Positions 1-64,000 of a DNA stretch of 64,000 nucleotides are shown piece by piece. The notes under the pieces were generated by a model. That model saw only the letters and a program-made list of their open reading frames with translations, did not search any database and was not told where the DNA came from. Both the position numbers and the translations under genes were made by a program. The first letter of the stretch is position 1. The number at the start of each line of letters is the position of its first letter. Source of the DNA: Periplaneta americana (lineage: Eukaryota > Arthropoda > Insecta > Blattodea > Blattidae); contig NC_091122.1 of the NCBI RefSeq assembly GCF_040183065.1, positions 155,580,455 through 155,644,454 of the forward strand. Reading direction: 5' to 3'.

Positions 1-1676
1 CGGCGCTGTTAAAACCCCTATGTCCTATACCAAGAAAAAGACACAATATTTACGTAAATTAGTGAATATATTATCTATAATACTATTCCTGCTGAACACG
101 ATGTGTAGTAACTTACGCATTTCTAGAATCCTTGATTAATTTTATACCAAGACACTACGTCGAGCTTTAAATATAGCCTATATGTGACTCAGAAGAGAAC
201 AAACATTCATTTGTTCTTTTACGAAAATAAGACTTTTTTTGTTTTACTGGCCTGCGTTCAAAAGTGCCCTTACGGTGACGGCAGAAAATAAAATAGTGTA
301 GAATAAAATACATTCGGTTTATTAGTTCCTAGAAAGAACCTTACGTAACGTAATTATAATGCTTTTGTGTTTAGGACAAACTCGAAAGAAATGACATAGG
401 ATATTTAATGTATGGGAATAATCGATAAAAATAAACCCTGTCAAGAATGAAAGATATTGAACAATAAGAACGATTGCACTTGTGTTCTTTATGTTAATCA
501 AAATTTCTGTACAATTTCACTTCTTACCTCCTTAAAGAAACTCACATTCTACATCAGCTTCATAGTCATTCACTGAAAGGATGAGTTTAAATTGTGTGAA
601 TTAAGAATTTCGAATGTCTGTAGTGAAAGAATAACAGAAAAGGCCTACGCTATCCCAATGTATTTATTTCTCTGTCATAGTACAAGCTTTTCACGACGTT
701 TTTTTTATTATTATAAACGCCTTTCTGACTTACCAACTATAAAAATTTCCGTTTTATTATTCCTAAAATTCAGCTTTCGTCTTATTTGAAAGTCGTGTTA
801 CAGATGTCAGTATTCTACGATGATCTTTCCGGCACACGAAGAAATTTCATAGGTATATATTTTTACTTCACTTCTCTAAATATTTACTTTATCAGCTAGT
901 AAACAAGAAAGGAGTCTAGTAAACTAAAAATTAAAACCGGGAGAAACCAGGTTCATTCAAATTTATCTCCTTTGCTCACATTCCTCTATGAAATGAAAGT
1001 GTAGTCTTGCGCCGTATGAAAATAGCACCACACAAGTGTGACGTCACATTCTAATGTAAAGATTAAAAAGGGGTGCGGCAATGACTGCAAATGTGTCTAA
1101 CCCTCTGTACAATACGTTTACAATACAAATAAATTCACTGACCTAACCTCACAGGTGTCTGTACGATAGAAGCTTTTGCTTATAAAACAATTTTCAGAAG
1201 GGGGAGAGCTGTTCATGGTGTCAGTAATGGATGCCGTTGTGGAATCAACCCCCTGGTAGTATTGCTCACATGCGCGTGACAGCTCCATAACCCCCCCCCC
1301 CCACCTACCTTCCTCTCTCTCCTTGCCCCTCGATAGTAGACCTCCACGTTTCGCGGATCAATAGAGCCCCCTAAAGGCAAACATTTTTTTCTTTAGTAAT
1401 TTCACTACGACTTCTGCTAGATATATTTAAAGTGATGTGAAAAAAAAATAAAATTCAACGTGACAGCCTCGCATACTCCCTGACGGCTTACAGAAAGGGT
1501 GGAGTCACAGAATGTCGTACAACACTGTCAGTTCCGGATATTGCATATTAAAGGGGAATGTTTTACATTAAGGTCAGGGTTATCAGATTCCAATGTTGAC
1601 GTTAGAGGTCTGTGTCAATTTCTCTTCATAGTCGATTCGCAATTAGGACTAATATTTGGTCCTTGAAATGAACGTC

Positions 1677-1677
<1 letters not shown>
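1..1677. other. No gene recognised; AT-rich flank
   Basis: I see no coding exon, RNA gene or recognisable mobile element here. The longest open frame is short (about 65 codons at 592-789) and has no recognisable motif. A C-run at about 1,291-1,302 and a short A-run near 1,440 are the only low-complexity stretches. Confidence 0.5.
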
Positions 1678-1715
<38 letters not shown>

Positions 1716-1807
1716 TATTATTAAGTTATTATTATTATTTGTTAATTTTTATTATGTTCCTTATTATGGTTGTATAATTATTGTAGCCTATTTACTATTA
1801 TTATTAA

Positions 1808-1870
<63 letters not shown>
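1678..1870. repeat. (ATT)n microsatellite, interrupted
   Basis: Long runs of ATT with interruptions near 1,710-1,810. It abuts the 3' end of the minus-strand LINE fragment that follows, so part of it may be the simple-repeat tail of that insertion. Confidence 0.9.
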
Positions 1871-1872
<2 letters not shown>

Positions 1873-2231
1873 TTACTTACTTACTTACTGGCTTTTAAGC
1901 AACCCGGAGGTTCATTGTCGCCCTCACATAAGGCCGCCATAGGTCCCTATCCTGAGCAAGACAAATCCAGTCTCTATCATCATATCCCAAATCCCTCAAA
2001 TCCATTTTAATATTATTTTCCCATATACGTCTCGGCCTTCCCAAAGGTCTTTTTCCCTCCGGCCTCCAATCTAACACTCTATATGCATTTCTGGATTCGC
2101 CCATCCGTGCTACATGCCCTGCCCATCTCAAACGTCTGGATTTAATGTCCCTAATTATGTCAGGTGAAGAATACAATGCGTGCAGTTCTGTGTTGTGTAA
2201 CTTTCTCCATTCTCCTGTAACTTCATCCCTC

Positions 2232-2233
<2 letters not shown>
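1871..2233 (-). mobile_element. Non-LTR retrotransposon fragment, C-terminal end of ORF2
   Basis: Read on the minus strand this encodes the last ~110 residues of a LINE reverse-transcriptase polyprotein: an '[13 protein letters not shown]' block followed by 'GRPRR' and a tryptophan-containing tail. The protein ends at about 1,895 and is followed on the minus strand by an AAGT-repeat tail and then the ATT run. The fragment lacks the catalytic YADD region and is a dead 5'-truncated copy. It lies opposite in orientation to the copies at 2,350-4,066. Family assignment beyond non-LTR is not certain. Confidence 0.85.

Positions 2234-2293
<60 letters not shown>
2234..2293. repeat. (ATT)n microsatellite
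   Basis: About 20 ATT units separating two oppositely oriented LINE fragments. Confidence 0.9.
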
Positions 2294-2295
<2 letters not shown>

Positions 2296-2349
2296 TTTAA
2301 TTCGCTCCATTCAATGTATAGACTTAGTTTTTGTATACTTATAAAAAAT

Positions 2350-3278
2350 CATCTTTACTTTTTAACTTCGCTCTAGAATATGCCATTAGGAAAGTTCAGG
2401 ATAACATAGAGGGTTTGGAATTGAACGGGTTACATCAGCTTCTTGTCTATGCGGATGACGTGAATATGTTAAGAGAAAATCCACAAACGATAAGGGAAAA
2501 CACGGGAATTTTACTTAAAGCAAGTAAAGAGATAGATTTGGAAGTAAATCTCGAAAAGATAAAGTGTATGATTATGTCTCGTGACCAGAATATTATACGA
2601 AATGGAAATATAAAAATTTGAAATTTATCCTTCGAAGACGTGGAAAAATTCAAATACCTTGGAGCAACAGTAACAAATATAAATGACACTCGGGAGGAAA
2701 TTAAACGCAGAATAAATACGGGAAATGCCTGTTATTATTCGGCTAAGAAACTTTTGTCATGCAGTTTGCTGTCAAAAAATCTTAAAGTTAGAATTTATAA
2801 AACAGTTATATTACCGGTTGTTCTGTATGGTTGTGAAACTTGGACTCTGTCTTTGAGAGAGGAACAGAGATTAATGGTGTTTGAGAATAAAGTGATTAGA
2901 AAAATATTTGGGACTAAAAGGGATGAAGTTACAGGAGAATGGAGAAAGTTACACAACGCAGAACTGCACGCATTGTATTCTTCACCTGATATACAGTAAT
3001 TAGGAACGTTAAATCCAGACGTTTGAGATGGGCAGGGCATGTAGCACGTATGGGCGAATCCAGAAATGCATATAGTGTGTTAGTTGGGAGACCGGAGGGA
3101 AAAAGACCTTTGGGGGGGCTGAGACGTAGATGGGAGGATAATATTAAAATGGATATGAGGGAGGTGGAATCTGATTGTAGATAGGTACTGGATTAATCGT
3201 GCACAGGATAGGGACCGATGGCGGGCTCATGTGAAGGCAGCAATAAATCTCCGGTTTCCTTAAAAACCACAAGTAACT
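2350..3278 (+). mobile_element. LINE fragment, reverse transcriptase C-terminal half (broken)
   Basis: Encodes part of a non-LTR reverse transcriptase. The catalytic motif Y-A-D-D is at 2,448-2,459, followed by the region reaching 'KFKYLGATV', 'LYGCETW' and '[13 protein letters not shown]'. The frame is broken: a TGA at about 2,619 follows 'NIKI', and further frame changes occur near 2,990 and 3,180. It ends with a tail related to the family's '-TTAAAAGCCAGTAAGTAAG' terminus. The 5' part, including any endonuclease domain, is absent. Compare the longer copy at 24,083-25,130. Confidence 0.88.
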
Positions 3279-3343
3279 TAAGTAGAAAATGTTAATTAAA
3301 AAATATTCTTACATTTAAGTGCGTCCTTTTTTCTCTCTCTTAC

Positions 3344-4066
3344 GGAAATATAAAAATTTGAAATTTATCCTTCGAAGAGGGGAAAAATTCAAATATCTTG
3401 GAGCAACAGTAACAAATATAAATGACACTCGGGAGGAAATTAAACGCAGAATAAATATGGGAAATGCCTGTTATTCGGTTGAGAATCTTTTGTCATCTAG
3501 TTTGCTGTCAAAAAATGTTGAAGTTAGAATTTATAAAACAGTTATATTACCGGTTCTTCTGTATGGTTGTGAAACTTGGACTCTCACTTTGAGAGAGGGA
3601 CAGAGGTTAATGGTGTTTGAGAAAAAGGTGCTTAGGAAAATATTTGGGACTAAGAGGGATGAAGTTACAGGAGAATGGAGAAAGTTACACAAAGCAGAAC
3701 TGCACGCATTGTATTCTTCACCTCACATAATTAGGAACATTAAATCCAGACGTTTGAGATGGGTAGGGCATGTAGCACGTATGGGCGAATCCAGAAATGC
3801 ATATAGAGTGTTAGTTGGGAGACCGGAGGGAAAAAGACCTTTGGGGAGGCCGAGACGATGGGAGGATAATATTAAAATGGATTTGAGGGAGGTGGAATAT
3901 GATTGTAGAGACTGGATTAATCTTGCACAGGATAGGGACCGATGGCGGGATTATGTGAGGGCAGCAATGAACCTTCGGGTTCCTTAAAAACCATAAGTAA
4001 GTAGAAAATGTTAATTCAAAAATATTCTTACTTTTAAGTGCGTCCTTTTTTCTCTCTCTTACGGAG
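3344..4066 (+). mobile_element. Tandemly duplicated LINE fragment
   Basis: This repeats the 3' part of the preceding copy (from about 2,603 to 3,343), including the same short extension after the LINE end, a T-rich 'cgtccttttttctctctc' stretch. The duplicated part encodes an open frame of about 222 codons from 3,319 to 3,987 without the YADD motif. It shares with the first copy a substitution in the 'aaaatttgaaattta' stretch that is a glycine codon in the copy at 24 kb. That indicates duplication of one locus rather than two insertions. Confidence 0.8.
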
Positions 4067-4190
4067 GAGGGACCCGAAGGCTTGCAGTGCAGTCTGAAGC
4101 TTATTGTGTTTACCACTCCTGTTTTGTGAATGACACTTGTAGCCAAACGGCCGCGTTCTTGTACAAGTACAGCACGCCGCACCGCGAACT
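4067..4190. other. GC-richer flank, unclassified
   Basis: About 120 bp that is less AT-rich than its surroundings, with no coding frame that I can identify. It may be part of a dispersed repeat, but only one copy lies in the window. Confidence 0.25.
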
Positions 4191-4202
4191 TAACCAGGGA
4201 TA

Positions 4203-4405
4203 TAGTATGGATGATGATGATGATGTGAATTAATGATAACTAAATGAGTCCGAGGTCCAATGCTGAAAATCACCCAGCAAATCTGCTTCAATTGGTTGAG
4301 GGAAACCCCCGGAAAAAATACCAACAAAGTAATTTGTCTCAACCAGGATTTGAACCCGGGCCCGTTTCTTTCACGATCAGACATGCGGTCACTCCACAAC
4401 GGTGG
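4203..4405 (-). mobile_element. tRNA-derived SINE, diverged copy
   Basis: Matches the body of the SINE at 23,646-23,908: the 'ggttgagggaaa-cccc-ggaaaaa' segment is followed by a box-B-like 'caggatttgaacccgggcc'. The tRNA-like head lies at the high-coordinate end, so the element reads on the minus strand. Many substitutions show it is an old insertion. Confidence 0.75.
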
Positions 4406-4409
4406 TCCA

Positions 4410-6458
4410 TGTAAGTGTTCACTTACTTTATAACCTTAGGTGAAACAGTTAAATAACAGTGTTGTAACATTTTACTGGTCCGCTATAGTCTACTTGTTTT
4501 CCATAAACATACAATGAAGACATAAGAAGATGGCCAATTAAATAAATGCTGGTATTAAATATTATAATTACTTATTTAAAGACAATAATTATTGTACTAA
4601 ACAAAACACTTACAGATGGAAATAGCTACGCTTTGTTTTATAATAGACATGGTCACATTCAACTCGGAGAGAACTGCGTGTAGCCTAACCAGCTGGGCTG
4701 AACACGAGCTTTCTCTTATTTTGTACTCGCTCGCATGGTTAAGTGTAAATTCCCCTGAATTACCATAAAAAGAAGTAAATTCCCCTATAACTATTCTAAG
4801 CCAATGACTTTTATAGTCTATACCTCTAAGCACTATACCTGCGACTGGTAAATTCTCCTAATTGGAGTAAGGGTATGAAGTGAACGGTTAATCGAAAAAA
4901 TCGGATAATCCGTACCATATAAGGTTTCATAAATTAAGTGCATAATACAGATTCCTAATTTCCTCCGTGGTCTTGTGTTTTAACATGCCAAGTGGCTCAG
5001 ACGTTCACTAATTTAAGTCTGGTTTTCAATGACGGGTTTTTAAGAGCCAAGGAAACTCTTTAAGACGACTGTCTGTGGAAAGACAGGAATAGTAGAGGTC
5101 TCATGTTGTAGATTTACATACTTATTACACTTTATATTTGTTTTCAATTAAATCGTGCACAGTATTATTTCTTATTTCGTATTCTGATGTTAGATGAACC
5201 ACAGTTTCTCTTTTCTCAAACCACTCAATTACGTGCACTATTTGTCGTAGCACAACTCCTATTCTTTGATACCTGTGGAGGGCATTTTGCATAAAATTTA
5301 GGCCCCTCGAAGAGTAGACCATACTCTATAAGAGTAAAAGTTTGTAAAATACAGTGTGTAGAAAAAATTCTTACTAATATAATGTCCAGTAATTCATATT
5401 TTTTTCTGCAGCAAAAAAAAAAAATAAATAATAAATAAATAAACAAATAAAAGAAGAAGAAAACTAGAGAGAAAAATAGTCTGATAAACCACCAATCGGT
5501 TAATAGGGTGACGGAAAATCGGGGTTCTACTGTACAGTAGTTCAAAAACAGAAAAATGTCACAATCCTTTGCTATGCAGTGAAGTCTTTCTAGCTGCTCC
5601 AAAAACGAAACAATCGAAAAATATTGTAATAATGTTGACCACTCCGCTAATCGATTCAAAGGTATCGATACTGAAAGGGAAATGAAATGCTAAGAAGAGA
5701 ATAATTTCCCGCAGAATTGCATCGATCATTGCAATGGTTATTTGAAGTATTTAGAACTTTGCTTCAGAGGCGTCAGTCACAAGAATCAAAATAATTTTTT
5801 ATTATTAGGCCTATAACGTCTTGGGATCGTGAGAATAGGCAGCAGATTGTCAATTACCCTGGAAAAGCTTTATGTTAGTGTGCTCAGCGGATTGTCAAAA
5901 GCCAACAGAATAAATGAAATTGGGTATTCGAGTAAAATACGTTTAATTGTCAGCGAACGTGGTCGAACGTCAGTAATTTTTAGAAATTACAAGTTTTACT
6001 TCGAACGGTCTCTGATGACTAGTGAAGAAAAGTGGCGGTGCACCAGGTTAATGTCTTGTATTTTTTTAAAGTTTTAGGCCCAGAATAGAATTTAATTTTC
6101 ATGTAATAAGGATAATAATCTGAACCATACAGTGATCGAGTCTTGCAGCGTCAACAAGTATCTGAAGGGGCAAATATATTTGTTTTTATTGAGCTGATCA
6201 CTAGGGAAGAGATTTTAAGGTCCAGCACCTTTCCAAAAAATATAGCTGTTTTCATATATATAGGTCAGGAGCATTAAATGAAGCGAAATAAACACAATTT
6301 GTTGCACCTTTTTATGAGATTACTACATTTCGCCACCTTTTCCTTCCTTTTTGATGCTTCAACACTTTTCCCTGCGTTTTTGAAAAATTGGACAGAAAAA
6401 TAGATCTTTTCTCAGCAGCAGCCATCAAACAGGCCCAACAATTACTCAACAACAAAGA
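4410..6458. other. No gene recognised
   Basis: No exon, RNA gene or coding transposon is evident. The open frames present are short and show no motif. An A-rich/purine stretch lies at 5,415-5,475, and a possible Tigger-like terminus lies at 5,500-5,532 (separate entry). Confidence 0.45.
5500..5532. mobile_element. Possible pogo/Tigger-type terminal repeat
   Basis: The minus-strand sequence starting at 5,532 reads CAGTAGAACCCCGATTTTCC and is flanked by TA, the form expected for a pogo/Tigger terminal inverted repeat with TA target duplication. No convincing partner terminus was found nearby, so this is weak. Confidence 0.35.
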
Positions 6459-6860
6459 CTTACTTGTACCATTTTTAGGGGACTTTACATGTGTCCAGCA
6501 TTTTATCTGTTCCGTCTTTAGGGGAATTCATATATGCTCAGCATTTTACCTGTTTCATTTTCAGGGGAATTTACATGTACCTAGCATTTTACTTGTTCCG
6601 TCTTTAGGGGAATTTGCATGTGTCCAGCTTTTTACTTGTTCCCTCTTTAGGGGAATTTGCATGTGCCCAGCATTTTACTTGTTCCGTCTTTAGGAAAATT
6701 TACATGTGCCCAGCATTTTACTTGTTCCGTCTTTAGGGAAATTTGCATGTGCCCAGCATTTTACTTGTTCCGTCTTTAGGGGAATTTGCATGTGTCCAGC
6801 ATTTTACTTGTTCCGACTTTAGGGGAATTTGCAAGTGCCCAGCATTTTACTTGTTCCGTC

Positions 6861-9813
6861 TTTAGGAAAATTTGCATGTGCCCAGCATTTTACTTGTTCC
6901 GTCTTTAGGGGAATTTGTATGTGTCCAGCATTTTACTTGTTCCGTCTTTAGGGGAATTTGCATGTGCCCAGCATTTTACTTGTTCCGCCCCTAGGGGAAT
7001 TTGCATGCGTCCAGCATTTTACTTCTTCCGTCTTTAGGAGAATTTACATGTGCCCAGCATTTTACTTGTTCCGTCTTTAGGGGAATTTATATGTGCCCAG
7101 CATTCTACTTGTTCCGCCTTTAGGGGAATTTGCATGTGTCCAGCAATTACTTGTTGCGTCTTTAGGGGAATTTACATGTGCCCAGCATTTTACTTGTTCC
7201 GTCTTTAGGGGAATTTGCATGTGTCCAGCATTTTACTTGTTCCGTCTTTAGGGGAATTTGCATGTGCCCAGCATTTTACTTGTTCCGTCTTTAGGGGAAT
7301 TTGCATGTGTCCAGCATTTTACTTGTTCCGCCTTTAGGGGAATTTACATGTGCCCAGCATTTTACTTGTTCCGTCTTTAGGGGAATTTACATGTGCCCAG
7401 CATTTTACTTGTTCCGTCTTTAGAGGAATTTACATGTGCCAAGGATTTTACTTGTACATGTGTCCAGGATTTTACTTGTTCCGTTTTTAGGGGAATTTAC
7501 ATGTGCCAAGGATTTTACTTGTACATGTGCCCAGGATTTTACTTGTTCCGTCTTTAGGGGAATTTACATGTGCCCAGCGCTTTACTTGTTCCGTCTTTAG
7601 GGGAATTTACATGTGCCCAGCATTTTACTTGTTCCGTCTTTAGGGTTATTTACATGTGCCCAGCATTTTACTTGTTCCGTCTTTAGGGGAATTTACATGT
7701 GCCCAGCATTTTACTTGTTCCGTCTTTAGAGGAATTTAAATATGCCCAGCATTTTACTTCTACATGTGCCCAGGATTTTACTTGTTCCGTCTTCAGGCGA
7801 ATTTGCATGTGTCCAGCATTTTACTTGTTCCGTCTTTAAGGGAATTTGCATATGTCCAGCATTTTACTTGTTTCGTCTTTAGGGGAATTTACATGTGCCC
7901 AGGATTTTACTTGTACATGTGCCCAGGATTTTACTTGTTCCGTCTTCAGGGGAATTTGCATGTGTCCAGCACTTTACTTTTTCCGTCTTTAAGGGAATTT
8001 GCATATGTCCAGCATTTTACTTGTTCCGTCTTTAGGGGAATTTACATGTGCCCAGGATTTTACTTGTACATGTGCCCAGGATTTTACTTGTTCCGTCTTC
8101 AGGGGAATTTGCATGTGTCCAGCATTTTACTTGTTCCGTCTTTACGGGAATTTGCATATGTCCAGCATTTTACTTGTTCCGTCTTTAGGGGAATTTACAT
8201 ATGTCCAGCATTTTACCTGTTCCGTCTTTAGGGGAATTTACATGTGCCCAGGATTTTACTTGTCCCGACTTTAGGGGAGTTTACATGTACCCAGCATTTT
8301 ACTTGTTCCGTCTTTAGGGGAATTTACATGTGCCCAGCATTTTACTTGTTCCGTCTTTAGGGGAATTTACATGTGCCAAGGATTTTACTTGTACATGTGC
8401 CCAGGATTTTACTTGTTCCGTCTTTAGGGGAATTTACATGTGCCCAGCACTTTACTTGTTCCGTCTTTAGGGGAATTTACATGTGTCCAGCATTTTACTT
8501 GTTCCGTCTTTAGGGTTATTTACATGTGCCCAGCATTTTACTTGTTCCGTCTTTAGGGGAATTTACATGTGCCCAGCATTTTACTTGTTCCGTCTTTAGG
8601 GGAATTTACATGTGCCCAGCATTTTACTTGTTCCGTCTTTAGAGGAATTCAAATATGCCCAGCATTTTACTTGTACATGTGCCCAGGATTTTACTTGTTT
8701 CGTCTTTAGGGGAATTTACATGTGCTCAGGATTTTACTTGTACTTGTGCCCAGGATTTTACTTGTTCCGTCTTCAGGGGAATTTGCATGTGTCCAGCATT
8801 TTACTTGTTCCGTCTTAACGGGAATTTGCATATGTCCAGCATTTTACTTGTTCCGTCTTTAGGGGAATTTACATGTGCCCAGCATTTTACTTGTTCCGTC
8901 TTTAGGGTTATTTACATGTGCCCAGCATTTTACTTGTTCCGTCTTTAGGGGAATTTACATGTGCCCAGCATTTTACTTGTTCCGTCTTTAGAGGAATTTA
9001 AATATGCCCAGCATTTTACTTCTATATGTGCCCAGGATTTTACTTGTTCCGTCTTCAGGCGAATTTGCATGTGTCCAGCATTTTACTTGTTCCGTCTTTA
9101 AAGGAATTTGCATATGTCCAGCATTTTACTTGTTTCGTCTTTAGGGGAATTTACATGTGCCCAGGATTTTACTTGTACATGTGCCCAGGATTTTACTTGT
9201 TCCGTCTTCAGGGGAATTTGCATGTGTCCAGCACTTTACTTTTTCCGTCTTTAAGGGAATTTGCATATGTCCAGCATTTTACTTGTTCCGTCTTTAGGGG
9301 AATTTACTTGTGCCCAGGATTTTACTTGTACATGTGCCCAGGATTTTACTTGTTCCGTCTTCAGGGGAATTTGCATGTGTCCAGCATTTTACTTGTTCCG
9401 TCTTTACGGGAATTTGCATATGTCCAGCATTTTACTTGTTCCGTCTTTAGGGGAATTTACATATGTCCAGCATTTTACTTGTTCCGTCTTTAGGGGAATT
9501 TACATGTGCCCAGGATTTTACTTGTCCCGACTTTAGGGGAGTTTACATGTACCCAGCATTTTACTTGTTCCGTCTTTAGGGGAATTTACATGTGCCCAGC
9601 ATTTTACTTGTTCCGTCTTTAGGGGAATTTACATGTGCCAAGGATTTTACTTGTACATATGCCCAGGATTTTACTTGTTCCGTCTTTAGGGGAATTTACA
9701 TGTGCCCAGCACTTTACTTGTTCCGTCTTTAGGGGAATTTACATGTGTCCAGCATTTTACTTGTTCCGTCTTTAGGGTTATTTACATGTGCCCAGCATTT
9801 TACTTGTTCCGTC
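6861..9813. repeat. Higher-order satellite unit 1 (2,953 bp)
   Basis: Starts at the marker monomer 'tttaggaaaatttgcatg'. Within it the 'ccgcccctagg' marker is at 6,985. It is 43 bp (one monomer) longer than units 2 and 3; the extra monomer lies in the 7,260-7,430 part. A sub-block beginning near 7,764 recurs 1,262 bp later near 9,026. Confidence 0.9.
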
Positions 9814-12723
9814 TTTAGGAAAATTTGCATGTGCCCAGCATTTTACTTGTTCCGTCTTTAGGGGAATTTGTATGTGTCCAGCATTTTACTTGTTCCGTCT
9901 TTAGGGGAATTTGCATGTGCCCAGCATTTTACTTGTTCCGCCCCTAGGGGAATTTGCATGCGTCCAGCATTTTACTTCTTCCGTCTTTAGGAGAATTTAC
10001 ATGTGCCCAGCATTTTACTTGTTCCGTCTTTAGGGGAATTTATATGTGCCCAGCATTCTACTTGTTCCGCCTTTAGGGGAATTTGCATGTGTCCAGCAAT
10101 TACTTGTTGCGTCTTTAGGGGAATTTACATGTGCCCAGCATTTTACTTGTTCCGTCTTTAGGGGAATTTGCATGTGTCCAGCATTTTACTTGTTCCGTCT
10201 TTAGGGGAATTTGCATGTGGCCAGCATTTTACTTGTTCCGTCTTTAGGGGAATTTGCATGTGTCCAGCATTTTACTTGTTCCGTCTTTCGGGGAATTTAC
10301 ATGTGCCCAGCATTTTACTTGTTCCGTCTTTAGAGGAATTTACATGTGCCAAGGATTTTACTTGTACATGTGTCCAGGATTTTACTTGTTCCGTTTTTAG
10401 GGGAATTTACATGTGCCAAGGATTTTACTTGTACATGTGCCCAGGATTTTACTTGTTCCGTCTTTAGGGGAATTTACATGTGCCCAGCGCTTTACTTGTT
10501 CCGTCTTTAGGGGAATTTACATGTGCCCAGCATTTTACTTGTTCCGTCTTTAGGGGAATTTACATGTGCCCAGCATTTTACTTGTTCCGTCTTTAGGGGA
10601 ATTTACATGTGCCCAGCATTTTACTTGTTCCGTCTTTAGAGGAATTTAAATATGCCCAGCATTTTACTTCTACATGTGCCCAGGATTTTACTTGTTCCGT
10701 CTTCAGGCGAATTTGCATGTGTCCAGCATTTTACTTGTTCCGTCTTTAAGGGAATTTGCATATGTCCAGCATTTTACTTGTTTCGTCTTTAGGGGAATTT
10801 ACATGTGCCCAGGATTTTACTTGTACATGTGCCCAGGATTTTACTTGTTCCGTCTTCAGGGGAATTTGCATGTGTCCAGCACTTTACTTTTTCCGTCTTT
10901 AAGGGAATTTGCATATGTCCAGCATTTTACTTGTTCCGTCTTTAGGGGAATTTACATGTGCCCAGGATTTTACTTGTACATGTGCCCAGGATTTTACTTG
11001 TTCCGTCTTCAGGGGAATTTGCATGTGTCCAGCATTTTACTTGTTCCGTCTTTACGGGAATTTGCATATGTCCAGCATTTTACTTGTTCCGTCTTTAGGG
11101 GAATTTACATATGTCCAGCATTTTACCTGTTCCGTCTTTAGGGGAATTTACATGTGCCCAGGATTTTACTTGTCCCGACTTTAGGGGAGTTTACATGTAC
11201 CCAGCATTTTACTTGTTCCGTCTTTAGGGGAATTTACATGTGCCCAGCATTTTACTTGTTCCGTCTTTAGGGGAATTTACATGTGCCAAGGATTTTACTT
11301 GTACATGTGCCCAGGATTTTACTTGTTCCGTCTTTAGGGGAATTTACATGTGCCCAGCACTTTACTTGTTCCGTCTTTAGGGGAATTTACATGTGTCCAG
11401 CATTTTACTTGTTCCGTCTTTAGGGTTATTTACATGTGCCCAGCATTTTACTTGTTCCGTCTTTAGGGGAATTTACATGTGCCCAGCATTTTACTTGTTC
11501 CGTCTTTAGGGGAATTTACATGTGCCCAGCATTTTACTTGTTCCGTCTTTAGAGGAATTCAAATATGCCCAGCATTTTACTTGTACATGTGCCCAGGATT
11601 TTACTTGTTTCGTCTTTAGGGGAATTTACATGTGCTCAGGATTTTACTTGTACTTGTGCCCAGGATTTTACTTGTTCCGTCTTCAGGGGAATTTGCATGT
11701 GTCCAGCATTTTACTTGTTCCGTCTTAACGGGAATTTGCATATGTCCAGCATTTTACTTGTTCCGTCTTTAGGGGAATTTACATGTGCCCAGCATTTTAC
11801 TTGTTCCGTCTTTAGGGTTATTTACATGTGCCCAGCATTTTACTTGTTCCGTCTTTAGGGGAATTTACATGTGCCCAGCATTTTACTTGTTCCGTCTTTA
11901 GAGGAATTTAAATATGCCCAGCATTTTACTTCTATATGTGCCCAGGATTTTACTTGTTCCGTCTTCAGGCGAATTTGCATGTGTCCAGCATTTTACTTGT
12001 TCCGTCTTTAAAGGAATTTGCATATGTCCAGCATTTTACTTGTTTCGTCTTTAGGGGAATTTACATGTGCCCAGGATTTTACTTGTACATGTGCCCAGGA
12101 TTTTACTTGTTCCGTCTTCAGGGGAATTTGCATGTGTCCAGCACTTTACTTTTTCCGTCTTTAAGGGAATTTGCATATGTCCAGCATTTTACTTGTTCCG
12201 TCTTTAGGGGAATTTACATGTGCCCAGGATTTTACTTGTACATGTGCCCAGGATTTTACTTGTTCCGTCTTCAGGGGAATTTGCATGTGTCCAGCATTTT
12301 ACTTGTTCCGTCTTTACGGGAATTTGCATATGTCCAGCATTTTACTTGTTCCGTCTTTAGGGGAATTTACATATGTCCAGCATTTTACTTGTTCCGTCTT
12401 TAGGGGAATTTACATGTGCCCAGGATTTTACTTGTCCCGACTTTAGGGGAGTTTACATGTACCCAGCATTTTACTTGTTCCGTCTTTAGGGGAATTTACA
12501 TGTGCCCAGCATTTTACTTGTTCCGTCTTTAGGGGAATTTACATGTGCCAAGGATTTTACTTGTACATATGCCCAGGATTTTACTTGTTCCGTCTTTAGG
12601 GGAATTTACATGTGCCCAGCACTTTACTTGTTCCGTCTTTAGGGGAATTTACATGTGTCCAGCATTTTACTTGTTCCGTCTTTAGGGTTATTTACATGTA
12701 CCCAGCATTTTACTTGTTCCGTC
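9814..12723. repeat. Higher-order satellite unit 2 (2,910 bp)
   Basis: Same marker order as unit 1: 'tttaggaaaa' at 9,814 and 'ccgcccctagg' at 9,938, with the two 1,262-bp-spaced sub-blocks at 10,674 and 11,936. It differs from unit 3 by only scattered substitutions visible by eye. Confidence 0.92.
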
Positions 12724-15633
12724 TTTAGGAAAATTTGCATGTGCCCAGCATTTTACTTGTTCCGTCTTTAGGGGAATTTGTATGTGTCCAGCATTTTACT
12801 TGTTCCGTCTTTAGGGGAATTTGCATGTGCCCAGCATTTTACTTGTTCCGCCCCTAGGGGAATTTGCATGCGTCCAGCATTTTACTTCTTCCGTCTTTAG
12901 GAGAATTTACATGTGCCCAGCATTTTACTTGTTCCGTCTTTAGGGGAATTTATATGTGCCCAGCATTCTACTTGTTCCGCCTTTAGGGGAATTTGCATGT
13001 GTCCAGCAATTACTTGTTGCGTCTTTAGGGGAATTTACATGTGCCCAGCATTTTACTTGTTCCGTCTTTAGGGGAATTTGCATGTGTCCAGCATTTTACT
13101 TGTTCCGTCTTTAGGGGAATTTGCATGTGGCCAGCCTTTTACTTGTTCCGTCTTTAGGGGAATTTGCATGTGTCCAGCATTTTACTTGTTCCGTCTTTCG
13201 GGGAATTTACATGTGCCCAGCATTTTACTTGTTCCGTCTTTAGAGGAATTTACATGTGCCAAGGATTTTACTTGTACATGTGTCCAGGATTTTACTTGTT
13301 CCGTTTTTAGGGGAATTTACATGTGCCAAGGATTTTACTTGTACATGTGCCCAGGATTTTACTTGTTCCGTCTTTAGGGGAATTTACATGTGCCCAGCGC
13401 TTTACTTGTTCCGTCTTTAGGGGAATTTACATGTGCCCAGCATTTTACTTGTTCCGTCTTTAGGGGAATTTACATGTGCCCAGCATTTTACTTGTTCCGT
13501 CTTTAGGGGAATTTACATGTGCCCAGCATTTTACTTGTTCCGTCTTTAGAGGAATTTAAATATGCCCAGCATTTTACTTCTACATGTGCCCAGGATTTTA
13601 CTTGTTCCGTCTTCAGGCGAATTTGCATGTGTCCAGCATTTTACTTGTTCCGTCTTTAAGGGAATTTGCATATGTCCAGCATTTTACTTGTTTCGTCTTT
13701 AGGGGAATTTACATGTGCCCAGGATTTTACTTGTACATGTGCCCAGGATTTTACTTGTTCCGTCTTCAGGGGAATTTGCATGTGTCCAGCACTTTACTTT
13801 TTCCGTCTTTAAGGGAATTTGCATATGTCCAGCATTTTACTTGTTCCGTCTTTAGGGGAATTTACATGTGCCCAGGATTTTACTTGTACATGTGCCCAGG
13901 ATTTTACTTGTTCCGTCTTCAGGGGAATTTGCATGTGTCCAGCATTTTACTTGTTCCGTCTTTACGGGAATTTGCATATGTCCAGCATTTTACTTGTTCC
14001 GTCTTTAGGGGAATTTACATATGTCCAGCATTTTACCTGTTCCGTCTTTAGGGGAATTTACTTGTGCCCAGGATTTTACTTGTCCCGACTTTAGGGGAGT
14101 TTACATGTACCCAGCATTTTACTTGTTCCGTCTTTAGGGGAATTTACATGTGCCCAGCATTTTACTTGTTCCGTCTTTAGGGGAATTTACATGTGCCAAG
14201 GATTTTACTTGTACATGTGCCCAGGATTTTACTTGTTCCGTCTTTAGGGGAATTTACATGTGCCCAGCACTTTACTTGTTCCGTCTTTAGGGGAATTTAC
14301 ATGTGTCCAGCATTTTACTTGTTCCGTCTTTAGGGTTATTTACATGTGCCCAGCATTTTACTTGTTCCGTCTTTAGGGGAATTTACATGTGCCCAGCATT
14401 TTACTTGTTCCGTCTTTAGGGGAATTTACATGTGCCCAGCATTTTACTTGTTCCGTCTTTAGAGGAATTCAAATATGCCCAGCATTTTACTTGTACATGT
14501 GCCCAGGATTTTACTTGTTTCGTCTTTAGGGGAATTTACATGTGCTCAGGATTTTACTTGTACTTGTGCCCAGGATTTTACTTGTTCCGTCTTCAGGGGA
14601 ATTTGCATGTGTCCAGCATTTTACTTGTTCCGTCTTAACGGGAATTTGCATATGTCCAGCATTTTACTTGTTCCGTCTTTAGGGGAATTTACATGTGCCC
14701 AGCATTTTACTTGTTCCGTCTTTAGGGTTATTTACATGTGCCCAGCATTTTACTTGTTCCGTCTTTAGGGGAATTTACATGTGCCCAGCATTTTACTTGT
14801 TCCGTCTTTAGAGGAATTTAAATATGCCCAGCATTTTACTTCTATATGTGCCCAGGATTTTACTTGTTCCGTCTTCAGGCGAATTTGCATGTGTCCAGCA
14901 TTTTACTTGTTCCGTCTTTAAAGGAATTTGCATATGTCCAGCATTTTACTTGTTTCGTCTTTAGGGGAATTTACATGTGCCCAGGATTTTACTTGTACAT
15001 GTGCCCAGGATTTTACTTGTTCCGTCTTCAGGGGAATTTGCATGTGTCCAGCACTTTACTTTTTCCGTCTTTAAGGGAATTTGCATATGTCCAGCATTTT
15101 ACTTGTTCCGTCTTTAGGGGAATTTACATGTGCCCAGGATTTTACTTGTACATGTGCCCAGGATTTTACTTGTTCCGTCTTCAGGGGAATTTGCATGTGT
15201 CCAGCATTTTACTTGTTCCGTCTTTACGGGAATTTGCATATGTCCAGCATTTTACTTGTTCCGTCTTTAGGGGAATTTACATATGTCCAGCATTTTACTT
15301 GTTCCGTCTTTAGGGGAATTTACATGTGCCCAGGATTTTACTTGTCCCGACTTTAGGGGAGTTTACATGTACCCAGCATTTTACTTGTTCCGTCTTTAGG
15401 GGAATTTACATGTGCCCAGCATTTTACTTGTTCCGTCTTTAGGGGAATTTACATGTGCCAAGGATTTTACTTGTACATATGCCCAGGATTTTACTTGTTC
15501 CGTCTTTAGGGGAATTTACATGTGCCCAGCACTTTACTTGTTCCGTCTTTAGGGGAATTTACATGTGTCCAGCATTTTACTTGTTCCGTCTTTAGGGTTA
15601 TTTACATGTGCCCAGCATTTTACTTGTTCCGTC
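12724..15633. repeat. Higher-order satellite unit 3 (2,910 bp)
   Basis: Markers at 12,724 and 12,848 and sub-blocks at 13,584 and 14,846, exactly 2,910 bp after those of unit 2. A fourth unit does not begin at 15,634, where the expected 'tttaggaaaa' monomer is replaced by an ordinary one. The last ~430 bp of the array is a chimera of internal segments. Confidence 0.92.
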
Positions 15634-16159
15634 TTTAGGGGAATTTACATGTGCCCAGCATTTTACTTGTTCCGTCTTTAGGGGAATTTACATGTGTCCA
15701 GCATTTTACTTGTTCCGTCTTTAAGGGAATTTGCATATGTCCAGCATTTTACTTGTTTCGTCTTTAGGGGAATTTACATGTGCTCAGGATTTTACTTGTA
15801 CTTGTGCCCAGGATTTTACTTGTTCCGTCTTCAGGGGAATTTGCATGTGTCCAGCATTTTACTTGTTCCGTCTTAACGGGAATTTGCATATGTCCAGCAT
15901 TTTACTTGTTCCGTCTTTAGGGGAATTTACATGTGCCCAGCATTTTACTTGTTCCGTCTTTAGGGGAATTTACATGTGTCCAGCATTTTACTTCTTCCGT
16001 CTTTAGGGGAATTGACATGTTCCTAGCCTTTTACCTGTTCCGTCTTTAGGGGAATTTACATTGACGAAATTATAAACTCTTTTGAATTACGGGAATTTAC
16101 AATACCCCACTCTCATACTCAGCCCTGCAGGACTCTACTGCCCACCCAGCATCGTGATG

Positions 16160-16275
16160 AATGTGAGGAGCTACAGTGAGTAAGGAAATCCGATTTTGCA
16201 AGCCAGCTTGAACGGCTCTGGGATCATGGTGCTAACCACACGTTTTCCCCGTAGTAGGTTACTGGTTGGGTCCCT
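16160..16275 (+). mobile_element. Possible degenerate SINE-like fragment
   Basis: The segment around 'gaggagctacagtgag', '...aacggctctgggatca' and 'gtgctaaccacacg' resembles a widespread insect SINE-like repeat that I recall. No TSD or promoter box could be defined, so the call rests on recall only. Confidence 0.3.
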
Positions 16276-16699
16276 TTCTGGCCACAGACTGTTCAGTTCA
16301 AGTGATATGATAATGGCGGATAATGAATTTATGATCTAACTGCTGTTTTTTGTCTATCAGAAATCTCAAAGGATATGCCCGGGATCGTACTCCAAAATGT
16401 TTTGATGTAAAGTCGTCAGTTGTCAGAGCTACGGCTAGGAAAAAAATAAAAATACCGTAGTTCACGTACTTTAAAACCTGACTTCAAACTCACTTCCTCT
16501 AACACAAACCTTATAGATATGCTTGGAATCGAACCTCGTTCACCTTGGATAGAGGAGTAATAACTCAAAGTTCAGCCGTCTCCTCATCTAGTATCAAGTA
16601 GGTAACAATAAAAGGTACGTAGTATATGACGTAATGAAAATCTTCCGATGGACTATTTATGATCATTATCACTTTGCAAGCTTCCATTTAAGTAGCGAC

Positions 16700-18665
16700 A
16701 GAGCTGTAAATCTGCCTCTAATGATGCAATGCATTGTAATTACATTAACTCATCCATCATGAAGGATCTACAGAGTGATTAAAAAGTCATGAACTAACAT
16801 GATGTGGATGTTCAATTCATATTAAGCTTTAAGAGATTCATGAAATTTAAGATTAATAATGGTTCATACCAAATATCAACGTAATCATTAAAAATAATCT
16901 CAAAACAAAACAAAGAAAAATTTCACTTATTAAAGTCACCTCAAAAAATAAATTCCCCTTTAATGAAGTAGTGTATTGCAATTATATTAACTCGTCCATC
17001 ATGATGGGACTACAGAGTGATTAAAAAGCCATGAAATAACATGATGGGGATGCTCATTACATATTAAGCTTAAAGAGATTCACGAAATTTAAGGTTAATA
17101 ATGTTCATACCAAATATCAACGTAATCATTAGAAATAATCTCAAAACAAAACAAAGAAAAATATCACTTATTAAAGTCACCTCAAAAAATAAATTCCCCT
17201 TTAATGAAGTAGTGTATTGCAATTATATTAACTCGTCCATAATGATGGGACTACAGAGTGATTAAAAAGCCATGAAATAACATGATGGGGATGCTCATTA
17301 CATATTAAGCTTAAAGAGATTCACGAAATTTAAGGTTAATAATGTTCATACCAAATATCAACGTAATCATTAGAAATAATCTCAAAACAAAACAAAGAAA
17401 AATATCACTTATTAAAGTCACCTCAAAAAATAAATTCCCCTTTAATGAAGTAGTGTATTGCAATTATATTAACTCGTCCATAATGATGAGACTACAGAGT
17501 GATTAAAAAGCCATGAAATAACATGATGGGGATGCTCATTACATATTAAGCTTAAGGAGATTCACGAAATTTAAGATTAATAATGTTCATACCAAATATC
17601 AACGTAATCATTAAAAATAATCTCAAAACAAAACAAAGAAAAATATCACTTATTAAAGTCACCTCAAAAAATAAATTCCCCTTTAATGAAGTAGTGTATT
17701 GCAATTATATTAACTCGTCCATCATGATGAGACTACAGAGTGATTAAAAAGCCATGAAATAACATGATGGGGATGCTCATTACATATTAAGCTTAAAGAG
17801 ATTCACGAAATTTAAGGTTAATAATGTTCATACCAAATATCAACGTAATCATTAAAAATAATCTCAAAACAAAACAAAGAAAAATATCACTTATTAAAGT
17901 CACCTCAAAAAATAAATTCCCTTTAATGAAGTAGTGTATTGCAATTATATTAACTCGTCCATAATGATGAGACTACAGAGTGATTAAAAAGCCATGAAAT
18001 AACATGATGGGGATGCTCATTACATATTAAGCTTAAGGAGATTCACGAAATTTAAGATTAATAATGTTCATACCAAATATCAACGTAATCATTAAAAATA
18101 ATCTCAAAACAAAACAAAGAAAAATATCACTTATTAAAGTCACCTCAAAAAATAAATTCCCCTTTAATGAAGTAGTGTATTGCAATTATATTAACTCGTC
18201 CATCATGATGGGACTACAGAGTGATTAAAAAGCCATGAAATAACATGATGGGGATGGTCATTACATATTAAGCTTAAAGAGATTCACGAAATTTAAGATT
18301 AATAATGTTCATACCAAATATCAACGTAATCATTAGAAATAATCTCAAAACAAAAGTAAGACAGATATAGAGAAGAAAAATATCACTTATTAAAGTAACC
18401 TCAAAAAATAAATTCCCCCGTAATGACATAGCGCATTGCAATTACATTAACTCGTCCATCATTATGGGTCTACAGAGTGATTAAAAAGTCATGAAATAAC
18501 ATGATGTGAATGCTCAATACATATTAAGCTTTAAGAGATTCATGAAATTTAAGATTAATAATGTTCATACCAAATATCAACGTAATCATTAAAAATAAAC
18601 TCAAAACAAAGAAAGACAGATATAGAGAAGAAAAATATCACTTATTAAAGTCACCTTAAAAATTA
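16700..18665. repeat. 241-bp satellite array, about 8 units
   Basis: The landmark 'actcgtccat' recurs at intervals of 242, 241, 241, 241, 240, 241 and 256 bp from 16,749 to 18,451. Units contain 'cagagtgattaaaaag', 'caaatatcaacgtaatcatt' and 'aaataaattcccctttaatg'. Outer units are more diverged than central ones, and the last two carry a 'gacagatatagagaag' insertion. No long open frame. Confidence 0.95.
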
Positions 18666-19145
18666 CAGAAAAAATGTGAAAATGTTATAGTAACCTGGGT
18701 GTAGGAGCTAGAGGTCTGCATCGGCCAGATTTAGTCGGATAAGTTGATGGCCCAGCTGGATCAGGACCCTGCTAACAAGGAAGGCTCACCAAGTGATAAT
18801 AGATTTTCACAACGTTTGCTCCCTCATACATTTCATTTGAAATAAAAACCTCCCTATAAATTTCTACATGTACTGTATATATATATAATAAAAGTACACT
18901 ATTATACTACAATACTACAAAAAAATTTTGAAAAGGTGTCAGGATACAGTCTACTGCGCATTTATTCATGAATGGGTGTCATTCACAATATAATAATGTT
19001 TCAAATTGTTTGTGTTATAATGTGAAATAATTTTTATTAAGAATTATCAAGTATACCTCCAAAGAAATATTATTTAACATGATTGTCTAAACATAAATTT
19101 CCTAAATAAATGATTCTAATAGGGCTATGTACAGCCTAGTATTAA
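18666..19145. other. No gene recognised
   Basis: AT-rich spacer between the 241-bp array and the nested MITE. A (TA)n-like run lies at 18,877-18,888. No motif recognised. Confidence 0.45.
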
Positions 19146-19518
19146 CACAATCTAGTATATACAGTCACGCAGCTCAATACGTAGTAAATATGCATCCACA
19201 GATAGTTGCTGACCACTAGGATCGCTACTATCGCCTCATTACAGACAATGCGAAATGGTACCGGCACAGTCTATTGTTCCTAGTACCACAGTCTAGTATA
19301 TACAGTCGCGAAGCTCAATACGTAATAAATATGCAAACATTAGATAGTTGCTCACCACTAGGATCGCTAATATCGCCTCATTACAGGCAATACAAAATAG
19401 TATCGTCACAGTCTATTGTTTCTAGCACCCTCAAAACTCAAGCTCTCGTGACTGTATATAGTAGACTGTGCTAGTACCCTTAAAACTCCAGCTTCGTGAC
19501 TGTATATACTACACTGTG
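19146..19518. mobile_element. MITE, outer copy, interrupted by a second copy
   Basis: Terminal inverted repeats begin CACA(A/G)TCTAGTATATACAG on the left and end ...CTACACTGTG on the right. The flanks are an exact 7-bp duplication GTATTAA (8 bp if the terminal C is counted with the target). Removing the inner element (19,287-19,470) and its target duplication leaves an element close to the 182-184 bp of the other copies. No coding capacity, so movement depended on another element's transposase. Confidence 0.88.
19287..19470. mobile_element. MITE, inner copy inserted in the outer copy
   Basis: A 184-bp element with ~28-bp inverted termini (CACAGTCTAGTATATACAG at the left; TAGTAGACTGTG at the right). 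It is flanked by the exact duplication CTAGTAC (7 bp). It carries the same internal landmarks as copies at 31.4 and 31.6 kb ('gatagttgctcaccactagg', 'cgcctcattacag'). Confidence 0.9.
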
Positions 19519-19848
19519 GTATTAACTTTACATTACTGTAATAACATTCCCTGTACATTATACGCTCCTGATATTTTCTCGTATGTTCACTCAAACCACA
19601 GCGCCTGCAAAGTGCACTATGGTATATAACAGTTCATAACCTTGCCCGTGTCCTTGACATGCTGATGTACATTATTAAAAAAGCGTGTTATAAATTAATT
19701 AGTTAGGTTAAGGTTGAATGGCGACACCATTTTGTAGCATATATGATATCACAGGAATAACCTGCCACAGATCCTCTAGGTCTGTGACAGGTTGGTGTAC
19801 CATTAAACAAGTGTTATCTTTCATTTTATAGGTTATTAAAATAATAAA

Positions 19849-20298
19849 CCATGTATTGTGGGTCCCTATCACCACGGCATGGCGCGTCCTCAGGTTGCGG
19901 AAGAGGAGACGGCCTCCAGATATGGAGGGTAGCTGCGAAATATATTGAATAAGCAGTCGTGGACAGCCGATAAGGTTTGGTCCTCCAGCTTGGGGGTTGG
20001 GCGAAAGGCTAACAACCCATCACCGTAAAAAACAGCTTGTTACGAAACCTTCAAATAAGCCTCAGAATGGGACTGATTCTCCGGCACGACCACAGCAAAA
20101 GTGTTAGTTGGGAGGCCGGAGGGAAAAAGACCTTTGGGGAGGCCGAGACGTAGATGGGAAGATAATATTAAAATGGATTTGAGGGAGGTGGGATATGATG
20201 GTAGAGACTGGATTAATCTTGCTCAGGATAGGGACCAATGGTGGGCTTATGTGAGGGCGGAAATGAACCTCAGGGTTCCTTAAAAGCCAGTAAGTAAG
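19849..20298 (+). mobile_element. Internally deleted LINE, 450 bp, with exact 15-bp TSD
   Basis: The first ~250 bp is non-coding and looks like the LINE's 5' region. At about 20,101 it joins directly to the last 60 codons of the LINE ORF2 ('[16 protein letters not shown]...' to 'MNLRVP', stop at 20,281-20,283) and then to the 'AAAGCCAGTAAGTAAG' tail. Both flanks carry TATTAAAATAATAAA (19,834-19,848 and 20,299-20,313). Everything between the 5' region and the C-terminus, including the reverse transcriptase, is missing. That the leader is this family's own 5' end is inference from recall and from the precise TSD. Confidence 0.82.
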
Positions 20299-20313
20299 TA
20301 TTAAAATAATAAA

Positions 20314-21428
20314 ATCGCATTTCTCGTGTGCTTTGATGTAGTAATAGTCAATATTCAGTGTTATTTTCTGGTAAAACAAAACGAAGACAAACAATACACT
20401 GTCATTTTCTTCCTTGTACATAGAAATAAGTGTGTTTTAAAAAGTCTTTACAATAAAAATGCATCATTTCGGAATATTCTTACATTCAAATCATAATGAA
20501 TCATGGCCTTGAAGTACATATTTGAATTAATCTTACTTTAATAGACTTCTTTAATAGCTTACGAATATTGCGGAAAAACTGTTTCAAGATTGTAAAGTCC
20601 CCAGATCTGAATACACTTCAATTTTATTTATGGGCCCCTCTTATATCTATTGTTTACCCAACATATTTTATTCAAACAAACTTCCCCTAAAATAGGGGTT
20701 GTCCTGGAAGATAAAGTATACCAAATATACAAGTATTTGTAAAATTTTCGTGATAAATATAATTATTATTGTTGTACTAATAAATTTACTTTATATATTG
20801 ATTTTTCAGAAGATAGATTGAATATTTCAGAGCTGTCAAAGAAACAGTCTTGGCCAAAGAGGTTCACAATGCTAATAAGTTTGAGAACCACTGGCACAGA
20901 CTGGATGAGCCAGTAGCAAGTAATTCAGGGCTTGAACATCATAAGAGGAAACCCTTTAGAAAGAGTCAATTACCTGAAATGGACGCTTCATAATATAACT
21001 ACATTCTTGTAAAAATGTCGCACATTTGATGTTTTATGTTAGGTTGTTAGTTTAAAATAATTATCTGTCATGTCACGTCATCTGTCATTGCTCCACATGT
21101 GTCAATGTTTGAAAGGATTTTGCATTATATTTGTTGACATGTGGAGTTTTCTTTTATGGAATGAGGATTAGTTGCTCAGACATGTTACATAAAAAAAGGT
21201 TATATAACTTTAATCTGGATCCAGCCAGGACAAGGAAAAGGAAGAGCAAAAGTGAAGGGTGAAGCTGAGAAGGGATCTGCTGTAAGAATCTGGATTGTCC
21301 AATTTGTAACAGTAAACCTCTAGAGTAAAAAATGACAACCCTCGAAATTAAAATTCATGAAATTTACAGTTTTTTGTCTGTAAACTATATACAAACCACA
21401 TTATCTTATGTGAATATGCTAACAGGCA
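20314..21428. other. No gene recognised
   Basis: AT-rich unique-looking sequence. Open frames are short and I see no splice-bounded frame or transposon end. Confidence 0.45.
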
Positions 21429-21436
21429 GTACAAAT

Positions 21437-22907
21437 TAGAGATGGGTAAAAAAAGCTGGAACAGTTTATTTGAAACTGTTTCACAATTGAAACTGTTTCG
21501 ATAACTGTTTCGTGATATAACCTGTTCCAACTGTTCCAAAGAGTGTTACACTGTTCCAGTGATAACTTCAACGTTCCACATGGTTCCAACAGATAAACAG
21601 TTCAGTTTCTAAACAGTTTTCCTCTTCTTTGTTGTCTGCAAAGGCAGTGTGTAGCACTATCATTGACCTCCAATCGAAAGTAGATATAATATTCATGTTC
21701 CAAACGGCCTTCATGCAACAGTAGCCTATGTAGGATCGCGCAATTTAATTGTACGAATCAAATTCCCTAATAAATCTCCTAATTATTAGCTGTCCATTGA
21801 TGGAGAATATGTTCATGGTGCCCTGACATAGTGTTAATTATTAATATACCGTGAAAAATATCATCGGCTAATATCATTATTAAACTCTCCTAGGGTTATA
21901 TGCGTTATTTCTACTAAAAATGATTTATTTTGAATTGTAGTTATTTACTGTACCCTTAATAGTAACTTACGAAAACTATCTTTCGTTGTCATAATACACT
22001 GAACAGCTGATTTAAAGACGATTCAAGGGCCTTCTCTTTTTCCAGCTAAAGATTGAAGTAAATGTAAATAAATGCAAGTGGCATAATGGTTCCTGATTGG
22101 CTATTGGATGCACAACGCCTCCAAACTCATGCTTGTCATCTTCTTCCTCACATTAAAATAGTTCCTTCTAAAATAATAAAATGTATAATATACATGGAAT
22201 ACGAGTGAATTAAAGATGCTTATAAGAACACTTTCTTACGATTTAAACAACATGTTTATATTAGTAGTTTCAGACATTGCGTGTTAAATCATTGTAACGT
22301 GTATTATGGCAACGCGCATGCGTAAAGGCATTAAATCCCTCCCAAGGTGACTTGCAGCTTCACAGAGCACATCAGCACAGCTGGTATAACACAGTGCGAG
22401 ATTCAGTGTTGCCAACTTCAAATAAATTACTGTAGAATTAAAGAAATTTTCCACTCTTCAAAGAATAACATTTAATCACGAATCTACAGAAAAAGAAAAT
22501 CCACTAATCCCAGTAGAGAAATAATAAATATTAACCCTCTGTGAGCATTTTACGGGTTAGTTCAATGAATGTGTTGAAATGTCTGCAATATATCAGACGG
22601 TGGCTGCCCTGCGTGCTCACTTGCTGAAAATAATGCGCCCTGGTGGCTGCTTTGGTAGCTAGCTTGCGATTGCGGAGTAATACATTTCAGTTTTGTTTAC
22701 GTCTACTTCAATCTTTAGTTGGAAATAGTTTTGAAACATGTTCCCGAAGCTGATGAGAGGTTGAAATAGTTGGAACACTTGGCACTGATGTTGTAAACAT
22801 ATTCTTATGAAAAAGTTTTTTTGAAACTGTTATTTTGGAACAGTTTCGTTCATGAAACAGTTACAGTCGAAACTGTTTCTTAAAAAGAACATTTTATCCC
22901 ATCTCTA
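21437..22907. mobile_element. Non-autonomous hAT-type element, 1,471 bp
   Basis: Terminal inverted repeats TAGAGATGGG(A)TAAAA lie at both ends and are flanked by an exact 8-bp duplication GTACAAAT (21,429-21,436 and 22,908-22,915), the hAT signature. Both subterminal regions carry several GAAACTGTTTC / GGAACAGTT motifs, probably transposase-binding sites (inference). No transposase frame is visible, so it is a deletion derivative or MITE-like relative. It lies just beyond the 3' end of the NPAT-like gene. Confidence 0.9.
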
Positions 22908-23030
22908 GTACAAATACACTGCTTGAAAGAATAACAATCTTGTTTTTCCAGTAAAAATGCAGGTTATCATTATTTACACACGAGATCTTCAATTATAGAC
23001 GGGTCTTTTAAACGATACTATTTAAAATCA

Positions 23031-23036
23031 TTTATT
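23031..23036 (-). promoter_or_regulatory. Candidate polyadenylation signal of the NPAT-like gene
   Basis: AATAAA on the minus strand, about 265 nt downstream of the TAA stop at 23,301-23,303. It is the first canonical hexamer that I noticed after the stop. RNA evidence would be needed to confirm the cleavage site. Confidence 0.4.
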
Positions 23037-23300
23037 TATAACACATTCGTGTTGAGGAACTCTCCGAACACTATCAACAAGAAACAGTGCCATTACAAAT
23101 TTGTTGTCTCACAATTTATAATTAGCAAAAGGTATGTACATGCGATATTTACAAGAGTATTATATAAAACGATCTTTTTCTATTTTCACACATAAATATA
23201 AAAGAAAACTTTATGTACATACAAAAATACAAAGAACTACATTACTGGCTTGCCAATGGCAATTGTGGTCAATGTTCAGGTGCTCTGTTTTCTCCAGAAA

Positions 23301-23405
23301 TTATCTAGGCTTCTCTCCATGAACAAAATTCAGTAAGTGATCCAAATCTAAATTTTTAAGTTGCTGCAGTGCATGAATATTGTCTGGTCGAATTCTCTTC
23401 TCAGC
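23301..23405 (-). CDS. NPAT: NPAT-like exon F (last coding exon)
   Basis: Acceptor 'ttgttacag' precedes 23,405, and the 34 codons end at TAA (23,301-23,303). The peptide starts [20 protein letters not shown] and continues to a short hydrophobic '[13 protein letters not shown]' end. It resembles the conserved terminal peptide of NPAT, which in vertebrates ends in an acidic/hydrophobic DVDKFL-type block (from memory). The exon enters in phase 0, matching exon E. Confidence 0.85.
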   Translation of the reverse strand, partial: AEKRIRPDNIHALQQLKNLDLDHLLNFVHGEKPR

Positions 23406-25271
23406 CTGTAACAAAAAGCCGTAAGGTAAATTTTATTACTCTTACATTCTCCGGGTTCCTTAAAAGCCACTAAGTAAGTAAAGGAGTTTACTTGTGCTGG
23501 TTCCTTGGACACGTCTTAAGCAGGAACCACTGTATTACATTTCTTACATCCAATCCCAAAGAAGAGATCGTAAAAATCTAAGCACAAGTCGAATTACTGT
23601 CTGCGAAATTTATCTGGGCAGCTAAAAGAGAGAGGGGTCGCTTCTATTTTTATTTTATTTTATTGGGTTATTTTACGACGCTGTATCAACATCTAGGTTA
23701 TTTAGCGTCTGAATGATATGAAGGTGATAATGCCGGTGAAATGAGTCCAGGGTCCAGCACCGAAAGTTATCCTGCATTTGCTCGGATTGGGTTGAGGGGA
23801 AAACCCCGGAAAAAACCTCAACCAGGTAACTTGCCCCAACCGGGATTCGAACCCGGGCCACCTGGTTTCGCAGCCAGACGCTCTGACCATTACTCCACAG
23901 GTGTGGACAGGGGTCGCTTCTGGAGGTAGCGGGCAGGAGAAGGAAGGATGGTCTACGAGGTGGGTAAAATACATTTAATTTCCTCTGAGTGTCATTTACA
24001 TTTCTTACTGTTGCTGTATTTGAATTTCTCCACCTTTTCTGTGGATAAATTTCCAATTTTTATATTTCCATTTCGTACTATTCCCAAGAAACTAGTTCGA
24101 TTAATTAAAATGTGTCTCAGTGAAACGTACAGCAGAGTCCGTATAGGTCAGTTTCTGTCAGATGCGTTTCCAATTCACTGTTGGCTAAAGCAAGGAGATG
24201 CACTATCACCTTTACTTTTTAACTTTGCTCTAGAGTATGCCATTCGGAAAGTCCAGGATAACAGAGAGGGTTTGGAATTGAACGGGTTACATCAGCTGCT
24301 TGTCTATGCGGATGACGTGAATATGTTAGGAGAAAATCCACAAACGATTAGGGAAAACACGGGAATTTTACTGGAAACAAGTAAAGAGATAGGTTTGGAA
24401 GTAAATCCCGAAAAGACAGAGTATATGATTATGTCTCGTGACGAGAATATTGTACGAAATGGAAATATAAAAATTGGAAATCTATCTTTTGAAGAGGTGG
24501 AGAAGTTCAAATATCTGGGAGCAACAGTAACAAATATAAATGATACTCGGGAGGAAATTAAACACAGAATAAATATGGGAAATGCCTGTTATTATTCGGT
24601 TGAGAAGCTTTTATCATACAGTCTGCTGTCGAAAAATCTGAAAGTTAGAATTTATAAAACAGTTATATTACCGGTTGTTCTTTATGGTTGTGAAACTTGG
24701 TCTCTCACTTTGAGAGAGGAACAGAGATTAAGGGTGTTTGAGAAGAAGGTGCTTAGGAAAATATTTGGGGCTAAGAGGGATGACGTTACAGGAGAATGGA
24801 GAAAGTTACACAACACAGAACTGCACGCATTGTATTCTTCACCTGACATAATTAGGAACATTAAATCCAGACGTTTGAGATGGGCAGGGCATGTAGCACG
24901 TATGGGCAAATCCAGAAATGCATATAGAGTGTTAGTTGGGAGGCCGGAGGGAAAAAGACCTTTAGGGAGGCCGAGACGTAGATGGAAAGATAATATTAAA
25001 ATGGATTTGAGGGAGGTGGGATATGATGATAGAGAATGGATTAATTTTGCTCAGGATAGGGACCAATGGCGGGCTTATGTGAGGGCGGCAATGAACCTCC
25101 GGGTTCCTTAAAAGCCAGTAAGTAATTAAGTAAGTACTATGTTCTAGTCACGAGACATAATCATATACTCTGTCTTTTCGGGATTTATTATCTCTTTACT
25201 TGCTTCAAGTGTTTTCCCTAATAATTTATAATTTATAATACATCTAGACGATACCAGCAGTGATGACTGTT

Positions 25272-25306
<35 letters not shown>

Positions 25307-26504
25307 GGGAAGAGGAGGAGGAGGAAGAAGAAGAAGAATATTGATAATGATTGTATGTGAAAGTGAACTTTTTGGAAACCCAACAACTACAGACCTGTGC
25401 TTCTACTTGAAAGACTTCATGTATCGCTTACCATCAGTAGCTCATGGCCAGATACGAATATTGTAATAATTGGAGTTGTGATCATAATGTATAGCACATG
25501 TATTTTGTGAAACCATGGGTACTTTCACCTACCATATCCAATGGAATGCACTGAAATTAAATACCGAATGATGTTTTTGTGACTGTACGTACAACTGCTG
25601 CAGCGACGTCAGGTAGCCAGCAGACAGCTACGGGGCAGCGAGAGAGCACTAGGGAACCCAGCCGCCTAGATAAGTTGCGCGGACAATAGCTGAAATGTGC
25701 AATGAAATCCCTGTTCAATTCACCTGTATTCCCATGTCTTCAGAAGACGCTTTTCTCTTCTTTGGAGGAAGAGTTCTGCCACTGGAAGATGATGAAAGAT
25801 TTGCTTCTTTTTGAGCTGATTTTTCTTGAAGCTTCCCAGTTTCCTGCACTGGTTGTTCTTCAAGCAATCTGTAGGTTTAAACAATGTCACATAATAATGC
25901 ACTACAAAATTGTAAGTTTCAATCATATGAGTTATTTTCAAAAGCCTCCAAACACAATCAACTTAGCTCTTTCTCCACATGGATTCTATTTTCTGCTGAA
26001 AGTTGACTCTATCAGTATGGTAGCAAATATGACAATCTCATAAAATGTATTTGTTAACATAAGAAATGTTATCCTTCTTGATAATAATTAAAATAAAATG
26101 TGGTGATAACATTTGAATCGCTTCATAAAGAAAGGGCATCAGTCCAGTTTAGCTAACAAGGAGAGGACACGCTCTGTATATCACTGAATTAAATAAGATT
26201 CTGTAAGATGAAAGTACAAGACGTACTGTTTAAAGTCATACCTGGTATGGGTGGCCAATGACCACTCGTTTTGGAAATATTGGCTATTGTTTGTGACGTA
26301 CTTCCGTTAGGTGCCTAATAGGAAAGCATTAGACTGTGTAACAGCGTAGCTCATATGGTTGGATGCTGAGTTGTTATCCAGGCAACCCCTGTTCGAATCC
26401 TAATGCCTTCTCATTTTTTTTAAACTTGATATTATTTTTTTTTTCATTTATTTATTTATTGTCGCTTTAACTTATAACAAAAGTCATATCGCGACTCAAA
26501 TTAA

Positions 26505-26549
<45 letters not shown>

Positions 26550-29500
26550 ACCAAAAGGACAATTTGGCTCAAGAGTGCAACGTCAAGTAGATGAACTCAC
26601 TTCTAAATTCAGAAATATATAACACGTTCTTCATCAGGAAAGCTGACATCTCAACTCCATAAGCAATACCTGGAGAAAGTAATAAAGACATGTGAAAGAG
26701 CAGCCATTTCTTCTAATTCTCGACTCGTGGGAAGGTAGATAAATCCTTTTTTTTAAGATGAAATATTTACAAATGAAGAAAGTGAAGTAACATGCAACCT
26801 TAAAGTGATTTCACCCAAATGTACTGGATTATGCCAGTCCTGTGATGTTTATTTTTTTAGACAGGTGAAGATTTTTATCAAATATTTGCAAAATAGCTCT
26901 TTCATTTTACAAACTGGACGACAAATTGCTTCAAGGGAGGATGCCCTCAAAATTCACTCCTTAATTCACTTTCAGTTGTCAGCTCCTATATTCAAAGCCA
27001 TGTTGAAATATGCGTGGTATGCATCAAAATTAATAAACGAGCGAGAAGTGTTTGTGACTGTGAAAAATGTCTGTTTCAACAGAAGTGCGGAAAAATGTGT
27101 GTGACTGTGGACAACCTTCTTTCATTTGCTGTGCATGGTGCAGGAAATAAGTATGTTTTGTGTGTTGTTATGACATTTATCATAATGAATCATGTACAAA
27201 ATGAAGTGGAATAGAAACAGAACAGACACCAATTACCTGCCTACATGAGCAATATTTCCTTGTTTACAATACAATGTTAGTGAATTAGTAATTTGTTTAA
27301 AACATGATGAAGCGTTCAATACATTGAGAAATATGAGATATGTAAATAGATTACTGTGATCACACTATTAATCATTATTAAAAGAAAAAAATATAGGACT
27401 AGTTAAGATTCGAACTCAGGTTGCCTGGATAACAACTCAGCACCCAACCATATGAGCTACGCTTTCATACAGTCTAATGCTTCCATATTAGGTACCTAAC
27501 GGAAGTACGTCACAAACAATAGCCAATATTTCCAAAACGAGGGGTCATTGGCCACCCATACCAGGTATGATTTTAAACAGTACTTCTTGTATTTTCATCT
27601 CACACAATCTTATTTCATTCGGTGATACACAGAGCATGTCCTCTCCTTGTAAGTTGTGGGAAATGAAGAAAAACTGTTCGAACTGATGCCCCTTCCTTTA
27701 CAAAACGCTCACATTCCGAACACAATATCACAATGAAAGAAATGTTGGACTGGTTTCTTTTCTTGATAAAATGATGTGCTGAACATTCAAGATGGGAAAT
27801 TCAATGTTAACTCAATTTCGAAAAAAATGTGACTGATGCCCTTTCTTTATGAAGTGATTCATTTTTAAAATATCACGACTCGAAAATGCTGCATCACTGG
27901 CGTGACTTAACACAATACAACAGCTGTTTTCGAGTTGGAAGAGGTGAATTCAGTGCTTCCTGCAATATCGTTTTATTACTACCAATCTCTTGTTCATCCA
28001 TTGTAGAAATTTACTATGGCATCTGTTCTTGGTGAAGAGTTGTTCACCAAGAAATTTTATGTGAACGTGTTGAAAAATTCCTGCCATATTTTTTTTTGAG
28101 ATTATGTAACAGGATAGAACAGTCATGTCAATTGATGCCCATACGAGCAGGTGCGCGCTTTAGAGCTCAGGAGAGCCTGAGCGCTTTACAGCGGAAAGGA
28201 AAGAGACAGCCGAATATGCCGCTTGGTCGAGCTATATTCAGAGATGGCCAGCACTGATTCAATAGATAAAGGGAAGAGAACTTATTAAAACTGTATCCAT
28301 GTTAATTTTTAGATTTGTCTGAGAAGTATAAGTGCATTATAAGAATGTAAGTTTTAATTTTAATGCTCATTTTTCACAAGTTTGATTTTTTTGTTCAAAA
28401 GAAATATTTTCTCAACTTTTTTTTATGGAAAAGTGAAATTTTCAGATATAGACCTATTTATTTAGTAGCCTTACAGAACGTTTTTGTAAATCTAATATAC
28501 AGTACCATAAATACGTATTACTGAAGATAGTGCATTGATAATATTGAAAATATTTGCATGGAAATGGTTTGTAAGGAAATGAATTAACAAAGCAACTACT
28601 GTTACATCATAAGCAAAAGATACGTGCCCATGTGTTGTAAAAATGTCAGCTCTATAACTTCAGCAGATTTCGAGAAAATAATTTTATATTCTGATGATAG
28701 AAAGTTGCTCACCAATATCACCTTAAAAGCATAACGCATTAAGAGTTTTGTTATGGAATATTAGTTACACTTAAAACATAATATAGCACCTAGGTAACTT
28801 TGCTTTGTACTGTAACATTGTTTTGATTAGTTTATTGATTACTTTTATAAGGTTAAAGGTACCATCAATATCAATTCCAACTTATCATGTCATACTCAGT
28901 CTCTTTTTTTGGAATATCACTTTCTTTATGAATGATGTGTTTCATCCATTTAGTACAGTATAATTGTATTACTATGGAATTTATGTGAATATTCCTTCTT
29001 AACTCTTTATTATGTTATTAACATTTAAAACACAATTGCAATATTAAGAAATTAGTATTAGTACTTTTGTTTTACAGACAATATACATAATATCAAACAG
29101 AAAGAAGCCATATAAAAATAACGACATAAAATTTCACTTCCGTTTGAACTTTGTGCACCACTGTTTTCTTAATCCAACAGGCTGCTTATTCATATACACA
29201 ACCATTCCTCTTCCCATACTTAGCGCTTGATGCCCGCGCACAATGTCAAGGTCAGAAAAATGCGTTTGCTTTGACATCACTAGGATAGAAGAAGACTAAA
29301 TAGGATCCTTTTGAGAGATGAATCGGGGTAGTGATTTAAACATAATTATTAATATCATTGTGGTCTTTCATGAATGGGTTTTGAGAAAAGTAGCATTTTT
29401 AATTGAATAGTGGAATGCGCATTCCAGGAAAACAGGAGACAGAGAGGTGATGATATCAAGGGATTTTGTAGAACAAATACCAACAAGTGTGTCCTATGCT

Positions 29501-29782
29501 GGTTTGTTGTGTAACATTGACGGTTTGGGTGTAATTTCATTGGAACAAAGTGTGTGATAAAAAGACATGATAACTGTGTGTTCAGTGACCGCAGAAGTCA
29601 AAAGCAAGACTAGAGTGGGAAGGAGGAAATGCACAGCCACAAATGTCCCTCTGTGATGCGTCAGCTTACTGAACCTTACATATAATGCAATTTTACGATT
29701 CAATCGCTACTGTTATATGAATATGTGTTGCAAAGGTGCCAATGTTTGTGGAAATAAAATTACTTGCAGTACATTCTGCTTC

Positions 29783-29837
<55 letters not shown>

Positions 29838-30067
29838 AATAATAATAATTTGTAATTGCTTATTTTACGACAATTATCAACTGCTATGGTTATCTAGCAT
29901 CTGAATGTAATGAAGGTAATACTGCCAGCAAAATGAGTCCAGGGTCCAGTGCCGAAAATTACCCAACATTTGCTCTTAATGGGTAGAGAAAAAAACCCGA
30001 AAGAAACCTCAACCAGATAACTTGTCCCAATCAGGATTTGAACCTGGGCCCACTAATTTCATGGTGA

Positions 30068-30105
<38 letters not shown>

Positions 30106-30775
30106 AATAATCTTCTTCTTCTTCTTCCTTTCAAGTATTAGGCCAAATGGCCTGTTACGATCTCACAGGTAAATTTTCAATCCAGCGCTTCTTTGGACGA
30201 CCAAGAGATCTCTTCCCGTTTGGATGATAGTGGAGCATGACTTTTGGGATTCTATCTCTATGGATGCGATGCACATGATTTATCCAGTTGTTCTGATAAT
30301 GTTTTACGTGATTAATTACAGGTTCTAGTTGTAATTCTTCCATTACATCTTCATTGCGTTTGTGATCCCATTTTGTATATCCCACTGTATATCTCATAAA
30401 TTTCATTTCATTAGCCGTTATTCTGCTTTCGTCTTTCTTCCTCAATGTCTTTGCCTCACTGCCGTAACAAAGTACAGTCTCGCCAAGGTCTTGTATAGGC
30501 GAATTCTAGTATGCCTTTGTACTAGGGAAGGTTTCATAATGTTATTATTCCCATTGTTTTGGTGTATTTAGAAATTTTCTGTGAAATGTCTACTTCATCG
30601 AAAAAAGATAATGTGTATCCGAGATATGTAAAATAATTTACTCTTTCTAATATTTTTCAATCTAAACATTTTGCTAGGCACAGGGTATTTTCCGCAGAAG
30701 GCCATAATTTTAGTTTTTTCTTTATTGATTTTAATATCATATTTAATTCCAATTTTGTTAAAATTAAAAATTGAA

Positions 30776-30836
<61 letters not shown>

Positions 30837-33800
30837 TTCAAATTCTAAGTTCGTGCATTTGCCTAATTCAACATAAAGTATAGGACACGAATAACTCACC
30901 TATTACAATCTAAAGTTTGGTCTGATGATGCACCAGGAAGACTTAAATTATCTTTTATAACAGGAGGTGTATCTTCGCCTGAGTTCTCAACTCTACTGCT
31001 TCCCACTAAGGCATACGTCATCAGATCGTCATCAGATGGGACTAGAGGGAATGAAGACATTTCATATTAGCTTATAATCATGTAAATTGAAATAGAAATA
31101 CAAATTAAATTCCTAAGGCTATTAAATCTATTAAAGGAAAGAAACTTTTGGAATTGCTACTTATCAAAAAGAGTTATTACGAAATTAAATCATACACTAA
31201 CCCCTCAATCTGTGTCGACGTATCCATACACGTCTCACTCTGATGCAGATCCATTGTGATCTGATGTACATGAGTATGTTCTATGCACAGTCTAGTTTAT
31301 TGTAGGGGATTTATGGTAAATACCGCCTGGGAGCAGGGCATGGAACATTTAAATTAATGGCTTGAGGGGAAATCACAGTCTAGTAAATACAGTCACGAAG
31401 CTCAATACGTAGTAAATATGCATCCATAGATAGTTGCTAATGACTAGGATCGCTAATATCACCTCATTACAGACAATGTGAAATAGCACCGGCACAGTCT
31501 ATTGTTCCTACCACCCTCACAACTCGAGCTTCGTGACTGTGTATTCTAGACTGTGGGATAATTATAACACAGCACTAATATCACAGTCTAGAATATAGAG
31601 ACACGAAGCTTAATTCGTAGTAAATATGTAGCTACATATAGTTGCTAACCACTAGGATCGCTGCTATCGCCTCATTACAGATAATGCAAAATAGTACCTG
31701 CACAGTCTATTGTTCCTAGCACCCCCATAAACACGAGCTTCGTCATTGTATAACTAGACTGTGCTAATACCAAGAAGGAATCACTCACTTTTATCGAAAT
31801 GGATTGGACTGTTTACATTGGACAATATCTAGAACAAATATTTGTATATTAATAGTGTTCAAGAATTTTAGTCCTGAACCTCCAAAACAAAGGATTTAAT
31901 TCCTAGGATTATGACGAACCATACGAGTTATTTTCAAAAGCCTCTAAACACAATCAACTTAGCTCTTTCTCCACATGGATTCTATTTTCTGCTGAAAGTT
32001 GAGTCTTTCAGTATGGTAGCAAATATGGGAGGTTTACGAAGAAGTGCACTGCTTGGCTGAGAATGGGTCAACGAGAAGAGCAAATATTATAGCCACCAAT
32101 CACCGGAATCAAAAAAGCCTCATTCTTGACCCCACTGTCCATTTTGAGAAGGATGATCAACAAGCCAATAACGTTAACGATGAAAAGAAGTCTATTTACA
32201 ACCCATGTATTCCTCACTTCAGCGAGAGATACAAAATGAATATTAATACAGGGAAGTGAAAGGACTTCTTTTTGGCACCAGGGGAACTTCATTTAAGTTA
32301 ACCAAAACCATTCTCCTTTCTCTTAAATTTTCTAATGAGGACATTAACAAAATTTGTCTAATGGTATTGAGAGATTCATTATCCATTTTACACAATCACT
32401 TGTATAATACTATGTAATTTTTTTAAATTATTTATTTATTTATTTATTTTTTTACTTCATTTCATTACTCTTCAATGTATTTTCATCTCATGTTTCTCCG
32501 AAATCAAATTGTACTTTATTTTTAAATTTATCATTGTTCCGTATTCTCTCCACAATCATATTGTATTTTTAATTTAACCTCTGCTTTGTATTCTGGATTC
32601 TAGTGGTCAGCCGTAGATGTCGGCCAGATGTCCCAAATTGTGGAATTTGTGTATGTATTTGCTAACATAAGAAATGTTATCCTTCCTGATAATAATTAAA
32701 ATAAAATGTGGTGATAACATTTTAAATACAATAGCTCTTTTCGAGTTGGAAGAGGTAAATCAGTGCTTCCTGCAATTTCGTTTTATTGCTATCAATCTCT
32801 TGTTTGTTACCCACTGTATAAATTTATTATATTTTCGAGTTGGAAAATGAAGAAGAGAGAAATACAGTAGAATTTCGATTATCTGAGGTCCTGTGTTATC
32901 TGAGCTCGATCCAAAAAAAAAAAAAGGGGGGGGGAGGAAGAAAAAGAAAGTGTGCCCAGTTGAAGGAAATAAATTTGTAATGGATAAGTTTAGACAAGAA
33001 TTATAAAAAAGGAGAAGAGAGAAATACAGTAGTGTCTTGATTAGCCGAGGTTTCGTGTTATCTGAGCCTGATAATAAAATAAAATAATAATAAAAAAAAA
33101 AACCTGTAAAAATGGTCGTGTTTCCATCAGCGTTAAAAGATACAACTGTTTCATGACTCAAGTCTCACCGCTCTTATCGAACTGGTATCAGACTGAATGC
33201 GCAATGCAATGATCCATTTGTTTTGCAGCTCGCGGCTGTATTTTTAAATGTCTGGAGTTATATTAACCTGATTTGTTCATTTTATTTATGTCCGGTTTCT
33301 GGAAAGATAGTTAACTCTACATACAGAGTTATCTACGATTTAACGTGCTGATATCTATACTAATAATAAATCTGAAGCCGAAATTTTTCTGGTAATTTTC
33401 GATTTTCCAAAAATAATTGGTCCTAACATATATAATTAACCGCCCTGAAACCGAAAATCGCTTTTTTGAAATTTTTGTTTGTATGTCTGTCTGTCTGTCT
33501 GTCTGTCTGTATGTTTGTTACCTTTTCACGCGATAATGGATAAATGGATTTCGATGAAAATTGGAATATAAATTATGTTCGTTGTAACTTATATTTTAGG
33601 CTATATGGCATTCAAAATAGATTATTTAAAAGGGGGGGTTATAAGGGGGCCTGAATTAAATAAATCGAAATATCTCGCTTATTATTGATTTTTGTGAAAA
33701 AAGTTACACAGTTTCTTTAAAAATAATTTGCGATAAGTTTTATTCCTTGAAAAATTTTGATGGGACTGATATTTAATGAGATAAATGAGTTTTAAAATTA

Positions 33801-36800
33801 AAATTACTGCCATCTAAGGCCGTATAATGAAATAAAAAACAAATGACTTCATCTATAAGGGGCCTTGGACAGCAACAATCGAAAGCTATGAAAGATAGCC
33901 TACAGAGAATGTTTCTGTGTTTGTATGAAGTAATATCGGAAGCTAAATTAACCGATTTGTATAATTAATTATTATTTCACCATTGGAAAGTGTAGTTTCT
34001 CTAGATAGCCATAATGCTATAATGTTATTACAGTAACTTCTGATATAATATAATATAATATAATATAATATAATATAATATAATATAATATAATATAATA
34101 TAATATAATATAATATAATATAATATAATATAATATAATATAATATAATATAATATAATATAATATAATATAATATAATATAATATAATATAATATAATA
34201 TAATATAATATAATATATTATGTAATGTAATATTATATAATATAATTTAAGTTATTTGAAGGGTTCAGAACCATAGTGGGCCAAACGCCATTTACTGAAT
34301 ACGTAGAAAACAAGGGTTAAAATTAAGTTATTACCATAATTCAATGGAAACTTATAACAAGTAAAATAAAGTATACACATTAAATCTAAATGATGTCAAT
34401 GTTCATTAAAATATGGTTGCATGTAATAAAAATTAGAAACATGTTAAAGAATTGTCATTGCACCAATGAGTGGTCTCTGGACCAAAATGATCGCATTTTA
34501 ATTATTTTGATGCAATTTTAATTAAGTAACATATTAAACGATTTATCCTCCTATCAAACACGAATGTTCCCTGGATCAAATGTCCTATTTTAATTATGTA
34601 ATTACTTTATATTTATTTCTAACAGGTGCAGCGCAGCGCACGGGTACGGCTAGTGTTTAAAATAAGTTTCCGAAACAACAGTTCTCGTCATCATTACAGT
34701 TATCTGTGCTTCAACTGAAAACTGTGCCTTCAGTTGTAGTTATCCGGCTGTTAGTACTGATTCAAACAAATACCAATATGCAGCACTACTGCATTACTGT
34801 TTTGTAAACATTAATAACTGATATTAAGTAATAATATAGACCATAATAAATTAATTTACTATATCTATATATATAATTTGAACTGGTAATGGAAATTACA
34901 GGAAAACGGCTGAACGGATTTTAATAAATGACCCCTCATTTTGAAGCTTGGAACCCAAAGTTTTTCAGAAAAATAGTAGTTTTCAGTAAAATGTCAATTT
35001 TTCAACATAACTTTCCTATTTTCTAAATCTATCTGTCGCCACTAACTAATTGCATTTCAGAATAAAACAAAACACACACTACAGTAAACAATATTACACG
35101 AAGGCCATAATCTGCAAGAATGCTGACATATTTAGAGCTCAAATTAAATTGGTTATTAAAAACTTCAAGGCTTACTAAAAACAATTTACAGGTTTGATTC
35201 TGTGGTGTGTAATTTTCTGAGTACAGCTGTGTATTGGATATTAAAATCTACAAAACTTGAGGTGATTTGATGACATTATTACCATTAGAAATGAAATATT
35301 ACTATAGTTAATGCCATGCTGTGACTATTTTTCAATAATTATACATATTAATGCTACGTATATTGATGATTTGAAAGTGAAACGTTTTGGGGTTATATAA
35401 GTAGATGTAGAGAATATCTTAAATTAGATCTTGATTTCTATAATTTACTGAGTGGTGGCTATATAGTATATGTTACAGAAAACTATAAAACTTACGTAAG
35501 ATAATAATATTGTTATTAAAAATAAAATATTTTTATAGTTATTAATCAAGTGGGGTTGGGTCTTTTTCATATATTTAATGGTGGTGTGGTGTAGATATTT
35601 ATACTCGTGATTCTCTTCAGTACTGGCTTGAGAGAGCGCAAAAATTAGAGTATTACTTACTGATAAAATAAGAGGCCTACAAGATTTTGTAATTTCCTGA
35701 TAATTTCAGCAAGATCTCTTAGCAGGATAAAATGATTTTACTCTCTACATTTCAAGGTAGTTTACGAAACATGCAGCAGCTATACTAAGATGCTATGTCT
35801 ATTGTTCGAAAGCACAGCAAACCTGAAATTTTTTTTAACTTTCACCTACAATCCGCAATGACCTGAAATAGCTACTGCTTTACTCCTACATGAAAAACCG
35901 ACTGACAGTCCTAACATTGTTACTTGCGTTTTCGCGTTCAAACTAAAAAACTGAAGGTGTATAGGTTCAAGAAAAAGTATTTGGTACAAAAAAACCATTC
36001 AAAGGGAATATGTTTCATTATTATGGAAGCAAATAACTTTCAGAATGTCTGGTATTCTTCATTAAAAATAAATCTGAAAAATGTTTATTTGAACGTCTAA
36101 TGAACTTAGTTTGCAGTATTTGCTGCACAAGCCACTAGTTAGCGATATAATTAAAAAAAATTAGCATTTTATTTACGTAACTTACAGTAAATGTTCTACT
36201 TTCTATGACATATTACGATAATAATGTGTGTTTGTAAAGACAATTTCGAATATCTCAAGCTTAATTTTAGTCATCAATTTCAGATTCTATGATGTCAGTC
36301 AAATAATATTTTATTCTTGGATGATCTACCAATGCCAATGGTATTTCAGACCCCGAAAAGTCCATTTGAACACATGAAAGCATTCATATGAACGAATGTA
36401 AAATATTTTTGCATGTGTATCTACATGACCACCAAAGCTGACTACAATTGCAGTTTTGTAGCAGAAGTTATAGCTACATCTAGCCCTCTCTTCACTAGTA
36501 TTATTTACCTCGATGATCACGCCAAATACCAACAATTATTGTTTTTTAATCATATTACGATTGAGATGGAAGTGTACACATAGATCTACACTATCATTTA
36601 TCACACGATTCTTTAATTAAAAACCCTTGCACCTACTTGTACAGAGCTCACTGTACCTATCGACCATATTACTACTTAAAACTTGTGCAAACAAAAGTAA
36701 CTATAAATAACAAAAAAATCGCCAACAAAATACTAGTGGTGACATCTATGGACGACAATAGATATTGAACTTGAAGTTACCTCAACAATTAGTTACAAGC

Positions 36801-39800
36801 ACTGATAAATCTACATTTAACTTTCCGGAAACACATGAAAGTTATCAGTACAGTTAAATTTTTAAGAACAGTTAAGTAACTGAGAGTTAACTGAGGTGTA
36901 CCAGAAACCAGGCATTAGTCTATTAAGTAAAGAGTTTGTCTATGCAAATCGAGCTTTCAGGCATAACTCCGTGTAAAGTTGATTTGAATAATTTCGGGGG
37001 GAAAATTATTCCAGGGCTGGGTATCGAACCCGGGACCTTTTGGTTAAACATACTAACTGAGCTACCCAGGAACTCCACCAGACACCAATCCAAATTTTCC
37101 TTCTATAACCACAGACCTCAAAGTGGGTTGACAAATGTCAAGCAACCAACACTGAGTGCACACTAACTCTGTGCGACTTAAATTGCTGTTTTTCTGTTAA
37201 TGAACAGTGATGTATATTATGCAAATCGAGCTTTCAGGTATAACTCCCTGTGAAGTTGATTTTAATAATTTCAGGGGAAAAATTGTTCCGGGGCCAGGTA
37301 TCGAACCCAGTACCTTTTGGTTAAATGTGCCAACTGAGCTACCCGGGAACTCTACTGGTACATTTAACCAAGAGGTTCCGGGTTCGATACCCGGCCCAAG
37401 AATAATTTTTTCCCCAGAAATTATTCAAATCAACTTTACCTGAAAACTCGATTTGCATAATATACATCACTGTTCATTAACAGAAAAATCACAATTTAAG
37501 TCACACAGAGTTAGTGTGCACTCAATGTTGGTTCCTTGACATTTGTCAGCCCACTTTGAGGTCTGCGGATATAGAAGGAAAAATTGGATCGGTGTCTGGT
37601 AGAGTTTCTGGGTAGCTCAGTAGGTACGTTTAACCAAAAGGTCCCGGGTTCGATACCCGGCCCCGGAACAATTTTTCCCCCGAAATTATTTAAGAGTTTG
37701 TCTGATTTCTAATCAAAACAGTTTTTAGTAATCATCTGTTTCGTCCGAGTTTTTGCTTATCTTAAGTAGTCTTGATTCACATTAACTCGGATAATAGAAA
37801 TTCTACTGTACTGAGGTATGGATGGAAAGTCAAATTCTATAAAACTGGCAGTAAAAATGAATTGAATGTTGTATACTGAAATGAAACAGTTACCTGTTGA
37901 TGGCTCTTTCTGAAGCCAATCTGCTGCTGATGGTTCTTTCTGAAGCTGATCTGCTGACTTATCAGGAGTGATTCTATTCCTACTACACTCTTCATCTACC
38001 ACTTCTCCATCTTCTAATTGCTCTGTGACCATACTGTCCTCCACTTTGTCATTTTCACTCAAAATGTTTTCAGTCTGTGTTTCACATCTCTTTTCTGCTA
38101 CAACGTCAGAGTATCTTCTTCTGCCTCCATCTGATGTGGATCCCTTCTCTTCAGGAGCATGCAGAATTCTACTTTTACTAGAGTCAAACACCTCCAGTAA
38201 AGATGAAGAATTATGACTAGAATCTCTCATAGCGACATGACCTCTGTATCGTTCACCGTGATATCTATCATTACGATATCTGTCATCATGGTCCCGAAAT
38301 CTATCTCTGTCTTTTCTTCTGAATGAACTTCTGTGTGGACTGAAATTCCTTCTCCAATCTACTTCTTGATTTCTCCTGCTAACACGCGATACCAACCTTG
38401 TTCTTCTTTTCTCTTCCATGGTTTCATCATATAACAGTTGCAATGGTGAAATTGATGTTTTAGAAGATGATGACATGGGAGATATTGATCTTCTACGATC
38501 CAAAGATCGAGATCGGGATTGTCTTCTATACACAGGTGACGATGCCCATCTTCTATGAACAGGACATGGTGATCTTCGCTTATGAATATCATTTACACTA
38601 CCTCTTGCTTTGTTTACCGATGTACTTGGTCTCTGGTGGTCAGGAGATAGTGATTTTATTCTGTAACCATCAGCTTTACTATCATGTTCCAAATTTTTAT
38701 TGTGTGACTGAAATTCTCTGTACTTCCCTTTTGATATTTTATCACTTTCTACATGCCTGTCTTTTTCATGACTAATAGAAGTACTCATACTTTTGACGTC
38801 ACAAGCATTTCCTTCTTTGATATCAGAAATTGGAAATTCACAAATTACTTTCTCCAGTTTGCTTGTGTGAGCACCATTGGTGACACAATCAGGCAAATAA
38901 CAATACAATTCCTGGAAATCCGTGATTGTACACACACCAGCCTTCTCACCTCTCTCCGACTCATTATCTGATAATTCGAATTCATATGATAAAGTCGAAA
39001 TATCACCAAATGCAAAGTTATTACCTTTGGGCCCATCATCTGCATATCTTATTTCTATGCAAGTTTCATTTTCAGAAACAATTATCCGTTTGTATTCTGA
39101 GTTAGTTTGCTCTCTCAATGTATCTTCCACTGGTGGAGATGATTTCCCGACTTGTTCCTGAACATTATGTTCAACATCTGTTTCCTTTAACTTGGTTGTT
39201 ACTTTTGATGCAGATGTATCTTCCATTGGTGGAGATGAATTCCCGATTTGTTCCTGAACATTACGTTCAACATCTGTTTCCTTTAAATTGATTGTTACTT
39301 TTGATGGAGATGATTTCCCGACTTGTTCCTGAACATTACGTTCAACATCTGTTTCCTTTAAATTGATTGTTACTTTTGATGGAGATGATTTCCCGACTTG
39401 TTCCTGAACATTACGTTCAACATCTGTTTCCTTTAAATTGATTGTTACTTTTGATGGAGATGATTTCCCGACTTGTTCCTGAACATTACGTTCAACATCT
39501 GTTTCCTTTAAATTGATTGTTACTTTTGATGGAGATGATTTCCCGACTTGTTCCTGAACATTATGTTCAATATCTGTTTCTTTTAATTTGGTTGTTACTT
39601 TTGATGGAGACTTTTTCTTTTTCTTTCTCTTAGCAGGCTTTTTCTTTTCATTACGTTTTACTGGTCCTTTCAGTTTCGTAACTTTTACTCTGTTTTCATT
39701 TGGAGATTTATCTTTCTTTTCTTTTACAAGCAGTTTCCATAAAATACTCTCGGTCAGATCTATAGGAGTTTTTTTGACTTCAGAGAAATTCTTGATAGGA

Positions 39801-42800
39801 CTCACATCTTCACCAAGCAAATCCCTTATTCTCTTGTTTGCATTAGCTTCCCTTTCAGCTGGACTAAGTTTCTTTCTATTGGTTTTGCTACCAGCAGTAA
39901 GAGGAGTAACTGTAACATCTACTGAAGGATTCTCATTGCATTTTTCTGTATCAGACTCTTTAACAGTATTATACTGACCTTTGTGGTCATCCTCAATATT
40001 TGTAGCAGAGGTTGTGCTGAGATTTGTCTGTATATCCTGCACTCTATTAGGAGTTGCTTCTAAATCTCTACGAATATCCATGACAGGCACAGGTGTAGGG
40101 ACTGCTATGTCACACAATTTTGTCTCTTCTCCACCATGCAATTTCGCTACTTGTCTTTCTATCTGTGAGAAGTTAAGCTGTTCGGGCTGAGTCCCTTCGT
40201 CATCTGAACTCAGATGCAATGCTGGGAAGTCCTCAGAACTGCTATCCTCACATGTCACAGGCTGACAACTCGGAGACTGTGTCACTACAGGATGAGCCTG
40301 AATAGCTATCTTCTGCCTCGTCAATTTTTCTGCGATTGCCTCCACAGAAAGATGCGAACTTTTCCTCGGTGTTGTCTTAAAAGGCGTGTTCTCTTTCATA
40401 GTCACTTGCGAACCTTCCTTTGCTGGTGTTGTGTCCATGCTGCCTTGTTTTATAGCAAAAGCTTGAATTGGTTCATTATCGCCTTTATTTGGGGTAACTG
40501 CACTAATTTTCACTGGATTTACTTCACTCTTATCTTGACTACCAAGCACCACATTTTCCACTCTCTTTATTCCACTGTTGACAGGGTTTCCATCCATAGT
40601 ATTTTCTACTTGATATATGTCATCCCTAGAATGAATAGTATGTGTAGGATTAACCTCTAGTGTTGTTTCAGACTGTAATCCATGGGGAGCAGCACATGCT
40701 GCAAAAGTAATACTATCTATCTTCTTCTCAGTGTGTTTTATATTACTATCTGTTGAACTTGATATATCTGTATCCTTCAATTTTGCAAGCATCCGGCGTT
40801 TCTTGTCTTCTAGTTCGCTGATTATTGCTGCAGTATTTGAAAAATGAGATGCGCGTGATCTGGTTCCCGCTGTATCATATTTAAAGGGAGATAGGCCTAC
40901 CATTAAACTATCTTTATTCTGATTCTGTTGAGAGATGGAGTCTTCCTTGTCCATGTCTTCATCGTTAGGCAGGAATTTCTCTCGAATATCTTCCTCCCAT
41001 GTACGTGGTGATTTTGGAGATTTACTCCACATCTGTGATCCTCTACTCGAAGTCCTTGCCACTTCTTCAGTATGTTCTTTTGAACTGACTGCATCTGAAG
41101 ATTTTCTCTTTTCATTTGCAGCTGATTTACTTCCTTTTGTTTCTGATGTATTCTCGGCTTCAATTTCAGAAAGTTCTTTTGGCAAATATTCATTACTGGA
41201 TTCGAAATCAGGATCGTCGCTTGGGGAGTCATTAGGAAAAAGTTTTCGCCAAGCATCCTCAACAAATCTTTTAATAACTTTATTCTTTGTCTTATGTTTC
41301 TGTTTCTTTTTTAATATTTTGTTCGAACCTTGTTTTTGTTTAGTCTTCCCTTTGTGTGGGCTTGTTTGTACTTGTGCCCTATTGTCAGATTCGCCTTTTA
41401 TGTTCGTATTTAACTGAATTTTCTTTCGTTTTGACTTGGATTTATTTTCATAACCCAAACTTATTTGTGCACTTGGTATATCTCCATAATCATCACTTTT
41501 ATTAGAACGTAACTGTGATCTAGTCTTCCCCTTTGTAGTCTCTTGCTCTGAACTAACTAGATCTGAATTTGTTTTCTTATTTATCTTGTCCCGAAAATTA
41601 ACACCATTTGAAGGAGCCATTCCTTTCATCAATCTCTTAGATTTTCCTGTCTTCTCTTGAATTGATATTGTAGGTTTTGAATTGCTTTCATTTTTGTTTT
41701 CTAAGCTCATTTGTGTTTCTCTCCGACTTTTAGAAATTTCGCTTTCTGAAAGAGAATTTTTTCTCTTAAATGAGACAAGAAGTGAGCTATCTTCATTTTC
41801 AACTTCGGAGTTTGTTTGTATTTCCATTTCATCTTCAGAATCATCACTGTCAATTCCTGAATGCTTTGTTTGTTTTTCTGTTAGTACTGAAGCTGAGCTA
41901 GTTGGCTGTTTTGAGTTTCTATTATTTTCATTCTTTGAATCTGTTTGTGATTCAAACTCATTTTGACTCCTGTTAAGTGAACTAACTCTTCTTCTCGATG
42001 ACCGTTTTGACTGAATTTTATTTCCAATCTTTACTTCTGAATCTGATTCCACATTCAAATCATTCGAATTTAAAGATTTTCTTGAAACAAATCTTCCTTT
42101 TCTGTCAGCTGATCCTGCAGACATGGCACCTGAACGTTTTGTCTGTCCTTTTCCACTTCCTTTATTTATATTTTCTTTTTCTTGTTTTCTTCTGTCTGAT
42201 GAAGAAAGGCTGCAAGAAACAGTGTCCAAAGTATTTCCTTTCTCTTCATCTCGTGAAGTTTTATCCAAAACAGGAGATGCTTTGCTAGTGCAATTCTTGT
42301 TGTCAGCATCTCCTGTACTGAAATTCCGAAAACCATCAGACTCTAACTTATTACATTCTTCAATTAACACTTGCATCAAAGGCTTGTCCGAAGTATTTAG
42401 ATCCTGTTCATTTGATGGTTTATAATAGGAAGAACATGAAGAGTAATCTGTTGGTCTTGTCACAAAAGATGGAGTTCCTTCACTTGACTGGCACGATTGT
42501 GGTGTTACTGAAATACAGGGTGTTGGTGGTGGGAAATTTGGAGTCTGTATGAAAGAACAAGATATAACAGTGCTACTAATTGCTTGTTTCGTATATGGAG
42601 TGTCATGTGGTTGTGGACTGAGGACACGGGGTGTTAAAGGTGGAACAGAAAATTCAATTCCACCAGGGTCATCAATCTTGTTTGGAGTATCGAGAGCTGC
42701 AGTTGCAACTGATCTAGGTTCAGCATCAGGTATCTCTGATGTACCATTTACTTGTTTCTGTGTTTTAGATATTTTAACTGTGGAATTTCCAGAGACAGTA

Positions 42801-45800
42801 GCAGAGGGTTCAGCATTACCAGATACAGAGGACATTAAATCCTTACTTTCTAATGTGGACGTGTCTTGAACATTGTTTCTTTGCATAGAAAGTATATTTC
42901 TTGAATCAGACAGGTACTTATCTTCAGTATTTATTTGCATTGTTTCATTTTCAGTAGTTTTGTTATTTTTCTTACTATCAGAATCTTCAGTTTGAATAAC
43001 AAATGTTTCCACGGTTTCTTCGATATCTAGTTGACTGTTTGTTTGCGACACATGCAAGTTATCTTGAACTATTGTTCTTTTGGCAGCTTTTAGCTTTGTA
43101 GGAGATTGAATGACTTTAGAGCTACTAGCCAACGAAAGAGGAGAACCAACAGATGCACATGGGCTAGCAGGACCAATGGAATCAGCATCTGAACTTTCAG
43201 AAAGGTCAATTTCATTTATATTTGAAGTTTCTGGTATTAAAAACTTATTTGGTTCTGTATTTGTAACATGGTTTTCTGCTGAATCTATAACTATTTCACT
43301 CTTACACGTTTCCTCCAGCAGGTCAACATGCACATCATTATCCATTTCATTCAAAACACTTCTTCTCTTTAGTTTACCTTCATTAGGATTTCCTGAAGAT
43401 TTCTCCTCTGAATCTGGATGTACACATTCACTTTCATTTAGAGTCTCCATATTTCTTTCATGTAATGCAGACTTTCCTTTTGCTGGGACATCAGAGTCAG
43501 CATGGATCCTTTCCTTCATGTCACTGTCCTCATTTACTTCCTGAGTGTTATCCACAGATTTGTCAACTAGTATATCTGAACTTGACGGAATTCTCTCAGA
43601 TTTTCTAGTTTCCGCCCTACATTGAACTTCATTATTTACACTGATATCTGTAATAAGACATTCTTCTATTCTTCTCGCTTCTTCCTTTGTTATCTGCGAG
43701 GCTCTTCTCCTAGGCTTTGTTGTTGTCTTTATCACCTCCTTCAAGTCACTGATCCCACTTGCTTCCTTGGGATCTTCCACAGACTTTTCAACTTCTAGAT
43801 CTGAACTTGATGGAATCTCCTCAGATTTTTTAGTTTTCGCACTAGAGTGATCTTCTTCACTTGCACCGATATCTGTAATTAGACATTCTTCTATTCGCCT
43901 CGCTTCTTCCTCTGTTACTTTTGAGAATCTTCTCCTGGGTTTTGTTGTCGTTATCACCTTCTTTTTTGTAACTTTCTCTTCGGACTGATGATTATCATCT
44001 TCTGGTGGCAACAGGTTTCCGTCATAATCGGCATTTAAAAGAGCCCGAAGATCAGCATCCCACGTTTTCTTTGTTTTAGGAAGAGATAATTTGTTTTTAG
44101 AGTCTTCTTCAATTGTGTTGGATGCTGATATATGTTCATCATCTTTATTTTCTGTAATGTTTGACATTTTGTTAGCTTCTTCTGCTATGACATCAGCCTC
44201 AGTTTCTGTAGCTGGTTCATCAAACCCAGTTTCATCGTCTACTGCATCAACATCCTCTTCATCTTCATTTATCATCTGTCCAATTCCTGTTGCTTTATCC
44301 CAATCTCCACAAAGTTGCGGAGGAGGGCTTCTTGTGGCTATTGGTGGTACCTTATTTCTATTATTCTCAGTATCTGCACTGGACAAACCAGTGACAGATG
44401 TTGATAAAGGTTTGTGACTTGCACTTGTGTCAGTGTTATCGGGTGACTTAAATAATGTTGACCGTATTTTCCTTATTGTTTCTGTTACTTTCTCAGATGT
44501 TTTAGGGGACTGTTTTTTACTACGTTGATGTTTTGGAGACGTATGAGATTGCCTAAAAGAATTAGTTTTGGGTGGCGTTGTGAAATCTAATGCTCTTACA
44601 TGTCGCTGTTTACGTGGCGTACTAAGACTCAACCTCTTGGAATTCACAGCTTTCCTTCCTTGAGATGTTGAAGGCTGAGGAGTGTCACGAGATTTCTGTT
44701 TTGAAGCGTTATTACTACGCTTTTCACTCACAGTTGCACACGAGATGCCGGGTTTGGGTGTATCACGAGATTTCTGTTTTGAAACATTACTAGGTTTGCT
44801 GATCACAGCTGGACTGTTAACACCAGATGTTGATGTGTGTCCACTACTAACGAGAATATTATTCTTGCTGAGGTTAACCAGATTCGTAAGATTTGGACTT
44901 GGTGGAAGTTTATCAATATTCTGCAATGACATGCTGGTAGTACTTTTGCTTTTACTTTGATCTCTTTCATCTTTATTGTGACAATCTCTGTCAATGTCAT
45001 CTGATGATTTTGATTTATTCACAGTTCTACTTGGATAGTTGTCTGGTGTTTCTTTAAGATCCAGAGCCCCCAATAGCTTTTCTCTTCCCGTTTCCTGAGT
45101 CGAAGTAACTCCATTTTCTTGTGCACTGATGGAAGACATCTTTGTCTGTGGTGACTCCACGATAATACTGGGAAGACTATGACCAGAACCTGTTGGATAC
45201 TGCTGCTCTGTGTTTGGACATGATACTTCGATATCATTACTATCATCAGCATACAAAGTAATACCCATTACAGTACTTGAGTTAAGAACTCTGCCCCTTT
45301 TTTGAGATCGTGTCTGTATTTCTGTCTTATCCTTAACATTCATCTTTCCACTAGCAGAGCTTAACTTGTTGCATTTCATTGATGATTTGGTTTGTCTGAG
45401 TTTTCCTTTAGGTATGCTGTCATCGATGTTTGGCAGACCGGGCTGACATCTTTCTGTAATACAAAATGTGACAAATCTAATGAGCGACTGCCTTATATTC
45501 ATCTTAAAATCTAGATGAGGCAATAAAATCTTACAGCACATAAAAGCAAGAAGGAATCGAACCGGGCCACCTGGTTTCGCGGCCAGACGCGCTAACCATT
45601 ACTCCACAGGTGTGGATTCCATAGTTATAACACTAATTAAAATGGTAAAAGCTTATATGGATCACTTACACTTCAGCAACTTTCTGGAAACATGTTTTAT
45701 GAAACTGTTTCATTTTTCAAACATAAATAACACCCATAAATTGTAATTTACAAACAATCCACAGAAGGATAACTGCCACTTATGGTTATAACAGTGAGGG

Positions 45801-48800
45801 AGACAATATCATCACATATATGCAGGGGCGGCTCGTCCATAAGAACTGCGGAGCTGCAGCACTCCCTGCTTTGACAGGAAAATAAAAATAGTATTTATTT
45901 TAATTTGTAGAAGAATTGTTACAGCTTTTATTGGTAAATTGCTTTATATTTCATCTGGCCGAGAATATATACTATTATCTTATGCATAATCTTTTTGCGT
46001 GTCGACTGTACTGGAATTGACACTGCATTCAAAGTCGTCCTGGGATCTGCAGGGTGGGACAGCTCATAGAGTGTGTCTTGCATGGTCAGGGGGTAGAGAG
46101 GTGAAGGGAGGCAGAGGGAAACTGCCGCTGTTTAAAACCTATATTTCGCTGCAGTGGCTTGCAGAGCCAGGCCAAAGGGAAGATTCTTTCCTCCACTCCC
46201 ATACCTCTATTGTAATGCTGCATCAAATGGATTCTCTATTCCCTTGAAACTTAATGACAAAATTTTTATTTTCTCTTCACATACTTACTATTGTAGAATC
46301 TTATCGAGTTAATATAACGAAATTAATATTCTCTTTTGCCTTATTATTACGTATATATCCAGCCTCCAGCAGAACCTAATATTTGCCTTAACTCATAATG
46401 ATTGCACGAGTAGAATCCTTTTGATATAGCATGTAGAATACGAAAGAGACTTCTTTTCCAGTTTTAGAAAATTGTTGACCATCAGTATATTTGAGTGTTG
46501 CTTTGGTATAACGTCTTAGTACCGTAACTTAACCAGTGCAAATGTGCAAGCATTAGTGTGTGTGAATTATAGAATATTAATTTTATTTTTCTCAACTTTC
46601 CCTTGCGGAGAAGATTGATGTAATGAAGTGAAATTAAAGGCTTGTCCGTTACCCGACTTAAATCTTACTCAAGCTTCATCCAGCCGAAATAGTGCATATA
46701 ATATGTAAGGAAGTATAACAATGAAATTTATGCTAAGCATTTGTGGTAACGTGGATGTGAAAAAAAAATTCTGTATTTTGTTTTCCTTGACTCCTCTTCG
46801 GGGTGATGCTGGATGGACTAGGAGTGGTGTGACAGATTTAGGACATTTGCCCCTAAAAATTAAAAAGTACGAATCTTTGCAGTCTCACCTGTAAAACTGC
46901 GCAATTAAGTGAAGCGAACAGAACAAACATCCTCGAACATAATCAAGAAGTGAGAAAAAATCGTGAAATTATTAAAAAAAAAAAAATTAATTGTATCACA
47001 TTTTGTGACCAATATTAACTTCGCCATAGGGGACATGATGAAAAAACGATTCGAAGAACCCTGGTGTATTTCGTGGGTTGCTACAGTTCGTAAGTAATCA
47101 GAACAAGCCTCTCAAAAATCATATGGAACATGCTACTGTTTAAAGGTAATTCTAAAACAATTCAGAATGAACTGCTAGATTGCATGTTGAGTGTCTGCCG
47201 ATCTGAAATTCAGACTGAAATCGATGGTATTAGTTTTGCTTTGTTTTGTTTTTTTTTTTTTAAGTGATTATGGCAAATGATGCCACAGACATCTCCCAAC
47301 TAAGTCAGAAAGTTTTGGTTTTTCGATATGTAGTGCATTTATTTTTGTCCTATACTGTGATGTTATGTGAGGTTTTGTGTCCTCACAACTAGATAGCACC
47401 TTCTGTATCGTTTACTATGCATTTCTGCTAGATGGCGGTTTCCATTTTTGTTTGGTGTGCATACCCGCCAGGTGGCATATTTGTGTTTGCCCTACCGGGT
47501 CCGAGATTAACTATCCTTAGCTTAGTTTTGAGACGAGCGATGTGATTCGCCGGTTTAAATGTTAACGGATTGTTCTTGTCTTGCCTGCCGAGCTTGCTGA
47601 TTGAAGTGAGTTGACTGCAGTACACGCGAGAGGAGAATCGACCACAGGACGTGTAGTTGGAGAGTAGCATTGCTACAGTGAACTTTGAGTCTGGAGACAT
47701 CTACACATGGGAACAGGCAGTGTGTCTGCTCAGACTAGAGTTCGTGCATTACTGAGTACACGAAGCACTTGTATTCATGAATACCAGAGTCGTCAGGTGG
47801 CTACATACCGGAACGGATTGGTGTATCCGGTTAGAGTGGAATCCTCTGGGAGTGAACCACTACATTGGAAAGAAAGCAGCAGTCTTTGTGATTGGAAATC
47901 ACATTTTCTACGGGATGGTGTACGCTGATGGTGTACTGACTACGCGGCATCGGGGATGCCGGAGTCGAGTTAACCACGGAACGTCACACACCTTTGTTAC
48001 GAGTTATTTATGGATTGTCGGCGGCGTCGAGGTATGTGCTGGTCATAGGGCGCTGGGCACGTTGGAATCATGCTGCCAGGTTGTGGACTGCTACTCAGGC
48101 TCGAGTGGTATACCTCAGGTTTTGTTATGGTGCTATGTACTCAGTTTTATGGCGGAGGTGAAAGTACGGTTACTCCCGTTAGTGCAAAAAGATATGTGTC
48201 TGGAGGATAAGTACGCATTTACAGGAAGTACGTGTTGGACTCTTATGGAGGAGTTACATAGAAGAAGAATGGTCGTCTTTCCTAGTTGTAGTGTCCGATA
48301 GATTTTTGTTAAGACCCATTAGTCACCTCCTCATTTCATTTCAGTGTAGTAATATGTATCATAGTTTTAACATTGTTAGTTTTAGTATTTCATTTAGTAT
48401 AATACATTATCATTTAGTTCTTAATGATTTATTATTTGTTATTTACTCGCTCCTATGTAACAATGAGACAACTTGGAGGTGCTTCGATAGAAGCACGATC
48501 CACGGATTTTAGGGAAATAGGACAGCACGATCCACGGATGGTGTGCGGTATAATGGCAGTTACGCCTCAGATAATAAATGACGTCACAATACTTATTAGT
48601 AATGATATCAAGAAGTGAAATTTGTATGTACCAAAATCTACTGCAGCTCCCCCCATCCACAAGTTCACGAGCCGCCACTGCATATATGGACACTTATTTC
48701 GTAGCCACAGTTGTAAAACATTAGCTTAGCTATCTGTATGAAGTACAAAAACTGAACAAACCTAAATGTCGAGGATTAGTAGAACCTGTCAAATGGGTTG

Positions 48801-51800
48801 TAACTGTTGTTGTCACAGGAGTCTCCACCATCCGAGGCACAATAGGTACAAAGCGATTACCGGAAGTTGGTAAGAGCAGACCACTTCTTGCTGAAACAAC
48901 CCAAACTTCATTACAACACTTGAGGACCGTTTTTGCAAAAGTTACTAACTGAAAAAACTAAATTTTACAGGAGACACAAAAAACTGAATGGAGACAAGTA
49001 TACTGTTTTCGCTGTAAGAAAAATCCTAATGTAAACATAAGCACGTGGCTGTCATACCCGTGATTGGCTCCCAGTCGAAACACTCACATGGCGCAGGAAA
49101 ATATAGTTTGTATTTGGAAACCATAATCTTGTATTATTTGAAAATAAAAAATTGAATTCTAGTTGTTAAATACGATGAAACATTTAACTTCACTCATATG
49201 TAAAACGCTATGTAAAAGAAAAGCTACTTTTATATTTTGTTATGTACTATGAATGCAGATGAATACCAACAGTAATACAGAGATAGTCTGTTTTTGTAAC
49301 AAGCTGGCATCACTTGAGCTCGTAGTTGTTCACGTAAGCATGTGGTACTGAAGTATGGCTTCTGCATCCTCAACTGTCCATTGTGAAGACATAAGACTTA
49401 AAAATAATTTAATTACATTAATTATAAAGTAAATGTTTCCTAAGCAAACAAATGCATAGTAGTGAGGTTACGCCTACTTGACAAGTAACGGGAAATGTTT
49501 AACATGAAACAGAATGTACAACAGTAAGCGGGAACACGTACTGAGAATCTATGGCACCAAACAGCGGCCAATGAAGCCTCACTTAGTCACGTGCTATTGT
49601 TTACATTAGGATTTTTCTTACAGCGAAAAGATTATAGGTTATAGGTGCAACGATCACACTTTGACACACTACAATGAAGAGAAATAATTCAATTTTATTA
49701 GAGGCCTGTCTTATGTTAACGAATCCACCAAGATCTCAATTTTGCAAATTTTGCAGTTAGCAAGTTTTACAAAAACAGTCCTCAATTGTAATGTCATAAT
49801 ACAGTATATATTTAAACTTAAAGCCTGAGTAACAATAATTAAATTGGAACAATATCTTTTCCAAGCTCGTGTTTTCAAGCTATATTGACATGCTTATCTT
49901 GCATTGTTATCTCTTTTGTTTTATCTACATTTCACTGTATAATAAACAGAAAGGGTTTTTTAAACTGCCTCTAGAATAATAACCTCCTGAGTCCTGACAC
50001 ATTTCTTTTATTTTTAAAGTTCAATATACAAATCAAGATTTCAGGTATAACTCCCTGTAAAGTTGATTTGAATAATTTCGAGGGAAAAATTGTTCCGGAG
50101 CCGGTTATCGAACCTGGGACCTTTGGTTTAACGTACCAACGCTCTACCACTGAGCTACCCGGGAACTCTAACCGACAGGGAGTTATACCTGAAATCTTGA
50201 TTTGCATAATACACGTCACTGTTCGTTAACAGAAAACCACAATTTAAGTCACACGGAGTTAGTGTGCACTCGAAGTTGGTTGCTTGACGGTTGTCAGCCC
50301 ACTTTGAGGTCTGTGGATATAGAGGGAAAAATTGGATCGGTGTCGGTTAGAGTTCCCGGGTAGCTCAGTGGTAGAGCGTTGGTACGTTAAACCAAAGGTC
50401 CCGGGTTCGATACCCGGCTCCAGAACAATTTTTCCCTCGAAATTATTCAAGTTCAGTATAATTCTACACTTCAAAAGAAAGTCACTGACATGAGGGAAAA
50501 TGCTGAAAAAATTCTGCAGGTTACAGTTGGGGCACAAATGCAGATATATTACACTATACTTCGGGTCCCTCCACATTCATCTTATATTATAATCATGTAT
50601 GAAATGTGGTATAGTATACTATACTCTCAGGACTCAGGAGGTTAAGGGATGCAATGACATACCCCCTGTCGAAAGTCTTCTAAAGTGATTCACAGAGAAT
50701 TGTAGCTCTTTGTCTCTCAAACAGCTCCTTTACAAGATATAAGGGCTGTTTTTTTTTCAACTTCCAATCAAGCCAGTAAACAGCCAATCAAGTGATAGGA
50801 GACAGGGATGCTTGGAGGTCGACTGCGCATCTCCCCCACTATAACCTCTGCCACTTTCAACGTCATTCTGCCATTTTGAGCTGAGTTGCAGGCACGTAAA
50901 CATGGTTGCTACGATTGATTATCCCGCCATGTGCAAGTTGTGTAGTGTAATTCGGTTTCTTCAAGCAGAAGGGAATAGTGCAGAGGAGTATACAGTGAAA
51001 ACTTTATAAGTGATGATGATATGCATGGAAGGTGTAGGAAATTTAAAGAAGGCCGAATTGATGTTCATGATGAAGGGGGACAAGGATGCAAGTCTGTTGC
51101 AACAGAAGACATTGTTCAACGAGTTAACCAAGTGGTACGAGAAAAACGGGTCTACCATAAGTGAGTTGTGTGTGGAATTTCCTGAAGTTTCAAGATCATC
51201 TATTTACACGATAGTAACAGAACATCTACGCTACAAAAAACTGTGCGCTCGATGGATTCCAAAGATGTTATACCTCAGGGTGAAATAGAGTTTATTACAT
51301 TGGATAATAATAATAAAAAGAAAAGATGTTGCCTGATGACCACAAAGGTCACCAAATGGTATCAGCGTTGATGTTCCTCATCCGTTATAAGGCTGAAGGT
51401 GGAAATCAATTGAGTCCACTGCAAGAATGATGATGTCATTTGGAATACATTTTGCAGGAGAAGCAATTGAAAGTTTGAAATGCTTAGCGCTCAAAGCTTA
51501 ATTGTGATTTTCCGATCATTACTGGACAACGACTATCAGTGTTAATGCCATATAACTCTGTATGTACATTCTACTGGGTGTTCATTTCAAAGTGTGTCAT
51601 GACGTCACTGTTGATGAGTCAGCGATTTGAAGCGAGTTTCAGCTTTTGTGTCAAAGAAGTTGCCTATTAATCAAGGTGTTCAATCTGAACTTGAGAACAT
51701 GTACAGTATAGTTTGAACATCGTAGCAACAGATGACGGTCTGTACGGTCTGTGTGCTACCATAACCTCTTTCGAACTGTTTTTTGCGCGGCCAAGTCATA

Positions 51801-54800
51801 CGCAGGGTATTTGTTATCAACGGTTGCATACGGCAACATTTCACAATACAAATCAAATGCTCCGTGTCCATGTTGACCGCCAAAGTTAATGTCAACAAAT
51901 ACGTAAGTAATCGTCTTAACCCTCTCCCCATATCCTGACAGTAAGAAAAAACTCACCTCAGTACATGTTTCGAAACAGTTCACATTCCTGCCACTACCGG
52001 CATTACAGTATGTATCAGTAAGTACTCTTCTGAATGAACGCCGTACTTTCTAGGCAACTTCTCTGGCAGATAAGTAATACCTCTGTGGAAGTGTAGGAAG
52101 ACTGAATTCTCTATGCTCATCGACTAGTCACGTGATGGCATACAGCAAGCCATGACACACTTTGAACTGAACACCCAGTATATGTCTTAAGCTATGCATT
52201 GACAGTCTTGGTTCATTTTCGACAAGAAAGTGACATCCATCATTCTTGCAGTGGACTCTTCAATTGTGACTTGAGATGAGACTTGAATGCAATATGTCAC
52301 CCCCCCCCCCCAAAACAAAACAACAGTCACAACAATGGATGCACTCAAACTCGCTAAATAAACAGAAAAACTTAAAACAAACCTTCAACAACTGTCTTTT
52401 GGGACCAAAAAAGTGTGTTGTTTGTTGAGTTTATGGAACCGGGAACTATGATCAATGGAGTTGTTTATTGTCAGACGGGATGAGCCCTAGCCCAGTGTAT
52501 TTACAGTTCTTTCAAGCCTTTGTAAGATTTAATATCACTGCCAGTGCAAATTGGGCATGAAACTAAACTCAACATTATTAGGGGCTGAGATATCATGGGT
52601 TCCACCTTTTGATGAACAAGATGGACAGAGCTAGGGAGAGTTAGACTCACCAAGGATTTTCACTTCATCATTGCATAAATAGACACAGCTATAGATCGAG
52701 AGGTGATACTTGGCATATGAACTACGCGAGAGAGGAGAGGATGGGAGATCAGAAACAAAGTATGTTTCGGTTTGGTTAATATTAGACGAATCTACCAACA
52801 CGGAAATTCATTTCAGACTAAAACCAAATACCTTACTATAATAATACCGGTCAGCTGTATACTAGCAGCAATGGCATGAGTGCGAAAAATCGCGGACCTG
52901 ACATCTAGCGCAGAGGGATGGAATTATGTCCACATATACAAATATTAACATAGCGAAATTCGGACTATTGTTTAAAACGTGAGTTACTAATGTGGAATTA
53001 TATATGAAACACTTAAGAAATGTTGAATAATATTTAATGTAAAATTATTATCTTATATCAAAGCTGCATATTATGAGAAATATTGCATACTTCATATTAC
53101 TTTCCGTAATTAATTGTTACATATTTTTTCTTTGGTTTACCGACACAAAATCAATCTGATATTAGGAATGAATTTACAGTTTTATATACGCATTGCTGAC
53201 AACTGCAAAGATAAAATTGATAGTAATCTGTGCTTGTAATAATTAGTAAAGGCATGTGGACAACAATAAAACTTAACTTGATAAAACCTTAAAATCCAAT
53301 ACATTTTTAACTTCTATTTATTTATTATGTCTAAATAAAAAAACTAATTTGTATTTTTCTATCAACACAAAGACGAAGGAATTAGACCTACTAAAGAATG
53401 TTGTTGACTTACGTTTTATGAACTGTCGGAAATCGAAAGTACGATTTGGAGCAATTCGTAATGCTGCAATTGTCACAATTATAAACAGCACATACACATC
53501 CTGACATTTTAACACTAGTACTAATTCATAAAACTATTAACAAATTAACTAGCCCAGCAACAATATACATTGCAGTTGATTACAGCTTGTTTCGCGAGTA
53601 TCTCCATCCCGGCAGGTAGGTAGCAGCACCATTGTCGTTCGCACATAAAACTGCTAGCTGTTCGGTATTATTATAGTAAGGTATTTGCTAAAACCTTATT
53701 TTCCCTCTCCACACCCACTGATGATACAGCCACAGCAAGTGATAAAGTCACAGTACAGGTCTTGCCTCTTCTACTATATCCTGGAACCAGCATTTACATT
53801 CTGCATATAAAATTACAATAAGTCTTCAGAGGTTCTAGGATTATCACAGAGCAGACATTTAATGGATTCACTGGCATTCAAGAACGTAGATATAAATCAG
53901 ATTAATAAAACTTAAACATACAGCAATGTGTTGCTAACGAAAATCAATGAACTTAGGTACAAAAAATGTCAATAAATCATTAACTACCAGTACTTAATTG
54001 TTCAGTTCGCTAACACTCCATAATCACAGTTCACAGTGCATATACTTAATTACATAATTTAAATTAAATTAATGTACTCCAACATATAAGTTCAAGAGAT
54101 TAACCTTCTATTCAACACAGGAAGATAGGAAAAGCGTTGCTAACGAAAATCAATAAACATACACAAATGAATAAATTACACTGATGTCAATAAATATTTG
54201 AGAGATCACAATACTAACATGAACACAAACACAGTTCACTATTTCTTATAACATGAACATAAACGAAAACAAATAAAAGGTAAAACTTCTTGAAAACTCA
54301 TAACTAATGTAGAGGCAAATTAAGAACTGAGAAGCATGTTGTCATGGCCAACTCAATTAATTAAAAAATCAAAAAATTATATATTATTTGTTGCAGTGCC
54401 AATGCTCGTGGAACTTGGGATTTCCTCCATTCTCCTATAGGCATTCCAGTAATATATGTAAGCCGAGATGATATGTCAACATCAATCTTCTTAATTCCAG
54501 GGCATTTCAGCACATATATTATTATTTGTAGATTCGGAAAAAGTCCACAACATTGTTCCATTGATTACGATTTGGAAATCATTAGAAATCACTGATATAT
54601 CAAATTTATATAACGAATTACTTAATAAATCCAATAAAAAATCTATACAGAAATTCTGTAAATAAAAAAACTAAACAGGAGGCCATGATATATAGAAAGA
54701 TTGCAAGAATTCATTAGCTGTCAGATTTCAACTATCTTCTCCACATATTCAAGATAAGTTAACGTAATGTCACATAATATTTTACACTATTAGCATCTTA

Positions 54801-56896
54801 TGAATAGGTACAAATGTTAGTGACAATGCATATGCAAGTCTAATAGCAGAATTCGTAAACCAAACACTGAACTGAATTGAGTCACAGAAATGAAATATAA
54901 GTATAATAATCCTTCAATAACTGTCTTATTAATCTGAGAAAATACAAAAATTACATTAGGTCATTACACAATTAAACAAGACTAGCACTTTCGCCAATTA
55001 ATGGTTTTTTTTTTTTATTTTTTTTTATTGGGTTATTTTACGACGCTGTATCAACATCTAGGTTATTTAGCGTCTGAATGATATGAAGGTGATAATGCCG
55101 GTGAGATGAGTCCGGGGTCCAGCACCGAAAGTTACCCAGCATTTGCTCGTATTGGGTTGAGGGAAAACCCCGGAAAAAACCTCAACCAGGTAACTTGCCC
55201 CAACCGGGATTCGAACCCGGGCCACCTGGCCAATTAATGGTATCTTCAGGTCTATTAGTATATAATAATGCTTTGAGCATAAAGACATAGATATGCTAAT
55301 ACACCTGAAGATGCCATTAATTGGTGAAAGCGCTAGTCATGTTTCATTGTGTAATGACCTAATGTAATTGTTGTATTATTTCTCAGGTTAATAAGACAGT
55401 TATTGAAAGATTATTACACTTATTCCATTTATATGTTAACTTGTCGGACCAATATGCCTCTTAAATTTTGAGTGACAGAAGACAAATTCATTATTGCTTA
55501 ATAAATTGTAAATAACAATAAAATATTTTACTGTAAATGATATAAAGTTACTAAATTTATCAATTCTGTTATATTGCAATATCTCAAACATAAATAAAAA
55601 TCACATTTAAGAACAATGATTTGTAATTCTCAAGAAGATATTCATAACTTCTTATAGCTACTAGACTAGACGGCATTTTGGAAGGCGGTCAGCTGCTATA
55701 TACGCCGTAACATTTCTGGTATGTGACGTCACAAGCTTGTACAGTACAACCAATCGGAATCAGTCTATAACAAGTACTTCCCGAGTTTGTTCACATGTGA
55801 GTGTTTCAGTACATTGAATAAGTAAAACTAACATTTACAGTGTGTGTGTAAGATAAATAAATGGAAGGAGAGACTGTAAAAAGACAAGTATTGCACAGGC
55901 AGGCGTGGAAAATAGTGTTTAAGGTGTATAATTATTTTAAAAACGTTAACAAGCAGAACGCTTCCGACCATCTTGATGCTGGCTGCAATGTTGCCAACGC
56001 GAAAGAAACGACTGCAGAAGCACGTGTTGTGGGTTTGAGAACAGTGCAAAGAATATTGTTAGTGAAGGAAAGAGGGTTTGTTTGGTGTCATGCTTACAGT
56101 AATCAACGGCTAAGGTCATTATTGTCTTTTGATAATGTAAATTCTCTCCTGCGCTATTTGTATTGCACATGTGCATGAAGTACGATGTGGCAATGTTGTA
56201 CGCTGCCTTGCTCTCTCTATCTGTCTTTCTCAATGCAAATGCTAGCAGACTACCGCCTTCCGAATTGCTGTCGACTCTAATTATTATTAATTATAGCAAC
56301 AACAAATTTCTTATTTTTTTTATTATGGCAAATAATGATTTTTTTTTAATTTGGAGTGGAGATCTTCCACTACATTATTGGTCTTATGACCACCTTGCAA
56401 CGTTATTTCCTAGGAATTCCACATAGGAGGGGGAGGATCTTGGTGGTGTAGGTTTCCGAAAAAAATGTTGAATAATCATTTGTATACATACCAGAAGTCT
56501 GCATTGGATGTTTTCGCTCAAGTGCCAAGTAGTTCATAGCATAATCCGATAGGTAGCGCACATGCATGATGGGTAAAATTGTCGCGAGCGATAAATCCTC
56601 GAACAGTATAAGCCGAGTGTTAGACATTCGTTCTTGTTACAGTGATGAACTGTGTAGTAACATCATAGATGTTTATCATTTCAAAACTTTGCAGTGTTTA
56701 ACTAACCTCTCCATAGTACAACTACAAAACTTGCTTTAAAATGTAATATAAATGTTGTAGGTAAATATCCCCCCCCCCCCACACACAGAAGTGATTTTGT
56801 TTTTGCCATATCTGATAGATGTTATTGGATGTAAATGTAATTATTATAAACGGAGAACACAATCACGATAATGCAAGAAATGTATCAAGTTTTCTA

Positions 56897-56949
<53 letters not shown>

Positions 56950-59252
56950 CTCTAATAATTAGTGTACCAATCTTTGCGCCTGTAACAGTTGTGCAGCTTG
57001 ATTATTTGTTTCATTATATTTTCTGTGACGTTATCTCTGTACTAATATTGTTATTAATCTACTGCTATATCAATAATATTTTGTAAAACATTTCTACATT
57101 GTCACAGTATATAGGCGGAACAATATGTGTGGACCTATCATAATAACTCTATATCGAAGTTTTTCATGCTATTTTATCGCTAAACTGGAGAATTCCCACG
57201 GTATCTTTGAACCGTGCCATTACGTTTAGCACCAAATTTAAGTAACTACACAATCTTGCCAACATAAGAACACGATGTTGGTGTGTGGCGTCGTTGCAGG
57301 GAGAAATTTGTTTCTTTTCTCTCTCTAACTCCTTCGTTCTGAACATTACTGAGAGATAGCACCACTGTTAGCTACAAGATATATTTGCGCAAATATATTG
57401 AAGTAGATTACGTGACCTATTACGTGTCTTAGATGAGAGTCTCGAGACAAAACAGTTTTGCTATATTTATTTTTTTATTAAATGTTAAGCACAGGAACGC
57501 CATTTCGTAATTTTATTTAAGAAACAAGCCAAACAAATTATCTTTGCATCAAAAACGGATGCTCCCTGGACCAAATTATCGTATTTTATAATTGTTTGAA
57601 TGCAACAGAAGCCAGAAGTCTTGCACTTGACTAATGCAGTGAATTATTTAAGAATATAGTCGCGAATTTTACTACCACCATTTCGATTGTGTTTTGTTTG
57701 GTACGGCTCGGTACGGCCTGGTGACTAGTGGCCAGCGAGTAACGTCGACTATCGACATTGCTCTGCCGTGGGTATTATCCAGTTGTTCCTATTTTATTTA
57801 TAACTTCATGTTACTGTTTTGGTATGTTCCATTAGACGTTTGTCATAAACACAGAAAATAAAGCCTTATTTTTACCGTGTGAGCAAAACATATTTGAGTT
57901 CAAGCGAGCAATTTAACTCCAATGCAGCACTCTGATACATACCATATATTGGACATTTTGATTTGTGGATATTTCTATATACATTTTGATTTCTGGACAT
58001 TTCTGCATATTGGGCATTTTGACTAGTGACCTTATTTGATTGGATGTTTTGGTTGTGGACATTTTTGTAGTGGACTTTCTATATATTGGATTTTGTACTG
58101 TGGACGACTTGATCTGGAATGAAACATCCAGTTGATTTAATAAATTTTTGGAGCCTTTTCATTTCAAATATTTGAGACGGAACGTGACGAGATTCAGTGT
58201 TCCAAAGTGCTATCGTCCTGCAGTCAAATGTATGAATCCACCTCTGACCATGTGACATAGCCAACACCACACTCTCAGCTGCCATTTACTAGCATCTATA
58301 CTGTTCACATTTGTTCCAGTTGCCTGGCCCTGGTATAGTACCTGAGTATGCAATAATTCTAATGTTCTATTCTACTTATTCTACAGTAAAATGAAGTACT
58401 TACAACAGTCTTGCTGAGGCAAACTGATGAACTGAGGCATCATTCCATCATTTCCGCACATGATAACTGTCGACATGGACATGACATCCTGCTCAGAAAG
58501 TCCTTGATGTACTGAAGGGGTTGAAGTAACAGTATTCAATGAGCCAGGAATTGCAAAAGTCACAACTTGACCTGCACTAGTTCCACTGACTCCATGTGAT
58601 GCACTCTGCTGAAGAGACGAATGGATAGGAATGCTGCTTAGAGATCCAGCCTGACATACGGAATCAGTAGCGCTAGGTATTGTGATGGTCATCACCTGGC
58701 TAACAGCAGTACTCATGGCCGACGGCTGTGTTGCCATTACCAGCGGGGTAGACAACTGACTTTTCAGTGATGGTGAACTAAATATAAAATTGCTGCCTGT
58801 ATCGGTGCTAAGAGGTAACGATGTATTGCTGTCCATAAATGTGAGGTTACCTTCAAATAAAATAACCTCACCCTGACCGTGTTTGCTGATGTCCGTAGCT
58901 TTTATAGCATTTGTACTCTGTACAATTGTATTAGCGTCGTGTACATCTACTGTAAGAGCTAAATCCTTCTGTGAAGAGCTGACCACTGCTGAATTATCTT
59001 TATGTTTCTCTCTTGATGTCGAATCTAATCTGTCTTGAGAATTATCACTAGTACGAGAACTGTTAAAAGTCTGTGAGTTTCTTGTATTCGAGGACGAATT
59101 ACTGGTCTGTAACTGTTGATTACAGCTGGCTTCTCGGTCATTCCGTGACGTGAGCTTAGCATTAACTATGCATTCAACAGCAGCTGCGTTCTGATCCTCC
59201 AGTGAAGTACTTTCTTTCTTCTTATCCTTACTAGTACCTGTTGTTGGACTCA
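23301..59252 (-). CDS. NPAT: NPAT/Mxc-like histone-locus-body coactivator (six coding exons, 5' partial)
   Basis: Joins 58,404-59,252; 48,762-48,890; 37,894-45,453; 30,900-31,041; 25,724-25,868; 23,301-23,405. All introns are GT-AG and split codons match at every junction (phases 1,1,1,2,0), giving 2,975 residues and a TAA stop. The start lies beyond the right edge. Features: Ser/Thr-rich segments with 'TITIPS' and 'VTFAIPG' patches (residues 1-325), basic 'HVRALDF' at 610-616, a 75-residue internal duplication (~825-975), six 25-residue repeats (~2,275-2,420), an RS/RD-rich stretch (~2,610-2,720), a KKRK signal at ~2,929, and a terminal LDLDHLLNF peptide at ~2,960. NPAT/Mxc proteins are nuclear coactivators of replication-dependent histone genes. 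Their N-terminal LisH domain would be encoded upstream. The match rests on recalled C-terminal and basic motifs. The RS/RD stretch is unusual for NPAT, so another large nuclear protein remains possible. Confidence 0.7.
23449..23480 (+). mobile_element. LINE 3'-terminus fragment
   Basis: The last coding bases and tail of the LINE ('ccgggttccttaaaagcca' then 'ctaagtaagta') without the rest of the element. It lies in intron E-F, 44 bp upstream of exon F on the minus strand. Confidence 0.7.
23646..23908 (-). mobile_element. Full-length tRNA-derived SINE with 13-bp TSD
   Basis: Flanked by exact AGGGGTCGCTTCT (23,633-23,645 and 23,909-23,921). Reading on the minus strand, a tRNA-like head (box A around 'TGGAGTAATGGTCAGAGCG', box B 'GGTTCGAATCC') leads into a body with 'CAACCCAATCCGAGC' and ends in an A-rich tail of TAAAA units. 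This is the best-preserved copy in the window; others are at 4.2, 29.85 and 55.0 kb, with a head-only relative at 45.55 kb. Confidence 0.92.
23960..24081 (-). mobile_element. Short inverted LINE fragment
   Basis: On the minus strand this reads '[13 protein letters not shown]' and 'VEKFKY', the same protein segment as 24,454-24,530 on the plus strand. It is a second, oppositely oriented piece, not the 5'-inverted part of the same copy, because the segment is duplicated. Confidence 0.75.
24083..25130 (+). pseudogene. LINE ORF2 C-terminal portion, reverse transcriptase (5'-truncated)
   Basis: Best LINE copy in the window, with about 340 codons open to the stop at 25,109-25,111. Order of features: an RT palm region ('[13 protein letters not shown]'), the catalytic motif YADD at 24,305-24,316, '[13 protein letters not shown]', 'KFKYLGATV', 'LYGCETW', '[13 protein letters not shown]', and a final 'GRPRRRW...MNLRVP'. 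It is followed by 'AAAGCCAGTAAGTAATTAAG'. The frame continues upstream to a Met at 23,948, but that part comes from the inverted fragment and SINE flank, so it is not a real start. The endonuclease domain and early RT blocks are missing, so it is not autonomous. It lies in intron E-F, antisense to the host gene. Confidence 0.9.
25135..25225 (-). mobile_element. Small LINE fragment, opposite strand
   Basis: Minus-strand translation gives '[20 protein letters not shown]', the segment next to the YADD motif of the copy beside it, with a small internal deletion. It is head-on to the plus-strand copy. Confidence 0.7.
25270..25340. repeat. (ATG)n then GGA/GAA-rich simple repeat
   Basis: About eleven ATG units followed by purine-rich GAGGAG/GAAGAA. 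The translated Met-rich frame here is a by-product. Confidence 0.85.
25724..25868 (-). CDS. NPAT: NPAT-like exon E
   Basis: Acceptor 'aaacctacag' before 25,868 and donor 'ACAG|gtgaat' after 25,724. It completes a split AG|A codon from exon D, adds 48 codons and ends in phase 0. It encodes a Glu/Gln-rich, then serine-rich segment leading to [11 protein letters not shown], a monopartite nuclear localisation signal. Confidence 0.87.
25921..26114. repeat. Dispersed repeat copy 1, left part
   Basis: Matches 31,918-32,029 plus 32,645-32,720 with few changes ('gagttattttcaaaagcc', 'ggattctattttctgctg', 'ggtgataacattt'). Its right part resumes at about 27,905-28,010 ('ttttcgagttggaagagg'), so the TIR element at 26,115-27,855 sits inside this repeat. 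Nature of the repeat unknown. Confidence 0.75.
26344..26400 (+). other. tRNA-like stretch in the left inverted repeat
   Basis: 'gtagctcatatggttgg' (box A-like) is followed 35 bp later by 'gttcgaatcc' (box B). An inverted copy is in the right arm at 27,408-27,473. The stems do not form a convincing cloverleaf, so this is a tRNA-like Pol III promoter relic, not a tRNA gene. Confidence 0.5.
26505..26548. repeat. (ATT)n microsatellite
   Basis: About 14 ATT units inside the transposon interior. Confidence 0.9.
26800..27215 (+). pseudogene. DDE-type transposase remnant, C-terminal part
   Basis: The frame from 26,805 gives '[19 protein letters not shown]', '[20 protein letters not shown]' and '[11 protein letters not shown]', which I recognise from transposases of insect DNA elements with a DDE endonuclease core. 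A frame shift near 27,100 leads to a cysteine-rich tail (CDCG, CCAWC, CCYD spacing) interrupted by TAA, probably a zinc-binding end. The N-terminal two thirds are missing. It lies between the two inverted arms, so it is presumably the element's own, inactivated enzyme. The superfamily is not certain. Confidence 0.65.
28025..29785. other. No gene recognised (intron D-E of the host gene)
   Basis: AT-rich intronic sequence. A GC-richer patch at 28,145-28,260 contains a perfect 7-bp hairpin GCTCAGG-agag-CCTGAGC. No transposase or SINE head found. Confidence 0.45.
29786..29850. repeat. (ATT)n/(AAT)n microsatellite
   Basis: About 16 ATT units followed by a short AAT run next to the SINE below. Confidence 0.88.
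29850..30066 (-). mobile_element. tRNA-derived SINE, diverged copy
   Basis: Same body as 23,646-23,908 ('atgagtccagggtccagtgc', 'aaacctcaaccagataactt', box B as 'caggatttgaacctgggcc'). The tRNA head is largely lost. It is flanked by simple repeats on both sides, so a TSD cannot be read. Confidence 0.78.
30069..30107. repeat. (TAA)n microsatellite
   Basis: About 12 TAA units, followed by a CTT run to 30,127. Confidence 0.88.
30145..30776 (-). pseudogene. Decayed LINE ORF2, second family
   Basis: On the minus strand from 30,776: '[11 protein letters not shown]', then after several frame breaks '[21 protein letters not shown]', '[10 protein letters not shown]', '[12 protein letters not shown]'. 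These are the reverse-transcriptase C-terminal blocks of a non-LTR element different from the main LINE in this window. It is heavily degraded and 5'-truncated. The 96-codon frame at 30,155-30,445 is only its best-preserved part. Confidence 0.78.
30777..30834. repeat. (TAA)n microsatellite
   Basis: About 18 units. It produces Asn- and Tyr-runs in both strands' frames, which are not genes. Confidence 0.92.
30900..31041 (-). CDS. NPAT: NPAT-like exon D
   Basis: Acceptor 'ttccctctag' before 31,041 and donor 'AATAG|gtgagt' after 30,900. The leading TC completes a G|TC valine codon with exon C. There are then 46 codons, starting [17 protein letters not shown], and a trailing AG. It is an acidic, disordered segment without a known domain. 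Confidence 0.87.
31374..31555. mobile_element. MITE, 182 bp (same family as 19.1 kb)
   Basis: Termini CACAGTCTAGTAAATACAG and ...TATTCTAGACTGTG form ~29-bp inverted repeats. Flanks gggaaat/ggataat are an imperfect duplication. Confidence 0.88.
31582..31763. mobile_element. MITE, 182 bp (same family)
   Basis: Same termini and interior as the copy 26 bp to its left and in the same orientation. Flanks CTAATAT/CTAATAC give a 7-bp duplication with one change. Confidence 0.88.
31918..32029. repeat. Dispersed repeat copy 2 (left part)
   Basis: Matches 25,921-26,035. The match resumes at 32,645 after an unrelated 615-bp insert and runs on to about 32,830 (equivalent of 27,905-28,015). Copy 1 lacks this insert and copy 2 lacks the 26.1-kb transposon. 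Confidence 0.75.
32030..32645 (+). pseudogene. LINE fragment, restriction-like endonuclease end (R2/CRE-like), broken
   Basis: The 71-codon frame at 32,044-32,259 reads '[13 protein letters not shown]...ILDPTVHFE' and '[19 protein letters not shown]'. It resembles the C-terminal endonuclease region of site-directed LINEs, where 'DPTV' follows the R(R)xDI segment (from memory). Stops follow immediately, and about 350 bp of T-rich 3' sequence ends at the resumed host repeat. Confidence 0.5.
33354..34653 (+). mobile_element. Non-autonomous Helitron 1 (1,300 bp)
   Basis: Begins A|TCTATACTAATAATAAATC and ends GGCTAG|T, the Helitron rule (5' TC, 3' CTRR, insertion between A and T, no target duplication). 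A GTGC-8nt-GCAC hairpin lies just upstream of the CTAG end. It contains a (GTCT)n run at ~33,484-33,511 and a long (TAATA)n run, as is usual for DINE/Helentron-type elements. No Rep/helicase frame. Confidence 0.75.
34042..34215. repeat. (TATAA)n microsatellite, ~34 units
   Basis: Nearly perfect 5-bp repeat of about 170 bp inside Helitron 1. Confidence 0.97.
34864..36138 (+). mobile_element. Non-autonomous Helitron 2 (1,275 bp)
   Basis: Begins A|TCTATATATATAATTTGAA and ends GCCACTAG|T, with a TGCAG-tatttg-CTGCA hairpin 12 nt before the end. The interior includes 'ggaaaacggctgaacggatt', often seen near the 5' end of insect Helitrons (recall). Different sequence family from Helitron 1, same orientation, 210 bp away. 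Confidence 0.72.
36938..37695. repeat. Composite of tRNA-like SINE units in inverted and tandem order
   Basis: tRNA-like minus-strand segments lie around 37,020-37,075 and 37,295-37,352, and plus-strand segments around 37,360-37,405 and 37,612-37,667. Each has 'GGTTCGATACCCGG' or its complement and is followed by the body 'aatttttcc..gaaattatt'. The plus copy at 37,612 lacks about 11 bp in the D-arm region. Related to the pair at 50.0-50.45 kb. Not functional tRNA genes. Confidence 0.8.
37894..45453 (-). CDS. NPAT: NPAT-like exon C (7.56-kb exon)
   Basis: Acceptor 'ttgtattacag' before 45,453 and donor 'CAACAG|gtaact' after 37,894. About 2,519 whole codons are open. Only this part of the longer open frame is exon: the residues upstream to the Met at 45,541 and downstream to 37,757 are intron read-through. 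The segment is Ser/Thr/Glu/Lys-rich and largely disordered. It contains the basic HVRALDF block, the TTKPRRR duplication, six 25-residue repeats, and a basic RS/RD stretch with '[14 protein letters not shown]' and '[15 protein letters not shown]'. Large single exons like this are common in disordered nuclear scaffold genes. Confidence 0.93.
39165..39612 (-). repeat. 75-bp coding minisatellite, six copies
   Basis: In-frame tandem repeat encoding '[20 protein letters not shown]' plus EQVGK. The landmark 'gatttcccg' falls at 39,312, 39,387, 39,462 and 39,537, exactly 75 bp apart. The four central copies are almost identical at DNA level, while the outer copies are diverged and one carries a short extra segment. 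Confidence 0.95.
43508..43957 (-). repeat. 225-bp internal coding duplication
   Basis: Two adjacent copies, each encoding 'TTKPRRR.S..T.EEARRIE' then ECLITDI, are offset by exactly 225 bp (tctcctggg at 43,931 and tctcctagg at 43,706). They are more diverged than the 75-bp repeats, so the duplication is older. Confidence 0.88.
45553..45615 (-). mobile_element. SINE tRNA-like head, solitary
   Basis: The minus strand reads 'GTGGAGTAATGGTTAGCGCG' and then, 27 bp on, 'CCCGGTTCGATTCC'. It is the head of the SINE at 23.6 kb without its body, 100 bp upstream of exon C on the transcribed strand. Confidence 0.65.
46750..47350 (+). pseudogene. hAT transposase remnant (ZMYM1/TTF-type)
   Basis: Pieces in shifting frames resemble this transposase class: '[19 protein letters not shown]' (TTF-type zinc-finger segment) near 46,800, '[11 protein letters not shown]' near 47,030, '[19 protein letters not shown]' near 47,150, and a broken '[20 protein letters not shown]' equivalent near 47,270-47,330. 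The last matches the first catalytic aspartate region of ZMYM1-like transposases. Stops and frame shifts make it inactive, and the C-terminal half is absent. Confidence 0.72.
47363..48462 (+). mobile_element. Unclassified GC-richer insert, possible solo LTR
   Basis: Starts TGTTATGTGAGG and ends CTATGTAACA, the TG...CA form with an inverted TGTTA/TAACA, and is about 1.1 kb long. It interrupts the hAT element just after the transposase remnant. No clear target duplication (gtga/atga). A 174-codon open frame at 47,777-48,301 has no recognisable motif. If an LTR, it is solitary; the reading is weak. Confidence 0.35.
48762..48890 (-). CDS. NPAT: NPAT-like exon B
   Basis: Acceptor 'gggttgtttcag' before 48,890 and donor 'TTTAG|gtttgt' after 48,762. 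It begins CA, completing T|CA from exon A, has 42 codons, and ends with G for G|AA at exon C. The peptide contains '[20 protein letters not shown]' followed by a threonine-rich run. An upstream alternative acceptor also keeps the frame open, so the exon's 5' boundary could be about 60 bp longer. Confidence 0.85.
49006..49629. mobile_element. MITE with ~42-bp inverted termini, 624 bp
   Basis: TTTTCGCTGTAAGAAAAATC at the left, with the same sequence inverted at the right end; the match continues through 'CTAATGTAAAC' and 'AGCACGTG'. No target duplication could be read. Lies in intron A-B, 116 bp upstream of exon B. Confidence 0.85.
49983..50641. mobile_element. TIR element (TTAA-type), hosting a SINE pair
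   Basis: CCTCCTGAGTCCTGA and its inverse TCAGGACTCAGGAGG are perfect terminal repeats. Flanks are ATAA (left) and TTAA (right), consistent with a mutated TTAA target. The interior is largely the SINE inverted pair at 50,037-50,455. Confidence 0.7.
50037..50455. mobile_element. Inverted pair of tRNA-like SINEs
   Basis: Left unit on the minus strand (head at 50,100-50,172) and right unit on the plus strand (head at 50,350-50,425). Each head has box A 'TAGCTCAGTGGTAGAGCG', an anticodon arm TTGGT-ACGTTAA-ACCAA (GTT at the anticodon position) and T-arm CCGGGTTCGATACCCGG. Position 33 is C, not the universal T, and the right copy's acceptor stem pairs poorly, so these are tRNA-derived, not tRNA-Asn genes. 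Confidence 0.82.
50904..51300 (+). pseudogene. mariner-family transposase fragment, N-terminal
   Basis: Scattered frames give '[15 protein letters not shown]', '[19 protein letters not shown]' and '[20 protein letters not shown]', the paired helix-turn-helix DNA-binding part of mariner transposases. The catalytic half is missing and there are stops and small deletions. Inactive. Confidence 0.85.
51405..52262. repeat. Inverted repeat pair enclosing the TA MITE
   Basis: 'gagtccactgcaagaatgat' at 51,412 recurs inverted at 52,230-52,256. Possibly the ends of an older element into which the MITE inserted; its own boundaries cannot be fixed. Confidence 0.55.
51574..52178. mobile_element. MITE of Tc1/mariner type, 605 bp, TA target
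   Basis: CTGGGTGTTCATTTCAAAGT at the left and its near-inverse at the right (ends ...GAACACCCAG), ~28-bp inverted repeats with single changes. Flanked by TA on both sides. No transposase. It sits between the two arms of an older inverted repeat (51,405-51,441 and 52,225-52,262). Confidence 0.9.
52263..54902. other. No gene recognised (intron A-B)
   Basis: AT-rich sequence with a C-run at ~52,301-52,311. No splice-bounded frame, transposase or SINE head found. Confidence 0.45.
54903..55418. mobile_element. Foldback (palindromic MITE), ~125-bp arms
   Basis: The arms (54,903 to ~55,275 without the SINE; and ~55,292-55,418) are inverted copies at roughly 90% identity by eye. Shared blocks include 'caataactgtcttattaa', 'ttacattaggtcattacaca' and 'caattaatgg.atcttcagg'. 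The left arm is interrupted by the SINE at 55,006-55,228. No coding frame. Confidence 0.85.
55006..55228 (-). mobile_element. tRNA-derived SINE with 13-bp TSD, 5'-truncated
   Basis: Same family as 23,646-23,908, flanked by GCCAATTAATGGT (54,993-55,005 and 55,229-55,241). The A-rich tail is at the low-coordinate end and the tRNA head is truncated before box A. The right arm of the foldback carries the unoccupied version of the target. Confidence 0.92.
55662..56279. mobile_element. Decayed TIR element with transposase N-terminus
   Basis: Imperfect inverted ends around 'ggaaggcggtcagctgcta' (left) and 'tagcagactaccgccttcc' (right). Inside, the frame at 55,861-56,080 reads '[20 protein letters not shown]' and later '[11 protein letters not shown]', resembling the helix-turn-helix start of an insect DDE transposase. 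The rest of the enzyme is absent. Superfamily uncertain. Confidence 0.55.
56280..57944. other. No gene recognised; contains (TAA)n at 56,897-56,949
   Basis: Apart from the TAA microsatellite and a C-run at ~56,770, nothing recognised. A short stretch near 57,500-57,590 ('gatgctccctggaccaaatt') resembles the 3' part of Helitron 1 and may be a relic. Confidence 0.5.
57945..58100. repeat. Degenerate ~25-35-bp minisatellite
   Basis: Repeated 'tggacattttgatttgtgga'-like units with drift (ggacatttctgcat, ggacatttttgtag). No coding meaning seen. Confidence 0.6.
58404..59252 (-). CDS. NPAT: NPAT-like exon A (first exon in the window)
   Basis: Acceptor 'cctacttgcag' before 59,252 and donor 'TGTT|gtaagt' after 58,404. 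The leading TG belongs to a codon begun in an upstream exon, so the Met at 59,271 is intronic read-through and not a start. The 282 codons are Ser/Thr/Gln-rich, with '[14 protein letters not shown]' and '[12 protein letters not shown]' patches like those of NPAT's central region (recall). It ends in phase 1 with T, completed by exon B. Confidence 0.88.
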
Positions 59253-59522
59253 CTGCAAGTAGGACAAACATAGTGAAAATTCTTAACTTTTCTTATGCAG
59301 TCATTGTTTGTTTACAGATCTTTTATTTTATCTCTGCCTCTGTGCAACGTCACAGTTTGCAGTGATAGAGAAAAGAGATAGCAAAAGGATATAATTCTTT
59401 TGTGCGAGATCGTGCATATTTGCTTGGTTTCCACACAAAACCAATCCGTGGAAAGTCTAAAATTCCACATTCAGTATTCCCAACCTAACACACATAACAA
59501 TTTTCCTCTTCTTACCGCTTAA

Positions 59523-59825
59523 GGGGACACTCAACTATATTTTGGAACTTTTTTCCTATTTGACCAATCTTTTTCAAATTTGGAGCTCATTAGATCCAGT
59601 ACTTTTCAAAATAAAAAATATTTCAATTTTTAATCAATCATTAATTGAAATATCACTTTTAATTATCATTTTTTATTTTTTGGCTTTGTGCATTTGACTG
59701 TGACTTCTCAATGAATAGGGGAAGAATTCTGCGTATTGATTTAGTTCTGTCACGTAAATTAGTGTAGAAATTTAATTTTTCATTTCTATTACACTTTTTC
59801 TCTAATTTTTAAGTTGAGTGTCCCC
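59523..59825. mobile_element. MITE, 303 bp, TTAA target
   Basis: Perfect inverted ends GGGGACACTCAACT...AGTTGAGTGTCCCC flanked by TTAA at 59,519-59,522 and 59,826-59,829. TTAA duplication is typical of piggyBac and Kolobok superfamilies; which one is not decided. Lies 270 bp upstream of exon A. Confidence 0.88.
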
Positions 59826-60439
59826 TTAAGTGACATACTGATTTTACTGGCTTTTAACATATTATTTTTAGAGATGTTCCATATAGTAATAATTATAAAT
59901 TGGAAACTTAACACTGCAATTTCACCTAAATTGCACTGTTAATTATTGTTTTTAAATATTTGCAAAAATTAAGTAAACTCCACAACTCCACTAAAGTTAC
60001 TGCATTCGTGATGCAAGTAACATTAAGGAAGTCGTGAAAAAATCAACAAGATTCCATAGACTGGGGGAAAAAAAAAGACAGACGTATATGACAGTCTGCT
60101 GGAGTATAGTAAACACAGAAAACATTTTAAAGCAACAATGTTGAAGATAGATATTTTTGTTTTGCAAATTTGCCGTCATTGAACAGAAACCAAGATGGAG
60201 ATTTCATTGCAACTAATTAGAAATTCCTCTTTCAGGTATGTAATAAACGATCTTCGCACAAAATAATGTATGATACACGAGCGGTGTGTTTTCTTTCAAT
60301 TCTCGGAAATTACAAAAGCTCAACTACGTTTTGCTTTTTCAAACTTTTCCTCAAACATGAAAACTTCAACATACCACTCTTGTAACGCATATTACTATTT
60401 CATACACTGACAAACCACTTGAAATTTAATGGTCACTGA

Positions 60440-60805
60440 CCGGCAGAGATAAAATGAAACATCTGATCAGATTAATTCAAGCGATTCAAAGGAAGATGGA
60501 AAGGAGTATATTGTGCGTCTGCTTAAGATAGATTAAGGAATGAGGAAGTGAGAAGAAGAACCGGCATAAAGGATGCAGCAGAGCAAGCAAGAGGCAGCTG
60601 ACGTGGAAGTGTGGAGGTCACATGGTGAGAATGTAGCAGGCAAGATGGACCTACGCTACCATAGTATGGGACAACAGACTAGGGAAGAGGGAGAGAGGCT
60701 GCCCATAACAAAGATGGTCTGATGAAATCGTGAGAGCAGCAGGGAAGAGATGGATGTCAGTGGCCAGGGACTGTTCTTTATGGAGGTGCACAACAATAAG
60801 CTAGA
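60440..60805 (+). pseudogene. LINE ORF2 C-terminal remnant, third family
   Basis: Broken frames give 'RNEEVRRRTGIKDA' and 'RWSDEIVRAAGKRWMSVARD' followed by 'LWR', the C-terminal block of craft-type non-LTR polyproteins with an 'RW.DEIV...W..VA.D' signature. Several stops. Different from the other LINEs in the window. Confidence 0.7.
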
Positions 60806-61690
60806 TGTAAATGGAGTGGTGTTTATACTAGTGGATCAGAGACAAAGTGTCAGTGTGGGGAAAGTGTGGACATTAAATAAGTATTGAGAATGTCTACAAA
60901 ATAAGTTAGATCTCTCATGGACTGGTTCACCATGTGAGAAAAATAGAATTCCATACCTTCAGTAGGAGGCTATTGTCCTTTAGAGATTTTTTTGCTAACT
61001 ATCTCTATATCTACATCTGTACTGATTTCACGAATTGACTATGGTATATAACTACAGGATGTAAACCGAGATTTTGTTATAAACTTTCCTAGGAGTTCCG
61101 CAAGTCTTTAATGATTTTTCCTAATTTTATTTTGTCCCTAAAGTATACCATAAAATATTCACAAAAAATCACGAAAATATGAATCAATGACAATGTAAAA
61201 CATCACCAATAATTATAATATTATATGAACAATAATCATCAGCAGCAGCAATACATTATTAAACATCTACAAAGGAAAATCATATTTATATTTGTCATTT
61301 TTATCATTGGATGTTCTGTGTATGTGTATGTGTTCACCAAAACAAATGACCGAAAACAGATTAAAATGTAGAAGCAGAAATGAGGTAACAACTTTCTACT
61401 ATATAACCAGATATAAAAAGAATCTGCAGGTTTAAAAGGCAAATTCATTCATCCCACTGAAAAGAATTATTGAGATACTAGCTTTCACAGGTTTTGTCTG
61501 TGTTAGTTATTAAATACTAACACATGTATAATACATTTTTGTATCGCAAAGATGATATGTTTTTTCGTTTTTTTGAGTTCTTATAAAATTTCATAGAACT
61601 GATTATACTATACTAAGTTTGTAATTTCAATAAAATTAAAAATGAACGATTTTGGCAATAAAATTTTGGAGTTACTCCCACTACAATAAA

Positions 61691-61753
<63 letters not shown>

Positions 61754-62228
61754 TAAAAATAATAATAATACGTAATTTATTTTTTATTTAATGAACTATT
61801 GTTTATTTATTATTAATATTAGTGTGCTAGCCAACAGCAGTTAGCCAATAAGAGACCAGCACATAAATACAGAAATGATAAAACAGTAAAATGAAATGAA
61901 AGTGGTAAGAATTACACTGAATACTAACAAAATTATACAGGCAGGCTTATACAAAACTATCAATGAATGGATCAAATTCACAGCCATGCACGTTGGCATT
62001 TTTAGTGCATCTGGAGACTGGGGACAGAGATTTTAAATTTCCTTGTGAACTCTTGTACCTTTCAATGGAACACGAAAGCTAATGTTGCTTATGAATAGGC
62101 ACTGTACTAAAAAAAGAAAGATTTAAGACTTTATAAAATCCAATTTAGGACTTTTAGGAGTTTTTATAAAATTAACTATTAATAATTTTAATTTTACTAA
62201 ATATTCCATTTTAGGTGGAAGTTTATGA
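60806..62228. other. No gene recognised; contains (TAA)n at 61,690-61,770
   Basis: AT-rich, most likely intron of the host gene. I looked for an upstream NPAT exon (acceptor/donor with phase-1 end) and found none. Confidence 0.45.
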
Positions 62229-62350
62229 ACAGACCCAGAAACAAAGTTTGGGCCACCTGAATGGTCAAAGTTCCAGTTACAATATACTGCACAAAACTGA
62301 GCATGTGCAGTGGAAAAATTCAGGTGGCCCAATTTTGTTTCTGGGTCTGT
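62229..62350. mobile_element. Small MITE/hairpin, ~122 bp
   Basis: ACAGACCCAGAAACAAA at the left and TTTGTTTCTGGGTCTGT at the right, with inverted repeats extending ~34 bp through 'ggcccacctgaat'-like sequence. Target duplication not clear. Confidence 0.8.
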
Positions 62351-62711
62351 ATAAAGAACTGGTGCTCACAATATGCGTCATTAAACTGAAGACTCAAATT
62401 CTACCAGTGAGACTGATAGCTGAATGGTCGGTTTCATTTCACATAATGGAGTTGCACTGACGCGAAAACTAATTTGTAAGCTCTTGGCTAACCTGAACAA
62501 TCTATCGGCCCTTTTATGCTAGAATGGACATTTCCAAACGAAATTCGGTTCCAGGAATTTGGGTTAAATCTTCTTCCCTCCCCTTCTAACACCAATATGA
62601 AACGAACTTGCCAGACCAGTGTTTGTCTGCAAGACGATTTTTTTAATAGTATTTTTTGTAGTTTTTTGGACATTTTTGCATTTGTAATACGGTATCAGTA
62701 TTATAATTTTT

Positions 62712-63002
62712 TAAGGCAGTTGAGTAGCTCAGCTCGTAGAGCAACTGGTTATGTACTGGAAGGCCCGGGGTTTGATTCCGGGTGATGACGGGATTTTGTA
62801 GTTGCCAAACTTCCAGAATGGCCCCAAGGTTCACTCAGCCTCCTATCAAATTGAATATTGGGTCTTTCTCGGGGGTAAAAGGCAGTCAGAGCGTGGTGCT
62901 GACCACACTACCTCATTATAGTGCCGAGGTCAAGAAAGCATAGGGCTGTAACTCTATAATTCCAAGTGCCTTCATAAGATGTGTAGGGGTTACCATTACC
63001 TT
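62712..63002 (+). mobile_element. tRNA-derived SINE, second family
   Basis: Head 'gagtagctcagctcgtagag' (box A) and 'ggtttgattccggg' (box B), followed by a body with 'ggtgctgaccacactacctc' and an end 'ggggttaccattacctt'. Resembles a dispersed insect SINE that I recall. No TSD read. Confidence 0.65.
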
Positions 63003-63842
63003 TATTTTAATTTAAATATACACATAATATTCAAAGGCATTTTTTAAGCACAAACATAGTTTTTAGGCATTTACAGGACTTCATGGATCATTTAGGCATT
63101 ACAGGTGCTATAGAATTTTAATAGGAAGATCCTGCATAAACAAAACGTACAGATATCTGAATAACATATGTCTAGGACGCAGCAAACTAGAAATCTCTTC
63201 CCTACTTATGAAATCGCAAATTATATCACCTTTGAGGACCTTGCATAAGAAGTGATAATCGAATTCATGGCGTCTAGCATATAAGCTTCGACAACTAAAT
63301 ACACTTTATCTCATAGCTACACTGAGAATCATTGGACAGAAATCTATGAACGTAAGGATAGTGGCATTGGCAGTAACAATGGTAATGGTAGTGGTAGTCA
63401 TAACATTAATAATAGTAGCAGAAGCAGTAAAAGATAAAATGGATTGCAAGGGTTCCATGGTAGCACTATAGATTAAAAGGGATTCAACAGTGGAAAAAAT
63501 TTGAGAAACACTGAACAATAGAACATGTAGAATTATTGCATACTCAAGTACTATATAGACCACATTATGACATTAAATTCAAACCACAGTCTATCAGTAA
63601 CAATATAGTGGAGCTTCTATTATCGTCAAAATTCTGTTTATTGCTTTTCCTGAATCATATTTCCTAAATCACAAATATTTGTACAATGTCAAGTATCCAG
63701 TCACTTGCCCAATTGTGTCGTATTGTTGCGACGTTCAAGAGCAGATCAAAATATGACCAATTCTTATATATATGTTACCGTTAAAAACCAAAATCCATCA
63801 AAACCAGTTTCAACTAGTAAGAAGTAGTTTTAAAATTGCAGA

Positions 63843-63996
63843 TAGAAGCGAGTTTTCGTAAGATCTAGAATCAATGACAGGTTAGGTTTGGTTTGTTTAG
63901 GTTTTTGATTTATTTTGGTTTTTACCAAACTAAAATCTAAACAAACCAAACCTAACCTGTCACTGATTCTAGATCTTACGAAAACTCGCTTTCTAC
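63843..63996. repeat. Near-perfect palindrome at the window edge
   Basis: Two ~73-bp arms pair almost completely down to a loop of about four bases: 'gcgagttttcgtaagatcta' at the left and its inverse at the right, then 'gacaggttaggtttggtttg'. A few mismatches in the inner part. Foldback element or assembly inversion. Confidence 0.9.
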
Positions 63997-64000
63997 CTAC

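Follow-up and report, generated by a model that had tools for sequence, protein, structure and literature searches.

A very probable NPAT/Mxc orthologue with a giant exon in the American cockroach, and a candidate second family member

Introduction

NPAT is a large protein that gathers histone genes and switches them on. According to published work on NPAT and Mxc, these proteins combine N-terminal self-association, condensation regulated by cyclin E/CDK2, and C-terminal recruitment of SANT-domain partners (PMC9153134, PMC7432317, PMC13001340). Drosophila Mxc has 1,837 aa, with a LisH motif at residues 6–38 and an extreme C-terminus that is described as important (PMC9153134). For human NPAT, the C-terminus is given as 1412-AGMDVDKFLLSLHY-1425, followed by D1426 and E1427 (PMC7432317), and a nuclear-localisation cluster is placed at 1368–1405 (PMC11613458).

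In this work, we analyzed a 64,000-nt stretch of the Periplaneta americana genome (the window; C6:155580455–155644454 of assembly GCF_040183065.1), which carries the last part of a long minus-strand gene that starts outside it. Judged from sequence, the window segments are very probably coding exons 9–14 of the American cockroach NPAT/Mxc orthologue. The predicted protein has ~3,495 aa, compared with 1,427 residues in human NPAT (p220), and both of its ends can be recognized against human NPAT despite a more than twofold difference in length. It begins like human NPAT, with the shared start LPS[DE]VARLV.GYL. Toward the other end, a basic cluster is followed by the C-terminal peptide AGMDVDKFLLSLHYDE, which resembles the human helix described in PMC7432317. 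However, four of the 11 contact residues of this helix are dissimilar in the cockroach, and the cockroach protein ends in GEKPR, whereas the same source describes a D-E end conserved in vertebrate NPAT (PMC7432317). The likeness to Mxc lies in the N-terminal LisH motif (residues 6–38 in Mxc, from residue 5 in the cockroach) and would extend to the extreme C-terminus. Compared with the 1,837 aa of Mxc, the cockroach protein is longer, and its gene has a giant 7.6-kb exon with tandem arrays.

Results and Discussion

Gene structure

The preliminary description of the window had proposed a six-exon NPAT/Mxc-like gene. We recovered all six minus-strand segments with their splice sites, split codons, terminal TAA, and the same outer limits. 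Each of the five introns between them begins with GT and ends with AG. Codons at the junctions are split as T|CA, G|AA, G|TC, and AG|A, with the last junction in phase 0, and once joined, the segments give a frame of 2,967 residues that has no stop before its final TAA. The features of this part of the gene are as follows.

58404..59252, minus strand: coding exon 9 (first segment), rich in Ser, Thr, and Gln; its acceptor, in phase G|TG, connects to exon 8 beyond the window
48786..48890, minus strand: coding exon 10 (second segment), provisional; some exon is needed by phase, alternative ends 48762 and 48861 keep the frame too
37894..45453, minus strand: coding exon 11, 7,560 nt, the giant exon in the middle; composition of low complexity, with many CDK-type S/T-P-x-K/R sites
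39118..39610, minus strand: tandem array within exon 11, coding 75-bp units, ~97% alike
43512..43963, minus strand: 225-bp duplication within exon 11, copies ~80% identical
45553..45616, minus strand: fragment of a tRNA-type SINE, shortly before the ATG at 45541; 92% identical to 23843–23907
30900..31041, minus strand: coding exon 12
25724..25868, minus strand: coding exon 13, basic cluster PPKKRK in an NLS-like position
23301..23405, minus strand: coding exon 14, C-terminal peptide and TAA; resembles the FLASH/YARP-binding helix of NPAT

The gene does not stop at six exons. At least 14 coding exons are predicted, eight more having been found upstream of the window. For this purpose, the 200 kb to the right of the window were added (coordinates beyond 64,000 continue the window's numbering), and the gene strand of the addition was scanned without regard to phase by a combined codon and splice score, with the best 45 non-overlapping candidates listed. 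Eight of these lie between 59,253 and 96,746, and six became exons (93911–93769, 91787–91616, 87608–87236, 81537–81402, 79465–79250, and 76264–76019). The candidate at 89650–89466, which reads as reverse transcriptase, and the one at 77009–76943, with a score of 8.4, were dropped. In the final model, the acceptor of exon 7 was shifted from 79465 to 79547, and the upstream exons are as follows.

96746–96704, minus strand: exon 1
96562–96392, minus strand: exon 2
93911–93769, minus strand: exon 3
91787–91616, minus strand: exon 4
87608–87236, minus strand: exon 5
81537–81402, minus strand: exon 6
79547–79250, minus strand: exon 7
76264–76019, minus strand: exon 8

A LisH exon had been predicted to the right of 64 kb, and it is there, split over exons 1 and 2 by an intron (MESFLPSEVARLVY|G in exon 1 and GYLESAKCNDAARNFLEKSPHL... 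in exon 2) and heading a phase-consistent chain into the window. Our first LisH patterns had no match because this intron interrupts the motif. The exon 2 half (GYLESAKCNDAARNFLEKSPHLSECL...) was picked by eye among the open frames, and exon 1 was found by scanning fitting donors over 167 kb, to 263.9 kb, against the human motif. The chosen exon 1, with its LPSEVARLVYG start, has a motif score of 26 compared with 13 for the next donor (26.2 versus 10.9 combined). The whole gene model comprises 14 exons, encodes 3,495 aa, and spans 73,446 bp from ATG to stop.

Junctions 3–4, 4–5, 5–6, 7–8, and 8–9 all agree in phase, for which the expectation is 1/243 if phases are random; these five join ends that were found blind to phase or had been fixed beforehand in the preliminary description. 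Phase or frame was in view when junctions 1–2, 2–3, and 6–7 and the five within the window were chosen, and of the latter five, junction 11–12 is backed by a phase-blind scan.

The largest open frame, of 2,594 codons, had been said to misrepresent both ends of the protein, and our results agree, with intron sequence entered at each end. The frame has its ATG at 45541 and stays open upstream into the SINE fragment at 45553–45616, which supports an intronic origin of its start. The related copy at 23843–23907 overlaps an Rfam tRNA match at 23832–23904. The codon scores of the ATG extension and of the read-through past 37894 are intron-like, being reached by 74.3 and 73.3% of null stretches, respectively. 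A gene of this structure, with 14 exons over 73 kb and a largest frame that is open into intron at both ends, is easily broken by annotation that follows single frames or masks repeats.

Support for the exon chain within the window

Codon log-odds were trained on the giant exon alone and compared with a null of 2,000 stop-free intronic stretches, with the null length limited to at most 48 codons. Segments 4 and 5 in full, and the initial 60 codons of segment 1, each scored above 2,000 of 2,000 null stretches. The score of segment 6 was reached by 3.65% of them and that of segment 2 by 8%. In a phase-free exon scan, for which a small part of the codon table came from segments 4 and 5, segment 4 was the top exon of its gap (25.0, with the next non-overlapping exon at 7.7). 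Exons that match its phases with a splice score of at least 8.8 occurred in two of 60 Markov sequences. When phase was ignored, one exon as good as segment 4 was found in the reversed gap, one in the complemented gap, and none on the other strand. The real gap offers one further exon of fitting phase, which had a similar splice score (8.3 versus 8.9) but intron-like codons.

Segment 2 (exon 10, 48890–48786) is compatible with chance and unproven by its own evidence, and we keep it as provisional. Its splice score is −1.8 (1.3 with the end at 48762), 47 of 60 Markov sequences held an exon fitting its phases at a score of at least 1.0, and three other sites in the real gap fit both phases with better splice scores of 4.1 to 5.4. 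Some exon is needed between exons 9 and 11, since joining 58404 directly to 45453 gives a stop. An alternative at 53780–53715 was rejected because it creates a stop. We also set aside a THAP-like start in a short ATG frame (53413–53507, minus strand) near a gtaagt donor, which had no Pfam match and intron-like codons. The earlier argument that five consecutive phase matches exceed chance thus stands in part: the codon scores of segments 1, 4, and 5 and the upstream exons favor it, whereas segment 2 may be a chance fit. Two of the five matches carry little weight, a loss that the upstream exons outweigh.

Identity as NPAT/Mxc

The gene is of an ordinary kind. The start of the gene model (MESFLPSEVARLVYGYL), aligned as the product of exons 1–3, scored 75 against the human NPAT start, compared with a maximum of 52 among 5,000 shuffles, and the LisH motif lies at the extreme N-terminus, from residue 5.

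The C-terminal peptide of the cockroach aligns without gaps to human NPAT 1412–1427 and was the best match to it among the 1,008 C-terminal 34-mers in the window; 107 of 20,000 shuffles equaled its score. When all six frames were scanned, the NPAT helix was matched better by one unrelated 16-mer (28) than by the true peptide (21), so that the C-terminal match supports the assignment without deciding it. Among the 11 FLASH-contact residues given in PMC7432317, three are identical in the cockroach (D1415, L1420, and H1424) and four are conservatively replaced (M to L, V to L, F to L, and L to V); the dissimilar four are A to K, G to N, S to F, and Y to G. The short C-terminal NPAT peptide of the preliminary description has a modest match in a last exon that resembles the FLASH/YARP-binding helix printed in PMC7432317. 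The PPKKRK cluster of exon 13 lies 43 residues from the protein end and is a putative NLS.

The long protein is predicted from its composition to be disordered. It has 23 CDK-type [ST]P.[KR] sites, compared with 5.9 in shuffles (0/2,000 shuffles reach 23), and with the array copies removed, 19 compared with 5.6 (0/2,000 reach 19).

The profile search that had been proposed as a check gave no NPAT_C or LisH match. Neither Pfam LisH (PF08513) nor NPAT_C (PF15712) reached its cut-off in the peptides of the gene. In the genome-wide search with PF08513, the 30 places listed include none in this gene (150 of 163 candidates scored), and the genome-wide NPAT_C search had no match in the gene but also matched in 0 of 14 control genomes, which makes it uninformative. 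Searches of Pfam, NCBIfam, and PDB with the window and upstream peptides returned no NPAT relative, and apart from a retroelement RVT_1, all Pfam matches were below cut-offs. The LisH exon also matched designer PPR proteins in PDB (best E values 3.1e-6 and 2.2e-5), but where the alignments were inspected, these matches were sums of many ~3-bit stretches, and we did not retain them. Given the absence of profile matches, the case for orthology is built on both ends of the protein, its architecture, and the chain of exons, and it is on these features that we uphold the NPAT/Mxc assignment.

A second candidate NPAT-family gene

A second, diverged candidate NPAT-family gene is present on scaffold C13, at about C13:146926961–146978776 on the minus strand, as predicted from the following similarities. 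A genome search with the first 476 residues of the window gene found seven places in that gene itself and C13:146978225–146978386 (54% identity). With the C13 LisH as query, the search returned C13, C6, and two matches at E >1, one of which is C13's own first exon. That first exon reads MESYLPSEIARLVYG, and the intron within LisH falls in the same codon as in the window gene. The LisH regions of the two genes are identical at 41 of 65 residues. Across 71 LisH codons, they differ 21 times at the first position, 18 times at the second, and 44 times at the third; this excess at third positions is a mark of selection on the protein. Blocks similar to exon 5 (TPLENLPG; E 0.003) and exon 6 (TSKRKC; E 0.022) follow in order and with unchanged phases, together with a weaker block similar to exon 3 (E 0.78). 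At C13, we recognized no counterpart of exon 4, of exons 7 and 8 (nothing convincing in order), or of exons 9 and 10; the score of exon 10 against C13 was not significant (39, with 30 shuffles ranging from 29 to 40).

C13:146926961–146934922, minus strand: giant open frame of the C13 gene, 2,654 codons

In a pairwise search, this frame and exon 11 had a block of 71 aa in common (E 1.8e-5) and, weakly, a short second piece (E 0.48). Like the window gene, C13 has the same LisH intron position, exon 5/6 phases, and giant-frame blocks. In contrast, its middle holds ~23 units of ~38 aa (21 to 60 aa, mostly 36 to 40, as counted by a hand-made pattern), e.g., NMQENVTHTEPQRKLHEKCLSLTENFVKNISEKSDLAT. 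The frame has 14 CDK-type sites compared with 3.4 in shuffles, and 0 of 2,000 shuffles reach 14.

A C-terminal exon was not found in the 8.96 kb examined beyond the giant frame of C13, and a genome search with exons 12–14 listed only the window gene (six candidates scored). Against the region beyond the frame, exons 12 and 13 did no better than 30 and 54 of 60 shuffles, respectively. One C-terminal candidate with a score of 28 was rejected, as unrelated 16-mers reach 26 and no acceptor lies in the preceding bases. Another (equaled by two of 60 shuffles) runs over a poly-A stretch. In a limited literature search, we found no insect NPAT duplication, which is weak evidence of absence.

Alternative explanations

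One alternative is that the junction phases were assembled by chance from transposon-rich intron sequence. Exons that fit the phases of a single gap are indeed common, as illustrated by exon 10, for which 47 of 60 simulations offered one. However, segments 1, 4, and 5 outscored every null stretch, five of the six window exons lack a repeat match in the window (the giant exon matches only its own tandem arrays), and eight further exons carry the chain on to a LisH start, all of which makes a chance assembly extremely improbable. Another alternative divides the model into two genes: a LisH gene upstream that stops around exon 9, and a second, unrelated one that starts near 45.5 kb and holds the giant exon. 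The weakly supported exon 10 is the sole bridge between exons 9 and 11. We consider this division very unlikely: C13 repeats, on one strand, the order of LisH exons, small exons, and a giant frame that has one block of homology to exon 11, and in the one separate start that was tried, where the giant frame is extended to its ATG, the codons are intron-like.

The orthology itself might be assigned to the wrong copy, if the window gene is the derived product of an NPAT duplication and the conserved NPAT job is done by the C13 gene. The C13 LisH scored 86 against the human sequence and that of the window gene 75, and the two differ mostly at third codon positions. Yet a recognized NPAT-like C-terminal peptide is present in the window gene only, with none in the 8.96 kb past the C13 frame; the search with exons 12–14 points to the window gene alone among the six candidates scored; and exons 4, 7, 8, 9, and 10 are unrecognized at C13. 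A derived status of the window gene is therefore unlikely, though less so than the other two alternatives, and we favor the window gene as the NPAT/Mxc orthologue.

Proposed function

By analogy with NPAT/Mxc biology, from which every step is inferred, the cockroach protein may serve the histone locus body as its scaffold and coactivator. LisH and the region that follows would self-associate and nucleate this body at histone genes, phosphorylation by cyclin E/CDK2 would tune condensation and activation at S phase, and the C-terminal peptide would recruit the SANT-domain partners FLASH and Mute/Gon4L.

We tentatively suggest, as a reading that has a minority chance of being correct, that the two genes encode a pair of NPAT-family scaffolds with a constrained LisH and separately expanded tandem units in their giant exons, which may form mixed LisH oligomers and divide the work of the histone locus body. 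Some of these units (the 75-bp units and the ~23 units of C13) would carry CDK-type TP/SP-x-K sites, a part of the reading that is equally tentative. The work may be split, for example, between core and H1 genes or between germline and soma, and array length may tune the response to CDK. If expressed, the C13 gene would provide a natural system for studying whether two proteins can share the role of a histone-locus-body scaffold and whether arrays of CDK sites set the response. It is the unforeseen part of this locus comparison, perhaps unexpected even to specialists.

Repeats and other features nearby

The 75-bp units of exon 11 are so alike (~97%) that the array is perhaps recent and its copy number variable between individuals. 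Outside the exons, a 9.6-kb minisatellite at 6460–16063 has 43-bp units with nested periods of 24, 67, 110, and 153 bp, and 155-aa open frames recur with it. At 16707–18662, a 241-bp unit is repeated about eight times (95% matches). The last intron contains a reverse-transcriptase frame antisense to the gene (23948–25111; RVT_1, E 3.3e-16), and between exons 9 and 10, there are two inverted tRNA-Asn(GTT)-like sequences at 50092–50426 (Rfam 42 and 53 bits). Outside the window, some 80 kb before the gene start, a low-complexity frame of PSSRSNSRLSISDISR repeats lies on the minus strand at 176589–177641 (continued coordinates).
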